Shown here in pieces: positions 1-64,000 of a stretch of 64,000 nucleotides of DNA. The notes under the pieces were generated by a model. That model had not been told where the DNA came from and did no database searches. It worked only from the letters and a program-made list of their open reading frames with translations. Numbering within the stretch: position 1 is the first letter of the stretch; each line of letters opens with the position of its first letter. This DNA comes from Sphaerochaeta sp. GTDB taxonomy: Bacteria; Spirochaetota; Spirochaetia; Sphaerochaetales; Sphaerochaetaceae. The stretch lies in the NCBI GenBank assembly GCA_022482495.1, contig JAKVPA010000002.1, positions 1 through 64,000 of the forward strand. The letters run 5' to 3'. A program made the translations under genes and the position numbers.

Positions 1-35
1 TATTCGGATTCATCCGAGTCGGTTTTATCCGAATA
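1..35. repeat. Inverted repeat at left edge
   Basis: TATTCGGAT (1-9) is matched by its reverse complement ATCCGAATA (27-35), and a nested TCGGAT-TC-ATCCGA palindrome occupies 4-17. It is followed by AAAAA. It could be the terminator of a gene lying left of the window (read on the minus strand it lacks a clear T-run after the stem) or an operator for the gene at 153. The function is not decidable from the window. Confidence 0.35.
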
Positions 36-81
36 AAAACACCATATTCTGAACGCCCATCACGAATCTCAGGTCCTCCGC

Positions 82-110
82 TTGCCTCTGGTACATCCGG
101 CTGGTATATT
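82..110 (+). promoter_or_regulatory. Promoter of cytochrome b5-like gene
   Basis: TTGCCT (82-87), 17-nt spacer, TATATT (105-110). The predicted transcript has a leader of about 35 nt with a good Shine-Dalgarno GAGGAG (139-144) eight nt before the ATG at 153. Confidence 0.55.
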
Positions 111-152
111 TTTTGCATCCCCGCCACGGCGGACATACGAGGAGATACCATC

Positions 153-888
153 ATGAAACACCGCTTATTGCCCATCCTTGCCCTGCTTCTGCTGCTGTTG
201 GCCGCCATCCCGCTCTTTGCCGCGGAAGAGGCGTTCACGTTGGAAGAGCTGGCGACGTACAACGGACAGAACGGACAACCCGCCTACATCGCCGTGGAAG
301 GCGTCGTGTATGACGTCAGCAACAGCTCCCGGTGGAAGGCGTGGACGTCACAATGGGTTTCAGGCGGGAAACGACCTGACGGAAGAGATTGTCGGACGAT
401 CCCCCCATGGGAAGATCGTCCTCGGCCGCTTGCCGGTCGTCGGCACGCTCACTGAATCCATCGTCACCGAAGAACCCCCACAGCGGCCAACCGGCAACCT
501 GTACGCCATCCTCGGCCTCATTTCCGCGTTCCTGATCATCCTTATCACTTCTCCCTACTGGGTCCGGATGCTCTGCACCAAGGTGTTCCATGTGAAAGGG
601 ACCGGGTATCTGAAAACGCTGAAGGTGCTCAAGGCCATCCACAAGCCGGCTGCGTTGGCGCTGCTTGTGATCGCCGCATTCCATGGATACGTGGCTCTCG
701 GCGCGCTCCGTCTCCACACCGGCCCGTTCGCCTGGCTGGGATTCTTCGTCACGGCGATCCTCGGCCTGCTGTTCTTCCTGGAGAAGAAACCAAAGCTCCT
801 GAAGGCGCACCGGACGGCCGCCTTGGTCGCCATCCTTCTGGTGCTCGTCCACCTGCTCTTCCCCAACCTGTGGGGTTTCCTGGCATAA
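153..888 (+). CDS. Membrane protein with exported cytochrome b5-like heme domain (frameshifted)
   Basis: The repaired product is about 244 aa. A signal peptide (residues 1-23, ending FAA) is followed by a cytochrome b5-type heme/steroid-binding domain containing AYIAVEGVVYDVSNSSRWK, then GRHNGFQAG and SPHGKI, which supply the two expected axial His ligands. Four hydrophobic helices follow, rich in His (HKP, FHGY, RLHTG, AHR, VHLL), which looks like a membrane b-type cytochrome. The reading frame changes near position 342: removing one base joins RWKA to GRHNGFQAGNDLTEEI, as the family requires. I infer an electron-transfer role at the outer face of the membrane; partner and substrate are unknown. 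The single-base lesion is probably a sequence error. Confidence 0.75.
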
Positions 889-893
889 ACGAA

Positions 894-922
894 CACTGGC
901 ATATCGCTTGGATATGCCAGTG
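894..922. terminator. 12-bp stem-loop between convergent units
   Basis: CACTGGCATATC (894-905) pairs perfectly with GATATGCCAGTG (911-922) around a 5-nt loop. It sits between the plus-strand cytochrome gene and the minus-strand tRNA. There is no strong T-run on either side, so it may be a bidirectional weak terminator or a transcript-end stabiliser. Confidence 0.45.
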
Positions 923-950
923 ATCACTCTTCTGAGATGTGGGTGGATTA

Positions 951-1023
951 TGGAGCTGGTCGGAATCGAACCGATGACAATCAGATTGCGAACCTGACGC
1001 TCTACCAACTGAGCTACAGCCCC
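951..1023 (-). tRNA. tRNA-Ala (anticodon CGC)
   Basis: The reverse strand folds into a 73-nt cloverleaf: acceptor GGGGCTG/CAGCTCC with the G3:U70 wobble that identifies alanine tRNAs, a D-arm GCTC/GAGC, anticodon stem TCAGG/TCTGA with loop TTCGCAA (anticodon CGC, reads GCG), and a T-arm with loop TTCGATT. The outermost T-stem pair (A49-C65) is mismatched. The discriminator is A73 and the 3' CCA is not encoded. Confidence 0.92.
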
Positions 1024-1043
1024 GTAGAAAACCAACGTAACTA

Positions 1044-1072
1044 CATATACAGGGAAACGCCCATAATTTCAA
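1044..1072 (-). promoter_or_regulatory. Promoter of tRNA-Ala
   Basis: On the minus strand TTGAAA (1072-1067), 17-nt spacer, TATATG (1049-1044). The predicted start is about 12-15 nt before the tRNA 5' end. The -35 box overlaps the stop codon of the upstream redox-protein gene. Confidence 0.45.
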
Positions 1073-1488
1073 GGGGTTTGGTGCTGAATGAATTCCGAGG
1101 TGAACGTGATGGCTTTGACGGAGAGTTCCTCGCACAGATGCGGGGGATCGTTGTCAGTAAACCCACCGGGACGAAGTTCCCTGCACCGAAGCGAGCCGAA
1201 CGTCTGGGTGAACGCCTCGGCAAACTGGTTGCAAACGGAAACGACCGCCTCCTCCGACCAGCCTTTCTCGGTGAAATAGACCCCGAGGAACAGCAGGGAA
1301 CCTTCCACCAGACCACACTGGTCGCGGTGTCCACCGGCGCCATGCATCCCCACCGCGGCTTCCCACAGTTGCGGCTGAAGCTCCACGCCGTACAGATTGG
1401 ACAGCACCCACAGCGCGGTGCGGGCGCAATTCCAATCGTGGACGTAATAGGCATCATGCACTTGTTCCGCAATAGTAGGTTGTCGCAT
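1069..1488 (-). CDS. C_GCAxxG_C_C-family redox protein
   Basis: A 139-aa soluble protein. The family signature is visible: a Cys in NCARTALWVL near residue 21, then the core motif CGLVEGSLLFLG near residues 58-69 (family form C-G-x-x-x-G), a Cys in LRCRELRP and a C-terminal LC pair partner. Proteins of this family (PF09719) are small Cys-rich putative redox-active proteins of anaerobes; no reaction is established. The only available ATG has no Shine-Dalgarno and lies 6 nt after a -10-like TATCTT, so the transcript is probably leaderless. Upstream and divergent is the CrtO-like gene; downstream is tRNA-Ala. Confidence 0.75.
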   Translation of the reverse strand: MRQPTIAEQVHDAYYVHDWNCARTALWVLSNLYGVELQPQLWEAAVGMHGAGGHRDQCGLVEGSLLFLGVYFTEKGWSEEAVVSVCNQFAEAFTQTFGSLRCRELRPGGFTDNDPPHLCEELSVKAITFTSEFIQHQTP

Positions 1489-1494
1489 ACCATC

Positions 1495-1523
1495 AAGATA
1501 CGAAAAGGGAAAACCAACGGCAA
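1495..1523 (-). promoter_or_regulatory. Leaderless-type promoter of the redox-protein gene
   Basis: Minus strand TTGCCG (1523-1518), 17-nt spacer, TATCTT (1500-1495), then only GATGGT before the ATG at 1488. Transcription would begin at or next to the start codon. Confidence 0.5.
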
Positions 1524-1524
1524 G

Positions 1525-1553
1525 TTGCCAATTCGGACGGTTTCTCGTATAGT
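1525..1553 (+). promoter_or_regulatory. Promoter of CrtO-like gene
   Basis: TTGCCA (1525-1530), 17-nt spacer, TATAGT (1548-1553). A strong Shine-Dalgarno AAGGAGG precedes the ATG at 1572. It is back to back with the promoter of the divergent redox-protein gene; the -35 boxes are one base apart. Confidence 0.6.
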
Positions 1554-1571
1554 TTTGGAAGGAGGCCCCTG

Positions 1572-2108
1572 ATGCCTGACGTGAAGGATATCCTGTTGCT
1601 CATCAAACCATCACTGCAGGTGTTCTGTTTCATCGTGCTCACCCAGTTCGCCGCCTCCCTGGTCGTCGACCATATGGACGAAAAGAGCCTTGAGCGATGG
1701 CGTCAGATTTTGCACAGCCACAACTGGGAGAAGAACGGAGATGTCTACCAACAGTTCTTCGATGTGAAGAAGTGGAAGGACCGTCTGCCGGAAATGGGGG
1801 ACAACTCCCCCAACCAGTTCCGCAAGACACGGATGAACACCACCGACCCGATGTACCTGTACATCTTCATCCTGGAGACGGTCCGGGCGGAGATGTGCCA
1901 TGGACTGGCCTTCATCTTCGGCATTCTGGTACTGATGAACAACCCCACCGTCCCCGGCCTGTTCTTCCTCCTGCTGTACATCACGCTGGTCAACGTCCCG
2001 TTCGTCATCATCCAGCGGTTCAACCGCCCCCGCCTGGAGCGGCTTCTGGAACATATCGTCAAATCCCACCAGGGCGTGTTGATCCCCAAGGAAAGCCTGT
2101 ACACTTGA
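1572..2108 (+). CDS. CrtO-like membrane acyltransferase family protein
   Basis: A 178-aa membrane protein with one N-terminal helix and two to three C-terminal helices. It shares the hallmarks of the glycosyl-4,4'-diaponeurosporenoate acyltransferase (CrtO) family: a KKWKDRLPE segment near residue 70, LETVRAEMCH near 115, and VNVPFVIIQRFNRPRLERLL near 150. Staphylococcal CrtO acylates a glycosylated carotenoid, but no other carotenoid gene is seen here, so the real acceptor may be a different lipid. The start follows a good Shine-Dalgarno. The next gene downstream is an esterase, consistent with a lipid-modification context (inference). Confidence 0.72.
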   Translation: MPDVKDILLLIKPSLQVFCFIVLTQFAASLVVDHMDEKSLERWRQILHSHNWEKNGDVYQQFFDVKKWKDRLPEMGDNSPNQFRKTRMNTTDPMYLYIFILETVRAEMCHGLAFIFGILVLMNNPTVPGLFFLLLYITLVNVPFVIIQRFNRPRLERLLEHIVKSHQGVLIPKESLYT

Positions 2109-2123
2109 AAAAGAGGGGGACCC

Positions 2124-2152
2124 TTGCGTGCCGTCCGATGTTGGAATACCAT
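2124..2152 (+). promoter_or_regulatory. Leaderless-type promoter of esterase gene
   Basis: TTGCGT (2124-2129), 17-nt spacer, TACCAT (2147-2152), then 8 nt to the ATG at 2161. It supports 2161 as the start in preference to an in-frame GTG at 2128, which has its own GAGGGGG ribosome site at 2113-2119. Confidence 0.45.
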
Positions 2153-2160
2153 GGAGTATC

Positions 2161-3231
2161 ATGACGAAGTATGTGCTGTCCTCGGCAATGAGGAGGCTTG
2201 TCTACCACATCAACAAGGAATCCTCGTTCGATCCCGCGACGCTCACCCAGGATCGTATTGATGAGATGAACTCCAGTTCATCCATCAGCAGGGGATACCT
2301 GAGGATTCTGGGCAAGTACCCCAGCAACATCGAGAACGAGACGTTCATCATCCCCGTCCAGGACGGCGTGGTGACCGGATACTACTTCCGAAAGCGTGGG
2401 GTCCGCGACATGAGCGACGCCACCCCGTTGATCCTGTTCTTCCATGGCGGCGGCTGGGTGTTCGGCAACATGGCCCTGTACAACAACTTCTGCGCGCGGC
2501 TTTCCGACACGCTTCACGCCCCCGTACTCTCCGTCGATTACCGTCTCGCCCCCAAATACAAGTTCCCCACCGCAGTGGAGGATTGCTATTCCACCCTGCT
2601 GTGGGCCGCATCAGGATGCCGGTACTGGAAGATCGACCCTGACCGGATCTACCTGTTCGGAGACTGCGCTGGCGGCAACCTGGCAGCCGTGGTCTCCCGA
2701 CTGGCACGGGACCGCAAAGGGCCGTCCCTTGCCGGTCAGATCCTCCTGTGCCCCATCACCGACGGACGGATGCGGACGGAAAGCTACGAGCAGTACAAGG
2801 ATTCCCCAACGCTGACCGACCGGCAGATGGCTTTCTACATCTCCAAGTACGCCAGGGAACCGAAAGACACACTGAATCCCAACTTCTCCCCCCTCTTGGG
2901 GCTTGACCAGTCACGCCTTCCGGAGACGTTGATCATCTCCGCCGAGTACGATCCCTTGAAGGATGACGGCAAGCTGTACGCCGGTGCCTTGAAAGCGGCG
3001 GACACCCCGGTGAACTACCTGGAGGTCTCCGGAGCCGTTCATGGTTTCATCCGCTACCCCCAGGCTTCCGGGACGGACGAAGCGATGTGCGCCATCTCCC
3101 AGTTCGTTTCCGGCAGACCGGTCGGACAGGTGACGCTGCAGAGCTTCAAGACCTACGAGCAGAATCTCAAGCGGGAGAAGAAGGAGATCAAGCGGAAGAA
3201 CAAAGGCTACATCTCCATCGAGTCTCAATAG
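2161..3231 (+). CDS. Alpha/beta hydrolase of the hormone-sensitive lipase family, Cys at nucleophile position
   Basis: A 356-aa esterase/lipase-like protein. The oxyanion-hole motif HGGGW starts at His95, the Asp of the triad is probably Asp264 (SAEYDPL) and the His is His294 (GAVHGF). The nucleophile elbow reads GDCAGG instead of the usual GDSAGG; the codon TGC at 2665-2667 gives Cys169. A Ser-to-Cys change usually weakens esterase activity, so the enzyme may be a thioester-type hydrolase, a slow enzyme, or non-catalytic. The C-terminus is a Lys/Arg-rich tail. An alternative start is GTG at 2128 (11 residues longer). It ends 7 nt inside the convergent slyX gene. Confidence 0.82.
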   Translation: MTKYVLSSAMRRLVYHINKESSFDPATLTQDRIDEMNSSSSISRGYLRILGKYPSNIENETFIIPVQDGVVTGYYFRKRGVRDMSDATPLILFFHGGGWVFGNMALYNNFCARLSDTLHAPVLSVDYRLAPKYKFPTAVEDCYSTLLWAASGCRYWKIDPDRIYLFGDCAGGNLAAVVSRLARDRKGPSLAGQILLCPITDGRMRTESYEQYKDSPTLTDRQMAFYISKYAREPKDTLNPNFSPLLGLDQSRLPETLIISAEYDPLKDDGKLYAGALKAADTPVNYLEVSGAVHGFIRYPQASGTDEAMCAISQFVSGRPVGQVTLQSFKTYEQNLKREKKEIKRKNKGYISIESQ

Positions 3232-3428
3232 TGGGGAGGCCGTCGGGACGGGATGTCTTCCGTCTCCTCTTCCATCAGGGCGTCAAACCGGCCTTTCAGC
3301 TTGTCCACTTGGTTCTGCAGGACCCCCAGTTCTTTGGCCTGGTCCGCCACCACCTCGTTGAGCTCCGCCACGGCACGCTCCATATAGGCGAGCTTCGTTT
3401 CGATCTGTTCCAAACGTTTGTCGTCCAT
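3225..3428 (-). CDS. slyX: SlyX-family coiled-coil protein
   Basis: A 67-aa protein beginning MDDKRLEQIETKL, with heptad-like spacing (ELNEVVADQAKELGVLQNQVDKL) and a proline-rich basic tail RRPPHY, as in SlyX. The function of SlyX is not known. The ATG at 3428 was chosen because AAGGGG lies at good distance; an in-frame upstream start at 3467 lacks a ribosome site. It is divergent from the WYL regulator gene and shares a region containing a perfect palindrome. Confidence 0.78.
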   Translation of the reverse strand: MDDKRLEQIETKLAYMERAVAELNEVVADQAKELGVLQNQVDKLKGRFDALMEEETEDIPSRRPPHY

Positions 3429-3484
3429 ATTGCACCCCTTGTTGCTTTTTTCTTGCATCAGCAACAATCATGGTATACGATATG

Positions 3485-3500
3485 TTGCAATTAATTGCAA
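3485..3500. promoter_or_regulatory. Perfect 16-bp palindrome, likely operator
   Basis: TTGCAATTAATTGCAA is its own reverse complement. It lies 15 nt before the ATG of the WYL regulator, in the slyX/WYL divergent region, where an autoregulator would bind. No binding protein is proven. Confidence 0.5.
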
Positions 3501-3515
3501 GAAAAAAAGGAACGA

Positions 3516-4484
3516 ATGATGAAAGGGGAACGTGTCGCGCAGTTGGAATTGCTTCTGCACAGCCACCCGGAAGGGTTGCGTCGTGCGGAGATCGCCCGAA
3601 GACTCGGAGTACACCGCTCGACCATCAGCAGGTATGTGGACGCGCTGAAAGGTCATGTGGACATCTACGAAGAGAACAACTTGATCAAGATCAAGGAAAG
3701 CGAGAGCGATTCCTCCAACCTGGATCTCTCCGTCTATGAGAGCCTGGCGTTCAACATGAGCGCCGAAGCGCTGGCGCAGAACAGCGAGTTCCAGAACCCC
3801 CACCTGGCCTCAGGACTGAGGAAGATCGCCATGAACATGCGCGCCTACGCCCCGAAGGTCAGTGACAACATCATTCTGCTTGCCGAACAGATCGACAAAC
3901 AGATCCAACAGAAAAAAGGAAACGGACAGTTCAACTCCGTCCTCGAGGTGTTGATCGACAGCTGGGTGTCCGGTCGTATCGTGAAGATCACGCAGAAGGA
4001 CGGCACCGAGACGGAGCTGGCCCCGTACTTCATCGGCTTTCGGGAAGATGAGAACAACAAACGCAACCCGATCTCCGTCACCGGACGCCTGCGCCACACC
4101 CAGGAGATCGTGACCATCGACATCACCACCATCGCCGGCGCGACGATTCTGGATGAGACGTACACCATTCCGGACAACCTCAAGCCGTTCAAGATCCCCA
4201 CCAAGCAGACGGACTACTCCAGCGCCGACACCATCTCGCTGAAGCTGAAGATCAACGAATCCAGCGCGCTGAACGTGTTCCGGGACCTGGACCACAGCCC
4301 GGAGCAGATCGAAAAACATGATGGTTACCAGATCGTCTCGTTCTCTGTGGAGAATTCCTTCATGCTGACGCTGAAGATCATCCAGTGCGGTCCCAGCGTG
4401 GAAATCCTGGAGCCTCAGAGCTATCGGAAGAAATTCTGTTGCCTTCTCAAGGACATTCTTGCCGTCTACGAGCCAAAATCGTGA
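3516..4484 (+). CDS. HTH and WYL-domain transcriptional regulator
   Basis: A 322-aa DeoR/YafY-like regulator. Residues about 5-50 form a helix-turn-helix ([21 protein letters not shown]). A long linker precedes a WYL-type domain (residues about 125-220, containing [18 protein letters not shown]) and a WCX-like C-terminal domain (residues about 230-322). WYL domains sense nucleic-acid-derived or other ligands; the target here is unknown. Tandem ATGs at 3516/3519 follow AAGGA. Because the perfect palindrome lies just upstream, autoregulation is likely (inference). Rubredoxin follows but has its own promoter. Confidence 0.85.
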
Positions 4485-4492
4485 CTGCGCTC

Positions 4493-4521
4493 TTGTCTCT
4501 TTCCCCCGTTCAGTTTATCTT
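4493..4521 (+). promoter_or_regulatory. Promoter of rubredoxin gene
   Basis: TTGTCT (4493-4498), 17-nt spacer, TATCTT (4516-4521), followed by the strong ribosome site GGGAGGAGG before the ATG at 4540. Confidence 0.5.
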
Positions 4522-4539
4522 GTGGGAGGAGGTACTACC

Positions 4540-4704
4540 ATGAAGAAGTACGAATGCAGCATGTGCGGTTACGTGTATGATCCCGCGATGGGCGATCCGG
4601 ATAACGGCATCAAACCGGGAACGGCCTTTGAGGATCTCCCCGATGATTGGATCTGCCCCCTGTGTGGAGCTTCCAAGTCGGATTTCGTCGTCAGAGCCGA
4701 CTGA
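4540..4704 (+). CDS. Rubredoxin
   Basis: A 54-aa one-iron electron carrier. The two CxxC knuckles that bind Fe are both present: CSMCGYVYD (residues 5-13) and [11 protein letters not shown] near residue 38. The intervening [18 protein letters not shown] is typical. Length is standard. In anaerobes rubredoxin commonly passes electrons to oxygen- or peroxide-detoxifying enzymes; no such partner is adjacent. It is a single-gene unit with its own promoter and terminator. Confidence 0.97.
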
Positions 4705-4728
4705 TCATACTTGAACGAGACATGACAT

Positions 4729-4760
4729 GTCCTGTGGATTTTCCCGCAGGACTTTTTTTT
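4729..4760 (+). terminator. Rho-independent terminator after rubredoxin
   Basis: GTCCTGTGG (4729-4737) pairs with CCGCAGGAC (4744-4752) with one G-U pair, followed by eight T (4753-4760). The convergent MFS gene stops inside the T-run. Confidence 0.9.
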
Positions 4761-6018
4761 ATTCGTTCTGCACGATCTCCCGGTTGATCTCCTTGTCCAG
4801 CCGCTCATCCTCCGTGATGATCACCTTGCTCTCGTCGAAGAACGTCGAGCCAAGGAAACAGCCAAGCATCAACGCCAGGAAGAACGAGATCATGTGGCGG
4901 AACTCCAGGATCGTCTCGCTCATGGTGAACACCAGGATCAACGCTCCCACACCCTGGGAGAAGAACACCATGTGGCTCTGCACGATCTCCTCCGAATTGG
5001 GATATCCCATCTCAGCCGCGTACTGCAGGCCAATGGGGATGGCGCTGAAGGCGAAGAACCCGAAGATCACCGCACCGGCGTAGGACATGGCGGCATTCCG
5101 GGAGAAATAGAGCAGCAACATGCCGGGCAGGCTCAATCCCAGACAGCCGGCGAACAGCACTTTCCGTTTGCGTACCGCGTCGGATACGGCAGGCAGGATG
5201 AACGCTCCGACGGCGCCAGAGAGGATCATCACCAACCCAAAGCGCGCCGTAGAACCCAGATTCAGTTCGGCGGCGATGAAATCGATCTTCACCAGCATCG
5301 CCATGATCACGCCCCAGGAGATGGCGAATACGGTGATCATCCCACGTACCGTACCGATTCTCCCGATGGTGAGGAACGCCTTGAGATACGACTCATCGGC
5401 AGGCTCGACCAACGACGAAGGCGTGGGCGGGTTTTCCCGGATCAACAACGCGCCGACAACGGCGAACCCTGAGGAGATCATGCTGTAGATGGCGACCAGG
5501 CGGGGGAACGAACCATCCCGCATCAGATACGGGGAGAAGACGACGTTGAACGCGATGGCGATGTACTGGCAGGCGGAGACCAGACCGACGGCCATCCCCC
5601 GCTCCCGGATGGGGAACCATCGGGCGACGGTGACCGTCGCCATGCTGAGGATGATGGCCTGGGCCATGGACAACACCGCCTGGCTGACCAAAAGGAACGT
5701 GGGGGACTGGACTTCCAGCACCTTCATCGCGCTTCCCAGCACAACGAGAATCGAGCTGATGCGAAGCGATATGGTGATGCCTGCCTTGTGGATCAATAGG
5801 GAAGCGGGAATGGCGAAGACGATGAACCCACCCATGTAGATGATGGACATCAGGTCGACGATGGAGTACCTGCCCCGTTGCCAGGAGGCGTCATAGAACC
5901 GGTTGGCGACTCTTCCGATGGGCGAAAGCGCCATCCATTGGATCTCCACGGCAAACACCAGCAGAATCAAGGCAAGAAGGATCAGCCATCGATACCGATA
6001 CGCGCGGACGCTTCTCAT
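4759..6018 (-). CDS. Major facilitator superfamily transporter
   Basis: A 419-aa protein with about 12 hydrophobic helices. An MFS loop is visible in the first half (RWFPIRERGMAVGLVSACQY near residue 140) with a charged mid-loop (residues about 200-215) separating two six-helix halves. The substrate cannot be read from sequence. A -10-like TATGAT lies 8 nt before the ATG at 6018, pointing to a leaderless transcript. It is divergent from the nitroreductase gene, with overlapping promoters. Confidence 0.85.
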   Translation of the reverse strand: MRSVRAYRYRWLILLALILLVFAVEIQWMALSPIGRVANRFYDASWQRGRYSIVDLMSIIYMGGFIVFAIPASLLIHKAGITISLRISSILVVLGSAMKVLEVQSPTFLLVSQAVLSMAQAIILSMATVTVARWFPIRERGMAVGLVSACQYIAIAFNVVFSPYLMRDGSFPRLVAIYSMISSGFAVVGALLIRENPPTPSSLVEPADESYLKAFLTIGRIGTVRGMITVFAISWGVIMAMLVKIDFIAAELNLGSTARFGLVMILSGAVGAFILPAVSDAVRKRKVLFAGCLGLSLPGMLLLYFSRNAAMSYAGAVIFGFFAFSAIPIGLQYAAEMGYPNSEEIVQSHMVFFSQGVGALILVFTMSETILEFRHMISFFLALMLGCFLGSTFFDESKVIITEDERLDKEINREIVQNE

Positions 6019-6026
6019 ATCTTACC

Positions 6027-6055
6027 ATCATAGTCAAAAGCAACCGATTTGTATA
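6027..6055 (-). promoter_or_regulatory. Leaderless-type promoter of the MFS gene
   Basis: Minus strand TATACA (6055-6050), 17-nt spacer, TATGAT (6032-6027), 8 nt to the ATG at 6018. It overlaps almost completely with the plus-strand promoter at 6031-6059. Confidence 0.45.
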
Positions 6056-6059
6056 TCAT
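6031..6059 (+). promoter_or_regulatory. Leaderless-type promoter of the nitroreductase gene
   Basis: TAGTCA (6031-6036), 17-nt spacer, TATCAT (6054-6059), then GAAACC and the ATG at 6066. The same GAAACC-ATG-ACAGAAG junction occurs at the nth gene (45718-45733). Confidence 0.45.
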
Positions 6060-6065
6060 GAAACC

Positions 6066-6848
6066 ATGACAGAAGATATCAGACAAACATTGCTCCAACG
6101 CAGAAGTGTCCGGGCATACCTGGACAAACCGATCTCACCGGAGGACAAAGCCTCCATTTTCCAGGCGATTCTCCGCGCCCCCACGGCGGGAAACATGGCC
6201 TTGTACTCCGTCATTGATGTGCAGGATCAGGAAACCAAACAGAAACTTTCCGCCATCTGCGACCATCAGGAGATGATCGCACACGCGCCGCTTTGCCTGG
6301 TGTTCGTCGCCGATTACCAGAAGTGGGTGGACTACTTCCATGCCGAATCCAGCCCGCAGAAGAGCGGCAAACAGTGGAGGGATCCCGGCTATGGGGATCT
6401 GCATCTGGCCATCCAGGACTCCATCATTGCCTGCCAGAGCGGCGTGGTGATGGCAGAGAGCCTGGGCATCGGCTCCTGTTACATCGGGGATGTGATGGAA
6501 AACGGCGAGGAACTACAGAAGCTGCTGGACCTTCCCCGTTTCACCATGCCCTCCTGCATGGTCATCATGGGCTACAAGCATCCCGCGCCCAACGCCAAGC
6601 TCAAGGCCCGTTGCCCGGAGGAAGACATGTTCATGACGGACCGCTACCGGAGACGGGACAAAGAGGGGTTGGAACACGCCTACGCCCAGCAGGAAGATCA
6701 GGACCGTGCCGCAAACCGGCTCCCCTTCGGGAACACCGGAACCATCGCCGACTACTACTACGGCAGGAAGTACATCTCCCCCTTCATGGAAGAGATGAAC
6801 CGTTCCGTCGCCTGGTGGTTCGACCGCTGGAAAGAAGCGCTCTCATGA
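6066..6848 (+). CDS. Nitroreductase-family flavoprotein
   Basis: A 260-aa FMN-dependent oxidoreductase. The N-terminal RRSVRAYLDKPIS (residues 12-24) and APTAGNMALYSVI are the usual FMN-binding elements, and the ESLGIGSCYIGDV segment near residue 137 matches the second conserved region. It likely reduces nitro compounds, quinones or flavins with NAD(P)H; the physiological substrate is unknown. The C-terminal 60 residues (DYYYGRKYISPFMEEMNRSVAWWF) extend beyond the minimal family length. The stop overlaps the next start by 4 nt, so the GNAT gene is translationally coupled. Confidence 0.88.
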   Translation: MTEDIRQTLLQRRSVRAYLDKPISPEDKASIFQAILRAPTAGNMALYSVIDVQDQETKQKLSAICDHQEMIAHAPLCLVFVADYQKWVDYFHAESSPQKSGKQWRDPGYGDLHLAIQDSIIACQSGVVMAESLGIGSCYIGDVMENGEELQKLLDLPRFTMPSCMVIMGYKHPAPNAKLKARCPEEDMFMTDRYRRRDKEGLEHAYAQQEDQDRAANRLPFGNTGTIADYYYGRKYISPFMEEMNRSVAWWFDRWKEALS

Positions 6849-7324
6849 CCATACGGCCGTTCACCGGCGCCGATGTCCCTGCGATGACCGCCATCTGGAA
6901 CGATGTGGTCAAGGCGGACAACGCCTTCCCCCAGACCGATCCGATGGGCCCAAGGGAAGCGAACGCGTTCTTCCACAGCCAAAGCCTCACCGCCGTGGCG
7001 GAGGACCAGGGCGAGATCGTCGGCCTGTACATCCTCCACCCCAACGGCATCGGACACTTGGGCAAAAACGCCAACGCAAGTTACGCCGTCCGGGCGGACA
7101 AACGGGGAACGCACATCGGGGAGGCGCTGGTCACCGATTCGCTCCTCCAGGCGAAAGCGCTGGGCTTTCATAATCTGCAGTTCAATGCCGTGCTGGCGTC
7201 CAATGCGCCGGCACTGCACCTGTACGCAAAACTGGGCTTCCGCAGCATCGGCATCCTGAAGGACGGATACCTGCACGATGACGGCACCTGGGAAGATCTC
7301 AGGCTGTTCTCCCATCCCCTGTAG
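6845..7324 (+). CDS. GNAT-family N-acetyltransferase
   Basis: A 159-aa single-domain acetyltransferase. The acetyl-CoA site is seen as VRADKRGTHIGEALVTDSL (residues about 83-101; family form R/Q-x-x-G-x-G/A), and the C-terminal APALHLYAKLGFRSIGILKDGY is the classic GNAT end motif. ATGA overlap with the nitroreductase gene indicates one operon. The acceptor is unknown. Confidence 0.85.
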   Translation: MTIRPFTGADVPAMTAIWNDVVKADNAFPQTDPMGPREANAFFHSQSLTAVAEDQGEIVGLYILHPNGIGHLGKNANASYAVRADKRGTHIGEALVTDSLLQAKALGFHNLQFNAVLASNAPALHLYAKLGFRSIGILKDGYLHDDGTWEDLRLFSHPL

Positions 7325-7330
7325 ACAAAG

Positions 7331-7358
7331 AAAAACCCGACGCTTTCCCAACGCCGGG
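7331..7358 (-). terminator. Minus-strand terminator
   Basis: On the minus strand CCCGGCGTT (7358-7350) pairs with AGCGTCGGG (7344-7336) with two G-U pairs, followed by TTTTT (7335-7331). It ends a transcript coming from the right, i.e. from the 7359-7733 stretch or the WYL pseudogene. Confidence 0.7.
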
Positions 7359-7733
7359 CTTCTCACGCTCCCCCTGTGCTGAACTCCTTCGTCCAAAACA
7401 TCCGCCGTGCAAAGGCGGGGGTCAGAAGATGACTTCTTCCATCTCCTTACACCCATACCTTACCCCATTTACGGGATGCTGACCATGCGCTTTCTGATAA
7501 TTTGTTGATTTACAATGACTTGAACCTGTCAGATGTGGGGATGTCAAAGCGTGCAACTTCTCACATCGAACATACCTCTTCTCCCAAAATGTATCAGGTA
7601 AATCCCAACTTCTTACACCAGAAAACAGGAAACCACGCATCCATTCGCCGATTTCCCCTGTTTTCCAACTATGTCAAACCAGCAGTTCTGACAATTGTAG
7701 CAATCACCAAAACCCCATTGTTCTGTCAAACCA
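7359..7733 (-). other. Gene-free stretch, possible small RNA or long 3' UTR
   Basis: No convincing protein-coding frame is present. The stretch is AT-richer than its neighbours and ends at a good minus-strand terminator. Just before the terminator, minus-strand CCCCC (near 7420) could pair with GGGGG (near 7373), enclosing a CCGCC/GGCGG hairpin, so the RNA end looks structured. TTGACA hexamers occur on the minus strand near 7545 and 7675, but no convincing -10 follows either. I do not recognise a known RNA family. Confidence 0.3.
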
Positions 7734-8502
7734 TCAGGACGTGCCCAGCAGGGTGAGTTGCGTATCCAGCGAACGGGTGTATTCCTCCGCAAGGCCCCTA
7801 TCACTGATGGACAGGATGGTTCCCGTCTGTGCCCGGAGCCAAGAGAGATGTCCATACCTGCCACGGGTGTGGATGGAGAATTTCCACGTTCCATCCGGTT
7901 GCTTCTGGAGCGTGACGAACTCCTTTGGCCAGGCGCGCTGCGCCTCAAACCACCCTTGACGGGAATCCAGCACCACCTCCACATCCAGATACGCGTCCTC
8001 CAAGGCGATGCCGAAAGGATCGGCAAGGAGGGATGCGGGATCATACTGGAGGACCGGTCGCTTTGTCTTCCCGTCCACCACGATGTCCCGAAACCGTTCG
8101 ATGGCGTGGATCACCAGGTGCTCTTCCGGCACCGTCACGTCATAGACGTACGTTCCGTCCGTGGTGAAGAAACAGCACAACGGGAAGATCTGATACCGCT
8201 TTTCCTTGCCCTGTCCAGGAGAGACGTAGGTGACGGTACAGCTCTTCTGTTCCTTGATGGCCCCAAGCAACACGGCAAGATGGGAGGCGTCCTCCGGACG
8301 GGTAAGTTTGGGAACATGGTCCCCGCTGATCATCACGCCGCTTCCCCCCCGTGGCGAGGAACGTCCCGGAAAACGCGCCGAAACTGCGGATCTTCTCCGC
8401 AAGGGACGCGCTCCATGTCTTCAGCGTCGGGTTGCGTTCCAACAGGGACAGGAGCAGCAATACCTCCGCTTCCAGATCACTCAGGGAGAAGGTCTTGATC
8501 AA
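7734..8502 (-). pseudogene. WYL-domain protein, frameshifted at a G8 tract
   Basis: The 5' part reads MIKTFSLSDLEAEVLLLLSL and the 3' part contains a WYL-like domain (SCTVTYVSPGQGKEKRYQIF, then FFTTDGTYVYDVTVPEEHLVIHAIERFRDIVV) and a WCX-like end (LDVEVVLDSRQGWFEAQ..., LGTS). The two parts are in different frames and join at a run of eight G on the coding strand (8345-8352). Repaired length is about 255 aa, with no obvious N-terminal helix-turn-helix. The only start is TTG at 8502; the same frame is open upstream beyond a TAG at 8508-8506. It may be a sequence error, a phase-variable tract or a decayed gene. Confidence 0.6.
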
Positions 8503-8505
8503 CGG

Positions 8506-8929
8506 CTACATCCGTGGGTCGTCGGATGCCCGCACCACGCCATCAATGGCCAGGGCCGATCGTATCTCCTTGGTCTGCGCATCCCGCTCCGGCGAGGCGT
8601 CCACCGTCCCAACACCGTCCTCAGGCGTCCATAGTCGACCTCATCCCCATCCGTTCCCGCTTCCAGTTCTTCCCATTTCTCCCGCTCTCTGGAAGAAAGA
8701 GCGTCCCGTACGGCGCGAGCAGACGGGAGAGCATCGGGCGGAACGTTTCCATCCCGAGCACCTTGCCCAGGAACGAGAGGAACGGGGCGTTCCATCGATG
8801 GTGGTCCGCCAGACGGCTGGCGTACTGCCTCCGCATACGCAGGCTTAATCCTTGGAGCCCGGCATCCACCCGGAAATTCCGCATTCCCGTGTCATCTTCC
8901 CCAAAATCCCTTCGCATCATCCGCATCAT
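8506..8929 (-). pseudogene. Degenerate upstream part of the WYL locus
   Basis: Three frames must be joined to read one protein: MRNFRVDAGLQGLSLRMRRQ through LLAPYGTLFLPES, then REKWEELEAGTDGDEVDYGRL, then VDASPERDAQTKEIRSALAI, ending at TAG (8508-8506). The last piece is in the same frame as the WYL gene that follows, so the two may once have been one protein of about 400 aa. I do not recognise a family for this part. With two frameshifts and a stop within 430 nt, decay is likelier here than read error alone. Confidence 0.45.
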
Positions 8930-8950
8930 GGGCCACTCCTGACCTCCAGG

Positions 8951-9775
8951 TTATTCCCAAACCGTGACATTACCTGTCTCGGAATAAGAATCATGGTGAC
9001 CCCTCGTTTCCATCATCCGGGTGATCGCCATATACCACCGGTCGGGCGTCACCACCTTTCCAAACAACGCGGGATAGGGAAGCCACACCGTCAGGACGTG
9101 GTAGCCGATCTCCGGCATGAGATATGCATGGCAGTACAGCGAGACGTCTTGGCAGGTGAAATCCTCATCCACGTCAAAACGATCCCACGAGATCCGGTTG
9201 TACAAATCGCCCCCCCCCACGTACAGGACGAGACTGGGACGGTAGCGTTGCAGAAGCTGTTGGAACGCCGCGTCGGACCGACGATACTGCTGCATCGATC
9301 CACACGCCCGCGCGCTACTCAGCGCCACGGACAGATAGTTGGCGAAGACGATTTCGTTCCAACCACTCTGTTGGAATGGCAGAGGAATCTCCGTCTCCAC
9401 ATGCAGGCCAAGCAGCATCCGCGTCACAAAGGTGAGGAGCGGGTGGTCCATCTTCCGGCATTCCGTCACGGTACGCCAGCAACAGGCAGGCGTCCGTGTC
9501 TGCGGGCACTTTCCGTCCATACCACAGACACGACTGCCATACAGACAGATGTTGGTGTTGCCCAGGACCATCACCTTGCCCCACCGGTGCATCCGCTTGC
9601 CATAATTTGGTCCCACCCACGGCAGGAAGAACACATCCGGCAACATGTCCACCGTCCCCCGCAGGGAATCCCCATGGGGACAGTATCTTCCCGTATCCCC
9701 GCACAACCCGTCGTGGTAATACCCACACACCATCTTGCACCCTCCAGTTTCCAGGGTAGCACGGAAGTGTGTCAT
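8951..9775 (-). CDS. Uncharacterised protein, possible uracil-DNA glycosylase fold
   Basis: A 274-aa protein, Cys-rich in the first 100 residues. It contains DVFFLPWVGPNYGKRMHRWG followed by KVMVLGNTNICLY (residues about 47-79), then a central WNEIVFANYLS (139-149) and FQQLLQRYRPSLVLYVGGGDLY (171-192). This order resembles uncharacterised members of the uracil-DNA glycosylase superfamily, but the catalytic residues cannot be assigned, so the call is tentative. The start at 9775 was chosen because its ATG overlaps the stop of the SGNH gene (ATGA), implying translational coupling. Confidence 0.45.
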   Translation of the reverse strand: MTHFRATLETGGCKMVCGYYHDGLCGDTGRYCPHGDSLRGTVDMLPDVFFLPWVGPNYGKRMHRWGKVMVLGNTNICLYGSRVCGMDGKCPQTRTPACCWRTVTECRKMDHPLLTFVTRMLLGLHVETEIPLPFQQSGWNEIVFANYLSVALSSARACGSMQQYRRSDAAFQQLLQRYRPSLVLYVGGGDLYNRISWDRFDVDEDFTCQDVSLYCHAYLMPEIGYHVLTVWLPYPALFGKVVTPDRWYMAITRMMETRGHHDSYSETGNVTVWE

Positions 9776-10428
9776 CTCATGTCGCTGTTGATGAATGGAA
9801 GGGAAGAAAGCAGACGCGCCGCCATCCCGGCGATGCACTCCGCCCCATACAGGGAAAGGTGGGTGTTGTCCTCCACGCCATCGGGATAGTTGGGCCAGAT
9901 CCCCTGGTTGAACAACCTTCGGCTTGCCTCTTCCCCAAGCGCATCCAGCAGGTGGAGCGTCGGGGTGGTGAGATCGAAGAACGGGACGCCCAGACGAACC
10001 GCGACGGCGGCCATCGCCCAGGGGTATTCCCCCAGGGTATCGTACGCTTTCCCCTCCCGAAATCTTCTTCGTTCGATGGAGGAAAGCAGGACGGGAAACG
10101 CACCCTTCATCCGGATCCGGGTGATCATATACGCCAGATTCTCCCCATAGGTGGTCCATGGCCAGGTGTGGCGTGCCTCATCCGGTTTGTCCTCATTGTG
10201 GCCGAACTGGATGACCACCCAATCCCCGGAGGAAAGAGAAGAAGCAAGACGTTCAAACACTCCGCCAGAGAGCGCCAGACGGCTGCTCAGCCCATTGACG
10301 GCGCGGTTGTCCAACCGCCAGCCCCAGGCGAGGAATGGAGCGAAACACATCCCCCAGCCGGCCTCCGGCCACGCATTTGGCATCTTCGTCGCGCAGGTGG
10401 AGTCTCCCAGAAGAAATACGGTACCCAT
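9772..10428 (-). CDS. SGNH-hydrolase, rhamnogalacturonan acetylesterase-like
   Basis: A 218-aa enzyme with no signal peptide. Block I is LLGDSTCA with nucleophile Ser10, block III is QFGHNEDKPD (His77-Asn78) and block V is EDNTHLS (Asp187, His190). The GDSTCA start and DNTHLS end are typical of CE12-type acetylesterases that deacetylate pectin-derived or other sugars. It would act in the cytoplasm on imported oligosaccharides or other acetylated sugars (inference). The ATG follows TACACT by 6 nt, another leaderless-type start. It is coupled to the gene ending at 8951. Confidence 0.8.
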   Translation of the reverse strand: MGTVFLLGDSTCATKMPNAWPEAGWGMCFAPFLAWGWRLDNRAVNGLSSRLALSGGVFERLASSLSSGDWVVIQFGHNEDKPDEARHTWPWTTYGENLAYMITRIRMKGAFPVLLSSIERRRFREGKAYDTLGEYPWAMAAVAVRLGVPFFDLTTPTLHLLDALGEEASRRLFNQGIWPNYPDGVEDNTHLSLYGAECIAGMAARLLSSLPFINSDMR

Positions 10429-10434
10429 GGCTCC

Positions 10435-10463
10435 AGTGTACGAGAAAGAACCTGATGTTGCCA
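10435..10463 (-). promoter_or_regulatory. Leaderless-type promoter of SGNH gene
   Basis: Minus strand TGGCAA (10463-10458), 17-nt spacer, TACACT (10440-10435), GGAGCC, ATG at 10428. The -35 box is weak. Confidence 0.35.
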
Positions 10464-10471
10464 GAGGAATC

Positions 10472-10501
10472 AAAAAAGGACCCTCCCCGAAGGGAGAGTC
10501 C
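10472..10501 (-). terminator. Terminator of pyruvate:ferredoxin oxidoreductase gene
   Basis: Minus strand GGACTCTCCC (10501-10492), loop TTCG, GGGAGGGTCC (10487-10478), then six T (10477-10472). It is a 10-bp stem with one G-U pair. Confidence 0.92.
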
Positions 10502-10526
10502 CCAAAATCCTGATTCAGGCAACGCC

Positions 10527-13500
10527 TTACATCAGCGGTCCGACTTTCTCGTAGAAGCTCAAGCGATGCTTTGCATCCTCGGCTGCCTTTGCGAAGAGTT
10601 CGTCCGCCTGCGCGGGGTTGACCTTGCGAAGCGAAGCGTACCGTACCTCTCCATCCAGGAAGTCCTGATAGGGTTTGGTTGCAGGAGCGGTCTCCCACTT
10701 GAACTTCTCCCCTTCGGGCTTGTCCGGGTTGTAGCGGTACAACGGCCAGTATCCGCACTCCACAGCCTTCTTCTCTTCTTCCTGGCTGTAGCGCATATCC
10801 TTCACGCCCTGTTCCTTGCACGGAGCATAGCAGAAGATGATGGCCGGGCCATTGTAGGCGATCGCTTCCTGCATCACCTGCTGGGCCTGGTTGCGGTTGG
10901 CACCCAGAGCGATGGACGCCACGTACACATAGCCGTAGCTCATGCACATGAAGCCCATGTTCTTCTTGCCCAGCTTCTTGCCGCTGGCCGCGAACTTCGC
11001 GACTGCCGCAAGCGGCGTGGACTTGGAAGCCTGCCCGCCGGTGTTGGAGTACACCTCGGTGTCCAGTACCAGAATCTTCACGTTCCGGCCGCTGGCCACG
11101 ACGTGGTCGACGCCGCCGTATCCGATATCGTATGCCCATCCATCACCACCGATGATGAACACCGTCTTGTCGGAGAAGTAATCCTGCAGCTCGGTGAGCT
11201 TGGAGAGGATGTACTTCATCTCCGGCGTCTTGGCCTTCTTCACCGCTTCGGCGAGAACCTTCTGGGTCGCTTCCTGAGCGTCGATGGAAGCCTCCGTCGT
11301 ATCGTCCCACAGCTCCTCGTTCTTGGCGATGGCAGCCAGCAGGTCTTTGTCAGCATCCGGCATCGCCTTGAACTGGTCGATGTAGATCTTCAGCTGGTGG
11401 CGGTTGCTGTCCACGGCAAGGCGCATACCCAGACCGTACTCGGCGTTATCCTCGAACAAGCTGTTGCCCCATGCGGGACCACGGCCATCCGGGCGCTTGG
11501 CATAGGCGGTTACCGGGAAGGTGCCGCTGTAGATGGAGGAACAACCGGTCGCGTTGGCGACGATCATCCGCTCTCCGCAGATCTGGGTCGCCATCTTGAT
11601 GTACGGCGTCTCTCCGCATCCAGCGCACGCACCGCTGAACTCGAACAACGGCTGTCTGAGCTGCAGACCCTTGATGGTCTTCACATCAGAACCGTCCGTC
11701 AGGTACGGCAGGCTGTCAAAGAACTGGCTCGCCTCATCCTGACCGTCAGCACGGGCCTGAGCGAGCGGGACGAACTTCAGGGCCTTCTCCTTGGTCTTGG
11801 TGGCCTTGTTGAAGCCCAAGCAGGTCTCGACACAAACGCCGCATCCCTGGCAATCCTCAGGATACACCTGAATGCGGAAGCGAAGGTTCTTGTCGTTCTT
11901 GAACGAAGAGACCAGCGTATCGAAGTTCTTCGGCGCCTTGGCCAGATCCTCCGGGGTGATCTGCTTGACACGGATCGCCGCGTGCGGACAAGCCTGTACG
12001 CACTGGTTGCACTGGATACAGTTGGAGCTGATCCACTCAGGTACGAACGGCGCGACACCACGCTTCTCCAGCTTTGCGGTGGCCGTCGGAACGGCACCAT
12101 CGAAGCTCATCGCGGAAACGGGGATATCGTTACCCTTCATGTGCATGATCGGCAGCATGACGTCCTTGGCGTAGGTGGAGGCATCCTTTCCGATCAACGG
12201 CGCGGGCTCATACCACTTGGTCGGCTTGGCCGGAACGGGGATTTCCTTCAACGCATCGCTGGCGGCGTCAACCGCGGCCCAGTTCATCTTGACGATCGAC
12301 TCTCCTTTCTTGGAGAAGGTCTTCTCGATGTAATGCTTGATCAGGTCGATGGCTTCCTTCTGGTCGGGAATCACCTTGGAGATGGCGAAGAACGCCGCCT
12401 GCATGACGGTGTTGATCCTCGAACCAAGGCCGACCTTCTCGCTGATGGCGAGCGCGTCGATGCTGTAGAAGTGGATGTGCTTCTTGATGATCTGCTCCTG
12501 CATCTCTTTGGTCAGCGTCTCGAACACCTTGTCCGAAGGCACCTGGCTGTTCAGCAGGAACACACCACCGTCCTTCAACGGGGCGAGCATATCATAGCGG
12601 CCGACATAGGCGGGGTTGTGGCACGCGACGAAATCGGCGCGGTCGATCAACCACGGCATGTCCAGGTTGCCCTCACCGAAGCGAAGATGGCTGACGGTGA
12701 TACCGCCGGACTTCTTCGAGTCGTAGGCGAAGTACGCCTGGGCGTTCATCTTGGTGTTGTCGCCGATGATCTTTACCGAGTTCTTGTTCGCGCCGACCGT
12801 TCCGTCGGAGCCAAGGCCCCAGAACATACAGGCAACGACGCCCTTCGGAGCGACATCAATCGGATCCCCGACGGGGATGGAATGATGCGTCACATCGTCG
12901 TTGATGCCGACGGTGAAGTTGCCGAACGGATCATTGCTGGCCAGGTGGTCATACACCGCCACGGCGTGGCTGGGCGGGAAGTCCTTGCTGGACAGACCGA
13001 AGCGTCCGCCGATGACCAGAATGTCCTTGCGGCCCATCTGCTCCAGAGCGGTGACGACATCCAGGTACAACGGCTCGCCGAGGCTGCCCGGTTCCTTGGT
13101 GCGATCCAGGACAGCGATCCGCTTGACGCTCTTGGGGATGGCGTTGACGAACGCATCCGCCTTGAACGGGCGATACAGCCTGACCTTCATCACACCGGTC
13201 TTCCGACCATGCTCGTTGAGGTACTTGCTTGCCCATGTCATCGTGCTGGCTCCACTGCCCATGACGATGACCATATCCGTCGCGTCCGGATCTCCGACAT
13301 AGTCGAACAGATGATACTGCCGGCCGGTGACCTTGGCGACTTCGTCCATGTATTTCTGTACGATGCCAGGAACGGCGTCATAGTACTTGTTCACCGTTTC
13401 ACGGCCCTGGAAATAGACATCCTCGTTCTGCGAAGCGACCTTGAGCATCGGATGCTCCGGGCGCTGGGCGCGAGCGCGGAACCGCTCGATGTATTCCTCG

Positions 13501-14090
13501 TTGACCAGCGGCTTGATGTCCTCATACGAAATATCCTCGACGGTCTCGTACTCGTGGGAGGTGCGGAACCCATCAAAGAAGTTGAGGAACGGAACCTGCG
13601 CTTCCAACGTGGAAAGATGAGCGACAAGCGCCATATCCATGGTTTCCTGGATACTGCCGCCGACCGTCATCGCGAATCCGGTGCTCCGGCACGCCATGAC
13701 ATCACTATGGTCACCGAAGATGGAAAGGGACTGCGCGGCCAATGAACGAGCGGACACGTGGAAGACGGTCGGAATCATTTCACCGGCGATCTTGTACATA
13801 TTCGGAATCATCAGCAACAATCCCTGGCTGGCGGTAAACGTGGTGGTCAGTGCACCAGCAGCGAGAGAACCATGCACCGCACCAGCGGCACCAGCCTCGG
13901 ACTGCATCTCCATGATCTCCACCTTCTTACCCCACAGGTTCTTGCGACCGGCAGCGGCCCAAGAATCCGCATATTCCCCCATCGGGGAACTCGGGGTGAT
14001 CGGGTAGATCGCGGCAACTTCGCTGAAGGCGTATGCAATCTGCGCGGCAGCGGTATTGCCATCGATAGTAACCAATTTCTTGTTACCCAT
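10527..14090 (-). CDS. nifJ: Pyruvate:ferredoxin (flavodoxin) oxidoreductase, single chain
   Basis: A 1187-aa enzyme converting pyruvate and CoA to acetyl-CoA, CO2 and reduced ferredoxin. All domains are in one chain: pyrimidine-binding half with AAIYPITPSSPMGEYAD (about 25-41), the gamma-type domain, a central two-cluster ferredoxin domain (CIQCNQCVQACP and CQGCGVCVETC, about 680-760), a CAGCGETPY Cys pair for the proximal cluster, and the TPP/Mg motif GGDGWAYDIGYGGVDHV with NTGGQASKSTP. Length is normal. The start at 14090 (MGNKKLVTIDG) follows GGAG; an upstream in-frame start is unlikely. It is monocistronic, with its own promoter, 5' hairpin and terminator. Confidence 0.97.
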   Translation of the reverse strand: MGNKKLVTIDGNTAAAQIAYAFSEVAAIYPITPSSPMGEYADSWAAAGRKNLWGKKVEIMEMQSEAGAAGAVHGSLAAGALTTTFTASQGLLLMIPNMYKIAGEMIPTVFHVSARSLAAQSLSIFGDHSDVMACRSTGFAMTVGGSIQETMDMALVAHLSTLEAQVPFLNFFDGFRTSHEYETVEDISYEDIKPLVNEEYIERFRARAQRPEHPMLKVASQNEDVYFQGRETVNKYYDAVPGIVQKYMDEVAKVTGRQYHLFDYVGDPDATDMVIVMGSGASTMTWASKYLNEHGRKTGVMKVRLYRPFKADAFVNAIPKSVKRIAVLDRTKEPGSLGEPLYLDVVTALEQMGRKDILVIGGRFGLSSKDFPPSHAVAVYDHLASNDPFGNFTVGINDDVTHHSIPVGDPIDVAPKGVVACMFWGLGSDGTVGANKNSVKIIGDNTKMNAQAYFAYDSKKSGGITVSHLRFGEGNLDMPWLIDRADFVACHNPAYVGRYDMLAPLKDGGVFLLNSQVPSDKVFETLTKEMQEQIIKKHIHFYSIDALAISEKVGLGSRINTVMQAAFFAISKVIPDQKEAIDLIKHYIEKTFSKKGESIVKMNWAAVDAASDALKEIPVPAKPTKWYEPAPLIGKDASTYAKDVMLPIMHMKGNDIPVSAMSFDGAVPTATAKLEKRGVAPFVPEWISSNCIQCNQCVQACPHAAIRVKQITPEDLAKAPKNFDTLVSSFKNDKNLRFRIQVYPEDCQGCGVCVETCLGFNKATKTKEKALKFVPLAQARADGQDEASQFFDSLPYLTDGSDVKTIKGLQLRQPLFEFSGACAGCGETPYIKMATQICGERMIVANATGCSSIYSGTFPVTAYAKRPDGRGPAWGNSLFEDNAEYGLGMRLAVDSNRHQLKIYIDQFKAMPDADKDLLAAIAKNEELWDDTTEASIDAQEATQKVLAEAVKKAKTPEMKYILSKLTELQDYFSDKTVFIIGGDGWAYDIGYGGVDHVVASGRNVKILVLDTEVYSNTGGQASKSTPLAAVAKFAASGKKLGKKNMGFMCMSYGYVYVASIALGANRNQAQQVMQEAIAYNGPAIIFCYAPCKEQGVKDMRYSQEEEKKAVECGYWPLYRYNPDKPEGEKFKWETAPATKPYQDFLDGEVRYASLRKVNPAQADELFAKAAEDAKHRLSFYEKVGPLM

Positions 14091-14158
14091 TTTCACACTC
14101 CATATCGTAAAACATTCGATAATGGTTCTTTCAAACCATCCCTTACACATGCCAAAGG

Positions 14159-14178
14159 TCGGGGAAGTTTTTCCCCGA
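14159..14178 (-). other. 5' leader hairpin of the PFOR transcript
   Basis: Perfect 8-bp stem TCGGGGAA/TTCCCCGA with a 4-nt loop, starting about 10 nt downstream of the predicted -10 box. It would form at the very 5' end of the mRNA, where such hairpins can protect from decay, or it could be an operator in DNA form. Confidence 0.4.
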
Positions 14179-14187
14179 TCACCAATA

Positions 14188-14216
14188 ATAATACTTCACC
14201 TCGGTTTGGTTTGCAA
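14188..14216 (-). promoter_or_regulatory. Promoter of PFOR gene
   Basis: Minus strand TTGCAA (14216-14211), 17-nt spacer, TATTAT (14193-14188). The leader is about 90 nt. Confidence 0.55.
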
Positions 14217-14247
14217 CAGAAAGCAGGAAGTTCTTGGCAAGGTAATG

Positions 14248-14274
14248 AAAAAAGTCCCCCGGAAACCCGGGGGA
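14248..14274 (-). terminator. Terminator of nrdJ
   Basis: Minus strand TCCCCCGG (14274-14267), loop GTTT, CCGGGGGA (14262-14255), C, then six T (14253-14248). Confidence 0.92.
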
Positions 14275-14298
14275 ATCCACCGATTCAAACCGATGTCA

Positions 14299-16801
14299 TC
14301 AGCACTCGCTGTGCCCGCAGGAGAAGCACTTCTTGCATCCTTCGATGTTGACGAACGTGGCGTTGCCGCACACCGGGCAGATATCCGCCGTGATGCTGCT
14401 CTTCGACGTATCCAGGCCCAGATCCAGCTGGCCTTTGGCCTCCGGCTCATCATCCTCGTCAGGCAGGTGCGCCTCGGGATTGTCCGTTCCGCCCTGCTCC
14501 ATGCCCATGTGTTCCTGCAGCACCTTGGCCACGGCATCCGGCAGGCTCATCACCCGGTTCTTGCCGAAACCCATCGGCCGGCCGCTGCCAATGCCGTTCA
14601 GCTGGGCGATGATGGCGTCCGTCCGCTGTTTGGGCGTCAACGGGCTTGGCATGCGCAGCACCAGGCTGATCAACCGGCCCAGACCCTCGGCGTCCGCGGC
14701 GACATCGCTGCCCGCCTTGCCGACGTTGATGAACACCTCGAACGGATTGTTGCTGTGGATGCCGTCACTGTTGACGGTGATGTACGCCGTTCCGATCGGC
14801 GTGGAACGCCGGTAGGTGATGCCGCTGACACAGGAGGAACGCACCCGGGCCTTGGGCTCGGCGATGACCACCGGCTTTGCCTCCGGCTTCTTCTCCTCGT
14901 CTTCCTTCTTCACCGTCAGCACCTGGGTGTCCCGCGAACCGTCGCGGTAGGTGGTGCCGCCTTTGCACCCCAGCTCATACAACAGCTCGTACAGCTTGGC
15001 CGTCTGCTCCACCGTGTAGGTGGCCGGCGTATTGCAGGTCTTGGAAATGGAGGAATCCACCCAGCGCTGGATGGCCGCCTGCACCCGCACGTGCCCCTCC
15101 GGGGAGAGATCCATCGCGCTGACAAAGAACGCCGGACGAGGCTTGCCCGGATTGGCCTTTACCCAATCGTCGTACACCTGCACCCGCTCGATGTTCGTCC
15201 CCATCCGTCCGGTCCGCTCCCATTCCCAGAAATAGTACGGCTCGATGCCGGTGGACGTGCCCACCATCGTCCCGGTGGTGCCGGTTGGCGCCTGGGTGAG
15301 AAGCGTGACGTTCCTTAGTCCTTTCTTGCGGATCACATCCTTGATGGCGGGATCCATGCCCTGCATGAAGCCACTCTCCAACAGCTTGTCCGCGTCAAAG
15401 TAGGAGAACGAGCCCTTCTCCTGGGCAAGATCGGCGCTCTCCAGATACGCCTCTTCACAGATGAAGCGGTACAGCTTGTCGATGAACTTCAGTGATTCTT
15501 CCGAACCGTAGGCCAGCTCCAGCTTGATCAACAGGTCGGCAAGGCCCATCGTCCCCAGGCCGATACGGCGCTCGCTCTGCTGCCGCTTGCGGTTCTCCTC
15601 GAAGAAGTACGGCGTGTCGTCGATGACGTCATCCAGGAACCGCACGGCATCCCGCACCGTCCGCTTCAGGTCATCCCACAGCACCTGTTTGTTCTCGACG
15701 AACTTGGACAGATTGATCGAACCCAGATTGCAGACGCCCCACGGGGGAAGCCCCTGCTCGCCGCACGGGTTGGTGCTCTGGATCCGGCAGTAGTACCAGG
15801 AGTTGGACATCTTGTTGTACCGGTCGATGAAGAACACGCCCGGCTCGGCGGACGCCCAGGCGCTTTCGATGATGTTCTGCCAGATGTCCCGCGCCTTCAC
15901 CGTCCGATAGGTGATGACCTTCTTCCCATGGGCTTTCCACGTGGTCAGATCTCCATCCCACAAGCTCGTTGTACTGGGGGTCGGAGGTATCAGGGAACAC
16001 CAGATCCCAATCCTTGTCCGCCTTGACGGCGTCCATGAAGTCATCGGTGATGCCCACCGAGATGTTGGCGTTGGTGATCTTCCCCATCTCCCGCTTGGAG
16101 TTGATGAAGTCGACGATGTCCGGATGCCAGACGTTGAGGATCAACATCAACGCGCCGCGGCGGCTGCCACCCTGCTCGATCAGGCCGGTGACGAAGCTGA
16201 ACAGCGCGCCCCAGCTGACCGATCCACTGGACCGTCCGTTGACGCCCTTCACATAGCTGTGGCGGGGGCGGAGCGAACTGAGGTTCATCCCCACGCCGCC
16301 ACCCCGGCTCATGATCTCCGTCATCTGCCCCAGACTGTTGATGATCCCGCCCCTGCTGTCCTTCGGGGAAGGAATGACGTAGCAGTTGAAATAAGTCAGG
16401 TTCTGGTCCGTTCCCGCACCAGTAAGAATCCGTCCGCCGGGCACGAATTTCCAGTCATCCAACAACCAGCGGAACTCCTTCTCCCACGCCCCGCGGTTTT
16501 CCTGTTTTTCCTGGGAAGCGATGCCACGGGCCACCCGGTCCAGCATCTGTTCGGGACGCACCTCAAGCGGTTTGTCGATGTCATCCAGCTTTACCGTGAT
16601 GACGTTGCCATCGTTCAGCTTGACCGTCACATCATTGTCATCCCGGGCGGTCAACGTGCCGATCTCCCGCTGTCCGGTCTTCGGGTTGCTCACCGCGACG
16701 ACCAAATCCCCTATCTTCAGGGTCTTTTTCTGTACGTCCTTCAGGGCATACCGATCCAGAAATATTTTTCTCCCCAGCGGGGACAACCTGTTTTTTTCCA
16801 T
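14299..16801 (-). CDS. nrdJ: Adenosylcobalamin-dependent (class II) ribonucleotide reductase (frameshifted)
   Basis: The repaired product is about 833 aa and reduces ribonucleotides to deoxyribonucleotides without oxygen. STNPCGEQ (active-site Asn-Cys-Glu set), the GGGVGMNLS loop and the C-terminal zinc-finger-like CPVCGNATF...CKKCFSCGHSEC are all visible. The frame breaks near 15960-15965: dropping one base joins QYNEL to WDGDLTTWKAHGKKVITYRT. This is a core gene, so a read error is likely. The start at 16801 (MEKNRLSPLGRK) follows GGAG. No cobalamin riboswitch is recognised in the leader; a possible NrdR box is present. Confidence 0.93.
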
Positions 16802-16907
16802 GAGAAACTCCGAATTATAGTTGAAAACCTGTCCCTTACAGTACCATGCGAAAATGCGTTTTGCAAGTCCTAAACACACAACATTCATGGTCATGTTTTC
16901 ATGATAC

Positions 16908-16960
16908 CACTAGATATGGTGTAGTATCAGTTATATCGGTTTGATAGTAATCTGTAACAA
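16908..16960 (-). promoter_or_regulatory. Candidate nrdJ promoter with NrdR-like box
   Basis: Minus strand TTGTTA (16960-16955) is followed 17-18 nt later by GATATAA. Downstream, CACTAGATATGGTG (16908-16921, plus-strand reading) resembles the NrdR-box palindrome of ribonucleotide reductase genes, with two mismatched pairs of seven. Only one convincing box is seen, whereas NrdR normally uses two. The remaining gap 16802-17050 holds only this leader region. Confidence 0.35.
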
Positions 16961-17050
16961 TTTTCATTTCCAAGGCGCTGTTGCGCCTCCCGCCAACTCC
17001 TTACAGGCAAAAAAATCGCGCCATTCGCACACTGTGCGCACCGAACAAAG

Positions 17051-17081
17051 AAAAACCGTCCGGAGTCCACGCTCCAGACGG
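17051..17081 (-). terminator. Terminator of gdhA
   Basis: Minus strand CCGTCTGGAG (17081-17072), 6-nt loop, CTCCGGACGG (17065-17056), then TTTTT (17055-17051). The stem has one G-U pair. Confidence 0.9.
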
Positions 17082-17117
17082 GAAAAAAAGATGAAATAGT
17101 GTCTTTGGGAATCGGTC

Positions 17118-18455
17118 CTAATAGCCCAATTGGACCATGGCGTCGGCCACCTTGCGGAAACCGGCGATGTTCGCTCCTTTGACGTAGTTGATGTACCCGT
17201 CCTCCTGTCGCCCCTCACGGACGCAGGAATCGTGGATGGAACGCATGATGCCATGGAGTTTTTCGTCCACTTCCTCGGCGGACCAGGACAGGTGCATGGC
17301 GTTCTGGCTCATCTCCAACCCGGAGACAGCCACCCCGCCGGCATTGGCCGCTTTTCCCGGTGCGAACGGAATGCGATGGTCGATGAAATACTTCACCGCG
17401 TCCGCCTGGCAACCCATGTTGCTCGTTTCGACGACGTACTTCACCCCATTGGCGACCAACTGCTTGGCATCCTCCAGGGAAAGCTCGTTCTGGATGGCGC
17501 AGGTGAAAGCCATGTCCACCGGCACCTCCCACGGTTTCTTTCCCGGAACGAACTTTGCGCCGAACTGACGGGCGTATGGAGCGACGACATCCTGGTTGGA
17601 GGCGCGGAGCCGTTGCATGTACTCCCATTTCTCCGGAGAGCCCACCCCCTTTTCATCCAGCACATACCCGTCCGGCCCGCTGATCGTCACCACCTTGGCC
17701 CCCAGCTGGCTTGCCTTCATCGCCGCACCCCAGGCGACGTTGCCGAAGCCGCTGAGGGAGACCCGTTTTCCGGTGAACTCGTCGTGGTGCTCCTTCAAAA
17801 GCTCGTCGGCGAAATACATCGTGCCGAATCCGGTGGCCTCCGGCCTGATCAACGAACCTCCGTAGCCCAGCCCTTTGCCGGTCAACACCCCGGTGTTCTC
17901 CCCACGGATCCGCTTGTACTGGCCGTACAGGTACCCGATCTCCCGGGCCCCGACGCCGATGTCCCCGGCAGGAACGTCGGTGTCCGGTCCGATGTACTTC
18001 TGCAGTTCCGTCATGAACGAGCGGCAGAACCGCTGGATCTCCGCGTCACTCTTGCCGCGGGGGTTGAAGTCGCTTCCCCCTTTGCCACCGCCCATCGGCA
18101 GGGTGGTCAGACTGTTCTTGAACGTCTGCTCGAAGCCAAGGAACTTCAACGACCCCAGCGTGACGGAGGAATGGAACCGCAGTCCTCCCTTGTACGGACC
18201 AATGGCGTTGTTGAACTGCACCCGGTATCCCCGGTTGGTCTGGATACGTCCCTGGTCATCCTCCCAATCCACCCGGAACATGATCACCCGGTCCGGTTCG
18301 GTGATCCGCTCCAGGATCTTCTCCTCTTGATAGACGGGATTGTCGTTCACCATGTCGATGACGCTCTCCACCACCTCCCGCACCGCCTGGATGAACTCCG
18401 GCTGCGCCGGGTTCTTCCGCTCCAATTCCGCCATGAACGGTTCCAATTGATACAT
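17118..18455 (-). CDS. gdhA: NADP-type glutamate dehydrogenase
   Basis: A 445-aa enzyme catalysing 2-oxoglutarate + NH3 + NAD(P)H to glutamate; length is exactly that of hexameric bacterial GdhA. Conserved elements: RVDWEDDQGRIQTNRGYRVQ near residue 60, YKGGLRFHSSVTLGSLKFLG near 90, the catalytic LPMGGGKGGSDFNP (about 121-134), DVPAGDIGVGAREIGYL, and the nucleotide-binding GFGNVAWGAA. The C-terminus is complete (GFRKVADAMVQLGY). GAGGAG lies 7 nt before the ATG. It is a single-gene unit ending in a good terminator. Confidence 0.96.
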   Translation of the reverse strand: MYQLEPFMAELERKNPAQPEFIQAVREVVESVIDMVNDNPVYQEEKILERITEPDRVIMFRVDWEDDQGRIQTNRGYRVQFNNAIGPYKGGLRFHSSVTLGSLKFLGFEQTFKNSLTTLPMGGGKGGSDFNPRGKSDAEIQRFCRSFMTELQKYIGPDTDVPAGDIGVGAREIGYLYGQYKRIRGENTGVLTGKGLGYGGSLIRPEATGFGTMYFADELLKEHHDEFTGKRVSLSGFGNVAWGAAMKASQLGAKVVTISGPDGYVLDEKGVGSPEKWEYMQRLRASNQDVVAPYARQFGAKFVPGKKPWEVPVDMAFTCAIQNELSLEDAKQLVANGVKYVVETSNMGCQADAVKYFIDHRIPFAPGKAANAGGVAVSGLEMSQNAMHLSWSAEEVDEKLHGIMRSIHDSCVREGRQEDGYINYVKGANIAGFRKVADAMVQLGY

Positions 18456-18561
18456 CTGGTACTCCTCAAACCCAGCCTAAACCCGCCCCTTCATTCTGTC
18501 AAACAAAAGTGTGGAATCCGTTGATTTCATCTCTGAATTCTGAAAATTCCATGAGTATTTT

Positions 18562-18627
18562 TTGAAATATTACATGTTTCGCATAATATATGAAAGAATA
18601 TGCAGAACCTGTATTGTATGGTACGAT
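18562..18627 (+). promoter_or_regulatory. Two candidate promoters of the PPDK-N/receiver gene
   Basis: Distal: TTGAAA (18562-18567), 16-nt spacer, TAATAT (18584-18589). Proximal: TATGCA (18599-18604), 17-nt spacer, TACGAT (18622-18627), with the ATG 6 nt later at 18634. The proximal one would give a leaderless mRNA; no Shine-Dalgarno precedes the ATG. Confidence 0.4.
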
Positions 18628-18633
18628 ACGGGT

Positions 18634-21582
18634 ATGTACCAACTCGATCCCACCTGGCTTCCCTTCTCCAACCTGATGCTCCAGCACATCTACAACGTGC
18701 TGTTGATCTGCAGTGATTACGACCGGTTTCTCCTGGAAGAAGACGGCAGGGTGGAGGAAGAACTGTACCTGGAATACACCCAGCTGGGACTGTCAAATCC
18801 CCCGAAGATCACCCACACCTCCGATCCCGCCGAAGCGCTCTCCCTGCTGAAGGAGCGGAAGTTCGAGCTGGTCATCACGATGATCGACCTGCTGGACGAG
18901 CCGGTGGAGCGGCTCTGCGCCGACATCAAGGCGATCGACCCCGCCATGCCGGTGGTCGTCCTCTCCCCCTCTCCGACCCACCGTCGGAACAAGTACGTGA
19001 AGAGTCTGGGGACGGACAACATCGACTCGTTTTTCTACTGGCAGGGAAACCCTTCCATCTTCCTGGCCATGGTCAAGCTGGTGGAGGACCGGATGAACCT
19101 GGAGCACGACACCAGCGTCGCCGATGTCCAGGTGATCATTCTGGTGGAGGATTCCGTCCGGTTCTACAGTTCCTATCTCCCGTTGATGTACACCTGCCTG
19201 ATCCAGGAGAACAGTTCGACGATCCTGGAGGCGCTGAACACCTGGGGCAAGCACCTCAGGATGCGCGGACGGCCGAAAATCCTCTTGGCGCGCACCTATG
19301 AGGAAGCTTCCAGCCTGTTCAACCGCTACCTCCGCAACATCCTCGGCGTGATCAGCGACATCGCCTTCTCACGGGGCGGCGTCCAGGACCAGAACGCCGG
19401 GCTTGAGCTCACCCGGGAGATCCACAAAAAAATGCCGGAAACCCCCGTGCTGTTGCAGAGCGCCGACGCCCAGCGGGAACAGGAGGCGGATGATCTGGGA
19501 GCCGCGTTCATCTGGAAACAGTCCCCGACGCTGTTGGCCGACCTGAACACCTACATGAACCGCCATTACGGCTTCGGCCCGTTCATCTTCCGGGAGCCGG
19601 AAAGCGGCATGGAGATCGCCCGCGCCTCGACGATGCGTGAGCTCCAGAAGATTCTTCCCACCATTCCTCCCGACTCGTTCGCCTACCACAGCAGGAGGAA
19701 CGACTTCTCCCGTTGGCTTCGCGCCCAAGGTCTGTTCCAGCTGGCGTCCCGGGTGAAAGAGATCAACATCGACACGCACAACGACGCCCAGGCGACGCAG
19801 AAGCGGATCACCGAGACGATCCGCAGTTACCGTACCGAACGGGCCAAAGGGGTCATCTCCCTCTTCTCCCGGGATACGTACGACGAGACGCTGTTCTTCT
19901 CCCGCATCGGAAGTGGATCCTTGGGAGGAAAAGGCAGAGGATTGGCGTTCATCGACAAGGAGCTCAGGGCCAGCGGCCTGATGGCAAAATATCCCGACGT
20001 CTACCTGTCCATCCCCCGGACGGTGGTGATCAGCACCGACCAGTTCGCCCGGTTCATCCAGACCAACCATCTGGAAGAGGTCGTCTCCCAGGACCTCTCC
20101 GACGACGAACTCCTCCATCTGTTCCTCTCCTATCCCGTCCAGGATGACCTGTTGCGGGACCTCGGAGCCATCCTCAGCGTGATCCACAACCCAATCTCCG
20201 TCCGTTCCTCCTCCCTGCTGGAAGACTCCCATTTCCAACCGTTCGCCGGGGTGTACGAAACCTGCATGCTTCCCAACAACGGCGATGACGCCCAACGGCT
20301 GGAGGAGCTTGCCGATGCCGTACGGTGCGTCTGGGCCTCCACCTACACCCGCAGGGCCAAAGCATACATGCAGGCCACCGAGCACATGGTGGAAGAGGAG
20401 AAGATGGCCGTCATCATCCAGCAGGTGATCGGTTCCCGTCATGGTGCGTACTGGTACCCCAACATCAGCGGCGTGGCCAGGAGTTTGAACTACTATCCAT
20501 TGAACGGAGAGAAGACCACCGACGGCGTGGGGATGATCTCCTTCGGCTTCGGCAAGGCCATCGTGGACAATGGATCGGCCTTCCGCTTCTCCCCGGTCCA
20601 TCCCAAACGGCCCGCACAGTTTCTGGGAGGCACCAACACCAGTACCCAGTCGACGTTCTACGCCTTGCCGGACCGGCCGTATCGTCCGCTGGAGCATAAT
20701 GCGGAGAATCTGGAGCTTCTGGACATCAGCCACGCCGAACAGTTTCCGGAAAGCCTGAAATACATCGCCAGCACGTACGACCAGGCATCCGGGACGCTCA
20801 CCGAAAGCATCCGCGCCGAAGGACAGAAGATCATCACGTTCAACGGAATCCTGAAGTACGACGCGTTCCCGCTGGCTTCCATCGTGCGGGATGTACTGGA
20901 GCTGGGAACCCGTGCGATGAGCACCCCGGTGGAGATTGAATTCGCCGTGAACCTGAACCGGAAGAGCCCCAAACTTCCCGAGTTCAGCCTGCTGCAGATC
21001 CGGCCGATCGCCGAAGGGAATGAGCAGAGCGACATCACCATCACCCCAGAGGAGCGGGAAGAGAGCGTCGTCTGGTCCCCCATGGTGATGGGCAACGGAA
21101 ACATCCAGGGAATCCAGGACGTCATCACCATCAAACCAGAGGCGTTCCGGCAGAACGAAATGCCTGCCATGGCCGACGAGCTGGATGGCCTGAACGCCGT
21201 CCTGGCGGCAAAGGGCAGGGAGTATCTTTTGATCGTCGTCGGGCGCCTGGGCTCCTGTGACCCCTGGCTGGGCATCCCCGTCTCCTGGAGCCAGATCTCC
21301 GGCAGCAGGGTCATCGTGGAGACCGGCTTGAAGGATTTCCAGGTGGAGCCCAGCCAAGGAACCCATTTCTTCCAGAACATGACCAGCCTGGGATGCGTGT
21401 ACATGACGGTCAATCCAGCCTTCGGAGAAGGGACGCTCCACCTTGAGCGTCTCTCCCCCTGTTCCCTGGAAGCGGAGACCGCCCACTTCCGCCACTACCA
21501 CACCCCCGCCCCGCTGTCCATCAAAGTCAACGGACATGACGGTGAAGGGGTGGTCTGCATCCAAGAGAAGGCTCAGTCCTGA
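18634..21582 (+). CDS. Two receiver-like domains fused to a PEP-synthase/PPDK N-terminal domain
   Basis: A 982-aa cytoplasmic protein. Residues about 20-120 look like a receiver domain without a clear phospho-Asp (LVITMIDLLD). Residues about 165-310 form a second receiver-like domain with VISDIAFSRGGVQDQNAGLEL, where Asp is available, and a VLLQSADAQREQEADDLGA segment. From about 420 the ATP-grasp nucleotide-binding module of PEP synthase/PPDK follows: SGSLGGKGRGLAFIDKEL, ISVRSSSLLEDSHFQPFAG, YETCMLPN, MAVIIQQVIGSRHG. The phospho-histidine domain and the PEP/pyruvate-binding TIM barrel of true PEP synthases are absent. It may be a regulatory or different phosphotransferase; calling it PEP synthase would be wrong. 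Confidence 0.82.
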   Translation: MYQLDPTWLPFSNLMLQHIYNVLLICSDYDRFLLEEDGRVEEELYLEYTQLGLSNPPKITHTSDPAEALSLLKERKFELVITMIDLLDEPVERLCADIKAIDPAMPVVVLSPSPTHRRNKYVKSLGTDNIDSFFYWQGNPSIFLAMVKLVEDRMNLEHDTSVADVQVIILVEDSVRFYSSYLPLMYTCLIQENSSTILEALNTWGKHLRMRGRPKILLARTYEEASSLFNRYLRNILGVISDIAFSRGGVQDQNAGLELTREIHKKMPETPVLLQSADAQREQEADDLGAAFIWKQSPTLLADLNTYMNRHYGFGPFIFREPESGMEIARASTMRELQKILPTIPPDSFAYHSRRNDFSRWLRAQGLFQLASRVKEINIDTHNDAQATQKRITETIRSYRTERAKGVISLFSRDTYDETLFFSRIGSGSLGGKGRGLAFIDKELRASGLMAKYPDVYLSIPRTVVISTDQFARFIQTNHLEEVVSQDLSDDELLHLFLSYPVQDDLLRDLGAILSVIHNPISVRSSSLLEDSHFQPFAGVYETCMLPNNGDDAQRLEELADAVRCVWASTYTRRAKAYMQATEHMVEEEKMAVIIQQVIGSRHGAYWYPNISGVARSLNYYPLNGEKTTDGVGMISFGFGKAIVDNGSAFRFSPVHPKRPAQFLGGTNTSTQSTFYALPDRPYRPLEHNAENLELLDISHAEQFPESLKYIASTYDQASGTLTESIRAEGQKIITFNGILKYDAFPLASIVRDVLELGTRAMSTPVEIEFAVNLNRKSPKLPEFSLLQIRPIAEGNEQSDITITPEEREESVVWSPMVMGNGNIQGIQDVITIKPEAFRQNEMPAMADELDGLNAVLAAKGREYLLIVVGRLGSCDPWLGIPVSWSQISGSRVIVETGLKDFQVEPSQGTHFFQNMTSLGCVYMTVNPAFGEGTLHLERLSPCSLEAETAHFRHYHTPAPLSIKVNGHDGEGVVCIQEKAQS

Positions 21583-22042
21583 ACCAGCCTTAGCTTCTGC
21601 TTGGGGGATCTCCGTTTTTCCGGTTTGGTGTGTTCGGCGACCATCTGCTTGATGACAGGGTCGGACGAGTCACTCACCTTGGCGTATCCCAGCCGGGTCG
21701 CCAGAGCAGAGGTGGGAAGCGCTCCGGATTCGGCAAGGGTTGATACGATCATCCGCTTAATCTGCTGCTGGCTCCTTCTCCGCGGTGGCAACGGCAACGC
21801 CTGTCGGCTTCGTTTTCCCGGAAGGAACGCCGGATGGACGGGGAATCCACTCCCGTCACCGAAAACCGGGGCATGCCACGCGCTTCCTCCACTCCGATGA
21901 TGAGGTATCCTCCACCCCAATGATCGCTATCGTTGGCAAAGGCGCAGATGGCATGAAGGATTGGTTCCGGATTCCAATTTTTCTTGTATGCAACGCGGGC
22001 GTTTTCCACCACCCGTTGGTTGATGACATCCGCAACAGACAC
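21573..22042 (-). pseudogene. AlbA_2/RecG-like transcriptional regulator, internally deleted remnant
   Basis: The 5' part (from a GTG at 22042) reads INQRVVENARVAYKKNWNPE and ICAFANDSDHWGGGYLIIGV, the AlbA_2 (Schlafen-type) domain of putative ATP-dependent DNA-binding regulators. After VTGVDSPSI it runs out of frame. The 3' part, in another frame, reads QQQIKRMIVSTLAESGALPT and LATRLGYAKVSDSSDPVIKQ, the C-terminal winged helix of the same family. Around 300 internal residues are missing, so this is a real deletion and not just a read error. Its end overlaps the convergent PPDK-N gene by 10 nt. Confidence 0.7.
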
Positions 22043-22157
22043 CGGAGGGGACAGGGAGACCTCTTTTGCTTACCCCCTTTCATACCCCTTTACCATATCT
22101 TTGGGGGGAAGATGGATCAGAAGGAATACCACAAAAAGGAAGGAAACGCCTGGCAGT

Positions 22158-22850
22158 TCAGGTCCGGGCCGCCATCAGGGCGTCCCACAGGTTGTCATGG
22201 GGAGGATCGGCGGTGACGGTGATCTCTTCCTTGCGCACCGGGTGGAGGAACGTGACGCTTCGGGCATGCAGGCAGATGCCGCCGTCCGGGTTGCTGCGCG
22301 CAGCCCCGTACTTCAGGTCTCCTTTGATGTGGATTCCGATGGCGGCGAACTGTGCGCGGATCTGATGATGCCGTCCGGTGTGCAGGTGCACTTCCAGCAG
22401 GAAGTACCGCTCTCCCTGGGCCAGCACCCGGTAATCCAGCTTGGCGATCTTCGATCCCTGCTTCTCCACCGGGAGCGCGATGCTCTTGTTGGTCCGGGGA
22501 TCGCGGATGATGTAGTGGACCAGCGTCCCTTCCGGTTTCTCCGGAAGCCGGTCCACCACCGCCCAGTAGGTCTTTTTCACCCCGCCGCCCTTGAACTCCT
22601 CGTTCATCCGGACCAGCGCCTTCTCCGTCTTGGTATAGATGACGATCCCGCTGGTCGGCCGGTCAAGCCGGTGGGGGATGCCCAGGTAGACGTTCCCTTC
22701 CTTGTGGTACGCATCCTTCAGATACGATCTCACGTCATCGGCAAGCGTGCGATCCCCCGTCTCGTCTCCCTGGACCAGTTCTCCGCACTTCTTGTTGAGG
22801 ATGATCAGATGATTGTCCTCATACAGAATCCGGGATCCAATGTCAGCCAT
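22158..22850 (-). CDS. RluA-family pseudouridine synthase
   Basis: A 230-aa RNA-modifying enzyme. The catalytic loop GIPHRLDRPTSGIVIYTKT (about 56-74) has the HRLD Asp nucleophile; later LLEVHLHTGRHHQIRAQFA is the conserved RluA-family KTGRxHQIR-like motif. No S4 domain precedes it, so it is like the RluA/RluC-truncated or YqcB-type group; the uridine target cannot be assigned. The start MADIGSRILY at 22850 overlaps the end of parC by 8 nt, so it is translated from the parE-parC transcript. Confidence 0.88.
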   Translation of the reverse strand: MADIGSRILYEDNHLIILNKKCGELVQGDETGDRTLADDVRSYLKDAYHKEGNVYLGIPHRLDRPTSGIVIYTKTEKALVRMNEEFKGGGVKKTYWAVVDRLPEKPEGTLVHYIIRDPRTNKSIALPVEKQGSKIAKLDYRVLAQGERYFLLEVHLHTGRHHQIRAQFAAIGIHIKGDLKYGAARSNPDGGICLHARSVTFLHPVRKEEITVTADPPHDNLWDALMAART

Positions 22851-24838
22851 CCGTCTCCTCCCCTCCGTCCGCGTCATCAAACAGTGTCGGTGTCTGGCTT
22901 TCCGTGGTGACCACTTCCTTCACCGCGCGGAGCTTCAATGATTCGATCTCCTTGACGGTCAGCCGGTAGCCGCCCGCCTTGGAGCCACGCACCGCGTAGT
23001 CGCCGAAGTAGAATGTCTCCTCTTTGATCCGCATGCCCGGCTTGGGTTTGTACACCACCTTGAGCTCGGCGTTGGGAAGCGTGGAAAGCTTGAGCAGCTG
23101 GTAGTGGGTGTCATCCGGCAGCAACAGGTACAGTTTCTTCAGCTGGAACGACGTGATCCTGCACCGCTTGAGGAACAGGAACTTGGTCTTCTTCTCCCGA
23201 TACAGGATGGTGAAGACGATCTTCTCCAGCTCATCCTTGTCGGCGAACCCGCAGTACAGCATCCCCTTTCCGACGAACTCCTTCTCCGGCGCGTCGATGA
23301 CCATGTACGATCCATCCTTGCGGATGACCAGCACCCGGTCGAACTCGCTGACGGAGAGCATCGTCGAGCCATCCTTCACCGCCGTTCCCAGGTATCCGTT
23401 GACCGGATCATAGGTCAGGCTGAGGTTCCGCTGGGCCACTTCCTTCACGTCCACCGTCTCAAAGCTCTTCACCGTCGTCTTTCGCCGATGGGACGCGATG
23501 CCCAGGGAAGATTTCAGCATATCGATGTAGCCCAGCGAGTAGCCTTTCAGGTCGGCGAGCTTCGCCTCAACGTCCTTCAGTCCGTTGTTGATGGCGTCGA
23601 TCTCCTCATGGTTCTTGGAGATGTCGAACAGCGAGATCCTGCGGATGGGGATCTTCAACAGCCGCTCCACGTCATCGTGGGTGATGGGATGGAGCAGTTG
23701 CTCCTCAAACGGCTTGAAGCCGGTGACCACCGCCTTCTCCACATCCTCTGCCGTCTTCTTCGTCTCGATCCGCTTGTAGATCCGCTCCTCGACGAAGATC
23801 CGCTCCAGGGTGCGGGCCTGCAGGTCTTCCAAAAGGTGCCGTTTCTTCAGTTCCAGTTCCTGGCGGAGGACGTCCATCAGATGGGAGGCGTGATAGCGGA
23901 TGATCTCGCTGACGCTCATCACCACCGGCATGTTGTCCTTGATGACCAGCGGATTGACGCTGATCTTCGTCTCGCACAACGTGTAGGCGTACAGGCTCTT
24001 TACGATATCCTTGGAGAACGTGTTGCGCTGCAGGTCGATCTCGATGTTCACCTTGTCGGTGGTGAAGTCGGTGATGGACGCCACCTTGAGCTTGCCGTCC
24101 TTGGCAGGCCTTCTGCACCGAGTCGATCATCATTTCGCTGGTCACGCCGTACGGCAGTTCCTCGATGACGATCCGCTTGGGATCGGAGATGTTCAGCTTT
24201 GCACGGACGGCCACCTTTCCCTTGCCGTCATCGTACTCCTTCACGTCGACGATGCCCCCGCCGGGGAAATCGGGATACAGGGTGAACGGCTGGTTGTTGA
24301 TGGCCGCCTTCATCGCGTCCAACACCTCGATGGCATTGTGCGGGAGGATCATGGTGGACATGCCGACGGCGATGCCCTGCACGCCTTGGATCAACACGAC
24401 GGGGATTTTGGCCGGGAACGTCACCGGCTCCTTGTTCCGTCCATCGTAGCTGTCCACGTAGGTGGTCAGCTCCGGGTTGTACAGCACCAGTTTTGCGAAC
24501 GGGAGCAGACGGCACTCGATGTACCGCGCCGCGGCGGCGTGGTCACCGGTCATCTCGTTGCCGAAGTTCCCCTGCCGCTCGATGAACAGGTCATGGTTGG
24601 CCAGGTTGACCAACGCCTCATAGATGGCGGCGTCCCCATGGGGATGGTAGCGCATCGCCCAACCGACGACGTTGGCCACCTTGTGGAACTTGCCGTCGTC
24701 CATTTCGAACAGCGAGTGCAGAATGCGCCGCTGCACCGGCTTCAGGCCATCGACAAGATCAGGGATGGCGCGGTCACGGATCACGTACGAGGCGTATTCA
24801 AGGAAGTACCGTTGATAGAGTTGCGGGGCTTGGGCCAT
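22843..24838 (-). CDS. parC: Topoisomerase IV subunit A (frameshifted)
   Basis: The repaired product is about 664 aa. The catalytic Tyr is Tyr106 in AAAARYIECRLLPFA; GLKPVQRRILHSLF and MRYHPHGDAAIYEAL are the winged-helix landmarks. The frame breaks near 24103-24106: removing one C joins SVQKA to KDGKLKVASITDFTTDKVNI. The C-terminal part is short with few beta-pinwheel blades, favouring ParC over GyrA, as does pairing with ParE. It begins one nt after the parE stop, so subunits are co-translated. The lesion in an essential gene suggests a read error. Confidence 0.92.
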
Positions 24839-24839
24839 C

Positions 24840-26645
24840 TCAGATATCCTCCGGCAACAAGTACTGCATGATGAAATCCCTGCGTTCCGGGGTGTTGCTC
24901 CCCATGTAGAACCGCATCGTCTTGGCCATGGTGTTCATGGCAGGCACCGTCACCGGCACCAGTTTGATCTCCGGCCCGATGAACGCGCCGAACTCCTTCG
25001 GGTCGATCTCCCCCAACCCTTTGAACCGGGTCACCTCACTGCCCCGGATATCCTTCGTCGCCTGGTCGCGTTCCGCCTCGCTGTAGCAGTACCGGACCGT
25101 CGACTTGTTGCGCACCCGGAACAGCGGCGTCTCCAGGATGTACAGCCTGCCGCTGGTCACCAGATCCTCGAAGAACGTCAGGAAGTAGGTCATCAACAGG
25201 TTGCGGATGTGAAAGCCGTCATTATCCGCATCGGTGGCGATGACCACCTTGCCGTACCGCAGCCCTTCGATGCCGTTCTCGATCCCCAGGGCGACCATCA
25301 TGTTGTACAGCTCCTCGTTCTTGTAGATGATCGTCCGCTTCATCCCCTCGACGTTCTGGATCTTCCCCCTGAGGGAGAAGACCGCCTGGGTCTTCACGTC
25401 CCGCGTCTTGGTGATGGTGCCGGAGGCCGAATCCCCCTCAGTGAGGAAGATCATCGACGCCTCGCACTCCTCGGCATGGACGGTGGACTGTCCGAGATGG
25501 TATTTGCAGTCCTTCAGCTTGGGGATGTTGATGGACACCTTCTTGGCCGCTTCCCGGGCACCCTTGCGCACATCGTTCAGCTCCTTGCGAAGCCGTTCGT
25601 TGTTCTGGATCTTCTCGTTGAGTTTCTGCGCCTGATCGGCGTGCTTGAGGAGGTAGTCGACGACGGCGTCCTTCACCTCTGCGACGATCCAGGAGCGGAT
25701 CTCCGTGTTGGACAGCTTGTTCTTCGTCTGGCTCTCAAACACCGGGTCCTTGACCTTCACCGCGATGGCGCCGATCATCCCGTCCCGGACGTCCTGGGCC
25801 TCCCAGGATTTCTTGAAGTATTCGTTGATGCCCTTGACGATGCCTTCCTTGAAGGCCGCCTGGTGGGTGCCGCCGTCACTGGTGTGCTGTCCATTGACGT
25901 AGGAGAAGTAGTTCTCCCCGAAATCCCCCGGCACATGGGTGAAGGCGAACTCCAGCTTGTCCCCGCGGTAGTGGATGATGTCGTACAGGTTGGAGTCCCC
26001 CACCTCTTCGCGAAGCAGGTCGAGGAGCCCGTCCTTGGAACGGTACGTCATCCCGTTGTACTCCAGCGTCAGGCCACTGTTCAGGTAGGCGTACCCCTGG
26101 ATCCGCTTGATGATGAAATCGTCGTTGAACGCGTAGTTGCCGAACAGTTGGGGGTCCGGGGTGAACGAGACGAACGTTCCGTCCGGCTCGGAAGTTTTCC
26201 CTTCGTTCCTGCTCTTCATCTGGCCCTGGGCGAACGTGATGGAGACGAACTTTCCTTCCCGGTACGAGGTGACGGTGAACAGCGAGGAGAGGGCGTTGAC
26301 CGCCTTGGTGCCCACGCCGTTCAGACCGACGGAAAACTGGAACACGTCATCGTTGTACTTGGCGCCGGTGTTGATGATGGAGACGCAGTCCGCCACCTTC
26401 CCAAGCGGAATGCCGCGGCCGAAGTCCCGCACCGTACAGGTATTCTCCGTCCGGGTGATGAGGATCCTGTTGCCGGCGTGCATGATGAACTCATCGACGC
26501 TGTTGTCGATGATCTCCTTCAGCAGGATGTAGATTCCATCGTCCTCATGGGTGCCGTTGCCCAGCCGCCCTATGTACATGCCCGGCCGGAGCCGTATGTG
26601 CTCCAGTGGGCTCAGTGATTGTATCTTTGATTCATCGTATTCCAT
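24840..26645 (-). CDS. parE: Topoisomerase IV subunit B (ATPase)
   Basis: A 601-aa GHKL ATPase subunit that decatenates chromosomes with ParC. The N-terminal ATP site is seen in LLKEIIDNSVDEF, DFGRGIPLG and VGLNGVGTKAVNALS (about 40-120). The TOPRIM domain has EGDSASGTI and IATDADNDGFHIRNL (about 405-480). The C-terminus RDFIMQYLLPEDI is complete. The absence of a GyrB-specific insert and its fusion-like spacing to parC support ParE. A TATACT box lies 10 nt before the ATG, so the leader is very short. The operon is parE-parC-rlu. Confidence 0.94.
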   Translation of the reverse strand: MEYDESKIQSLSPLEHIRLRPGMYIGRLGNGTHEDDGIYILLKEIIDNSVDEFIMHAGNRILITRTENTCTVRDFGRGIPLGKVADCVSIINTGAKYNDDVFQFSVGLNGVGTKAVNALSSLFTVTSYREGKFVSITFAQGQMKSRNEGKTSEPDGTFVSFTPDPQLFGNYAFNDDFIIKRIQGYAYLNSGLTLEYNGMTYRSKDGLLDLLREEVGDSNLYDIIHYRGDKLEFAFTHVPGDFGENYFSYVNGQHTSDGGTHQAAFKEGIVKGINEYFKKSWEAQDVRDGMIGAIAVKVKDPVFESQTKNKLSNTEIRSWIVAEVKDAVVDYLLKHADQAQKLNEKIQNNERLRKELNDVRKGAREAAKKVSINIPKLKDCKYHLGQSTVHAEECEASMIFLTEGDSASGTITKTRDVKTQAVFSLRGKIQNVEGMKRTIIYKNEELYNMMVALGIENGIEGLRYGKVVIATDADNDGFHIRNLLMTYFLTFFEDLVTSGRLYILETPLFRVRNKSTVRYCYSEAERDQATKDIRGSEVTRFKGLGEIDPKEFGAFIGPEIKLVPVTVPAMNTMAKTMRFYMGSNTPERRDFIMQYLLPEDI

Positions 26646-26699
26646 GTTCCATAGCAGTATACACGAAAACGGCGCCGTGTGTCGTGCAAAAACCGGTGG

Positions 26700-27908
26700 T
26701 TACCGCCCTTCTTCCACGTGGGATCGGATGGCATCCAGGAACCCGGCCGTATTGACCTGTTTCACCTCCACACCTTCGGCAAGGATGGCAAGATCCTTGG
26801 TCATCACGCCGCTGTGGATGGTGTCGATGCAAGCCTTCTCCAACCGGTTGGCGAAATCGATGAGTTCCGGAGTGCCGTCAAGCTCTCCTCGCTTGCGAAG
26901 CGCCCCGGTCCAGGCGTAGATGGTGGCCATCGGATTGGTCGACGTCTCTTCCCCTTTCAGGTACCGGTAGTAGTGCCGGGTCACTGTCCCGTGGGCGGCT
27001 TCGTACTCAAAGGCGCCGGTGGGGCTGACCAGCACGCTGGTCATCATGGCAAGCGAGCCGAACGCCGTGGAGACCATGTCGCTCATCACGTCCCCGTCAT
27101 AATTCTTGCACGCCCAGATGAACCCGCCTTCGCTGCGGATCACCCGAGCAACGGCGTCGTCGATCAACGTGTAGAAGTAGGTAAGGCCGGCCTTCTCGAA
27201 CCGCGTCTTGTAGGTGGAGTCGTACAACCGCTGGAAGATGTCACGGAACGTGCCGTCATACTGCTTGCTGATGGTGTCCTTGGCGGAGAACCACAGGTCC
27301 TCTCCGGTGGCCAGGGCATACTCGAAACAACTCTTGGCGAAACTCTCGATGGAGTCGTCCTTGTTGTACTGGCCTTGGATCACCCCGGGGCCGTGGAAGT
27401 CGAAGACCGTCTGCCGGAACGTCGAGCCGTCATCACCGGTGAACAGCAACTCCGCCTTTCCCGATGAGGGGACGCGGTACTCCGTTGCCTTGTACACGTC
27501 GCCGTAGGCGTGACGGGCGATGGTGATGGGCTTCTTCCAGTTGCGGACCACCGGATGGATGCAGTCGGCGATGATCGGGGTGCGGAACACCGTCCCGTCC
27601 ATCATTGCCCGGATCGTCCCGTTGGGGCTCTTGTACATCTTCTTCAGGTGGTATTCGTCCATCCGCTGGGCGTTGGGCGTGATGGTGGCGCATTTGACGG
27701 CCACTCCCAGACGGAGCGTCGCCTCCGCGGCGTCCTTGGTCACCTGGTCGTCCGTCTTGTCCCGGTTGGGCAGCCCCAGGTCGTAGTATTCACTCTTCAG
27801 ATCGACGTACGGGGTGATCAACGTATCCTTGATCATCTTCCACAACACGCGGGTCATCTCATCCCCGTCCATCTCGACGACGGGGGTCTTCATTTTGATT
27901 TTCTGCAT
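26700..27908 (-). CDS. icd: NADP-dependent isocitrate dehydrogenase, eukaryote-type subfamily
   Basis: A 402-aa enzyme oxidising isocitrate to 2-oxoglutarate. VVEMDGDEMTRVLWKMIKD at the N-terminus, KCATITPNAQRMDEY, GTVFRTPI, the TIARHAYGDVYKATE strand and the NADP loop AAHGTVTRHYYRYLKGEETSTNP all belong to the dimeric subfamily II that includes animal and yeast IDP. GAAGAGGA precedes the ATG. With GdhA elsewhere in the window it supplies and uses 2-oxoglutarate. The next gene upstream (Gfo/Idh) is 21 nt away on the same strand, so co-transcription is likely. Confidence 0.95.
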   Translation of the reverse strand: MQKIKMKTPVVEMDGDEMTRVLWKMIKDTLITPYVDLKSEYYDLGLPNRDKTDDQVTKDAAEATLRLGVAVKCATITPNAQRMDEYHLKKMYKSPNGTIRAMMDGTVFRTPIIADCIHPVVRNWKKPITIARHAYGDVYKATEYRVPSSGKAELLFTGDDGSTFRQTVFDFHGPGVIQGQYNKDDSIESFAKSCFEYALATGEDLWFSAKDTISKQYDGTFRDIFQRLYDSTYKTRFEKAGLTYFYTLIDDAVARVIRSEGGFIWACKNYDGDVMSDMVSTAFGSLAMMTSVLVSPTGAFEYEAAHGTVTRHYYRYLKGEETSTNPMATIYAWTGALRKRGELDGTPELIDFANRLEKACIDTIHSGVMTKDLAILAEGVEVKQVNTAGFLDAIRSHVEEGR

Positions 27909-27929
27909 CGTATCCTCTTCCCTATCTGA

Positions 27930-28900
27930 TCATTGCTCCGAGGGGAACCGAATTCCCCAGCTCTTGCGGATGGCGTCCAGAATCTCCATCTTCTTGATGG
28001 TATGCCGATGGGGCATCTCCGAACACTCGTACTTGCCATCCTTGATGGCCCTCTCACAGGCCTCGACCTCATACTCGTAACCGGTCAGCTGCGCCGGTGG
28101 TGTAATCTCCTTGACCAGCTTGGCGTCCTTGTCGAACAACCAGATCCGTTCGGGATTGTTGATGTTCTCCACTTCAATGGAACCGTTGGTCCCATAGATC
28201 ATCCCGCGGCGGTCGGAACGGACTTTCGTCCCGCTCTCCACCACGCCGATCCGTCCATCGGAATAGATGAACGAGGTGACGTTTTGCTCGTCCACCCCCA
28301 GCGCCGTGATGGACGCAAGGCTCTGCATCTTCACGTAGTCCGTCCCCATGTAGGTGAACAAGAAGCTCAGCGGATAGACGCCGACGTCCAGCAACGCCCC
28401 GCCACCCATGGATCGTTCCTTGATGCGCGGCACTTCGCTGATGCGGTAGCAGAGGTTGGCCGTCACCATGCGGATGTCCCCGATGGCCCCCTGCTTGATC
28501 AAATCGGTGATGATGGTCCTGCTGGGCATGTAGCGCGGCCACATCGCCTCGGCGAGCAGCAGCTTCTTCTGTTCTGCGAGCTTGCATGCCGCCTTGGCTT
28601 CCCGGGCGTTCAGCGTGAACGCCTTCTCGCACAGGACGTTCCGTCCCGCTTCCAGGCACAGCATGATGTTGTTGAAATGCTCCGTGTGGATCGTCGCGAT
28701 GTAGACAAGATCGACGTTCGGGTCGTTTGCCAGTTCCGCGTAGCTTCCATACGCGTGGGAAGCTCCCATCTCCCGGGCGAACGCGTCAGCCTTCTCCTTG
28801 TTCTGGACGCCACGGCGTACAGTTCCTGGTTCTGCATCAAATTGATCGTCTTGGCCATCGTCCTGGCGATGTTTCCCGCTCCAAGTATTCCAATACGCAT
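27930..28900 (-). CDS. Gfo/Idh/MocA-family oxidoreductase (frameshifted)
   Basis: The repaired product is about 323 aa. N-terminal MRIGILGAGNIARTMAKTI is the Rossmann NAD(P) site; VYIATIHTEHFNNIMLCLEAGRNVLCEKAFTLN gives the conserved EKP-like (here EKA) loop; the C-terminal half is the substrate-binding domain with GGGALLDVGVYPL. The frame breaks near 28805-28815, where AVAS must be joined to NKEKADAFAREMGASHAYGS. The substrate is probably a sugar or trans-dihydrodiol-like compound; it cannot be named. GAGAGG precedes the ATG at 28900, and the promoter has TATGCT 15 nt upstream. Confidence 0.85.
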
Positions 28901-28989
28901 TGCTTACCTCTCGCAAGCATAGTACCACAGATTTCCCGAAACGTTGAGGGTACCCCCACAAGAGGAAAAAACCAACCACACCCCCAGAC

Positions 28990-29020
28990 AAAAAAGAGCC
29001 ACCGTATGCACTACGGTGGC
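28990..29020 (-). terminator. Terminator of the small secreted-protein gene
   Basis: Minus strand GCCACCGTA (29020-29012), 5-nt loop, TACGGTGGC (29006-28998), TC, then six T (28995-28990). Confidence 0.88.
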
Positions 29021-29064
29021 CAAGAGAATCTATGAAGAAACTTGTTTGTTGTTTACGAAACCAA

Positions 29065-29565
29065 TCACGTATTGGCGGTGACGGTGAAAGTCATTGTTGC
29101 AGAATAGGTATCTGCAGGATGCAATGTCGCCCAGTTTTCTTCGGAAGCGCTTACCGTAATTTGGGCGGAATGTGTTGTGGTCTCAGTCGTGACGCCACTA
29201 CAACTGTCAGCAATACCTGATCACTCACCGTTGAATCACCAACAGCTACATCATCAAGCGTTGTAGTATCAACGACAGCAGAAACCTTTACCGGAATCGT
29301 ATCTGAACTATTAGCACCCTTCAGCGGTTCCAAACTGTACTTCAACGTAAAGCCCTTCCACACGTTGCTTTGGGTGTTTACATAGAAACTACCACCAAGA
29401 GGGCTTTCCGTCACGGCACTACCCGTTCCAAATGATGCATTGTCTGTTGTTTCAAGAGCCAGCGTCTCTCCGATCGTCGTAGAAATCTCAACATTCTTTC
29501 GAAGCCGCAAACACCAGTGAACCAACCATCAACAGAGCCATCACAACACCAACAAACTTTTTCAT
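29065..29565 (-). CDS. Small secreted protein with two compensating frameshifts
   Basis: The repaired product is about 166 aa: signal peptide MKKFVGVVMALLMVGSLVFA, a middle part seen in the second frame (VEISTTIGETLALETTDNAS, then GGSFYVNTQSNVWKGFTLKY), and a C-terminal part back in the first frame (ITVSASEENWATLHPADTYS, ATMTFTVTANT, stop at 29067-29065). The ending resembles beta-sandwich secreted proteins of the spore-coat-U/DUF4402 type, in which ADxYxxTxTFTVTA is common; the family is tentative. Frames change near 29505 and near 29205 and cancel. It has the best consensus promoter in the window, so it is probably abundant. Function is unknown. Confidence 0.55.
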
Positions 29566-29638
29566 TTCCTTTTCTTCCTTCGGCAGGTGCAACTGCCTTT
29601 CGTTTTCCTTTCAACCACTCTTTCTGAGTGACATCTGC

Positions 29639-29667
29639 AATATAGCCAACTTCATGACTTGTGTCAA
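29639..29667 (-). promoter_or_regulatory. Consensus sigma-70-type promoter
   Basis: Minus strand TTGACA (29667-29662), 17-nt spacer, TATATT (29644-29639). The 70-nt leader contains two small hairpins (CACTC/GAGTG and GGCAG/CTGCC) before the ribosome site AGGAAG. The rest of the 29566-29941 gap is AT-rich and holds no gene. Confidence 0.75.
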
Positions 29668-29671
29668 CAAG

Positions 29672-29683
29672 TTTTGATCAAAA
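29672..29683. promoter_or_regulatory. TTTTGATCAAAA palindrome upstream of -35
   Basis: A perfect 12-bp palindrome centred 10 nt upstream of the TTGACA box, in activator or upstream-element position. No binding protein can be assigned. Confidence 0.35.
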
Positions 29684-29941
29684 GATGTAAGATTTTTTAA
29701 GAAATATATGTATTTCATTATATAGTAAATAATAAACTCATGACACCAACAATTGGAATAGGTGAGAATTTTCAGTGATGAGGTTTCCTACACTTTCGTT
29801 TTTTCTCTCACACCTTTGACTTCCGTCACTGGATACGCTTGTTTCTTGTTGTTCGTAAACCGATTTAGTATCGTGAATTATGGTACGCTTCGCCCACAGT
29901 TGTATCTTCCTCGTTTGCGGTTGGCAGTGTACACTGTCTGC

Positions 29942-30562
29942 ATGAACTACCAATTTCTTCTGTTCGCCATGCTCTGTGTCATCCACATCTGTATGCGGGA
30001 CATGCACCGGGAAATCCCCAGCAGGATCACCAAGGTGCTGTTGATGCCATCCCTCCTTTGGTATTATCTCTCCCTCCAGACGGAGACCGGCATTCTTCCC
30101 GTCCTGATCATCGTGGCGCTGGCGCTGCACACCGCAGGGGATCTGTTTCTGCTGTTTCCCAAGAAACTGGTCCTGTTTTCCATCGGCGGACTTTCGTTCT
30201 TCGTCGGCCACATCTTTTATATCAGTTATTTCTTCCATCACTTCACCCATCCGGCCGCATTGTTGGTCGTCGCGCTTCTTTCCATCTACCCGTTGGTGTT
30301 GGCGGCGAAACTGGTACGGAAAGGTCCCGCCCCTCTTCTGATGTTCATCTATGCCCTGGCGCTGGTCATTGAGGCGATAGCCGCCGCGGGAGCCGGCAAT
30401 TGGATCGCCCTGTTCGGTGTGATCTTCTTCGCCACCAGCGATTCGATGCTGGGGTACAACACCGTTACGGAAAAGTTTTCCGACGTCTCCATCATGGCGA
30501 CCTATACGTTCGCCGAGTTCCTCCTCGTTGTCGGTATTTTGATGGCCCAGGGAGCCGTCTGA
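29942..30562 (+). CDS. YhhN-family membrane protein (lysoplasmalogenase-like)
   Basis: A 206-aa protein made almost entirely of hydrophobic helices (about eight). Landmarks of the YhhN/TMEM86 family: LLMPSLLWYYL near residue 38, ALHTAGDLFLLF near 64, GGLSFFVGHIFYISYF near 80 and IFFATSDSMLGYN near 162, which carry the conserved Asp residues. Characterised members cleave the vinyl-ether bond of lysoplasmalogens; anaerobes often contain plasmalogens, so this is plausible. The ATG at 29942 is 6 nt after TACACT. It is followed one base after its stop by the tandem-GNAT gene. Confidence 0.8.
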   Translation: MNYQFLLFAMLCVIHICMRDMHREIPSRITKVLLMPSLLWYYLSLQTETGILPVLIIVALALHTAGDLFLLFPKKLVLFSIGGLSFFVGHIFYISYFFHHFTHPAALLVVALLSIYPLVLAAKLVRKGPAPLLMFIYALALVIEAIAAAGAGNWIALFGVIFFATSDSMLGYNTVTEKFSDVSIMATYTFAEFLLVVGILMAQGAV

Positions 30563-30563
30563 A

Positions 30564-31382
30564 ATGCGCTTTGGCCCGCTGAAGGACATTGACGCCTCTG
30601 TCTTCAATCAGGCCTTCTTCGGGTATGCCGTCCCATTCCATTTCTCTCCCGCCCAATTGCAGTGGAATCTGAAGAAGAACAGTTTTGACCTTCGTTGTTC
30701 GGTGGGGTTGTACGACGGATCATCCCTGTGCGGTTTCATCCTCAATGGACGGAGGGGAAACGAAGCGTATGACTGTGGCACGGCGATCCTCCCGGAATAC
30801 CGGGGGCATGGCTACGCCCATCTGCTGGTCGAAAGGGCGAAGTCCGCACTGGCGGAAGCGGGTGCAGATACATGGAAACTTGAGGTACTCTCCACCAACA
30901 CCAAGGCGGTGAAGCTGTACCAGGAGCATGGGTTCACCTCCCTCCGTGATCTGGCGTGCTTCCGTATCCTCACTTCTGACCTCTCCCCTTCTGGCATGGT
31001 CCAGTTGGTACCGGGCGGGTATGACCTCCTGCCTTCTTCTCCGGAGTGCCGAAGCAGTTGGCAGAACGAGACGGAATCCATCCGGTTGGGACAGGTTTCC
31101 GTCTACGCCATTGTGGCGGGGAGTTCTCCTGTTGGCGCGCTGGCCATCAGCAAAAAGAGCGGATCATTGATGCAGCTGTACATCCAGCCACAATTCCGTG
31201 GCAGAGGATTTGCGAAGGCTGCGCTCTCCGCCCTCCCTTCCGTTGTCCGGAATCCGGAAGTGAAGTTCATCAACGTGGACGACGGCTATCTTCCGATGAT
31301 CCATCTGCTCGGGCGATGCGGTTTTTTTCGCTTCGCCACGCAGCATGAGATGCAAACGATGGTGAAATCTGCTATAGTCTGA
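30564..31382 (+). CDS. Tandem-GNAT acetyltransferase
   Basis: A 272-aa protein with two GNAT folds. The N-terminal domain has the acetyl-CoA loop AILPEYRGHGYAHLLVERAK (about 74-93) and the NTKAVKLYQEHGF end motif. The C-terminal domain has QLYIQPQFRGRGFAKAALSA (about 203-222) and PMIHLLGRCGFFRFATQHEM. One of the two usually loses activity in such pairs; both loops look intact here. The substrate is unknown. Its ATG lies 1 nt after the YhhN stop, indicating one operon. Confidence 0.82.
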   Translation: MRFGPLKDIDASVFNQAFFGYAVPFHFSPAQLQWNLKKNSFDLRCSVGLYDGSSLCGFILNGRRGNEAYDCGTAILPEYRGHGYAHLLVERAKSALAEAGADTWKLEVLSTNTKAVKLYQEHGFTSLRDLACFRILTSDLSPSGMVQLVPGGYDLLPSSPECRSSWQNETESIRLGQVSVYAIVAGSSPVGALAISKKSGSLMQLYIQPQFRGRGFAKAALSALPSVVRNPEVKFINVDDGYLPMIHLLGRCGFFRFATQHEMQTMVKSAIV

Positions 31383-31388
31383 GGTGGT

Positions 31389-32531
31389 ATGGCATATACG
31401 TACGCGTTGATGCAGGAAGACGAAACACCAGAGGTCTCCGCCTTGATGACCGCCAGCTTCCCAAAGAGCTACCGGCGAATCTTTTTCATCAAGCCGGAAC
31501 ATACCGTGGTCGCCAGGGAAGGAAACCAGGTGGTTGGCGGCATGAACATGGATGTGTTCTCCCTCCCCAACAAACGGAAAGTGGGATACCTGGGGTGGTT
31601 GTACGTCGAGAAGGATCATCAGGGACAGGGTATCGGCAACGCGTTGACGGAACAGGCCATCGCCCACCTGAAGGATGTGGGATGCACCGACATCATCGCC
31701 TGCGTGGAAGGAGACAACAGCTCCTCGCTGAAACAGTTCGCCAACCATGGGTTCACCATCATGTCGATCCGAGAGCAGGTCTCCCGCTTCGGCATCGGAC
31801 TCCTCAAAGTCAACAAACGGGCTGCCCGCTTCTTTGACATGGGCTACTTTCTCTGGCATCTGTCCATCCCGGAAGAGATGGTGGAAGAGCCCAGGGACCA
31901 ACGGCCGTTCGCTTTCACCGTCCTGTGCAACATCCTGTTGTGGTATCCCTGCCTGAAAGGCTGGAACTTGCTGAACGTGCTGTTTCCCGGTACGGTCGCC
32001 GATTGGACGCAGGATCCCTTCTACCAACGCAGTCCCCTGTTTCTTCTGTTGGTTCCCGTCTTCGCCCTGACGGTCCGTACGTTGTCCATGGAGATCTCGG
32101 CGCGGATCCAACAGACGGAAGTGACGTTCCTTTCCTGGGATACGGCGTGGCTCCTCGGCGTCCTGCTGCCCCTGTTGGTGGGAATTCCCTTCCCCGTGCC
32201 GGGCAATGTCTACATCGCAGGCACCCACTGGCGCAACAGTGACATGGATTCCGTGCTGTGCAGGATCGCCCGGACCGGACAGCTTGCCCTTGCGTTCCTC
32301 TGCCTGCCGCTGAAAGGATCCATCGCCCTGAGGTACTGCTATACGCTGATGTTCCTCGACTCGTTGTTCTTCTTCTACCCGTTTCACCGGCTTCAACTCC
32401 AGCAGGGTGAAGAAACGCGGGGCCGATTCGTTCATCATCCCGTCCGTCTCCGTCCTGATGGTCACCGTGATGTTGTGGTGATATTGCCCATCCTATTCCT
32501 TTTCAGTATCATTAGTTCCATCTATGGATGA
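31389..32531 (+). CDS. GNAT acetyltransferase fused to a membrane domain (3' end uncertain)
   Basis: A protein of about 380 aa. Residues 1-150 are a GNAT domain (GYLGWLYVEKDHQGQGIGNALTEQAI near 62-87; SSLKQFANHGFTI near 112). Residues about 175-330 hold four to six hydrophobic helices (FTVLCNILLWYPCL, PLFLLLVPVFALTV, AWLLGVLLPLLVGIPF, CYTLMFLDSLFFFYPF). Near 32390 a one-base shift would give another ending, RGADSFIIPSVSVLMVTVML, finishing at 32481 and encoding a further helix, which looks more natural than the Arg/His-rich end of the open frame. The membrane half is not recognised. TATAGT and GAGGTGG lie just before the ATG. Confidence 0.65.
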   Translation: MAYTYALMQEDETPEVSALMTASFPKSYRRIFFIKPEHTVVAREGNQVVGGMNMDVFSLPNKRKVGYLGWLYVEKDHQGQGIGNALTEQAIAHLKDVGCTDIIACVEGDNSSSLKQFANHGFTIMSIREQVSRFGIGLLKVNKRAARFFDMGYFLWHLSIPEEMVEEPRDQRPFAFTVLCNILLWYPCLKGWNLLNVLFPGTVADWTQDPFYQRSPLFLLLVPVFALTVRTLSMEISARIQQTEVTFLSWDTAWLLGVLLPLLVGIPFPVPGNVYIAGTHWRNSDMDSVLCRIARTGQLALAFLCLPLKGSIALRYCYTLMFLDSLFFFYPFHRLQLQQGEETRGRFVHHPVRLRPDGHRDVVVILPILFLFSIISSIYG

Positions 32532-32570
32532 TGACGTTCCGATACCTGACCCTGAACCAAGGTGGCCGCT

Positions 32571-33824
32571 ATGATTGCTGCCATTCTCTTTCTGTTGTTT
32601 CTTTCCGCAGCCTTCTCCGCCACGGAAACCGCCTATACCTCCCTGTCGATCATCGACCAGAAAAAGCTTGAGTCAAAGCGCTCCAAGAGCGCAAAGATCG
32701 CGCTTTCGTTCACCCACAAAAGTGATGTGATGCTGACCACCGTCTTGATCGGCAACAACCTGGTCAACCTCTCCCTCTCCGCGCTGGTCACCTCGATGAC
32801 CATCTCCCGCTGGGGAAACGCCTATATCGGAGCGGCGACGGGAATCCTGACGCTGGTGCTGCTGGTCTTCGGGGAGATTTCCCCCAAGCAGATCGCCATG
32901 CACAACAGCGTGGGCATCGCTTTGGCGACCGCCATCCCATTGAAGATCCTGACCATCGTCCTGTTTCCCGTCATTTGGTGCTTCCGCCAACTGAGCAGGT
33001 TCATCAACTTCCTGTTCCGTGGTTCGGACAGCAAGCGGCTCACCCCGACCAGTCTGATGCACATCGCCGACGCGGCGGAGGACCAGGGAGTGGTCGACCA
33101 GTATGAGAGTGACCTGATGCAACGGGCCATCTACTTCTCCGAAACCCAGATCCGTACGGTGATGACCCACCGTACCGAGGTGTTCTGCATGGACGACTGC
33201 CTGACCATCCGGCAGGCGTTCCCCCTGATGGTGGAATCCGGTTTCTCCCGGGTTCCGCTGTACCACGGGAACCGGGAGAACATCACCGGCGTGCTGGTGC
33301 TGAAGGATCTGCTCTCCGCCCAGATCGTCCACGGGGATGCCGTCAAAATCTCCACGTTGGCGAAAAAACCACAGTTCGTGCCGGAATCGATGCACATCGA
33401 CGACCTGTTCACCCGCTTCAAACGGCAGAACCTCAACATGGCCATCGTGCTGGACGAATACGGCGGGTTCTCCGGCGTCGTCACGATGGAAGACATCGTC
33501 GAGCAACTGTTCGGAGAAATCTACGATGAGCATGAGAAGAAGGAAGGCGATCTGGTCGTCCCCAGCACCCACAACCCCGGCTCGTGGATCGTCCAGGCGG
33601 ACACGCCGATGCAACAGTTCATCGAGACACTGGACATCAACGAAGAGGAACCGGAGTTCCGCAGCGGCACCATCGCGAGCTATCTGTTGGATATCATCGG
33701 GGACATCCCCCGTATCGGACAAATCGTCACCACGCCGGCGGGGACGTTCCGCATCCTGGCCATGACGAAGAACCGTGTCGACACCGTCCTGTTCACCCCT
33801 GCCGTACCACCGGAAGACGAATAA
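32571..33824 (+). CDS. DUF21/CNNM, CBS-pair, CorC_HlyC membrane protein
   Basis: A 417-aa protein. The DUF21 (CNNM) membrane domain covers about 1-175 with FLSAAFSATETAYTSL, the TTVLIGNNLVNL helix and VFGEISPKQIA. Two CBS motifs follow (VMTHRTEVFCMDDCLTIRQA; LVLKDLLSAQIV; MAIVLDEYGGFSGVVTMEDI), then the CorC_HlyC domain (about 330-417). The family covers Mg2+/Co2+ efflux or resistance proteins; hemolysin is a historical name. ATG at 32571 with AAGGTGG upstream was preferred to the in-frame GTG at 32562. It may share a transcript with the GNAT gene before it. Confidence 0.9.
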   Translation: MIAAILFLLFLSAAFSATETAYTSLSIIDQKKLESKRSKSAKIALSFTHKSDVMLTTVLIGNNLVNLSLSALVTSMTISRWGNAYIGAATGILTLVLLVFGEISPKQIAMHNSVGIALATAIPLKILTIVLFPVIWCFRQLSRFINFLFRGSDSKRLTPTSLMHIADAAEDQGVVDQYESDLMQRAIYFSETQIRTVMTHRTEVFCMDDCLTIRQAFPLMVESGFSRVPLYHGNRENITGVLVLKDLLSAQIVHGDAVKISTLAKKPQFVPESMHIDDLFTRFKRQNLNMAIVLDEYGGFSGVVTMEDIVEQLFGEIYDEHEKKEGDLVVPSTHNPGSWIVQADTPMQQFIETLDINEEEPEFRSGTIASYLLDIIGDIPRIGQIVTTPAGTFRILAMTKNRVDTVLFTPAVPPEDE

Positions 33825-33833
33825 GGGGTGGCC

Positions 33834-33862
33834 TGTACAACAACCGGTCTTTATTGTATATT
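33834..33862 (+). promoter_or_regulatory. Promoter of leuS
   Basis: TGTACA (33834-33839), 17-nt spacer, TATATT (33857-33862); leader about 50 nt with GAGG before the ATG. No T-box element is seen. Confidence 0.5.
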
Positions 33863-33921
33863 GGGAAAGAATCGCCTTTACGTTGGCGATGAACGTAATT
33901 ATTTATGAGGCAATTACTTAA

Positions 33922-36439
33922 ATGAGCAACTATCCCTTCCATGAAATTGAAGTGAAATGGCAGAAGTACTGGGAAGACCACAAGACGTACCACGTAACGG
34001 AAGATCCTTCCTATCCCAAGGAAAAACGGAAGTACGTCCTGGACATGTTCCCCTACCCCAGCGGCGCTGGCCTGCACGTCGGTCATCCGGAAGGGTATAC
34101 CGCCACGGACATCTACTCCCGGTACCTGAGGATGAACGGCTACAACGTGCTCCATCCGATGGGCTTCGATTCATTCGGCCTGCCGGCGGAGAACTACGCC
34201 ATCAAGACGGGAACCCACCCCAAGGCGACGACGGAGAAGAACATCACCACGTTCACCCGGCAGATCAAGAGCCTGGGCTTCAGCTACGACTGGAGCCGTG
34301 AAATCTCCACCTGTGAGGCGGAATACTACAAGTGGACCCAGTGGATCTTCCTCAAGCTGTACAACAAGGGCCTGGCCTATGAGACGCAGAGCCCGATCAA
34401 CTGGTGCCCGAACTGCAAGACAGGACTGGCCAACGAAGAGGTCAAGGAAGGAAGATGCGAACGGTGCGGCACCAAAGTGGAACGGAAAAACATCCGCCAG
34501 TGGGTGCTGCGCATCACCGCGTACGCCGACGAGCTTCTGAAGGACCTGGACAAGCTGGACTGGCCGGAATCGGTCAAGCTGATGCAGCGCAACTGGATCG
34601 GACGCTCGGTTGGAGCGGCTGTCTTCTTCCCGCTGGAGAAGTTCGACGAGAAGCTGGAAGTGTACACCACACGGTGTGACACGCTGTTTGGCGCCACCTA
34701 CATGGTCATCTCTCCGGAACACCCGATGGTCGCCAAGCTGACCACCCCGGAACAGAAAGAAGCGGTGGAGGCGTACGTCGCCGCGTCAGCCCACAAGAGT
34801 GATCTGGAACGGACTGATCTGGCAAAGGAAAAGACCGGCGTCTTCTCCGGCAGTTACGCCATCAACCCGGTCAACGGGAAGAAGATCCCCATCTGGATCG
34901 CCGATTATGTGTTGATCAGCTACGGCACCGGCGCCATCATGGCCGTTCCGGCCCACGACACCCGTGACTGGGAGTTCGCCAAGAAGTTCGGGCTGCCCAT
35001 CATCGAAGTACTGAAGAGCAAGGTGGACGTCCAGAAAGAAGCGTGGACGGAAGACGGAGAGCATGTGAACAGCGAGTGGCTGAACGGCTTGAACAAGCAG
35101 CAGGCCATCGACAAGATGCTCGCCTGGTTGGAAGAACACCACTGTGGCCACAAGGCGGTGAACTACAAGCTTCGTGACTGGGTGTTCAGCCGCCAGCGCT
35201 ACTGGGGTGAGCCGATCCCCTTGGTCCACTGCCCGAAGTGCGGCGTGGTGCCGCTTCCCGAAGGACCAGCTCCCGCTCCGGCTGCCTGATGTGCAGTCCT
35301 ACGAGCCGAGTGGTACCGGGGAAAGTCCGCTGGCCAAGATCGACAGCTGGGTGAACACCACCTGTCCGAAGTGCGGCGGACCGGCCAAACGGGAAACCAA
35401 CACGATGCCCCAGTGGGCAGGTTCCTGCTGGTACTACCTCCGCTACATCGATCCGCACAACGACAAGCGATTCGTCGATCCGGAGAAAGAGAAGTACTGG
35501 ATGCCGGTAGACCTGTACGTCGGCGGAGCCGAGCACGCCGTGCTCCATCTGCTGTACGCCCGTTTCTGGCACGAAGTGCTGTACGACCTCGGTCTGGTTT
35601 CCACACGGGAACCGTTCCAGAGACTGGTCAACCAGGGGATGATCACCAGCTTTGCCTACCAGAAAGAGGACAAGGCGCTGGTACCCATCGACATGGTCGA
35701 GGAAGTCACCCCCGGTGTGTTCAAGGACAAGGAAACGGGGGAAACGCTGGAACGGGTCACCGCAAAGATGTCCAAGAGCCTGAAGAACGTCATCAATCCG
35801 GATGACATCATCGCCACGTACGGCGCCGATTCCATGCGGATGTACGAGATGTTCATGGGACCGCTGCAGGTTTCCAAACCCTGGTCCACCGAAGGCTTGA
35901 TCGGCATCTACCGGTTCCTGGACCGGGTGTGGAGGATCCACGAGGACAAGAAGGTCGTCGACCAACCAATTCCGGAGGATCTGGACCGTCTGCTGAACAA
36001 GACGATCAAGAAGGTGACGGAGGATACGGATTCCCTGAACTTCAACACCGCAATCTCCCAGATGATGGTGCTGGTCAACGAACTGTACAAATCGGACACC
36101 GTTCCGACCACGGTGTACGAGACGTTGCTGCTCCTCCTGTCCCCGTACGTGCCGCATCTTGCCGAAGAACTGTGGCAGCTTCAGGGGCACCAGCCATCGG
36201 TGACCAACCATTCATGGCCGACGTATGATGAGGAGAAGACCCACGATCCGGTGCAGGAAGTGGTCTTCCAGATCAACGGAAAGGTCAGGGACAAGGTTGC
36301 GGCGGACAAGACGGCCACCAAGGAACAACTGCTCGAAATGGCGAAATCCAGCGAGAAGATCCAGAAGTGGCTGGAAGGCAAGACGATCATCAAGGAGATC
36401 GTCATCCCCGGCAGGCTGGTCAACCTGGTGGTCAAATAA
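33922..36439 (+). CDS. leuS: Leucyl-tRNA synthetase (frameshifted)
   Basis: The repaired product is about 839 aa. The HIGH-type motif is [19 protein letters not shown] (about 45-63), the editing CP1 domain lies in about 220-420 with [15 protein letters not shown], and KMSKS occurs as [15 protein letters not shown] near 617. A Zn-type CPKCGG/CxxC insert is seen near 470-490. The frame breaks near 35261-35264: dropping one base joins VVPLPE to [20 protein letters not shown]. As an essential single-copy gene it cannot be truly broken, so this is a read error. A good terminator follows. Confidence 0.96.
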
Positions 36440-36459
36440 GACTCTGGAATTGAGGATCG

Positions 36460-36493
36460 AGCTCCGGCAACCTGCGGGTCCGGAGCTTTTTTT
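36460..36493 (+). terminator. Terminator of leuS
   Basis: AGCTCCGG (36460-36467) pairs with CCGGAGCT (36480-36487), followed by seven T including the last paired base (36487-36493). Confidence 0.85.
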
Positions 36494-36530
36494 CGCTGCC
36501 TCTCTTGCCGTTTTCATGGTATGATAGGCC

Positions 36531-37136
36531 ATGCAGGAGACGACGTTCCTCGTTTCGGAGGAAAAGGAATACCAGGACTGCCAGCTGGAGCGGGTTTCGG
36601 CAAGCGGTCTGACGCTTTCGGAAAGCTGGTTCCGACGGATCATTCTGGATCATTGCTGGTTTGACGGCACCAATTTTCAGGACGGCTCGTTCATCCAGAC
36701 GACGTTCCGTTTCTGCGATTGTTCCGAAGCCGACTTCCGTGGATCCCATTTCCGGGAATGCCGGTTCGAAGGATGCAAGCTCCTCGGCGCCCACTTCAGT
36801 GACGCCGTCCTGGAGCAGTGCGTATTCACCGGATCCAACCTCTCCTACACCGACTGGCATCAGGCGACCTGGAAGCGGGGCATGTCGTTTTCGGACTGCG
36901 ATCTGCAGGAAGGCGCGTTGACCTCCCTCACCTTCACCACCCCACCCGCACTGATCCGTTGCGACCTGACCGGCGCCTCTCTGACCGACACCAAACTCCA
37001 GGGGATCGACCTGTCCGGCACGGTGCTGGACGGCATCATCGTCAGCCCGGATTTCCGGGAATTGAAGGGGGCGAAGATCAGTCTCGCCCAGACGACGGCG
37101 CTGGCCAATCTGCTGGGCGTCACGGTGGAGGGATGA
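36531..37136 (+). CDS. Pentapeptide-repeat protein
   Basis: A 201-aa protein folding as a right-handed quadrilateral beta-helix. Repeats with Phe/Leu at every fifth position run through residues about 25-180 (FDGTNFQDGSFIQTTFRF, SEADFRGSHFRECRFEGCKL, DLTGASLTDTKLQGIDLSGT). Length and layout resemble Qnr/MfpA-type proteins that mimic DNA and protect topoisomerases, but many pentapeptide proteins have no known role. The fact that parE/parC lie in the same window is probably chance. TATGAT lies 5 nt before the ATG. Confidence 0.88.
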   Translation: MQETTFLVSEEKEYQDCQLERVSASGLTLSESWFRRIILDHCWFDGTNFQDGSFIQTTFRFCDCSEADFRGSHFRECRFEGCKLLGAHFSDAVLEQCVFTGSNLSYTDWHQATWKRGMSFSDCDLQEGALTSLTFTTPPALIRCDLTGASLTDTKLQGIDLSGTVLDGIIVSPDFRELKGAKISLAQTTALANLLGVTVEG

Positions 37137-37140
37137 CCAT

Positions 37141-37168
37141 TTGCATTTCCTTGGGAAATCGCTATAGT
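37141..37168 (+). promoter_or_regulatory. Leaderless-type promoter of MFS gene
   Basis: TTGCAT (37141-37146), 16-nt spacer, TATAGT (37163-37168), then 8 nt to the ATG at 37177. Confidence 0.5.
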
Positions 37169-37176
37169 ACCCTATC

Positions 37177-38334
37177 ATGATACGCTTCATGGTGCTGCTT
37201 CAGACGGCCGTCATGGCCTTTTCCTCCAACCTGTTCGGAGGCCTGGGCAACGATATCCAACAAACCTGCGGCATCACGCTGGAAGGACTGGGATGGATCC
37301 TTTCCCTCTCCCAAGCCGGCCTGATCATCGCCTTTCTGCTGTACCCCGCATTGATGCGCAAGGAAGGCCCGTACCGTACCATGATCATCGGGACATTCGG
37401 AGCGGCGGCAGGTTTCTTCCTGCTGGGCGCTTCCCGCACAGCATCGTTTTTCGCCGTGGCGTTCCTCCTGCAAGGCGTGCTGGGATATCCGTGGTCCAGC
37501 GCAAAATTCAGTGTCATCACGTTTGTTGACCGGACCAAACGGGAGCGGAACATCGCCACCATGCATCTGATCTACGCCATCAGCAGCATGTTTGCCGGCT
37601 GGTACATCTCCCGGATGAAGGGAAGCCACTGGTACCAGGCGTACTACCAGAATGGGATCGCCTGGCTCGTCCTGGGCTTTGTCTTCCTCTCTTTGCTGGG
37701 GAAAGCGAAACAGACTCCCGACCTGATGGTCCACCAAGGCACGGAGAAGAACCACCTGAAGGATGGATTCTCCCTGCTTGCCGAGCGTCCGTTCCGGCTG
37801 TTCTACCTGTCGTTGATCATCTCCGCCACGGTGGAGGGACTGACGATGATCTACCCGTTGTTGTTTTTGCAGCAGAGTCTGGGATCCACCGCGGCGGCGG
37901 TGGGGCTTGCCGTGACGCTGTTCCACGTCGGCATGACGGGCAGCCGCCTGCTCCTCATCCCCTTCTTCATCAAGTCAAAGCGCACCTGGACGATCATCGG
38001 CTCGCTCACCGCGCTGGTGGCGGCAAGCCTTGTGGCCATGTCCTTCGCGACCACCGTTCCGATGGCCTTGGTCACCCTGACGGTTGCCGGTTTTGGACTG
38101 GGAGCCCTCAACCCGATGGCCCAGATCGTGGAGATCCACTCCTGGCCGGATCGGGTCGACCAGGTGATGAACATGCACACCATCTCCGGGACCATCGGGA
38201 AACTGGTTCTCCCGGTGATCGTCGGAGCCATCTCCACACGAATCTCACAGGCGGCAGGAATCTTGTCCATCGCCATCATGATGCTACTGTCACTGGTGAC
38301 GCTGGTACTGGCGAAACGGGCGTTGAACGCTTAA
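37177..38334 (+). CDS. Major facilitator superfamily transporter
   Basis: A 385-aa protein with about 12 helices and a cytoplasmic mid-loop (KAKQTPDLMVHQGTEKNHLKDGF, about 170-195). The N-terminal half has GLGNDIQQTCGITLEGLGW and a helix-5 region PWSSAKFSVITFVDRTKRERN that is reminiscent of sugar/drug porters, but the substrate cannot be assigned. The stop codon overlaps the stop of the convergent sdaA gene by 3 nt. No ribosome site precedes the ATG. Confidence 0.85.
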   Translation: MIRFMVLLQTAVMAFSSNLFGGLGNDIQQTCGITLEGLGWILSLSQAGLIIAFLLYPALMRKEGPYRTMIIGTFGAAAGFFLLGASRTASFFAVAFLLQGVLGYPWSSAKFSVITFVDRTKRERNIATMHLIYAISSMFAGWYISRMKGSHWYQAYYQNGIAWLVLGFVFLSLLGKAKQTPDLMVHQGTEKNHLKDGFSLLAERPFRLFYLSLIISATVEGLTMIYPLLFLQQSLGSTAAAVGLAVTLFHVGMTGSRLLLIPFFIKSKRTWTIIGSLTALVAASLVAMSFATTVPMALVTLTVAGFGLGALNPMAQIVEIHSWPDRVDQVMNMHTISGTIGKLVLPVIVGAISTRISQAAGILSIAIMMLLSLVTLVLAKRALNA

Positions 38335-39551
38335 GGATTGGGGTTTTCCATCACCTTGGCCAGCCCACCCCGGCTGGTCTCCCGGTATAACGAAGGCAAC
38401 GCCTGTCCGGTCTCCATCATTACTTCGATGATGGCGTCGAACGACACCCGGTGCCGTCCGTCTCCCAACAACGCGTAGGTGCTGTTGTCCAAGGCACGCA
38501 TGGCGGCCATGGCGTTGCGCTCGATGCAGGGAATCTGCACTAACCCAAGCATCGGATCGCAGGTCAGCCCGAGATGGTGCTCAAGCCCCATCTCCGCGGC
38601 GTATTCCACCTGGAAGATCGAGCCACCCAACAGCTGGGTCGCAGCCCCGGCTGCCATGGCGCACGCCACGCCGACTTCCCCTTGGCAGCCCACTTCCGCC
38701 CCGCTGATCGACCCGTTGGTCTTCACCACGTTCCCGATGATCCCGGCGGTAAGCAACGCCCGGAGGATCCGGATCTTGGGGAATTTGTACTGCTCGGCGA
38801 GATAACGGAGCACGGCAGGAAGGACGCCGCAGGAACCGCAGGTCGGCGCCGTCACGATGGTGCCGCCGGCGGCGTTCTCCTCGGAGACGGCAAGCGCGTA
38901 GCTCAGCGCCAACGCCGTATTGCCGAACGGACCCTTGAAGTCCTTGGCCTTCTCGTTGTACTGCATCGCCTTGCGGGGCAGTTTCAATCCACCGGGAAGC
39001 ACCCCTTCCGTATCCAGGCCGTTCTCGATGGCCTGACGCATCACCCCCCAGACGGTATCCATGTAGTCCAGGATTTCCGGACCCTCGAACTTCAGGGCGA
39101 ATTCCCACAGTTGCATCCCTTCCTCGTTGCAGTAGGCGAGGATCTGCTTCATGTGGGTGAATTCCTTGGAATACACCTCCGGCGGCTCGCTGGACGAGTC
39201 CCCTTCAATGACCACCCGGCCGCCTCCGACGCTGTAGTACGTCTGGCTGCACAACTCTTTTTTCTCTGGATCCAACGCCGTGATGGTCAGCGCGTTGGGA
39301 TGAAACGGCTTGAACTGGTCGGGGTACCAGGCGATGTCGATCTCCTTGCCCTTTGCGGCGAACACCTCGCGGATCGCCTTGTCCGTCAAATGGCCTTTTC
39401 CGGTCGCGGCCAGCGATCCGAACAGACTGGCTTGGTAGGACGCCGCATCCGGGTGTTTGGAGAGAAAATGCTGGGCCGCGAACCGCGGTCCCATGGTGTG
39501 GCTGCTGGATGGCCCGACGCCGATCCGATAGAGTTCATGGAGTGACTGCAT
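38331..39551 (-). CDS. sdaA: L-serine dehydratase, iron-sulfur type, single chain
   Basis: A 406-aa enzyme converting L-serine to pyruvate and ammonia, feeding PFOR. The beta part has GVGPSSSHTMGPRFAAQHFL (about 12-31); the alpha part has APTCGSCGVLPAVL (about 236-249) and GLTCDPMLGLVQIPCIERN (about 327-345), which supply the three Cys of the 4Fe-4S cluster. Such oxygen-labile enzymes suit an anaerobe. Its start lies 17 nt inside the end of the lipoprotein gene; a TACAGT box is 9 nt before the ATG. Confidence 0.95.
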   Translation of the reverse strand: MQSLHELYRIGVGPSSSHTMGPRFAAQHFLSKHPDAASYQASLFGSLAATGKGHLTDKAIREVFAAKGKEIDIAWYPDQFKPFHPNALTITALDPEKKELCSQTYYSVGGGRVVIEGDSSSEPPEVYSKEFTHMKQILAYCNEEGMQLWEFALKFEGPEILDYMDTVWGVMRQAIENGLDTEGVLPGGLKLPRKAMQYNEKAKDFKGPFGNTALALSYALAVSEENAAGGTIVTAPTCGSCGVLPAVLRYLAEQYKFPKIRILRALLTAGIIGNVVKTNGSISGAEVGCQGEVGVACAMAAGAATQLLGGSIFQVEYAAEMGLEHHLGLTCDPMLGLVQIPCIERNAMAAMRALDNSTYALLGDGRHRVSFDAIIEVMMETGQALPSLYRETSRGGLAKVMENPNP

Positions 39552-40314
39552 TGCCCCTGCACTGTACTCCGAAACGAGGGAAAAGCCAAGACGGAACTAC
39601 CAGACGGGGACGCTCCCGCACACTGGTGAACGAGGTGACGCTTTTCCCGTCCACATAGATGACGGCCACCAATCCCCGTTCCCTGCACAGGAAACGATGA
39701 TACCCGTCGGAGAAGGTCATCTGAACGGGGCTGACCCCATCGTACCAGAAGTCGTCATCATCCTCACGTTCGGCGATCCAACGCCCGACGGGGATGTCCT
39801 GCACAGCCACGGGAACACGGGAAAGCGCCTGGATGGAGGATTCCTTTACGTGGTTGTTCAGAAGATCGGCGGCAAGCCTGGCCATATCCAGATCCCACAG
39901 GGAGACATCCCGCGCCTGAAGACGGGTCTGCAATTGGTCCGTATCCAGCAGGGAAAGGGTGGATCCATACGTACCGGAGAGATCGAGCAGATACCCGGCC
40001 AGCCTTCCCCGCTCCTGCGTCAACACCACTTCTTTTTGGGATGCGTCCAACCACCCCCCGAACGGTTGGCATTCACCGAGCGGCGTGACGGTGACGAACA
40101 CCGTCCTTCCGTACGGAACGTATACGGTGGCGTTCCGCTTTCCTTCATCCAACCGTGTTTCCTGACCCGTCGAGGTAACGAGGCTCATCCACATCAGGTT
40201 TTCCGATGCTTCCCAGCGATGAGCGGGGATACGTACCGTCACCGGCCGGACGGCAAGCGGATGGTACGAGCAGGAAGAAAACAGGAGAAACAACAGGAAA
40301 ACGGTCGTCTTCAT
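39535..40314 (-). CDS. Lipoprotein of unknown function
   Basis: A 259-aa protein. MKTTVFLLFLLFSSC has a lipobox ending in LFSSC, so Cys15 should be lipidated. The mature part is predicted beta-rich and has no recognised domain; VTVRIPAHRW near residue 25, ARLAADLLNNHVKESSIQAL and the C-terminal VIYVDGKSVTSFTSV are landmarks. It resembles other treponemal lipoproteins only in general layout. A 26-residue upstream in-frame extension is unlikely. Its 3' end carries the sdaA promoter. Confidence 0.7.
   Translation of the reverse strand: MKTTVFLLFLLFSSCSYHPLAVRPVTVRIPAHRWEASENLMWMSLVTSTGQETRLDEGKRNATVYVPYGRTVFVTVTPLGECQPFGGWLDASQKEVVLTQERGRLAGYLLDLSGTYGSTLSLLDTDQLQTRLQARDVSLWDLDMARLAADLLNNHVKESSIQALSRVPVAVQDIPVGRWIAEREDDDDFWYDGVSPVQMTFSDGYHRFLCRERGLVAVIYVDGKSVTSFTSVRERPRLVVPSWLFPRFGVQCRGNAVTP
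39561..39589 (-). promoter_or_regulatory. Promoter of sdaA
   Basis: Minus strand TTGGCT (39589-39584), 17-nt spacer, TACAGT (39566-39561), then 9 nt to the ATG. It lies inside the lipoprotein coding sequence. Confidence 0.45.
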
Positions 40315-40420
40315 GCCAGAAATACCGTGCAAGTTGGGGAATTGGTTGACCAAATACCAACATTTTGTATCCCCAATTACATTTTTATACAATCATCTCT
40401 GCATATATATCAAAATATGC

Positions 40421-40426
40421 TATACT
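40421..40426 (+). promoter_or_regulatory. -10 box of the DUF5058 operon
   Basis: TATACT (40421-40426) in an AT-rich region (about 40381-40420), with a weak CTGCAT 16 nt upstream. AAGAGG (40434-40439) is a plausible ribosome site for the ATG at 40450. Confidence 0.4.
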
Positions 40427-40449
40427 GCGCCGCAAGAGGTTCCCCATCC

Positions 40450-41193
40450 ATGGAAGCATATCTGCAACAAGCAAATCTGCCGGTCCTGTACGTCATCGTA
40501 GGAGTGATCCTTCTGTTTGTCGTCGGACTGTGCGTTGTGTTCATCCGAAAAAGTTATCGTGCCGGACGGAAGCTTGGGATGTCCAAGGAAGTGCTCAACA
40601 GGGCCATCACCTCGTCGGTGACGTTCACCATCCTTCCTTCCATCTCCATTCTGCTCGGCGTCATCGCCTTGTCGGGAAGCCTGGGGCTCCCCGCCTCCTG
40701 GCTCCGTCTGTCCGTCGTCGGCAACCTGCAGTACGAAACAACGGTGGCCTCCATCGCGGCAACCGGCATGGGGAAGCAACTGGATGCAGCCATCCTTACC
40801 ACGGATGACCTGGTGACGATCCTCCTTGTCATGACCATCGGCATCTGCTGGGGCTGCATCCTTTCCATCGCCACGCTGAAGCAGTACGCAAACAAGATCA
40901 AGAGCAAACCGGTGGCGACCGGCTCAACCAAGAAATCGTTCAGCTCTTACGCCATGGTGGCGATGTTCATCGGCATGTGCGCCACATTCTGCGGCAGTTA
41001 CGTGGCCACCGCCATCGCGTTCCGTCAGTTCATCCCGCTGTTCACCGCCCTGATCTCCGCCTTGGCCATGGGGGTGTTCGAATACTTCTCCAAGCGGAAG
41101 AACGTGACGGCGCTGGACAGTTTCTCGCTTGCCGGCAGCATGTTGATCGGCATGACGTCCGCCGTCCTGTTTTCCCTGGGAGGCATCGTATGA
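40450..41193 (+). CDS. DUF5058-family membrane protein
   Basis: A 247-aa protein with about six helices. The N-terminal helix is followed by KSYRAGRKLGMSKEVLNRAI and the segment VTFTILPSISILLGVIALSG, which I recognise as the DUF5058 type. No function is established. It overlaps by ATGA with a second membrane protein, which overlaps closely with an M20 peptidase, so the three form one operon. A transporter for a small peptide or amidated/acylated amino acid is the likeliest role (inference from the peptidase). Confidence 0.72.
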   Translation: MEAYLQQANLPVLYVIVGVILLFVVGLCVVFIRKSYRAGRKLGMSKEVLNRAITSSVTFTILPSISILLGVIALSGSLGLPASWLRLSVVGNLQYETTVASIAATGMGKQLDAAILTTDDLVTILLVMTIGICWGCILSIATLKQYANKIKSKPVATGSTKKSFSSYAMVAMFIGMCATFCGSYVATAIAFRQFIPLFTALISALAMGVFEYFSKRKNVTALDSFSLAGSMLIGMTSAVLFSLGGIV

Positions 41194-41882
41194 AAGAGAT
41201 GGCGTTTGATTTTGACCAATACGAGAATGAGGTTCACCGGACGGGCCGCATCGGGCTGTCCATCGGCATCCTGTTGCTGTTCGTCGCCCCGTTCCTGTTC
41301 GCGTTTTTCCTGCACGCCCACTTCAACATGAAGGGGTTCTGGCCGGCTCTCGTGCAGGTCCTGGTGATCTACGTCCCGTCAAGCATTGTGGAATACCTGG
41401 TGTACGTCCCGCTGCTCGGACCGGGGGCATCCTACCTGAGTTTCATCACCGGCAACATCTCCAACATGAAACTGCCCTGCGCGTTCACCGCCCGGGACAT
41501 CGCCAAAACGGAAGTGGGGACGCCGGAAGACGAGATCATCACGACGCTGTCCGTCGCCACTTCCTCGCTGGTCACCATGCTGGTGATCTTCCTGGGGGTG
41601 CTGCTGCTCATCCCGCTTACCCCGATCCTGCAGAACCCGACGCTCCGCCCGGCATTCGACAACCTGCTGCCCTGCCTGTTCGGCGCACTGGCCATGCAGT
41701 ACTTCAAGAAGAATCCGATCCTCTCCATCTTCCCGATGCTGTTCATCGTGATCCTGTGCAGTCTGGTCCCCAGCCTGATCGCGTCCTCCACGACGCTGCT
41801 CATCCCGAACGGCGCCATTTCCATCGGTCTTTGCTACCTGATGTATCGCTTCACACCCCAGATGATCAAGGAGATCAAATAA
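41190..41882 (+). CDS. Membrane protein, partner of DUF5058 protein
   Basis: A 230-aa protein with about six helices and a charged N-terminus (MKEMAFDFDQYENEVHRTGR). The loop GPGASYLSFITGNISNMKLP (about 82-101) and FTARDIAKTEVGTPEDEIITT are conserved-looking and polar, reminiscent of gate domains of two-subunit carriers. I do not recognise a named family with confidence. Translational coupling to the DUF5058 gene suggests the two proteins form one hetero-oligomeric carrier. Confidence 0.65.
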   Translation: MKEMAFDFDQYENEVHRTGRIGLSIGILLLFVAPFLFAFFLHAHFNMKGFWPALVQVLVIYVPSSIVEYLVYVPLLGPGASYLSFITGNISNMKLPCAFTARDIAKTEVGTPEDEIITTLSVATSSLVTMLVIFLGVLLLIPLTPILQNPTLRPAFDNLLPCLFGALAMQYFKKNPILSIFPMLFIVILCSLVPSLIASSTTLLIPNGAISIGLCYLMYRFTPQMIKEIK

Positions 41883-41883
41883 C

Positions 41884-43224
41884 ATGAACGAACGAGCCCA
41901 AACGTATGCCGAAAAGCTGCAGAAGATGATCCAGTGTGAGACGGTGTCCATCAAGGATGTCGTCCAGCTGGAGAAATTCGAGAAGTTCCACACGGTTTTG
42001 AAGGAGAACTTCCCCCATGTGTTCGAAACCTGTGAGATCCATCAGTTCGAGGATGGTTCCCTCCTGTTCAAATGGGCGGCGAAACAACCGACCGACGCTC
42101 CGATGATGCTGATGAGCCACCAGGATGTCGTCGCCGCAAACGCCAACGACTGGACCCATGCGCCGTTCTCCGGAGACATCGATGAGGCGGGGAACATCTG
42201 GGGCCGTGGAACGGTGGACACCAAGGGTTCGCTGTTCTGCATCTTCCAGGCGGTGGATGAGTTGATCGCCGATGGATGGGAAAACCACGGGGACCTGTAC
42301 ATCTCCAGCTCCGCCGGGGAAGAGGTCCTTGGACCGGGGGCGAAACAGTCCAACGACCTGCTCGCATCCCAAGGGGTGCGTCTGCAGCTCGTCATGGACG
42401 AAGGCGGGATGATCACCCACGAGCCGCTGTCCGGAGCCAAGGGTACGTTCGCCATGATCGGCTGTCTGGAAAAAGGAACCGGCAACTACAAGTTCATCGC
42501 CCACGGCAGAGGCGGCCACGCCTCCGCACCGGGCAAGAACACGCCGCTTCCCCGCTTGGGCGCGTTGATGGATGACATCGAGAAGCACCCGCCGTTCACC
42601 CCGAAGATGAACTCCGTCACGATGGAGATGCTCCGAAGACTGGGAACGAAGACGGGGGGCCTGCAGGGCTTCCTGTTCCGTCACGCCAAAGGGTTCTCTC
42701 CGCTTCTGACCAAGCTGCTGTACAAGACCAACCCCTCTGGGGCGGCCATGGTGGCCACCACCATCGCGTTTACCACCGCCAAGGGTTCTGACGGTCTGAA
42801 CGTCATGCCCCAGGAAGCGTATGTGACGGCGAACGTCCGGTTCATCCCCCACCAGGGAGTGGCGGAAACCACCAAAATTCTTGCGGAGAAAGCCAAGAAG
42901 CATGACCTGGAGATGCAGGTGATCAACAGCACCGAACCGTGTCCGGTGGTGGCCGTCACCACGGCGGAGTTCCGCCTGCTGGAAGCGACGGTCAAGGAAG
43001 TGTTCCCATCCGTCATTCCCTGCCCGTACGCCATGACCGGCGGGACGGACTCCCGGTTCTTCACCCCGATCTGCGACAACATCTACCGGTTCGCTCCGTT
43101 GGAAGTGACCAAACAGCAGATCACCTCCATCCACGGCGTGGATGAGAACATCAGCGCGGAGACGCTTCCCGGCGGAGTGGATTTCTACAAGGTGATCGTC
43201 AAGAAGTGCCTTTCCGGTCTTTGA
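41884..43224 (+). CDS. M20-family metallopeptidase/deacylase
   Basis: A 446-aa cytoplasmic metallohydrolase. Metal ligands: MLMSHQDVV (His), IWGRGTVDTKGSLFCI (bridging Asp), SSAGEEVLGPG (catalytic Glu-Glu), and a C-terminal SIHGVDENIS (His). The middle lid domain contains GRGGHASAPGKNTPLPRL. The family cleaves dipeptides, acyl-amino acids or carboxypeptides. It begins 1 nt after the second membrane gene. Its stop overlaps the convergent DUF4416 gene by 26 nt. Start supported only by weak ribosome site, consistent with coupling. Confidence 0.9.
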   Translation: MNERAQTYAEKLQKMIQCETVSIKDVVQLEKFEKFHTVLKENFPHVFETCEIHQFEDGSLLFKWAAKQPTDAPMMLMSHQDVVAANANDWTHAPFSGDIDEAGNIWGRGTVDTKGSLFCIFQAVDELIADGWENHGDLYISSSAGEEVLGPGAKQSNDLLASQGVRLQLVMDEGGMITHEPLSGAKGTFAMIGCLEKGTGNYKFIAHGRGGHASAPGKNTPLPRLGALMDDIEKHPPFTPKMNSVTMEMLRRLGTKTGGLQGFLFRHAKGFSPLLTKLLYKTNPSGAAMVATTIAFTTAKGSDGLNVMPQEAYVTANVRFIPHQGVAETTKILAEKAKKHDLEMQVINSTEPCPVVAVTTAEFRLLEATVKEVFPSVIPCPYAMTGGTDSRFFTPICDNIYRFAPLEVTKQQITSIHGVDENISAETLPGGVDFYKVIVKKCLSGL

Positions 43225-43738
43225 GATCGGAGAGGTACGCGGCCCGGTACCGGGCGAAGAGATCACAGAACGCGTCACTGCGGTAATCGGCGTACGTCCA
43301 GGGAAGGGCGTTGAACCGATGGCCGTAGTAGATCAACGTCACCTCGGCGTAGATGCCGTCGGACAGTGGAATGCGGTGGGCGCGGTTCTTTGTCGTGGCA
43401 AGGATGAAAGAGCCTGCGCTGAGGATTCCCGGATCCAGGTTGATCGTCCTCCCTCCATCCTTGATGAACTGTTCCTCAAGATCGTTGGTCTCCCGTTTGA
43501 TGGCGGCCAGCCGTCCCGGGTCGACCAGATCGCGGAAGACCAGGAAGTACCGCTCGGGCCGCCCCCCCATCTCCCCATCGTAGTAATCGGTGTAGGAGAA
43601 CGGGGTATGGGGGCTTTCCGTCAACACCGGACCATATGAGGCCTGAAGCGCTGCAAGCAACCGGGGGTGTTGTTCCTCGTTGGTGGAAAGCACCCCGATG
43701 ACCAACCGCTCCGGCGTGAACGGAACAATGGCTCCCAT
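43199..43738 (-). CDS. DUF4416-family protein
   Basis: A 179-aa soluble protein. It carries the whole family pattern: LVIGVLSTNEE at the start, FSYTDYYDGEMGG near 47, RYFLVFRDLVDPGRLAAIKR near 63, TINLDPGILSAGSFILATTK near 98 and YAEVTLIYYGHRFNALPWTY near 129. The function is unknown; the family is common in spirochaetes, thermotogas and deltaproteobacteria. It begins 4 nt after the aroF-pheA stop, so both share a transcript. Confidence 0.88.
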   Translation of the reverse strand: MGAIVPFTPERLVIGVLSTNEEQHPRLLAALQASYGPVLTESPHTPFSYTDYYDGEMGGRPERYFLVFRDLVDPGRLAAIKRETNDLEEQFIKDGGRTINLDPGILSAGSFILATTKNRAHRIPLSDGIYAEVTLIYYGHRFNALPWTYADYRSDAFCDLFARYRAAYLSDLKDRKGTS

Positions 43739-43742
43739 GATC

Positions 43743-45644
43743 TCACCCGGCGAAGAATACGCCGTGCTGCCGAAGCGTCTGGGTGGCTCCCTTCAGCTCC
43801 TCCACCACATCACGATAGGCCGCTTCATTGGGAATCTCCGTTTCGATGAAGAACGAATACTCCCACGGCTTGCCCAGAATCGGCCGGCTTTCCAGTTTCT
43901 TCATGTTGAGTTTGTGGACGGACAAGACGTGCAGCGCGTCAAACAACGCGCCCGGCTTGTCGTTCACGCTGAACGACATGACGGCCCGGTTGGGGATGTT
44001 GGAGGAGATGAACGTCGCCTCGTTCTCCTCACGGCAGATCACATAGAAACGGGTGTAGTTGCTGGGGTTGGTCTCGATGCCTTCACGCAGCACCTCCATC
44101 TTGTGGTACGCCGCCGCCGGAGCTCCGGCGATGGCGGCCTTGCTCCGGTCTCCCGTCGCCTTGATGAACGCCACGGCTCCCGCCGTATCGTAGTAGGAGA
44201 CAGGCTTGGCCTGGGGCAGTTCCTTCTCCAGGAACCGGGCGCACTGGGCCAGCCCCTGGGGATGGGAATACACCTCGCGGATATCTTCCATCTTGGTACC
44301 GGGGATGACCACCAGGCTGTGGATGATCCTGACCTGCTGCTCTCCCACCACTTTGATGCCCGGATGGAGCGCCAGAAGATCCAGCGTGTCATAGATCGTG
44401 CCGCCCAGGGTGTTTTCCACCGGAACGACACCGTACTTCACTTCCCCTTTGTCCACCGCATCGAACACATCCTTGAACGTCGGGCAGGGGCGTACCGCTG
44501 TTTTTTCGCCGAACAGGCGGGTGACGGCCAATTCGCTGTAGGCGCCACGCTCTCCCTGGAACGCCACGGCATCCTGCATCTGCGGGGTGACATCCACCTC
44601 GGTGGTGGTGATCAACGAGGTGCGGGGGATCCGCTCCAGGCTCTTGCCGACCACCGGAGCCAACGCCTCCACATCACGCATCAGTTTCTCGAACTGCTGG
44701 GGATACAGTGACTGGGGGCCGTCGCTCAACGCGACATCCGGATGGTCATGCACCTCGACGATGATGCCTGACGCGCCGCTGGAGATGATGGCAAGGCTCA
44801 TCGGGTTGACCAGATCCCTCAGGCCGGTGGCGTGGGACGGATCCCCGATGACCGGCAGGTGGGTCAGTTTCTGCACCACCGGGATGGCGGAGCAGTCCAA
44901 CGTGTTGCGGGTGGCGCGCTCATAGGTGCGGATACCCCGCTCGCACAGCACCACCTGGTCGGTGCCGCTGCTCATCAGATACTCGGCGGCCATCAACCAC
45001 TCCTCGATGGTGGCGGCGATGCCCCGTTTCAATAGGACGGGCATCCCGGTCTTCCCCACCGCTTTGAGAAGCTCGAAGTTTTGCATGTTCCGCGCGCCGA
45101 TCTGGAACATGTCCACGTAGTCCTTCATCATGTCGACGTTGGATGGACTGACGATCTCGGTGGTCACCGGCATATCGTACTTCTCACCGGCTTCCTTCAG
45201 GTATTTCAACCCTTCCTCGCCCAATCCCTGGAACGAGTACGGGCTGGTCCGCGGTTTGAACGCTCCGCCACGGAGCATCACCGCGCCGGCGTCCCGGACC
45301 AGGGATGCGATCCGCATGATCTGGTCGCGGCTCTCCACGGCGCACGGACCGGCGATGGCGACGATCCGCCCTCCGCCGATCTTCACCTTCCCCACCGAGA
45401 CGATGGTGTCTTCCTTCTTCAGTTCCCGGCTGGCAAGCTTGTAAGGTTTGGAGATGGGGATGACCTTCTCCACGCCGGGGAGCAGTTCCACTTCCCGGGG
45501 ATCGATCCTGCAGACACCAACGGCGCCGAACACCGTCTCCTCAGCTCCGACAATCTCATGGACCTGCAGTCCTTTGGAAGAGAGGAAACTCCTCAAATCA
45601 TGTTTCTGCTGGTCGGTGATGTTTTTGTTCAGTACGACAATCAT
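43743..45644 (-). CDS. aroF-pheA: DAHP synthase fused to prephenate dehydratase
   Basis: A 633-aa fusion for the first and a late step of phenylalanine synthesis. Residues 1-75: ferredoxin-like regulatory domain as in Thermotoga-type DAHP synthase. 80-345: DAHP synthase with IAGPCAVESRDQIMRIA, LRGGAFKPRTSPYSFQGLG, GARNMQNFELLKAVG, VLLKRGIAATIEEWL, DPSHATGLRDLV and a metal-binding EVHDHPDVALSDGPQSL. 365-540: prephenate dehydratase with VAFQGERGAYSELA and catalytic NYTRFYVI. 550-633: ACT domain with GALFDALHVLS and LESRPI, the Phe-binding pair. Both steps may thus be inhibited by Phe. The start at 45644 (MIVVLNKN) has TAGCAT 7 nt upstream. Confidence 0.93.
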   Translation of the reverse strand: MIVVLNKNITDQQKHDLRSFLSSKGLQVHEIVGAEETVFGAVGVCRIDPREVELLPGVEKVIPISKPYKLASRELKKEDTIVSVGKVKIGGGRIVAIAGPCAVESRDQIMRIASLVRDAGAVMLRGGAFKPRTSPYSFQGLGEEGLKYLKEAGEKYDMPVTTEIVSPSNVDMMKDYVDMFQIGARNMQNFELLKAVGKTGMPVLLKRGIAATIEEWLMAAEYLMSSGTDQVVLCERGIRTYERATRNTLDCSAIPVVQKLTHLPVIGDPSHATGLRDLVNPMSLAIISSGASGIIVEVHDHPDVALSDGPQSLYPQQFEKLMRDVEALAPVVGKSLERIPRTSLITTTEVDVTPQMQDAVAFQGERGAYSELAVTRLFGEKTAVRPCPTFKDVFDAVDKGEVKYGVVPVENTLGGTIYDTLDLLALHPGIKVVGEQQVRIIHSLVVIPGTKMEDIREVYSHPQGLAQCARFLEKELPQAKPVSYYDTAGAVAFIKATGDRSKAAIAGAPAAAYHKMEVLREGIETNPSNYTRFYVICREENEATFISSNIPNRAVMSFSVNDKPGALFDALHVLSVHKLNMKKLESRPILGKPWEYSFFIETEIPNEAAYRDVVEELKGATQTLRQHGVFFAG

Positions 45645-45651
45645 ACGGAAA

Positions 45652-45680
45652 ATGCTAGAATGTTCAGCGGAAAAAAACAA
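45652..45680 (-). promoter_or_regulatory. Leaderless-type promoter of aroF-pheA
   Basis: Minus strand TTGTTT (45680-45675), 17-nt spacer, TAGCAT (45657-45652), then 7 nt to the ATG. Confidence 0.45.
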
Positions 45681-45711
45681 GCGGGGGATGAAACGGCATC
45701 CCCTGTTCGGG

Positions 45712-45717
45712 TATACT
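45712..45717 (+). promoter_or_regulatory. -10 box of nth
   Basis: TATACT followed by GAAACC and ATG at 45724. The spacing and the junction are the same as for the nitroreductase gene at 6066. No good -35 box is seen. Confidence 0.4.
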
Positions 45718-45723
45718 GAAACC

Positions 45724-46386
45724 ATGACAGAAGCAGCATGGGACGCAATGTTCGACCGGATGCGGAACGCAGTCGTCCAGGCGGGAGGGGATCTTCCCTC
45801 CGTCTCCCAGATCGCCCGGGAAAAACAGGATCCCTACCGGGTGCTGATCAGCACATTGCTGTCGCTCCGGACCAAAGACCAGGTGACGCTGGAAGCATCC
45901 CGAAGGCTGTTCGCCCTGGCGGACACCCCTCAGGCGATGGTGCGCCTCAGCCAGAAAGAAATCGAACAGGCGATCTTCCCCGCAGGCTTCTACCAGCGCA
46001 AAGCCCAGCAGATCCTCTCCATCTCCCACCTGCTGATCGATCGGTACGGCGGAGCCGTGCCGGCCGACCAGAAGGCGTTGATGGATCTTCCCGGCGTGGG
46101 AATCAAGACGGCCAACCTGACGCTGAACCTGGGTTTCGGCATCAACGCGCTCTGCGTCGACTGCCATGTGCACCAGATCGCCAACCGGATGGGCTGGGTG
46201 AAGACCAAAAGCCCGGAAGAGACGGAAAAAGCGCTGCAGAGCGTCATGCCACCCAAACACTGGATCCCGATGAACGAACTGCTGGTATCCTTCGGACAAC
46301 TGGTCTGCACCCCGGTCAGTCCCAAATGCTCCCGTTGCCCGGAAGCGGGCCACTGCCCAAAGATCGGAGTTACGAAAGCGCGATGA
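45724..46386 (+). CDS. nth: Endonuclease III
   Basis: A 220-aa DNA glycosylase/AP lyase for oxidised pyrimidines. The helix-hairpin-helix LMDLPGVGIKTANLTLNLGF (about 118-137) has the catalytic Lys, and NALCVDCHVHQIANRMG (about 140-156) has the catalytic Asp (the usual Thr after it is Cys here). The C-terminal 4Fe-4S cluster is C-x6-7-C-x2-C-x5-C (VCTPVSPKCSRCPEAGHC). The start at 45724 was chosen from homolog length and the -10 box; a Met 12 codons upstream is possible. It is divergent from aroF-pheA. Confidence 0.94.
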   Translation: MTEAAWDAMFDRMRNAVVQAGGDLPSVSQIAREKQDPYRVLISTLLSLRTKDQVTLEASRRLFALADTPQAMVRLSQKEIEQAIFPAGFYQRKAQQILSISHLLIDRYGGAVPADQKALMDLPGVGIKTANLTLNLGFGINALCVDCHVHQIANRMGWVKTKSPEETEKALQSVMPPKHWIPMNELLVSFGQLVCTPVSPKCSRCPEAGHCPKIGVTKAR

Positions 46387-46909
46387 ACCCCTTGGCTTTG
46401 GCCAGGAAGAACGCGCAGATCGTCTTGGCGTCCTTGACGGTACCGTCCAGAATCATCGACTGCACCTCGGCGGGCGTCTTCCACATCACCTGGATGAACT
46501 CATCGTCGTCCAAATGCCGTTCCCCCTGGGTAAGACCGGTGGCGAGAAACAGGAACAGTTTCTCCGTCACCATACCGGGGGACGGATACACTTCCCCCAG
46601 AGGCAGCATCGTGTTCGCCGTGCACCCCGTCTCCTCCTGAAGTTCCCGACGGGCTCCCGCCTCCGGAGACTCCGGACCCTTGTCCCGTTTTCCCGCGGGA
46701 ATCTCGATACACTCCTTTCCCATGGCGTACCGGTACTGCTTCTCCAACGCGATCTTTCCTTCCCCGTTGATGGCCAGTACCGCCACCCCGCCGGGGTGGT
46801 TGAGCAGATGGTATTCCCGTACCGTCCCGTCAGGAAGCCGAACCCCTTCTTCGGTGAACGACCAGAACGATCCCTGCAACAACGTCTTTTTGGAAACCGT
46901 CTCAACCAT
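46370..46909 (-). CDS. Nudix hydrolase, ADP-ribose pyrophosphatase-like
   Basis: A 179-aa enzyme. The Nudix box is seen as GARRELQEETGCTA with its upstream glycine-rich part (AGKRDKGPESPEA), residues about 72-100, giving the REx2EE metal site. IALEKQYRYAMGKECIEIPAG and YPSPGMVTEKLFLFLA place it in the ADP-sugar subgroup. It likely splits ADP-ribose to AMP and ribose-5-P. A good ribosome site (AGAGGA) precedes the ATG. Its 3' end overlaps the convergent nth gene by 17 nt. Confidence 0.9.
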   Translation of the reverse strand: MVETVSKKTLLQGSFWSFTEEGVRLPDGTVREYHLLNHPGGVAVLAINGEGKIALEKQYRYAMGKECIEIPAGKRDKGPESPEAGARRELQEETGCTANTMLPLGEVYPSPGMVTEKLFLFLATGLTQGERHLDDDEFIQVMWKTPAEVQSMILDGTVKDAKTICAFFLAKAKGFIALS

Positions 46910-46932
46910 GGCAATCCTCTCCCTCTACATGG

Positions 46933-46953
46933 AAAAAGGGCGCCGGAGCGCCC
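46933..46953 (-). terminator. Terminator before the Nudix gene
   Basis: Minus strand GGGCGC (46953-46948), loop TCCG, GCGCCC (46943-46938), then five T (46937-46933). It ends the transcript of the membrane protein at 46977-47405 and possibly of the methionine operon. Confidence 0.82.
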
Positions 46954-46976
46954 CTTTCCCGATTGTTGTATGCTCC

Positions 46977-47405
46977 TCAGCCGCGAAGCGCCCCGCCATA
47001 GGCGGAGACGGTGGCGGACAGAACGATCACATGGACCAGGAACGTCTCAAGCCACACCATGAAGCTGACGAAATCGTTGATGTCGCCGAAGCCGTCGACA
47101 AAATCGGCGAAGATGATGGTGAGCGCCCAGATCACCATCAAAATGATCATGGAGACGGTGACCACTTTGCCGGGAATCTGCTTGATGAACATCGAGGCCA
47201 GCACGCACAAGCCCGCCAGGAAAATCACCGCGCCGACGATAATGACAAAACTGTCACCCGCTTTGCCGAACAGATCAGCGACAAACGTATACAGATGACC
47301 GATCGCCTGCCCACTCTTTCCTTTGACAAATCCTTCGACGCCCATGGCGACGAACATCAGGCTGATGATGATCTTCAGCACACTCTGTTGGTCTTTGACT
47401 GCCAC
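46977..47405 (-). CDS. Hypothetical membrane protein
   Basis: A 142-aa protein with four hydrophobic segments (VLKIIISLMFVAMGVEGFV, FVIIVGAVIFLAGLCVLASMF, VVTVSMIILMVIWALTIIFA and WLETFLVHVIVLSATVS). No family recognised. The start is uncertain: the GTG at 47405 (VAVKDQQS) fits, but a strong ribosome site GGAAGG lies just upstream of an out-of-frame ATG, so a small sequence error may hide the true start. It is 108 nt downstream of metF with no terminator between. Confidence 0.55.
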   Translation of the reverse strand: MAVKDQQSVLKIIISLMFVAMGVEGFVKGKSGQAIGHLYTFVADLFGKAGDSFVIIVGAVIFLAGLCVLASMFIKQIPGKVVTVSMIILMVIWALTIIFADFVDGFGDINDFVSFMVWLETFLVHVIVLSATVSAYGGALRG

Positions 47406-47513
47406 TCTTTGCTGCCATACACTTCCTTCCTTTCCGAACGTTTTCGTACAGGAACAGCTGTTCCCGACACTCTGTCTGGATGGTACACGAAACATTCCCG
47501 CTTGGCTAGAGAC

Positions 47514-48467
47514 TCAGAACGAGGCCTCCACCACGCCGGCCACCGCCTCCGGTTTGCCCAGCGTATAGTAGTGGACGCCCGGTACCTGATGGGAAAGCAG
47601 ATCCTTGGTCTGCATGATGGCCCACTCCACTCCGACGGCCTTGATCGCCTTCAGGTCGGGTGCCTTCTGCACCGCATCGGCAAGATCCTTGGGAATGTCC
47701 ACGTGGAACGTCTGGGGAATGGTCTCCAGATCCTTCCTGCTGGAGAGCGGCTTCAGGCCGGGGATGATCGGACAGGTGATGCCCGCCGTGCGGCAGGCGT
47801 CGACGAACGCGTAGTAGCGGGCGTTGTCATAGAACAGTTGGGTGACGACGTACCCCGCCCCCTTCTCCACCTTCCGTTTCAGGTTGGCGATGTCGTCTTC
47901 CCCGTTGGGTGCCTCGGCGTGCTTTTCCGGGTAGCCCGCCACCCCGATGCAGAAATCTGTGGCGACCGGCGCTTTCACCGTCTCTTCCAGATATTTCCCA
48001 TGGTTCAGATCGACGATCTGCCCGACCAGTTGGTCGCTGTGGCTCCACCCGCCGGGGACCGGAACGAACCGCTTCTGGCCGGCCGGAGGATCGCCACGCA
48101 GGGCCAGGACGTTGTCGATCCCCAGAAAATTCAGCTCCACCAGGCTGTTCTCGATCTCCTCGGCGCTTTGGCCGCCGCAGATGATGTGGCTGACCACCGG
48201 AATGCCGAACGTATACTGGATCAACGCGGAGAGGGCAACCGTCCCCGGCCGCTTGTGGACCACCTTCCGTTCCACCAATCCGTCCGGCCGGTCGACATAC
48301 ACCACCTCGCTCTGATGGTTGGTGATGTTGATGTACGCCGGTTGGTATGCGCTGAGCGTCCGGATGGTCTGCAGCAATGACTGGATGTTGGCTCCCTTCA
48401 ACGGGGGAACGACTTCAAAGGTGAACAGTGGTTTTGTCGCCTTGGCAAGAATCTCAGTGACTTTCAT
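47514..48467 (-). CDS. metF: Methylenetetrahydrofolate reductase
   Basis: A 317-aa FAD enzyme reducing 5,10-methylene-THF to 5-methyl-THF, the methyl donor for MetH. The N-terminal FTFEVVPPLKGANIQSLLQT (about 15-34) has the catalytic Glu; INITNHQS, LGIDNVLALRGDPPAG and VTQLFYDNARYYAFVDACR are standard TIM-barrel elements. The start (MKVTEIL) lies 14 nt inside the metH end, so it is coupled. Length is as for bacterial MetF, with a slightly longer C-terminus. It is the last gene of the methionine operon. Confidence 0.95.
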   Translation of the reverse strand: MKVTEILAKATKPLFTFEVVPPLKGANIQSLLQTIRTLSAYQPAYINITNHQSEVVYVDRPDGLVERKVVHKRPGTVALSALIQYTFGIPVVSHIICGGQSAEEIENSLVELNFLGIDNVLALRGDPPAGQKRFVPVPGGWSHSDQLVGQIVDLNHGKYLEETVKAPVATDFCIGVAGYPEKHAEAPNGEDDIANLKRKVEKGAGYVVTQLFYDNARYYAFVDACRTAGITCPIIPGLKPLSSRKDLETIPQTFHVDIPKDLADAVQKAPDLKAIKAVGVEWAIMQTKDLLSHQVPGVHYYTLGKPEAVAGVVEASF

Positions 48468-51400
48468 CTTCCGCAACCTCCTGGATGAACGGGACCAGCT
48501 GGTCCGCCGGCACCCTTTTGCATCGGGCATAGTGTTCCAATTGCCGACGGGATATCTTTCCTACGGAGAAATACCGGACCATCGGAGCGGCAATGACCAC
48601 GGCGCAGATCGACGAGGGAGGATCCATCGCATAGGTTTCCGTCAGACGTACCCCGATCCTTGCGGTGGCGTCCAACGCGTCGAACAACGTCCGCTTCTCA
48701 CTGTGGTCCGGACAGGTGGGATACCCCGGTGCCGGACGGATCACCGCCGTCTGCGCGCCCCACGTTACGATCATCCGCCGTTGGGTCTCTTCGGCAAGCA
48801 CTTCGGCCATCCGGTCGTACAGCATCTGCCCAAGCAGGCGGCGGTACGGATCCTGTTCCTCCCATCGGGCAAGCTCGCTGGAGACGACGAACAGTCCCGC
48901 CGTATCATTCTCCCGGGCGATGAAATCGGCAAGGCACAGCCCGGTGGCTTCGTTGCGGAGAAAATGGAAATCATGGTCCCCGATACGCACCGTCATCCGG
49001 TCGCTGGAGGCGGGGAAGATCCCATAGACGGCCCGGCAGCCGGCACGAAGGCTGTCCAGAAACGCGGGCTCAGAGAGAAGCGCTTTGCCGTCCCGCACCA
49101 CACGCTCCGCTTCCTCACTTCCCCACGGTACGTTCCAGGCAAGGGTGAACTCCTTCCAGTTGATCGTTGCCGTCAATTCCTCCACCGGGAAATGGTCGAC
49201 CTGGAAGACCCCATGCACCGGACTTTGCGAGCCATGGGGATTCTGCCTCTGAAGCGTCAGCGCCTCTTCGAGCGAATGACGCTGCAAAGGCTCTTTGGGG
49301 ACCCGCATCGTCTGATACGCTTCCTTGATGCTCTGAAAATAGGATTCCCTGTCTTTTCCGACTGCCTTCATGGCGGCCAAAGCCATCGCCGAGGCGTCTG
49401 TCGTCTGGATCACCGGAGCATCGTACAGCGGAACGAGTTTCAGGGCGGTGTACAGCGGACTGGTCGTCGCGCCTCCGACGAAGATCGGGATCTGGGAGCC
49501 ACGCTCCTGGAAGTACTGGATCGTCCGGGCCATCTCGCCAAGGGATGGGGTGATCAACCCGGAGAGGGCCACCAGGTCGGCATGGCAGGACGCGGCTTCC
49601 TCCCAGATCCGTGGGGCGTCCACCATCACCCCGAGGTCATGCACCTCGAAGTTGTTGCAGGAGAGGACCAATGAGACGATGTTCTTGCCGATGTCGTGCA
49701 CATCCCCTTTCACCGTGGCAAGGACGACCTTCTTCTTCGCCGCTCCCTCCACCTGTTTCCCCAAAAGGGTTTTCTGGATCTTCGGTTGGAGGATGTCCAC
49801 CGCCTTGCGCATCGTCCGGGCCGAGCGAACCACCTGGGGCAGGAACAACTTTCCTTCTCCGAACAACGTCCCTACCGTTCCCATGCCGTCCATCAACGGA
49901 CCTTCCACCAGGGAAAGCGGATCCTCGCCATCCAATGCGGCCAAGTCCTGGGAGAGCAGGGAATCGTCCCCATGGACCACCGCCTGGGTGAGTCGTTCTT
50001 TGGGAGGGAGCGTTTTCCACGCTTCCACTTCTGTTTTCGTTTTGACGGGGGAGCCACTGGGGACCATCACGCCGGCAAGGGCGATGAGAGCCTCGCCACT
50101 GGCGTGGTCCCCGATGCGAAGCGCCCTGCTGATGATCTCCCGTTCCTCCGCTCCGATATGGGAGACATCCCGGTCCATCCCGGGATTGATGATGGCCATA
50201 TCCAGACCGGAAAGGTCCAGGAAGACGGAATGCATGGCGCCTCGGATGGCGTTGTTTCCACGGAACGCGAAGGAGAGGTTGCTCACGCCGCCACTGACAT
50301 GGACCTGGGGGATGTGCTGGTGGATCCACGCGACCGCTTGGATGAAATCCCGGGCGTAGCCGTCATGTTCCGGCACGCCGGTTGCGATGGCCAACACGTT
50401 GGGATCGATGATGATGTCTTCCGGCCTGATGCCCGCGCCAAAGAGCAGATCACAGCTTCTGCGGGCGCAGGCGATCTTCCGCTCCAACGTATCCGCCTGA
50501 CCCTGCTCGTCAAACAACATCACCACCATGGCGTGCCCGAAGCGCTGGATCTCTCGGGCATGATCCAGGAACACCGCCTCCCCTTCCTTCAGGGAGATGG
50601 AGTTGATGATGCACCGGCCCTGGATCTCTTCCATCGCCGCCTGGATGACGGAAAAGTCGGAAGAGTCGATCATCACCGGGATGCGGTTCACCGAAGGATC
50701 GCTCTGGATCATCCGGAGGAAGGTGACCATCGCGGTTTTGGCGTCCAGAAGCGGGGCATCCATGCAGATGTCCAACACATCGGCGCCACGATCCACTTCG
50801 TCCCGGGCGATGGCAAGCGCCTCGTCCCAGGCGCCGTTCGCGGCAAGCTTGGCGAACTTCGCCGAGCCCGCCACGTTGGTCCGCTCCCCGATGACGAACA
50901 ACTTCCCCTTCTCGGGGGAACGGACGTCCAACGAGGCAAGGCGCAACGCATGGTCATCCTTTTCGGGTATCTGCGGCTTCTTCCCTGCTACCAGCTGTTT
51001 GATGGCCCGGATATGATCCGGAGTGGTGCCGCAACAGCCCCCGACGATATTCAGGTCCGGTACCACGGAAGCAAGCGTAGCGGCGAACTCATCCGCCCCG
51101 ACCTGGTAGTTCCCTTCCTGGTCAGGGAACCCGGCGTTGGGATGGGCGGAGACGAGAAACGGGGATGTGGCGGCCAATTGGCGGATCTTGTCCGTCATCT
51201 CCTTCGGTCCGGTGGAACAGTTCAACCCCAGGGAGAACAGGGGGTAGCCGCTCAGGGAGACGATGACGCTCTCAAGGCTCTGGCCGGCAAGCGTCCGGCC
51301 ACTCTGGTCACTGAAGGTCATGCTGACCATGAGGGGGATGGTCCGGCCGTTCGCCTGCATCGCTTCCCGGCACCCATGGATGGCGCTTTTGGTCACCAAC

Positions 51401-51915
51401 GTATCGTACTGCGTTTCGATCAAGAAGAGATCGACACCACCATCCAGCAGCGCTTCGGCCTGCTCTCGGTACATGGCGACGAATTCAGAAAAGGTATGCC
51501 GCCGATAGGTGGGGTCCTCCACGTTGCCGGCAAGGGAGAGTGATTCTTTCCCCGGCCCAATGTCTCCGGCGATCCACGCCTCCCGCCCGCCCCTGGCCCG
51601 CCGGGCGATCTCGCAGGCGGCAAGGTTGATGGCCCGCACCTCTTCAGCCAAGCCGTATTCCTCCAAGGAAAAGCGGGTGGCGCAGAACGTATTGGTCTCA
51701 ATGATGTCCGCTCCTGCGTCCAGATAGGCGCGGTGGATCGATTCGATCACCTCCGGCCGGTTCAAGTTGAGCAGTTCATTGCAACTGGGTTCGTTGGTCT
51801 GGGTGCGCGCATTCCAGAACGCCGAAGCATCCAGATGGTGCGCCTGGATCATCGTGCCCATGGCGCCATCCAGCACCAGCACGCGTTCCCTTGCCGCCTC
51901 TCTGATATCCTTCAT
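48454..51915 (-). CDS. metH: Cobalamin-dependent methionine synthase, full length
   Basis: A 1153-aa enzyme moving a methyl group from methyl-THF via cobalamin to homocysteine. Homocysteine domain (about 1-310): VLDGAMGTMIQAHHL and Zn ligands in GLNCSTGPKEM and GGCCGTTPDHI. Pterin domain (about 325-600): VIGERTNVAGSAKFAKL. B12 domain (about 640-850): VKGDVHDIGKNIVSLV with the cobalt-binding His740. Activation domain (about 880-1153): RPAPGYPTCPDHSEK and SSICAVVIAAPMVRYFSVGK, so SAM-dependent repair should work. The start overlaps the UPF0280 stop (ATGA). No SAM or B12 riboswitch is seen in the operon leader. Confidence 0.97.
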   Translation of the reverse strand: MKDIREAARERVLVLDGAMGTMIQAHHLDASAFWNARTQTNEPSCNELLNLNRPEVIESIHRAYLDAGADIIETNTFCATRFSLEEYGLAEEVRAINLAACEIARRARGGREAWIAGDIGPGKESLSLAGNVEDPTYRRHTFSEFVAMYREQAEALLDGGVDLFLIETQYDTLVTKSAIHGCREAMQANGRTIPLMVSMTFSDQSGRTLAGQSLESVIVSLSGYPLFSLGLNCSTGPKEMTDKIRQLAATSPFLVSAHPNAGFPDQEGNYQVGADEFAATLASVVPDLNIVGGCCGTTPDHIRAIKQLVAGKKPQIPEKDDHALRLASLDVRSPEKGKLFVIGERTNVAGSAKFAKLAANGAWDEALAIARDEVDRGADVLDICMDAPLLDAKTAMVTFLRMIQSDPSVNRIPVMIDSSDFSVIQAAMEEIQGRCIINSISLKEGEAVFLDHAREIQRFGHAMVVMLFDEQGQADTLERKIACARRSCDLLFGAGIRPEDIIIDPNVLAIATGVPEHDGYARDFIQAVAWIHQHIPQVHVSGGVSNLSFAFRGNNAIRGAMHSVFLDLSGLDMAIINPGMDRDVSHIGAEEREIISRALRIGDHASGEALIALAGVMVPSGSPVKTKTEVEAWKTLPPKERLTQAVVHGDDSLLSQDLAALDGEDPLSLVEGPLMDGMGTVGTLFGEGKLFLPQVVRSARTMRKAVDILQPKIQKTLLGKQVEGAAKKKVVLATVKGDVHDIGKNIVSLVLSCNNFEVHDLGVMVDAPRIWEEAASCHADLVALSGLITPSLGEMARTIQYFQERGSQIPIFVGGATTSPLYTALKLVPLYDAPVIQTTDASAMALAAMKAVGKDRESYFQSIKEAYQTMRVPKEPLQRHSLEEALTLQRQNPHGSQSPVHGVFQVDHFPVEELTATINWKEFTLAWNVPWGSEEAERVVRDGKALLSEPAFLDSLRAGCRAVYGIFPASSDRMTVRIGDHDFHFLRNEATGLCLADFIARENDTAGLFVVSSELARWEEQDPYRRLLGQMLYDRMAEVLAEETQRRMIVTWGAQTAVIRPAPGYPTCPDHSEKRTLFDALDATARIGVRLTETYAMDPPSSICAVVIAAPMVRYFSVGKISRRQLEHYARCKRVPADQLVPFIQEVAEDESH

Positions 51916-52646
51916 AGCGAAACCACCTCCAAATCTCCCGCCACGGCAAGCTTGTCACCGCACAGCGCCAGAAATCCCTTTACAGTATGCAATATTTTCG
52001 CCTGCCGCGCCACCGAAGGGAGGTCATTCTCCCCATGCACCCGGTTGCAGAACGCCGTGGCGTACGCATCGGCCAGGGCCGCGTCCTGACAGGCGACCAT
52101 CACGGCATCGGCAGATCCGAAACTCAACGAAGGTCCCGTCGTACCGCTGGAGGTGGCGATTCCGATCGGACAGGATGAAGGAAGAACACGGATCCCGATT
52201 CTCCCATCCAGCGGGTTTCCCGGTGCGACCACCTTCACCACGATGGATTCCCGGACATCCACAAACAGATCCCCGCCGTTCTCCACCACCACTTCATCCA
52301 GAGAGAACCGCCGCTTCAGCGCCGATCCCACCTCTTGGGCGATGGCTCCGGCCACCGAGGCCATCGGGCCGACCCCGGCGGCTCTTCCCGCCTGGAGCAT
52401 TGCAGCCAAGAGAGGTGTTTCTCCATCGCCGGCAAGCGGCGTCAGGCTTGTCAGGAATCGAGGGTCAGAGGCGGAACGGATCTGGCTACGAAGTGACACC
52501 ACCAGGTGTCGTGCCGCATCCCGGATCCGGCCGGAATCCACAGAGGGCGTCCATCCGATGAAAAGATCGGTTTCCTGCACACTGAACGTGACGGTGGAAA
52601 ACCGTCCATCCAACATTCCGTTCCGATAGGTGCGTTCCTGATACAT
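51912..52646 (-). CDS. UPF0280 (COG2122) protein, ApbE-like fold
   Basis: A 244-aa protein. LPSSCPIGIATSSGTTGPSL (about 177-196), ENGGDLFVDV and CNRVHGENDLPSVARQAKIL are the family hallmarks. In anaerobes this family travels with COG1900 and NIL-ferredoxin proteins and has been linked genetically to homocysteine synthesis; its exact reaction is not settled. Here it sits between NIL-ferredoxin (1-nt overlap, TAATG) and metH (ATGA), the expected context. Confidence 0.88.
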   Translation of the reverse strand: MYQERTYRNGMLDGRFSTVTFSVQETDLFIGWTPSVDSGRIRDAARHLVVSLRSQIRSASDPRFLTSLTPLAGDGETPLLAAMLQAGRAAGVGPMASVAGAIAQEVGSALKRRFSLDEVVVENGGDLFVDVRESIVVKVVAPGNPLDGRIGIRVLPSSCPIGIATSSGTTGPSLSFGSADAVMVACQDAALADAYATAFCNRVHGENDLPSVARQAKILHTVKGFLALCGDKLAVAGDLEVVSL

Positions 52647-53044
52647 TACGCCACGGAGAACAACCGGAGCGGACAGGCGTGGACGCACAGCCCGCAGACC
52701 ACGCACCGGGATGGGTCGTACACCAGATGGGCATCCTTGTCCAGCGACAGCGCCCCGCTCTGGCAAACAGCGGTACAGGAACCGCAGTGCACGCATTTAT
52801 CCTGCACAAACAGGATGTCAGAGGCCATCGGAGAGACGGTGACTCCATAGCTTTCCAGCCATGCCACGGCATCTTTCAGATGGGAGGCCGTTCCCTCAAA
52901 CTCCACCACCAGCATGCCGCCCTTGCCGCTTGCCACATCGGCGTTGAGGATGTTGATCTCCAGATCATACGACTTGACCAGTTTTCCCACCACCGGCTTG
53001 TCCACCATCCGTGGAGAGAACCGAAGCGTATACCTGCGTTTCAT
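52646..53044 (-). CDS. NIL-domain ferredoxin
   Basis: A 132-aa protein. Residues 1-75 form a NIL domain (YTLRFSPRMVDKPVVGKLVK, then LEINILNADVASGKGGMLVV); residues about 80-132 hold two 4Fe-4S clusters (CVHCGSCTAVCQSGA and CVVCGLCVHACP). In Methanosarcina the equivalent protein is the reducing partner of the COG1900 homocysteine-forming enzyme. It overlaps the HcyBio gene by ATGA and the UPF0280 gene by 1 nt. Confidence 0.92.
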   Translation of the reverse strand: MKRRYTLRFSPRMVDKPVVGKLVKSYDLEINILNADVASGKGGMLVVEFEGTASHLKDAVAWLESYGVTVSPMASDILFVQDKCVHCGSCTAVCQSGALSLDKDAHLVYDPSRCVVCGLCVHACPLRLFSVA

Positions 53045-54198
53045 ACTTCCTCCTTTTGCCGCGGCTCCAACGGCCGCACAGAGCTTTCCGTGGGAAATGA
53101 CGCCACCGGTTCGGTAAGCAGGAATTTCCCATCCTTGATCCATCCGGAGAGAATACCGGCGATCTCCCGGGCTTTTGCCAGGGAGGACATCGGGGCGGTA
53201 TGGACCGTCCGGCCGTCAAGCTGAATGCGTCCGCTGCGCAGCTGTTCATAGTTGGTCCGGGCGATGGCGGGATGCCCGCTCTGGGCATAGTCACACACCA
53301 CCGTCTCGATCTCCCGGTTGCTGATGGAAAGCCGCGTCGCCATTTCCTCGTCCAGCACCGGGATGGGGATCCCCAGTCCGACGAACATCGACACGCCGTA
53401 CTTGTAGAAGTACGCGGCGCGCAGATATTCGGTGGTCATCTCCTTGGCGTTCCCCACCACGGCCAAGGTGGCCGCTCCTCCAAGGGGAATGCCTTTGTCG
53501 TTCCGCTTCTGCATCGTATTGAACTGGGTGCCGTTCCAGACGACGTATCCCGTCGCCCCCCCAAGGAAGATCCGTGTCCCGATGCCAATGGTCCGCAGGT
53601 ATGGATCGTTGAGCAGTGGGGAAAGCTCGCCGGAAGTGGAATAGGTCACGTTGTTCCGATGGGGCAGCAGGCACCCCATGTAGGTGTACATGATGGCATC
53701 CGACCCATTGGTCGCCGCCGCGTAGTTCTGGTAGGCGTTGCGGGGATTGAACAGGTAGAACTCGTTGACCGTATCCTTGGTGATCCAGGTGTCGATCTCC
53801 TTGGTCGGATAGCAGTCCGTCCCTTTTCCCCGTGCATGGAGATGCACCTGCTTGCCGTCGACCAGATCCTGGATGACGTTGGCGCCGCCGTAGGCGTTGT
53901 CGTACCGGCTCTCCGCCGTGGCTCCGATGTAGCTGTCCACCGCGGCCAGCCCTTCGTAGCAGTCCACCCCGTTGATCTCGATCTCTTCCATCCGGATTCC
54001 CGGCTTCCAATGACCGAAGTTGATCACCGCGCCGGATGAGCACATCGGCCCGAACGTCGCCGTTGTGACGACATCCACTTCCTTGGCCAAGGTGGCGCAG
54101 TCCTTTTCCTTGGCAAGACGGGTGAATTCCTCGGCGGTCATCACCACCACCGAACCGTTCGCGATCTTTTCGTTGATTTCCCTAATGGTCTTGGCCAT
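53041..54198 (-). CDS. Homocysteine biosynthesis protein (HcyBio, COG1900/DUF39)
   Basis: A 385-aa enzyme proposed to form homocysteine directly from aspartate semialdehyde and a sulfide source, replacing the O-acyl-homoserine route. TIREINEKIANGSVVVMTAE, FGPMCSSGAVINFGHW with Cys53, HARGKGTDCYPTKEI with Cys129, YMGCLLPHRNNVTYSTSGEL and IGTRIFLGGATGYVVWNGTQ are typical. The two Cys are candidate sulfur carriers. It is unlike the fused HcyBio-CBS forms: it ends without CBS domains and relies on the separate NIL-ferredoxin next door. Start overlaps the upstream gene by 17 nt. Confidence 0.92.
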   Translation of the reverse strand: MAKTIREINEKIANGSVVVMTAEEFTRLAKEKDCATLAKEVDVVTTATFGPMCSSGAVINFGHWKPGIRMEEIEINGVDCYEGLAAVDSYIGATAESRYDNAYGGANVIQDLVDGKQVHLHARGKGTDCYPTKEIDTWITKDTVNEFYLFNPRNAYQNYAAATNGSDAIMYTYMGCLLPHRNNVTYSTSGELSPLLNDPYLRTIGIGTRIFLGGATGYVVWNGTQFNTMQKRNDKGIPLGGAATLAVVGNAKEMTTEYLRAAYFYKYGVSMFVGLGIPIPVLDEEMATRLSISNREIETVVCDYAQSGHPAIARTNYEQLRSGRIQLDGRTVHTAPMSSLAKAREIAGILSGWIKDGKFLLTEPVASFPTESSVRPLEPRQKEEV

Positions 54199-54517
54199 CC
54201 GTTCCTCCGATCGTCATCACGTTGATCAAATGATAGGCAGGTACTTCGTACGGATGGGCGCGCTTCAGCGCTTCCACCGCCTGGGCGGCGTGCAGTTCGT
54301 CCACCACCACCTCGATGCGGTACTCCACGACCTTTTCCAGCTTTCCGACCTTGCCGAGAAACGGATCACTCCCAAACAACGGGCGGAACTGCCCTTCCCC
54401 TTTGACCGTCCAGCAACAGTGGTCATAGCCGTCCATACATCCGCATCCTGCGTCAAACAACGCCTGCTTGACCGCCTCCAGATGGGATTCGGGCACATAC
54501 GTTACCAGTACATACAT
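54182..54517 (-). CDS. YqfO/NIF3-type C-terminal domain protein
   Basis: A 111-aa protein equal to the stand-alone middle domain of YqfO (NIF3 family, PII/CutA-like fold). MYVLVTYVPESHLEAVKQAL, then FDAGCGCMDGYDHCCWTVKG and RAHPYEVPAYHLINV are typical; the Cys-rich GCGCMDGYDHCC is unusual and could bind metal. Stand-alone versions have no known role. It is the first gene of the methionine operon and overlaps HcyBio by 17 nt. The ATG at 54517 is 6 nt after a -10-like TACCAT, with no ribosome site. Confidence 0.78.
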   Translation of the reverse strand: MYVLVTYVPESHLEAVKQALFDAGCGCMDGYDHCCWTVKGEGQFRPLFGSDPFLGKVGKLEKVVEYRIEVVVDELHAAQAVEALKRAHPYEVPAYHLINVMTIGGTDGQDH

Positions 54518-54523
54518 ATGGTC

Positions 54524-54552
54524 ATGGTATGCCGTTCTTTCCTCAGGAGCAA
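54524..54552 (-). promoter_or_regulatory. Leaderless-type promoter of the methionine operon
   Basis: Minus strand TTGCTC (54552-54547), 17-nt spacer, TACCAT (54529-54524), GACCAT, ATG at 54517. With a leader of at most one or two nt there is no room for a SAM riboswitch, so control would have to be at initiation. Confidence 0.5.
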
Positions 54553-54594
54553 GTGAAAAAGGAATACGGAATGCATGCAGATGCAAAAAACGCA

Positions 54595-55473
54595 TCATCC
54601 TTTGACGGAACCGACCAGCACTCCTTTGACAAAGAACCGTTGGACGAACGGGTAGATCATGATGATGGGAAGCGTGGAGACCAGAATGACGGCGCTCTTG
54701 ATGGACAGGGACAACGCCCCTTTGTCGGCGCCGCCGGCCGAGCCGGCGTCTCCGCCGAGCATCGTCGTCCCGTTGACGATGTTCCGGAGGAACAGCATCA
54801 CCGGGAACTGGGAGCTCTTCAGGTAGATCAACGAATTGAACCAGTCGTTCCAGAAAAAGACGGCGGTGTACAGGGCGATGGTGGCGATCCCCGCCCCGGA
54901 GAGCGGAAGGACGATCCTGACCAGGATTCCTCCATAGTTCAGGCCGTCGATCACCGCGGCTTCCTCGATGTCCTGGGGAATTGATTTGAAGAAGTTGATC
55001 AACAAAATCAAATTGAACTGGTTGATGCAGAACGGGATCAGAATTGCCCACCGGGTGTTGGCCAGGTGGAGGTTGCTGATCAACAGGTAGTTGGGGATCA
55101 TGCCGCCGGAGAAGAACATGCTGAAGATCACCAGCTTCATGACGAACTTGTTCCCCCGAAGCCAACTTTTGGACAGGGGATAGGCGAACAGGATCGTCAT
55201 GGCCAGGGCGATCAACGTGCCGAACACCGTGTAGAAGATCGTGTTCCCATAGGCCCGGAAAAAGTTGGGATAGGAGAAGATCTGGCGGTACGCCTGGAGA
55301 TTCACCCCCCGTGGGATGATGAACACCTCTCCGTTGACGATCGCCTCCGATGAGGAAAGGGAGGCGGCAATGATGTACAAAAATGGCACCAGGCAGATCA
55401 ACAGCACCAGGAACATCACGATATCGATGCAGGTGTAATAGGCGATGGTTTTCGGGGTCTTGTACGTCTTCAT
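54595..55473 (-). CDS. ABC sugar transporter permease, LplC/YtcP type
   Basis: A 292-aa inner-membrane permease with six helices. The EAA loop is EEAAVIDGLNYGGILVRIVL (about 186-205). FFSGGMIPNYLLISNLHL and the C-terminal YPFVQRFFVKGVLVGSVKG mark the LplC/YtcP subgroup. It begins 7 nt after the previous permease. No ATPase gene accompanies it; such carbohydrate importers often share one housekeeping MsmX-type ATPase. It is the last gene of the peptidoglycan-sugar operon in this window. Confidence 0.92.
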   Translation of the reverse strand: MKTYKTPKTIAYYTCIDIVMFLVLLICLVPFLYIIAASLSSSEAIVNGEVFIIPRGVNLQAYRQIFSYPNFFRAYGNTIFYTVFGTLIALAMTILFAYPLSKSWLRGNKFVMKLVIFSMFFSGGMIPNYLLISNLHLANTRWAILIPFCINQFNLILLINFFKSIPQDIEEAAVIDGLNYGGILVRIVLPLSGAGIATIALYTAVFFWNDWFNSLIYLKSSQFPVMLFLRNIVNGTTMLGGDAGSAGGADKGALSLSIKSAVILVSTLPIIMIYPFVQRFFVKGVLVGSVKG

Positions 55474-55480
55474 GGGCACC

Positions 55481-56404
55481 TCAGTAGATGCTGTCGCCGG
55501 TAAGTCTGCGGGACAGCGCGTTGGACGAGGCGACGAGGATGACACCGATCACCCCGGTGAACAGGCCGATGGCCGTCGCGTAGGAATAATTCTGGTTGGC
55601 AAGCCCGGTACGGTACACCAGGGTATCCAGGATATCCGACACGCCGCTGTTCGCCGGCGTGTACATCAGCAACACTTTCTCAAAGCCCAGGGAAAGCAGA
55701 CGCCCGACGTTCATGATCAACATGATCATGATGGTCGGCAGGATGGACGGGATGGTCACGTACCAGATCTGCTGCCAGTGGCCCGCCCCGTCAATCGTCG
55801 CCGCTTCATACAGTTCCTGCGGGATGGAGGTGATGGCAGCCAGGTAGATGATGGCCGTCCACCCTGTGTACTGCCAGGTGTCCAGCAGGACGTAGATCCT
55901 GCGGAAATACCGGGGATCATTCATATAGTAGACCGGCTCTTTGCCGGAAAGCGACGAAAGAAAATGGTTCAACACGCCGGATGAGGGGGAAAGCAGATCG
56001 CTGATGATGGCGATGACCACTACGGTGGAGACGAACCGCGGCATGTAGGAGACGGTCTGCACCACTTTTTTGTACCTGACGTTCCGAACTTCATTGAGCA
56101 GAATGGCGAAGATCACCGGAATGGGGAAATTGATCACCAGATTGAGCAGGGACAACAACAAGGTGTTCCGGAACGCCGACCAGAACGCCGGATCCTGGAA
56201 GAACCGTTGGAAATACCGGGTTCCAACCCATTCCGTACCCCAGGGCCCCATGCCCGGCCGGTACCGGCGGAACGCCAGCACGTTGCCGAACATGGGCAGG
56301 TATTTGAAAATAATGAAATAGGCGAGCGGAAGCGCCATCATGGCATACAGATGCCAGTATCGCGCAAGGTACCGCTTCCAGCCGGACTGTTGGCTCTTCC
56401 GCAT
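55481..56404 (-). CDS. ABC sugar transporter permease, LplB/YteP type
   Basis: A 307-aa permease with six helices. PLAYFIIFKYLPMFGNVLAF at the N-terminus and the EAA loop LYEAATIDGAGHWQQIWYVT (about 207-226) identify the LplB subgroup. ANSGVSDILDTLVYRTGL is typical of its last periplasmic loop. It pairs with the LplC-type permease and the binding protein upstream (12-nt gap). Confidence 0.92.
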   Translation of the reverse strand: MRKSQQSGWKRYLARYWHLYAMMALPLAYFIIFKYLPMFGNVLAFRRYRPGMGPWGTEWVGTRYFQRFFQDPAFWSAFRNTLLLSLLNLVINFPIPVIFAILLNEVRNVRYKKVVQTVSYMPRFVSTVVVIAIISDLLSPSSGVLNHFLSSLSGKEPVYYMNDPRYFRRIYVLLDTWQYTGWTAIIYLAAITSIPQELYEAATIDGAGHWQQIWYVTIPSILPTIMIMLIMNVGRLLSLGFEKVLLMYTPANSGVSDILDTLVYRTGLANQNYSYATAIGLFTGVIGVILVASSNALSRRLTGDSIY

Positions 56405-56416
56405 ATCGCCCTTCTC

Positions 56417-57964
56417 CTACAGGTTCTTGTTGTACAGGTCAAGCATCTTCTCGATGCCCAACTTCTTCATCTCCGCCACATAGGAGTCCCAATCCTTGTC
56501 GATCGACTTGGCGCCGGTCAGGAACGCGTCGTTCCAGCGCTCCCACGCGTCAGCGAGCGGAGTCTGGTACGAAGCGGCCGTCTCGGCATCGATGTCGTTG
56601 AACTTCGGGCGGGGCGGAAGCTCCTGGATGACGTCTCCCATCGCTTCCACTTCGGCGTTGATGGCCGCGTAGTTCTCGTCGTATTTGGTCATCTCACGCT
56701 TGTTTACCCACACCATCTGGGTGACATCCGAGCCGCAGCCGAAATCCTGCTGCAGAGCCTTGTAGATGCCACGGGGATCATTGGCATAGGCGTCAACAAA
56801 CTTCACCTTGCCGTTCTCCATCGTGTAGGTCACCCCTTCCACGCCCAGACACCACAGCTTAGCGCTGTCCTCTGAGTAGAACATCTGGTCAACCGCACGG
56901 ACAATCTGCTCGAAATCAGCGCGCTTCGCCGTCTGCGCCGGGAAGATGATTCCCGAGCCGGTTTTGGCTTTCGGCTGGTTATGGGCACCGGCAGGACCGG
57001 CAAGCGACGGATACATCTGCAGTTTGAAGCCGTCGATCTTGCTCGCCGCCGTCACGCCGCCGATCTGGTCGTAGTACGCCCAGGTGGCCATCGCCTTTCC
57101 CGTAGCCATCTTCTGCGACCACTTCGTCCCGTCGATCGGGTCTGCCATCTCAGGATCCAGCAACCCTTCGGCGTACAGCTTGTGGAAGTAGGTGATGTAC
57201 TGCTTGTACTGGTCGGAAATGGCTCCGGCGAAATACTGCTTCTTTCCGTAGTCCCAGGAAAGGACGTAGGAACCAGACGAGGAGTTCTTGCCCAGCGAAA
57301 TGCCGTACGACGGCATGGTGAAGCGGTACAGGACACGAGGACCAGCCAGAATGGTCAGCGGATAGGAATCCGGGTTGTTCTGCTTGAACACCTTCAGGAC
57401 GTTGTAGAACTCATCAAACGTCTTCGGAGCCTGCAGGCCGTACTTCTTCAACAGGTCTTCACGGATGATGATGCCTCCATCATAGAACGGCACATCAAAC
57501 AGCGAAGGCAGATTGTACCGCTTGCCATCGGAGAGGGCCAGCTTAGCCACCGTATCCTCAAGTCCGAATTCCTTGACCCGGGCGTTGAAGTTCGGCGTCC
57601 ACTGGGAATAATCGGAGATCGGGACGATCGCCCCATTGAGCGCCAGCGAAGCGTTCTCTCCGGTGATGGACTGGTAGAGGATCACGTCCGGTGCGTTGGT
57701 CCCGGTGTTCAGCGCCAACGAGACTTTCGTCTGGTAGTCGGCGATGGGGATGATCTCCCATTCCACCTGGACGCCGGACCGTTTCTCAGCCTCTTTGACG
57801 GTCAGCCAGTCACTCTTGAACGGCAACGTCGCATTGTCGGAATAGAACATCGAAATCTTCAATGGTCCTTCCGCTTTTGTCGCCGTCGTTTCCTTGGTTC
57901 CCTGAGCGAACAGGGATCCCACCAGTGCGATGCACACCAACAGGACAAACAGTCTTCTCTTCAT
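56417..57964 (-). CDS. ABC transporter sugar-binding protein
   Basis: A 515-aa exported binding protein of extracellular family 1 (LplA-like). The signal peptide MKRRLFVLLVCIALVGSLFA is followed by QGTKET; there is no lipobox Cys, so it would be free in the periplasm unless processed otherwise. LNTGTNAPDVILYQSITGEN and EDLLKKYGLQAPKTFDEFYN are typical of the family. The ATG overlaps the murQ stop, so import and MurNAc-6-P breakdown are co-expressed. The ligand is inferred to be MurNAc, anhydroMurNAc or a MurNAc-GlcNAc disaccharide. Confidence 0.9.
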   Translation of the reverse strand: MKRRLFVLLVCIALVGSLFAQGTKETTATKAEGPLKISMFYSDNATLPFKSDWLTVKEAEKRSGVQVEWEIIPIADYQTKVSLALNTGTNAPDVILYQSITGENASLALNGAIVPISDYSQWTPNFNARVKEFGLEDTVAKLALSDGKRYNLPSLFDVPFYDGGIIIREDLLKKYGLQAPKTFDEFYNVLKVFKQNNPDSYPLTILAGPRVLYRFTMPSYGISLGKNSSSGSYVLSWDYGKKQYFAGAISDQYKQYITYFHKLYAEGLLDPEMADPIDGTKWSQKMATGKAMATWAYYDQIGGVTAASKIDGFKLQMYPSLAGPAGAHNQPKAKTGSGIIFPAQTAKRADFEQIVRAVDQMFYSEDSAKLWCLGVEGVTYTMENGKVKFVDAYANDPRGIYKALQQDFGCGSDVTQMVWVNKREMTKYDENYAAINAEVEAMGDVIQELPPRPKFNDIDAETAASYQTPLADAWERWNDAFLTGAKSIDKDWDSYVAEMKKLGIEKMLDLYNKNL

Positions 57965-58932
57965 AGTCTCTCCTTCTTTGCTTTTCCAAGCAGATTCTCT
58001 TCCATACCCTTCGCCAAGCGTTTGGGATGATGCACCGAAAACAACTGACCAAGACTTTCACGATCGGAAAGGAGCCGCTCCGCCTGAGGCGCGTCCACTC
58101 CAAGCGCCACCATGACGATCGCCTTGCGGGTGTCCGATCCGCTTTCACGGAAGGCGTCCCGCGCCATTTCCTCCCCACAGGCGGTGATCTCCTGGATCAT
58201 CCGTATTGATCGGTCCACCAGTTTGGCGTTCACCGGCTTCAGGTCGACCATCAAGTTATTATACACCTTCCCCAGCCGGATCATCGCCGTCGTGGTGATC
58301 ATGTTCAGCACCAGCTTCTGCGCCGTTCCGCTCTTCATCCGCGTCGAGCCTGTGATGATCTCAGGTCCGACGGGGAGATAGATGCGCATCTTCGGCTCCA
58401 CCAGATCGAACACCGGGGTGACTTGGTTGCAGCTGATGGCGCTGATCGCACAACCCAGTGATTTTGCGTACCGGAGCGCCTGTACGACGAACGGGGCTCC
58501 CCCGTTTGCCGTAATGCCGATCAATACATCCTTGGAGGTGAGATGATGCGCCTTGCATGCGTCCTCCCCCGCCTGTCCGTCATCCTCGGCGCCTTCAATG
58601 GAATGCGTCAACGCCGCTTCCCCTCCTGCGATGATCCCCTGGACCATCTGGGGGGAAACCCCGTAGGTCGGGGGGCACTCCGACGCATCCAGCACGCCAA
58701 GCCGTCCTGAGGTTCCCGCTCCGATATACAGGAGCCGGCCTCCCTGTTTGAATGCGGCGACGACGCGGTCCGTGACGGCAGCAATCTCATCCAACGCCGT
58801 TTCCACCGCGTACGGAACCTTCTTGTCCTCCGTGTTGATGATCCTGAGGATCTCCCACGTGGATTTACGGTCAATTCCTACCGATGCAGGATTGCGCATT
58901 TCCGTCGTCGCTATCTTGTCCATTGCCTTCAT
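57961..58932 (-). CDS. murQ: N-acetylmuramic acid 6-phosphate etherase
   Basis: A 323-aa SIS-fold enzyme cleaving the lactyl ether of MurNAc-6-P to give GlcNAc-6-P and D-lactate. LYIGAGTSGRLGVLDASECP with the catalytic Glu (about 62-82), IAGGEAALTHSIEGAEDD, LIGITANGGAPFVVQAL and GSTRMKSGTAQKLVLNMITT are family signatures. The 59-nt AT-rich gap after anmK is the only sizeable gap in the operon, and the ATG at 58932 or 58923 may be used. The stop overlaps the binding-protein start (ATGA). Confidence 0.95.
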   Translation of the reverse strand: MKAMDKIATTEMRNPASVGIDRKSTWEILRIINTEDKKVPYAVETALDEIAAVTDRVVAAFKQGGRLLYIGAGTSGRLGVLDASECPPTYGVSPQMVQGIIAGGEAALTHSIEGAEDDGQAGEDACKAHHLTSKDVLIGITANGGAPFVVQALRYAKSLGCAISAISCNQVTPVFDLVEPKMRIYLPVGPEIITGSTRMKSGTAQKLVLNMITTTAMIRLGKVYNNLMVDLKPVNAKLVDRSIRMIQEITACGEEMARDAFRESGSDTRKAIVMVALGVDAPQAERLLSDRESLGQLFSVHHPKRLAKGMEENLLGKAKKERL

Positions 58933-59001
58933 TTTCCCATCGTTTCCCTGTTCTGACAATAAATATTTTTATGTTTCTGTAAGATGATTTGATAATTATT
59001 T

Positions 59002-60174
59002 TCAAAGCTGGATTTTTCCCAGCACCACCGGGTGCGCTCCACCCGTCGCCGAGGGAAGGGAATTGACCTGCCCGCAGACACACTCGTTGGCAAGGATGGC
59101 GAACGCCACCGCCTCCTTGCTGTCACTGTTGTAGCCGGCATCCTCCCCCCGCATCACGGCCACCGAAGGAAGCATGTTCCCAAGAATGGAAAGCAACGTC
59201 CGGTTGTGGCTGCCTCCACCGGCGATCACCAGGCGATCCACCTGATATCCCGCCACGGCACGACGGATCGCCTCGGCGGTGAACCATGTCGCGCTGTACA
59301 GCACATCCTCCGCCGTGGCGTCCCCCGCCACGGAAAGAAGATTGCGGACAAATTCCTGTCCGTACCGCTCCCGCCCCGTCGTTTTGGGAATCGGTTGGGA
59401 AAGATACGGATCGGAGAGGAAAAAGCGTTCCAGGCGGGGAAGAAGCGTTCCGTGGGAAGCCATCCTCCCTCCGTCATCGTAGCGCATCGTTCCCTGGGTG
59501 TAATGGGAAGCCAGCGCGTCGATCACCATGTTGCCAGGTCCGGTGTCGAACGCGACCACCTTTTCTGGCGTACATCCTTTGGGAAGGATGGTGACGTTTC
59601 CGATGCCACCGATGTTCTGCAGGGCCACCGTCTCCGTATCGCTCCGGTACAACAGGTATTCGGTGTACGGCACCAACGGCGCACCCATCCCGCCGACGGC
59701 GAAATCCCGTACCCGGAAATCACTGACCACCGGGCAGGAGAACGTCTCGGCAAGACGGGACACATCCCCGATCTGCATCGTGCCACGGATGGCGCGCCCC
59801 AGATACGGCTCCGATTGGGGAAGATGAAACACGGTATGCCCGTGGCTGCCGATCAAATCAATATCCGTCGGTTTCACACCGGTGGCGTCGCACAGCTTCA
59901 GGCACGCCTCGGTGAACAGGTCCCCCAGCAGGAAGGCCATCAACGTCAGTTCATGGCTGCCTCCCACATCGCCTTTTGCAAGGGCAAGAAGCCGTTCCCG
60001 CACCGCATCCTGATACGGCACGGTGACAAACCCCAGTTCGGTGGCCTTCAAGCCAACCCCACTGCCGGAGATCCGCACCAAGGCGCAGTCAATGCCATCA
60101 CAGCTGGTACCGCTCATGATGCCGATGCACAGCCGTTCTTTCCGCTGGGACAGCGGCACCAGCTTCTGGCTCAT
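59002..60174 (-). CDS. anmK: 1,6-anhydro-N-acetylmuramic acid kinase
   Basis: A 390-aa ASKHA kinase that opens and phosphorylates anhydroMurNAc to MurNAc-6-P for MurQ. CIGIMSGTSCDGIDCALVRI (about 16-35), IGSHGHTVFH, LQNIGGIGNVTILP, FDTGPGNMVIDALASH and VIAGGGSHNRTLLSIL are the signatures. Length is standard. The start MSQKLVPL overlaps the GNAT stop by ATGA. Confidence 0.96.
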   Translation of the reverse strand: MSQKLVPLSQRKERLCIGIMSGTSCDGIDCALVRISGSGVGLKATELGFVTVPYQDAVRERLLALAKGDVGGSHELTLMAFLLGDLFTEACLKLCDATGVKPTDIDLIGSHGHTVFHLPQSEPYLGRAIRGTMQIGDVSRLAETFSCPVVSDFRVRDFAVGGMGAPLVPYTEYLLYRSDTETVALQNIGGIGNVTILPKGCTPEKVVAFDTGPGNMVIDALASHYTQGTMRYDDGGRMASHGTLLPRLERFFLSDPYLSQPIPKTTGRERYGQEFVRNLLSVAGDATAEDVLYSATWFTAEAIRRAVAGYQVDRLVIAGGGSHNRTLLSILGNMLPSVAVMRGEDAGYNSDSKEAVAFAILANECVCGQVNSLPSATGGAHPVVLGKIQL

Positions 60175-60659
60175 CCTTCGTCCTTCAGTTTGAGGAAATC
60201 CTGGTAGATTCCCGGGGTGGATCCCTGGATGACCACCGCGCCGACGCACTTCTCATAGAACCCCGTCGGTCCGGCATCCCCGATGATGGCGTAGCCGTAC
60301 CCTTCCTCCCGCATGGCGTGCAGGCAGGCCAGCAGCAACGCCTTGCCGATGCCTTTGCCCTGCTCACTGTCCAACACCCGGGTCGGACCGAAGAAATCCG
60401 GCGCTGTGGCATCATAGCAGGCATAGCCGACGATGGCTCCTTCCCGCACAGCCAGATACATCGTCGTTCCCTTGTCCTTGAACGAACAGGCGGCTTCGCC
60501 TGCGGCATACGGTCCGGAGTAGCGTCGCACCCAATCGATCACCTGGTAGCGATCCGGGGGAAACGCCTTCTGGATCTTCACTCCCAGAGCTTCCATCCGC
60601 TTCTGTTCCGGCTCCCATGGAGGAAGCTTGTACAACGAAACCAACATGTCACTTCCCAT
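60171..60659 (-). CDS. GNAT acetyltransferase in the MurNAc operon
   Basis: A 162-aa GNAT protein. Acetyl-CoA loop LDSEQGKGIGKALLLACLHA (about 95-114) and GPTGFYEKCVGAVVIQGSTP at the end are clear; CSFKDKGTTMYLAVREGAIV is the core strand. Its location between nagZ (3-nt gap) and anmK (4-nt overlap) implies a task in peptidoglycan-sugar use, perhaps N-acetylation of de-acetylated glucosamine or muramic acid as described for clostridial GlmA. That substrate is inference only. Confidence 0.85.
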   Translation of the reverse strand: MGSDMLVSLYKLPPWEPEQKRMEALGVKIQKAFPPDRYQVIDWVRRYSGPYAAGEAACSFKDKGTTMYLAVREGAIVGYACYDATAPDFFGPTRVLDSEQGKGIGKALLLACLHAMREEGYGYAIIGDAGPTGFYEKCVGAVVIQGSTPGIYQDFLKLKDEG

Positions 60660-60662
60660 TGC

Positions 60663-62192
60663 TTACTCCAATGCCACAGGCATGTGGCTGTTCATGCTGT
60701 TGCCAGCGTAGATTCCCGCCAATGCGGCGAAGATACGCTCGGAATATTCCCACGTCGCAAGGGTGCAACGGGCGCCGTCCCGAACCGGCTTTTCCAGATC
60801 ATACGGATTGCGGAGCGCCGTGACCACCACCGGCAGACCTGATTTGATCAACCGCAGGGCAAGGGCGATCTGCCCGCGGTTCAGGTGGGCGTTGTACGTC
60901 CCCAGATACACCTGGCATCCCGCAGCCGCCTCCACCACCTGTTGCTGTTCTTCCTCCGAGGGATTGGCGGAGATCACCATTGCGCGCCCTCCCAGCAGAT
61001 GGGCCATGGACCGGGCGTAATCGGCCCCTTCCAGTTTGTCCTGCACGTTGCTGGTGATGAACCCTTGCGGCCCGACGAACAACAGATTCTCCCCCAGCGG
61101 CGGCATCGTGCCGGAGACCAGCGTGATGGCCTTGCGGGCGTATTCGTCCATCATCGTGATGGCATCCGGCGCCACAGGAAGCGGGGGCTGGTCCATCACA
61201 TTCTGCTTCGCCTTGGCGATCCGCGCGAGGGACGCGTCCCATTCGGCCTGGTCGAACTGTCCTTTCTCCACCGCGTCCACCACCGCCTGGGCTGCTTGGG
61301 CGGCAAGATCGCTGTGATGGGAGATCATCACCTGGTCGACTCCCGCCTGCAGCGCCTTGACCGCCCCCTGGACGGTGCCGTAGAACGTGGCGATGGCCTT
61401 CATCTCCATGCAGTCGGAGAATACCAGGCCGGTGAACCCCATCTGGTCACGAAGCAGCCCGGTGATGATGTTCCGGCTCATCGTGCAGGGGATGCGCTCC
61501 GGTTCCCACGCGGGGAACAGCACGTGGCTGGTCATCAGGGACGGAATGCCGGCTTTGATCAGTTCTTCAAACGGAAAGAGCTGCCCGGAGAGCGCTTCCT
61601 TCGGCTTGTCCACCAATGGCAGGGAGAGGTGGGAGTCCACCGAGGTATTCCCGTGCCCTGGGAAATGCTTGCCACAGCACAGCACGCCTCCGTCCTGGTA
61701 CCCTTTGGCGGCGATCTTCCCCCACTTGGCGACGATGCCCGGGTCATCACCGTAGCTGCGCACCCCGATGACCGGGTTCTTCCGATTGGCGTTCACATCC
61801 AACACCGGTGCCAGGTTGACGTTGATGCCCAGCGCCCTGAGTTCCCGTGCCGTCTGAAGCGCAGAGGTGTACACCGCATCGGCATCATCCAAGGCGGAAA
61901 GCGCCATGGCACCCGGCGCGATGGCGCATCCGACAGGCAGACGTGAGACCATGCCGCCTTCCTGGTCGATCATGATCCACGGGTGGGTGCCCGTCTCCCC
62001 CATCACCAATTCGTCAATATCGCCACACAGCTTTCCGATGCCATCGGCATCCGTCAGGTTGCGGGAGAACAGAATCACATTGGCGATCTTCCACCGAGCC
62101 ACCGTCTCCCGGAACGGGTCATCCATTTCCAATCCAGGGAATCCGGTGACCAGCCGCTGTCCTGTCTGCCATACGATCGATTCACTGTGCAT
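60663..62192 (-). CDS. nagZ: GH3 beta-N-acetylhexosaminidase
   Basis: A 509-aa glycosidase releasing terminal GlcNAc from muropeptides. Lys175-His-Phe-Pro-Gly-His starts the NagZ signature CGKHFPGHGNTSVDSHLSLP (catalytic-loop His/Asp); GLVFSDCMEMKAIATFYG has the nucleophile Asp. It has a C-terminal alpha/beta domain (about 350-509), as in Firmicutes NagZ, which the short enterobacterial enzyme lacks. No signal peptide, so action is cytoplasmic, or export is by another route. Start overlaps namZ by 11 nt. Confidence 0.94.
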   Translation of the reverse strand: MHSESIVWQTGQRLVTGFPGLEMDDPFRETVARWKIANVILFSRNLTDADGIGKLCGDIDELVMGETGTHPWIMIDQEGGMVSRLPVGCAIAPGAMALSALDDADAVYTSALQTARELRALGINVNLAPVLDVNANRKNPVIGVRSYGDDPGIVAKWGKIAAKGYQDGGVLCCGKHFPGHGNTSVDSHLSLPLVDKPKEALSGQLFPFEELIKAGIPSLMTSHVLFPAWEPERIPCTMSRNIITGLLRDQMGFTGLVFSDCMEMKAIATFYGTVQGAVKALQAGVDQVMISHHSDLAAQAAQAVVDAVEKGQFDQAEWDASLARIAKAKQNVMDQPPLPVAPDAITMMDEYARKAITLVSGTMPPLGENLLFVGPQGFITSNVQDKLEGADYARSMAHLLGGRAMVISANPSEEEQQQVVEAAAGCQVYLGTYNAHLNRGQIALALRLIKSGLPVVVTALRNPYDLEKPVRDGARCTLATWEYSERIFAALAGIYAGNSMNSHMPVALE

Positions 62193-63324
62193 ACAACCTT
62201 CCTTTCTCCACCATTTCGGCAAAGCGCCTGCCCTCTTCATCCCATCGGGCCACCACCGTCGAACAATCATGGAACACCTCATCGGCATCCCTCTTCCCCA
62301 TCAACCGCTCAAGCGGACGAGGAACCCCCTCGGCACGGGGAGGCAATACGGAGAACTCCTCATGCCGTTTTGCAATCCACGCCAATGCCAACAGCGCCGC
62401 CTTGACGGGATTGGCCGCTTTCAGATCAACCGGAACGACAAACACCCCATTGCATGTCTCGTTTTGAAACTTGCCGGAATCCGGACGGAACAGACGAGGG
62501 ACGAACCGGAGACCGGGGAGATCGGCGTCATTCAGATACGCAGCGAGCCCATCGGCATCCAGATACGGAGAACCGAACAGCTGGAACGGGGTGGAGGTTC
62601 CTCGTCCTTCGGAAAGGTTGGTTCCTTCCAGAAGACAGAACCCTGCATAACAGAATGCCGAAGCGAACGATCCAATGGCGGGACTGGTGGGGATCCAGTT
62701 CCGTCCCGTCTGTGGCCAGAGCATCCCGCTTCTCCACCCCTGCATCCGAATGACGGTGAGCTCTGCAGGATGGGGTTGCTTTTCGTTGTACCAACGGGCC
62801 AGCTCCCCTGCCGTCATGCCGTAGCGGACGGGAAGCGCGTCCGGTCCGACGAAACTCCAGTCCGATGGATCAAGCGGGGCGCCGTAGACCATGCCCCCCA
62901 ACGGGTTGGGACGATCCAGCACCATGACGGGAAGGTCCAGCCGGGAAGCATCCCGAAGCACCCCTTTCAACGTGGCGATGTACGTGTAGAACCGAAGTCC
63001 GAGATCCTGGATGTCGTACAGCAGCACGTCCACATGCTGCCGGATGTCCGGATCCAGATGGGTGTTCTCTCCGTGATACAGACTGTAGACCGGAAGTCCG
63101 GATACAGGATCAACCGCATCGCCCACCTGCACCCCTGCCCCGGATTCCCCCCGCACGCCGTGTTCCGGTCCGAACAGCGCCGTCAACGTGCAATGGCGGG
63201 AAATGAAGGCGATGTCATCTTGGTACGAACCGGTGACGGATGCCGGGCTACAGACCAACCCCACCCGCTTTCCGGATACCAACGGCACCCAATCCTCGGT
63301 GCGGTCCACTCCCAGGCGGATCAT
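62182..63324 (-). CDS. namZ: DUF1343 exo-beta-N-acetylmuramidase
   Basis: A 380-aa protein of the family (GH171) whose Bacillus member NamZ releases MurNAc from the non-reducing end of peptidoglycan fragments. KRVGLVCSPASVTGSYQDDI, TALFGPEHGVRGESGAGVQV, YSLYHGENTHLDPDIRQHVD, LLYDIQDLGLRFYTYIATL, MVLDRPNPLGG and FCLLEGTNLSEGRGTSTPFQ are strongly conserved. No signal peptide is visible, unlike the secreted Bacillus enzyme, so the substrate would be imported. The ATG overlaps the regulator stop. Confidence 0.94.
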   Translation of the reverse strand: MIRLGVDRTEDWVPLVSGKRVGLVCSPASVTGSYQDDIAFISRHCTLTALFGPEHGVRGESGAGVQVGDAVDPVSGLPVYSLYHGENTHLDPDIRQHVDVLLYDIQDLGLRFYTYIATLKGVLRDASRLDLPVMVLDRPNPLGGMVYGAPLDPSDWSFVGPDALPVRYGMTAGELARWYNEKQPHPAELTVIRMQGWRSGMLWPQTGRNWIPTSPAIGSFASAFCYAGFCLLEGTNLSEGRGTSTPFQLFGSPYLDADGLAAYLNDADLPGLRFVPRLFRPDSGKFQNETCNGVFVVPVDLKAANPVKAALLALAWIAKRHEEFSVLPPRAEGVPRPLERLMGKRDADEVFHDCSTVVARWDEEGRRFAEMVEKGRLYAQ

Positions 63325-64000
63325 GTCGTGCCGCCTTTGGCGTCCCGCCCCAATGACAGCCAAGTACGAGAGATCAAATCCAATGAGTTTTTCCTTCGGG
63401 CGATCAACGAGGCGTACAGGATGTCCACGACAACCAGTTGGTTCAGCCGGGACAGGGTCGCACCCTGCCGGTACAACGTTTCGCTGTCCGGCACTTCCAG
63501 GCGGATGTCAGCAAGGGAGGAAACCGGATTGGTCCCCACCCGGGTGACGGAGACCAACGTGGCGTGATGATCCTTGGCCAGAGATGCCACCCGTTTCATC
63601 GATCCGGTGTTTCCGGAATAGGAGAACACCACGCAGACATCCCCCTTGGAGAGCGTGGACGCGCATACCTGCTGGACATCCGAATCACTCTGGTACATCG
63701 AGGAAATCCCCAAGCGGATCAGTTTCTGCTGGAAATCCGCCCCGACCAGACCGGATGCGCCGACGCCGGTGATCAAAATGTGGTTGGCCCCATCCAATGC
63801 CAACGTGGCATCCTCCACCGCTTTGGTATCCAGCACATCTTCCAGAAGCTCGACGTTCCGGCAGACCGCCCCGATCACCGACGAGGTGATCATCCGGGAA
63901 TCCTTCATCTGTTTGGGATCGAGGAGCAAAGGACCTTCCTTGCGCTTCTGGGACGAAAAGACCACTTTGGCGATATCCATCCTCAGGTCGGCATACCCGG
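63321..64000 (-). CDS. murR: MurR/RpiR-family regulator with SIS domain (5' end outside window)
   Basis: At least 226 C-terminal residues are present; the frame is open to the window edge, where GYADLRMDIAKVVF is the end of the RpiR helix-turn-helix domain. The SIS domain (about 65-195 of the visible part) has HILITGVGASGLVGADFQQK, DVCVVFSYSGNTGSMKRVAS and TLVSVTRVGTNPVSSLADIR. MurR-type regulators bind MurNAc-6-P and repress MurNAc catabolism, which fits this operon. The stop overlaps namZ. Confidence 0.88.
   Translation of the reverse strand, partial: GYADLRMDIAKVVFSSQKRKEGPLLLDPKQMKDSRMITSSVIGAVCRNVELLEDVLDTKAVEDATLALDGANHILITGVGASGLVGADFQQKLIRLGISSMYQSDSDVQQVCASTLSKGDVCVVFSYSGNTGSMKRVASLAKDHHATLVSVTRVGTNPVSSLADIRLEVPDSETLYRQGATLSRLNQLVVVDILYASLIARRKNSLDLISRTWLSLGRDAKGGTT

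What the first reader, a model, noticed from the sequence alone, without database searches (positions are those of the whole stretch)
1488..54552. Recurring leaderless promoter layout: TANNNT box 5-10 nt before the ATG
Seen directly: for many first-in-operon genes the ATG is preceded by a TANNNT hexamer at 5-10 nt and no Shine-Dalgarno. Examples are the genes starting at 1488 (TATCTT-N6), 2161 (TACCAT-N8), 6018 (TATGAT-N8), 6066 (TATCAT-N6), 10428 (TACACT-N6), 18634 (TACGAT-N6), 29942 (TACACT-N6), 36531 (TATGAT-N5), 37177 (TATAGT-N8), 39551 (TACAGT-N9), 45644 (TAGCAT-N7), 45724 (TATACT-N6) and 54517 (TACCAT-N6). Several have a TTG-type -35 box 16-17 nt further up. Other genes (153, 1572, 4540, 14090, 18455) have ordinary leaders with GGAGG sites, so two classes coexist. 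This layout is known from Deinococcus and actinobacteria; I am not aware of it being described as common in spirochaetes.
Basis: partly seen in the sequence, partly recalled or inferred. Interest (0 to 1): 0.75.

Follow-up and report, generated by a model that had tools for sequence, protein, structure and literature searches.

The report
Leaderless gene promoters in a spirochaete
In this spirochaete a minority of genes have their promoter pressed right against the start codon, so their messenger RNA should begin at or within a few letters of the first codon with no ribosome-binding leader; this way of starting genes is known elsewhere, but here it looks widespread through one class of spirochaetes.

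Summary
In 850 kb of the genome, 48 of 367 operon-first ATG genes have TANNNT 6 or 7 nt before the ATG, against 8.3 in dinucleotide shuffles; in-operon genes give 4 of 218, against 1.5. Only spacings 6-7 are clearly enriched, so five of the 13 examples (spacings 5, 8, 8, 8, 9) are weak individually. Features not used for selection agree: TTG -35 boxes 16-18 nt upstream (31/67 versus 34/1108 intragenic boxes), pyrimidine at -1 (64/67 versus 167/303), SD-like 4-mers at background. Start codons are ATG, not GTG. The layout recurs in orthologues and in most sampled genomes of the same class, but hardly in Borrelia-sized genomes and weakly in most of the rest of the phylum. Best reading: sigma-70 promoters making leaderless or near-leaderless mRNAs beside an ordinary SD class. 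No RNA data exist here. Leaderless genes were already predicted in some spirochaetes (PMC3160421) and mapped in Leptospira interrogans (PMC5243855), so this extends a known kind. Estimate: about 10% of operon-first genes, 5% of all genes.

The parts
1495..1500 (-). -10 box TATCTT, 6 nt before ATG at 1488; -35 TTGCCG at 1518-1523 (spacing 17)
   Evidence: in the enriched spacing; product C_GCAxxG_C_C protein
2147..2152 (+). -10-like TACCAT, 8 nt before ATG at 2161; TTGCGT at spacing 17; GGAG between box and ATG
   Evidence: ambiguous, spacing 8 and SD-like 4-mer present
6027..6032 (-). -10-like TATGAT, 8 nt before ATG at 6018 (MFS transporter)
   Evidence: in-frame stop 6 nt upstream of the ATG; 47 bp between the divergent ATGs at 6018 and 6066
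6054..6059 (+). -10 box TATCAT, 6 nt before ATG at 6066 (nitroreductase family)
   Evidence: no TTG -35
10435..10440 (-). -10 box TACACT, 6 nt before ATG at 10428 (GDSL lipase family)
   Evidence: Pfam domain begins at residue 7 of this start; the open frame extends 717 nt upstream and the gene caller chose another start, so the start is less certain; no TTG -35
18622..18627 (+). -10 box TACGAT, 6 nt before ATG at 18634 (PPDK_N protein)
   Evidence: no TTG -35
29930..29935 (+). -10 box TACACT, 6 nt before ATG at 29942 (YhhN family)
   Evidence: TTCCTC at spacing 17
36520..36525 (+). -10-like TATGAT, 5 nt before ATG at 36531 (pentapeptide repeat protein)
   Evidence: spacing 5 not enriched in the genome sample; in-frame stop at -6
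37163..37168 (+). -10-like TATAGT, 8 nt before ATG at 37177 (MFS transporter); TTGCAT at spacing 16
   Evidence: in-frame stop at -12
39561..39566 (-). -10-like TACAGT, 9 nt before ATG at 39551 (serine dehydratase); TTGGCT at spacing 17
   Evidence: would be a very short leader rather than leaderless
45652..45657 (-). -10 box TAGCAT, 7 nt before ATG at 45644 (DAHP synthase-prephenate dehydratase fusion); -35 TTGTTT at 45675-45680 (spacing 17)
   Evidence: -35/-10 close to the ATG and no SD in many Sphaerochaetales-like and other Spirochaetia orthologues, at spacings 6-10; the two same-genus orthologues have a TANNNT only at 10 nt
45712..45717 (+). -10 box TATACT, 6 nt before ATG at 45724 (HhH-GPD DNA glycosylase), divergent to 45644, 79 bp between ATGs
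   Evidence: no TTG -35; the orthologue in a same-genus genome has a purine-rich SD-like stretch instead
54524..54529 (-). -10 box TACCAT, 6 nt before ATG at 54517; -35 TTGCTC at 54547-54552 (spacing 17)
   Evidence: product without Pfam match

Best explanation
These are housekeeping (sigma-70-type) promoters placed so that the -10 hexamer ends, as a rule, 6-7 nt before the ATG and transcription starts at or within a few nt of the A of the ATG. The mRNA is leaderless or nearly so and would be translated from its 5' AUG (inferred: by 70S ribosomes, without SD pairing). They serve a minority of operon-first genes and coexist with ordinary leadered genes that use SD sites; the 16S rRNA keeps its anti-SD tail. 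Shown from sequence: position, -35 partner, -1 pyrimidine, SD absence, ATG starts, operon-first bias, partial conservation. Inferred: the exact RNA 5' end and the mode of translation.
For: Spacing peak at 6-7 nt and in operon-first genes: 48/367 versus 8.3 shuffled; in-operon 4/218 versus 1.5; internal in-frame ATGs 39/4072, 24.4 expected from other spacings. Held-out replication. In 451 non-operon genes, in-frame ATGs carry the box at d6/7 in 69/721 against 304/16021 other codons; in frame 69, out of frame 9. Unselected -35: TTG at spacing 17 in 24 and 18 in 6 of 67; 31/67 at 16-18 versus 34/1108 intragenic boxes. Pyrimidine at -1: 64/67 versus 167/303 other ATG genes. SD-like 4-mer 10/67 versus 174/384 in the rest and 781/4061 at internal ATGs. 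Whole genome, strict TTG/-10/Y-ATG pattern: d6 73 (reversed control 12), d7 43 (control 10), d11 8 (control 10), GTG in place of ATG at d6 9 (control 13). Same-genus orthologues with starts aligned by homology: box at d6-8 in 6/12 leaderless-type versus 2/49 others, Fisher p = 4e-4. DAHP synthase: -10 at d6-8 in 16/29 Sphaerochaetales-like loci, all 16 with TTG -35, SD 0/29; non-spirochaete orthologues 0/9 with SD 8/9; in 27 located orthologues of family and class (own included) box at d6-8 in 11, only at d9-10 in 11, SD in 3. Several products align to full-length models from residue 1-6 (UppP, Lgt, BirA, YgiQ), so there the ATG is the likely true start. Anti-SD CCTCC present in 16S.
Against: No RNA 5'-end or ribosome data. 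36 of 67 have no TTG -35 at 16-18. Chance background is not nil: 11.9 of 50 d6/7 genes expected from other spacings. Orthologue box retention is only 6 of 12, and before aligning starts the test was not significant (3/12 versus 5/46, p = 0.34). In 13 of 29 Sphaerochaetales-like DAHP loci the box at d6-8 is missing, nine of them by eye showing TAGCNT at 9-10 nt, which would give a short leader; the two same-genus orthologues have a box only at 10 nt, and 3 of 27 orthologues carry SD-like 4-mers. A 200 kb sample of family member G171 showed nothing (3/66, 2.6 expected), although its whole-genome strict count is 55 versus 12 at d11.
Confidence: 0.9

Rival explanations
1. Sub-variant of the best explanation: for most of these genes transcription starts 1-4 nt upstream of the ATG, giving a stub leader without SD, rather than exactly at the A.
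For: Boxes at d8-10 exist; in DAHP orthologues the only box is at 9-10 nt in 11 of 27.
Against: In the window's genome the peak is at d6-7, and d8-10 is not above shuffles (16 versus 11.7); pyrimidine at -1 in 64/67 fits a start at A+1.
Confidence: 0.3
2. AT-rich or S1-type translation signal just before the ATG, not a promoter.
For: SD is lacking; S1-type proteins match in 149 of 149 genomes (23 above the curated cut-off); AT-rich signals are discussed for other phyla (PMC5397173, passages read).
Against: TTG -35 at 17 nt and an upstream extended -10 G were not selected; in-operon genes lack the box.
Confidence: 0.03
3. Chance: AT-rich intergenic regions plus selective listing by the reader.
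Against: z = 12.8 at d6/7, replicated in held-out DNA and in most sampled genomes of the class.
Confidence: 0.02
4. The boxed ATG is a wrong start; transcripts are leadered and translation begins downstream at an SD-led codon.
For: The gene caller placed some starts 6-60 nt away from the boxed ATG.
Against: The box is tied to in-frame ATGs (69 in frame, 9 out); several N-termini fit protein models.
Confidence: 0.04

Closest known systems
TA-led (leaderless) bacterial genes of Zheng et al. 2011 (PMC3160421, passages read)
   Same: TANNNT about 12 bp upstream of the start; only the operon-proximal gene can be leaderless; Spirochaetes listed at 3.9% mean in 6 of 18 genomes
   Different: Here the lineage is Sphaerochaetaceae (inferred) and wider Spirochaetia, with clear -35 boxes; the fraction (about 5% of called genes) lies within their range
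-10-motif leaderless expression of Deinococcus-Thermus (PMC12340547, passages read)
   Same: -10 box adjacent to the ORF, -35 optional, coexistence with RBS genes; tested there by eGFP reporters
   Different: About 30% of ORFs there; about 5% of called genes here; not tested experimentally here
Leaderless mRNAs of Leptospira interrogans (PMC5243855, passages read)
   Same: Spirochaete phylum; 184 and 170 genes with TSS at the start codon at 30 and 37 C
   Different: A different class by recalled taxonomy; that study reports no E. coli-like consensus apart from sigma-54 sites, while here TTG and TANNNT are plain
Mycobacterium tuberculosis leaderless transcriptome (PMC3898074, search listing only)
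   Same: Paper holds both 'leaderless' and 'TANNNT'; the layout is recalled to be the same
   Different: From recall, GTG leaderless starts are used there; here none above control

Membership tests
Bacterial leaderless (TA-led) genes | -10-like TANNNT at fixed distance just upstream of the start, above background | tested here: met
   48/367 versus 8.3 shuffled at d6/7; held-out sample
Bacterial leaderless (TA-led) genes | Restricted to operon-first genes | tested here: met
   In-operon 4/218 versus 1.5 shuffled
Bacterial leaderless (TA-led) genes | No SD site | tested here: met
   10/67 versus 174/384; internal ATG background 781/4061
Bacterial leaderless (TA-led) genes | mRNA 5' end at the start codon | not testable with these tools
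   No RNA data; -1 pyrimidine 64/67 is indirect
Bacterial leaderless (TA-led) genes | Translated from the 5' start codon | not testable with these tools
   Needs reporters, ribosome profiling or N-terminal proteomics
Sigma-70 promoters | -35 TTGACA-like box 16-18 nt upstream of the -10 | tested here: met
   As a class: 31/67 with TTG versus 34/1108, though 36 of 67 lack it; TTGAC in many DAHP orthologues

The most novel reading that the evidence does not exclude
Leaderless sigma-70 promoters are an old, class-wide trait of Spirochaetia (Sphaerochaetales, Spirochaetales, much of Treponematales), ATG-only, with gene-by-gene switching to and from SD leaders, and lost or strongly reduced in Borrelia-like genomes and in a Treponema-pallidum-sized genome.
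Probability: 0.55. Interest if true: 0.5.

Novelty: new member of a known kind. Interest (0 to 1): 0.4.

Why it matters
It extends leaderless initiation, reported as concentrated in actinobacteria, Deinococcus-Thermus and archaea (PMC3160421), to a class of spirochaetes at a modest but recurrent level, and makes class-level gain or loss of the mechanism testable. In practice, start-codon callers that do not model these genes can misplace them (the caller here moved 1488, 6066 and 45724).

Tried and rejected
GTG and TTG leaderless starts: no signal (first sample 0 of 26 GTG and 0 of 15 TTG operon-first genes, second sample 0 of 19 and 0 of 14; 9 GTG sites versus 13 control genome-wide).

Orthologue test without aligning starts: not significant (3/12 versus 5/46); repeated with starts aligned by protein homology and the box allowed at d6-8 (6/12 versus 2/49, one edge case dropped). 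I saw the first result before refining.

A script to find DAHP starts in unnamed relatives failed for most loci because it scanned only the given strand; it was redone on both strands, which located 27 of 30 (L149, L151, L152 not located). One search covers 74 of the 80 loci: L093, L097, L098, L100, L101 and L102, all non-spirochaete by title, were left out (three match only from residue 17, three were not entered).

The first pool comparison counted the DAHP gene that had been used to fetch the loci; removes it and is the one reported. Class comparison: family f5 (Borrelia-sized genomes) was split off after seeing the counts; with it the class ratio d6/d11 is (2398+191)/(624+169) = 3.3 instead of 3.84. 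Group labels were assigned by me from titles and identity to the query. A Treponema pool gave 6/47 versus 3.7 expected, not a clear excess. Literature searches.
Full report
WHERE THE WINDOW LIES. It is contig 2, bases 1-64000, of a 2.25 Mb, 14-contig genome, 58% G+C in the window. Its DAHP synthase is nearest to those of records titled Spirochaetales, Spirochaetaceae or Sphaerochaeta. Two same-genus and 22 same-family genomes were returned as relatives. The match in one same-genus genome (G149) has the coordinates of a record titled Spirochaetales bacterium isolate SUG1938, and that in one same-family genome (G151) starts where a record titled Sphaerochaetaceae bacterium has it, so family Sphaerochaetaceae is inferred. 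The 16S rRNA ends in GGATCACCTCCTTT, an intact anti-SD.

CHECK OF THE LISTED SITES. All 13 boxes and spacings are as written. Eight lie at 6-7 nt (1488, 6066, 10428, 18634, 29942, 45644, 45724, 54517), one at 5, three at 8, one at 9. TTG at 16-18 nt occurs in six. Pfam domains begin near the proposed start for 45644 (residue 1), 39551 (3), 10428 and 37177 (7), 6066 (10) and 6018 (15); for 1488, 29942, 45724, 36531, 2161 and 18634 the best domain begins at residue 20 or later and says little, and 54517 has no match.

STATISTICS. A gene caller written for this purpose uses codon usage and start codon type, never upstream sequence. First sample (window plus 386 kb): of 174 operon-first ATG starts, d6 = 19 and d7 = 9, with about 3 expected per spacing; in-operon 3 of 115; internal ATGs 23 of 2204. 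A second 400 kb gave d6 = 12, d7 = 3, d8 = 6 of 164. Against dinucleotide shuffles: 48 of 367 versus 8.3 (z 12.8), in-operon 4 of 218 versus 1.5; spacings 8-10 give 16 versus 11.7. A box at spacing 20-21 is also above shuffles (20 versus 8.2), which fits promoters of genes with short leaders. Scanning all ATGs after a TTG/TANNNT pair regardless of genes, d5, d6, d7 and d8 count 16, 32, 27 and 13, the other spacings mostly 8-15 with single values up to 21.

UNSELECTED FEATURES. In 67 leaderless-type genes of 451 non-operon genes, TTG appears at spacing 17 (24) or 18 (6), 31/67 at 16-18 versus 34/1108 intragenic boxes; an extended -10 G two bases before the box is at 58%; the base before ATG is C or T in 64/67 versus 167/303 other ATG genes, as expected if A is the first transcribed base. 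SD-like 4-mers: 10/67 versus 174/384. Genome-wide strict pattern: d6 73, d7 43, d11 8, reversed controls 12, 10, 10; GTG at d6 9 versus 13. Conservative size of the class: 10.3% of operon-first ATG genes, 5.1% of called genes.

CONSERVATION. In a same-genus genome the box (d6-8) is present in 6 of 12 leaderless-type genes versus 2 of 49 others. The misses include apparent switches, e.g. the glycosylase gene facing the DAHP gene has a purine-rich stretch before its ATG in G149. For DAHP synthase (74 of 80 loci): Sphaerochaetales-like 16/29 with box at d6-8 and TTG in all 16, SD 0/29; other Spirochaetia 17/27 (11 with TTG), SD 12/27; Treponema 0/9, SD 9/9; non-spirochaetes 0/9, SD 8/9. In 27 located orthologues from the window's family and class (own included): box at d6-8 in 11 (10 with TTG), only at d9-10 in 11, SD in 3. 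So in this gene the promoter stays close to the ATG and SD is mostly absent, but the spacing drifts between 6 and 10 nt; the two same-genus copies are at 10.

BREADTH. Strict d6 versus d11 counts in 149 genomes of the phylum: class without family f5, 27 genomes, 2398 versus 624; f5 (six genomes of 1.0-1.8 Mb, Borrelia-like by size, a recalled judgement), 191 versus 169; rest of phylum, 116 genomes, 6535 versus 4521 (ratio 1.45; five families reach 2.4-3.4). One 1.1 Mb genome in the family I take for Treponema-like has 8 versus 3 (reversed control 8). Among relatives, the window's family (25 genomes) gives 1672 versus 379, with 24 of 25 above ratio 1.5; 16 other class genomes (three of them also in the 149) 970 versus 326, 15 of 16 above 1.5. 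Gene-caller checks on samples: G104 22/157 (4.6 expected), G132 14/91 (6.2), G171 3/66 (2.6), G056 4/48 (6.2), G098 10/126 (19.1). Pools of named loci without the DAHP gene: Sphaerochaetales-like 27/197 (10.8), other Spirochaetia 22/161 (6.7), Treponema 6/47 (3.7), non-spirochaetes 2/96 (5.4).

WHICH GENES. Twenty of the 31 strict-promoter genes of the sample were scanned; 15 match NCBIfam models, among them RNase HII, signal peptidase I, UppP, ProA, Lgt, a YgiQ radical SAM protein, an RlpA protein, CobT and BirA above a curated cut-off, and LysR-, ScpA- and TrkH-like proteins below it; 5 match none. No functional theme was tested for.

LITERATURE. PMC3160421, PMC5243855, PMC12340547 and PMC5397173 were read in passages. 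Zheng 2011 defined the same TANNNT signal and counted Spirochaetes at 3.9% in 6 of 18 genomes; the six may include Spirochaetia members, which I could not see. Leptospira interrogans dRNA-seq found 184 and 170 genes with TSS at the start codon. Zhong 2025 describes the Deinococcus-Thermus case with reporters and mentions a bacteria-wide scan whose per-phylum figure I could not see. The search for leaderless with Sphaerochaeta returned nothing and with Treponema nothing judged relevant from the listing; the library holds open-licence papers only.

VERDICT. Sequence evidence makes leaderless or near-leaderless transcription the best reading (0.9). It is an ordinary mechanism in an under-studied lineage; the spread through the class is the part for which I found no report.

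Noticed in passing
window 45644-45724; L132, L133, L135, L136, L138, L139, L141: The DAHP synthase-prephenate dehydratase gene faces an HhH-GPD glycosylase gene 79 bp away; a glycosylase motif lies divergently upstream in 7 of 27 located orthologues (the motif used misses the window's own copy), so the pair seems conserved in part of the family.
   Followed up: partly
L113 about 12424-12498 and the G149 orthologue: A BirA gene and a divergent neighbour, both leaderless-type, share a conserved AATGTAAACATT palindrome between them, a possible biotin operator overlapping both promoters.
   Followed up: no
window 10335-13745 (+): A 1136-codon open frame lies antisense to the pyruvate:ferredoxin oxidoreductase gene (10527-14090, -); probably a codon-usage artefact.
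   Followed up: no
G000 C5:190262-190299 and C12:9448-9485; C5:186616 and C12:5802: Identical strict-pattern matches 3,646 bases apart on both contigs point to a duplicated stretch near a contig end, or an assembly artefact.
   Followed up: no
phylum table, G024 of family f10, families f11 and f39: A few genomes outside the class also show a strong d6 excess over d11 (101 versus 22; 98 versus 41; 213 versus 62).
   Followed up: no

Follow-up and report, generated by a model that had tools for sequence, protein, structure and literature searches.

A six-gene operon in Sphaerochaeta predicted to carry the branch from aspartate semialdehyde to methionine

A route to homocysteine that depends on HcyBio (COG1900, DUF39), a NIL-ferredoxin and COG2122 is not new, having been found earlier in methanogens and in Desulfovibrio. 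In Desulfovibrio, mutant fitness data show that each of the three is required for methionine (PMC5764234). The D. vulgaris Miyazaki F genes DvMF_1464, DvMF_0262 and DvMF_0044 (PMC5764234) belong to the same three families as the genes described here, and their bacterial host has no classical route; their locus tags are widely spaced, whereas the present locus unites the genes with metH and metF in a single operon headed by a COG3323 gene. The Methanosarcina acetivorans system, MA1821-MA1822 with MA1715 (PMC12068725), shares with this locus the equivalents of the COG1900a residues Cys54 and Cys131 and an adjacent NIL-ferredoxin. Cys54 of MA1821 is essential in vivo, while Cys131 is helpful and non-essential (PMC12068725). 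MA1821 also has a C-terminal CBS domain for a proposed control by SAM (PMC12068725), unlike the HcyBio protein studied here. A third system, the coenzyme M synthase MMP16/ComF, has the COG1900 domain in common with this HcyBio but differs in its inserted ferredoxin and its cysteines, and HcyBio falls below the cut-off of the MMP16 model TIGR03287. No paper on the pathway in Sphaerochaeta was found in the open-access literature. The present analysis contributes the complete operon, the history of its assembly, the relatives with dual routes, and the linkage of COG3323 to metH.

The window (the whole 64,000-nucleotide stretch of Sphaerochaeta DNA that was analyzed) carries six minus-strand genes that run from 54517 to 47514 in the order COG3323 (YqfO-like), HcyBio, NIL-ferredoxin, COG2122, MetH and MetF (Table 1). 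A prior sequence-only reading of this DNA had described a six-gene operon, and all of its genes were recovered at the same positions and on the same strand. The overlaps between them, in operon order 17, 4, 1, 4 and 14 nt, agree with the 1-17 nt that it had reported. These tight overlaps are partly particular to the window genome; the 4-nt overlap of HcyBio and NIL-ferredoxin alone is constant (13/13 relatives measured), as would be expected for two subunits made together. The gene order is not due to chance, since two further genera of the family show it as far as their contigs reach.

A gene for a sugar ABC transporter permease precedes the operon at a distance of 77 nt. No consensus promoter match was found between 54200 and 55200, although such a consensus search says little. 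Control by a riboswitch or T-box was considered and set aside, as no Rfam family reached its gathering threshold nearby in the window or in ten relatives. On the 3' side lie a small uncharacterized ORF, a NUDIX gene, an nth-type glycosylase gene and a gene fusing DAHP synthase to prephenate dehydratase. It was noted that this fusion joins the initial step of phenylalanine synthesis and a late one in a single protein, with a possible weak ACT region below the Pfam cut-off.

Table 1. Features of the operon, its surroundings and the compared loci. Positions without a prefix refer to the window.
Feature	Position	Strand	Length and matches
COG3323-like, stand-alone, YqfO insert-type, PII/CutA-like	54182-54517	-	111 aa; first gene
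HcyBio (COG1900a, DUF39), predicted aspartate semialdehyde sulfurtransferase catalytic subunit	53041-54198	-	385 aa; PF01837
NIL-ferredoxin, NIL + 2x[4Fe-4S], predicted electron-donating subunit	52646-53044	-	132 aa; PF09383, Fer4
UPF0280/COG2122, predicted sulfide/persulfide delivery	51912-52646	-	244 aa; PRK04334 models, PDB 2o34
MetH, cobalamin-dependent methionine synthase	48454-51915	-	1153 aa; TIGR02082, five Pfam domains
MetF, methylenetetrahydrofolate reductase	47514-48467	-	317 aa; PF02219, TIGR00676
Sugar ABC transporter permease	54595-55545		
DAHP synthase/prephenate dehydratase fusion	43743-45725		
Full-length PF01053-type gene, window genome	C2:91157-92278		
HcyBio-ferredoxin fusion, Thermotogota	L009:2888-4339		
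Homocysteine S-methyltransferase-domain gene	L127:4306-5022 (G082); L128:8927-9616 (G083)		

The assignment of HcyBio rests on a match to PF01837 at 491.6 bits (cut-off 26.2) that covers the whole profile (1-349 of 349). Its residues C53 and C129 are the equivalents of MA1821 Cys54 and Cys131, an equivalence set by position and by conservation among COG1900a-type loci. C53 is invariant in 32/32 diverse COG1900a-type sequences and C129 is kept in 27 of the 32, with Glu or Asp in its place in the other five; an invariant C53 and a variable C129 are in line with the cysteine genetics of MA1821. PF01837 was the sole domain found on HcyBio, with no CBS domain, and the protein stops at 385 aa. Because a length of about 385-390 aa is also seen in several further COG1900a-type loci from bacteria and archaea, the missing CBS domain marks a subtype and not the family. 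The predicted structure of HcyBio is confident (pLDDT 94.7, pTM 0.91). A sequence search of the PDB gave no relative and Foldseek gave no match at E <0.1, and the best VIA-align Z was 3.2 across approximately 100 residues; this failure to find structural relatives is no proof of a new fold.

The remaining assignments likewise come from domain searches. The NIL-ferredoxin matches PF09383 at 54.2 bits and Fer4 models, with two 4Fe-4S motifs whose eight cluster cysteines are all present and invariant in the family. COG2122 scores 220.9 bits in its best PRK04334-type match, which extends over nearly the whole length but stays under the 271 curated for the best subtype model, and the solved member PDB 2o34 is matched at E 4.6e-27; judged by these similarities, the relationship to the family, though not to the curated subtype, is clear. 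MetH exceeds the cut-off of TIGR02082 (1073.3 against 1010.85 bits) and has all of its domains, five in Pfam including the activation domain. MetF is above the cut-off for PF02219 (213.7 bits against 24) and under the curated value for TIGR00676 (275.9 against 293.7 bits).

We assessed by family search whether the window genome, a 14-contig draft of 2.25 Mb with an estimated completeness of 95.8%, holds other routes to homocysteine. It carries one HcyBio. MetX gave no match there in a search that was positive in nine control genomes, and MetA gave no match either; as the genome is a draft in 14 contigs, the absence of metA and metX is likely rather than certain. The known routes via acylated or phosphorylated homoserine or via cystathionine use a PF01053 enzyme. 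Among six PF01053-type matches in the window genome one is full length (Table 1). This transsulfuration-type PLP enzyme looks like an L-alanine/L-glutamate racemase, its best match in the PDB (E 2.4e-112, versus 6.7e-79 for methionine gamma-lyase) as well as in NCBIfam (590 bits with a cut-off of 629 for the Ala/Glu racemase model; next best 373). The genome thus seems to be without a PF01053 enzyme in a homocysteine role. The gene asd, for aspartate semialdehyde dehydrogenase, is present to supply the substrate. Homoserine dehydrogenase is fused to an aspartokinase-like sequence and followed by thrC (threonine synthase, read by eye from the translation), so that homoserine is accounted for by threonine synthesis.

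With no metA or metX, a racemase-like PF01053 enzyme, asd present and hom beside thrC, the operon is, as far as families can be recognized in the genome, the only apparent homocysteine route. The sequence-only reading had staked its claim on there being no acyl-homoserine pathway elsewhere, and apart from the racemase-like protein no MetX, MetA or MetB/MetC/MetY-like enzyme was detected; hom, which it had named together with these, is present but is expected for threonine, given its place beside thrC. Its assignment of HcyBio, NIL-ferredoxin and COG2122 together with MetH and MetF to one pathway is borne out by the families and by the absence of alternatives. Its view that the operon strengthens the case for this role in a bacterium holds insofar as the operon adds context, but the Desulfovibrio genetics (PMC5764234) had provided support earlier. 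We consider it highly probable (roughly 0.86) that the operon encodes, for an anaerobe, the entire branch leading from aspartate semialdehyde to methionine, and from this we infer methionine prototrophy of the organism.

A different possibility is that the HcyBio pair makes another thiol, in the manner of the coenzyme M synthase ComF/MMP16, with homocysteine coming from elsewhere or methionine being imported. The HcyBio superfamily does include MMP16, and relatives (g16) have a separate complete homocysteine route. However, TIGR03287 matches HcyBio at 131.3 bits, far under its cut-off of 363.95; HcyBio is without the inserted ferredoxin of MMP16 and has the two COG1900a cysteines, which are absent from the methanogen MMP16 loci (L016-L018). 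Its linkage to metH and metF is also fixed, and no other homocysteine route was found in the window genome. Synthesis of another thiol is, on these grounds, very unlikely.

The distribution of HcyBio was then examined among relatives. In the window's family, it was encountered in 25/139 genomes and 3/22 genera, with the same six-gene order wherever contigs reach except in three genomes (G090, G101 and G091; loci L054, L055 and L032) whose operon keeps HcyBio and NIL-ferredoxin without COG2122. This absence refers to the operon locus. The three genomes form one sub-lineage, and the Desulfovibrio genetics has COG2122 as required.

MetA is present in 20 of the 25 HcyBio genomes of the family, which rules out the proposal that HcyBio and metA are mutually exclusive. 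A full-length PF01053 gene adjoins metA in most of these 20 genomes. Its identity was read in G100, where MetA is of the acetyl type (459.9 bits, cut-off 460.5) and its neighbor is the O-acetylhomoserine sulfhydrylase gene metY (617.8 bits, cut-off 495.1). Most HcyBio-bearing relatives are thus predicted to have two homocysteine routes, and the absence of acyl-homoserine enzymes that had been foreseen from the sequence holds for the window genome but not for most of these relatives. The cassette is not a regular substitute for the classical route, and as most relatives keep metA it should not be taken as indispensable to the group. Keeping both routes may have to do with sulfide supply or B12. 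The window genome and G116, a 99% complete genome with HcyBio and without metA, metX or a full-length PF01053 enzyme, appear to have the cassette only. Three further HcyBio genomes without a metA match are 80-86% complete and say little.

Across the window's phylum, HcyBio was found in 66/393 sampled genomes and 43/168 genera. In 3 of the 20 phylum HcyBio loci examined (L106, L107 and L113), COG2122, MetF and MetH occur with an HcyBio-ferredoxin fusion, MetF preceding MetH; linkage to the methylation genes therefore exists in more than one arrangement. No COG3323 gene was found near HcyBio in these 20 loci. HcyBio and a two-cluster ferredoxin form a single protein in a Thermotogota genome (L009; Table 1) and in five genomes of the phylum (L106, L107, L109, L111 and L113). 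The L009 locus runs aspartokinase (named by eye), HcyBio-ferredoxin fusion, COG2122 and MetF, an order that would tie HcyBio to the metabolism of aspartate, its proposed substrate source, and to the methylation genes. The NIL part, the probable methionine sensor, may be dispensable for the reaction, because no NIL domain was detected in the L009 fusion.

The first gene of the operon follows a different pattern. The COG3323 protein matches residues 164-264 of the NIF3-related structure 2gx8 (phmmer; E 1.8e-20), and its HPYE motif (H88-P89-Y90-E91) is invariant in 8/8 sequences; at 111 aa it has no COG0327 domain. It shares this motif and the similarity to the YqfO inserted domain with the stand-alone COG3323 proteins of DUF34/NIF3 subgroup D (PMC8469502); here, by comparison, the gene lies next to metH, or to the cassette and metH, in most of the genomes examined. 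Nineteen HcyBio-free genomes of the family carry yqfO, with metH directly behind it in 9 of the 16 examined, and a part for YqfO in the homocysteine cassette was thereby ruled out. Since these nine relatives (loci L129-L135, L137 and L139) have yqfO-metH(-metF) with nothing between, the YqfO-like gene accompanies metH, not homocysteine synthesis. Its inclusion in the operon by the sequence-only reading stands as regards position, but its linkage goes with metH and not with the cassette. We tentatively raise the idea, itself somewhat doubtful, that stand-alone COG3323 proteins are dedicated partners of MetH, for example metal- or effector-binding regulators; if true, this would give an orphan family a function.

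HcyBio-NIL-COG2122 behaves as a cassette between yqfO and metH. All family members group in the HcyBio tree (SH-aLRT 99), and in the MetH tree the cassette bearers share a single clade (98), within which three cassette-free genomes are nested and the window MetH has a long branch; both are quick trees, without bootstrap and with several long branches. The best fit to these patterns would be a single entry of the cassette between yqfO and metH, with losses afterwards. The block was probably inserted once, in the ancestor of these genera, and the window lineage would have lost metA/metY afterwards.

The other two members of the window's genus, G082 and G083, have lost the cassette, metH and metF from the locus, where the gene after yqfO is short and has a homocysteine S-methyltransferase domain only (238 aa in G082; Table 1); the G082 locus then shares the window's downstream neighbors. 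Both genomes were also seen to be without metA, metX and a full-length PF01053 enzyme, which suggests auxotrophy or a homocysteine route of another kind in these two species. The losses at the G082/G083 locus and the long branch of the window MetH would suit a view of the window organism as a methionine auxotroph in practice, its operon mainly recycling homocysteine through MetH and MetF and its cassette a relic. All cassette ORFs are nevertheless intact, neither catalytic nor cluster cysteines are lost, and HcyBio shares 68-73% identity with its family homologues, which makes a relic quite improbable.

For a functional branch from aspartate semialdehyde to methionine, the following scheme can be proposed. 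Gene content, gene order, conserved residues, the lack of detected alternatives and the tree history were computed here; for each catalytic step and for the sulfur source we draw on work on homologues. HcyBio would take up sulfur as a persulfide on Cys53, probably loaded with the help of COG2122, and would pass it to aspartate semialdehyde. Electrons from the NIL-ferredoxin would convert the presumed thioaldehyde to homocysteine, to which B12-dependent MetH would transfer a methyl group provided by MetF. Methionine is probably sensed by the NIL domain as a feedback signal, whereas the control by SAM that was postulated for the archaeal enzyme would be absent here, as HcyBio has no CBS domain.

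On this account, every step from aspartate semialdehyde to methionine would be encoded in one transcription unit, in a genome where no acyl-homoserine route was detected. Its close relatives, with both routes, the classical route only or neither, form a comparison series in which it becomes directly testable whether the cassette suffices, whether COG2122 can be dispensed with and what COG3323 does. The operon also calls for caution against annotating such genomes as methionine auxotrophs.
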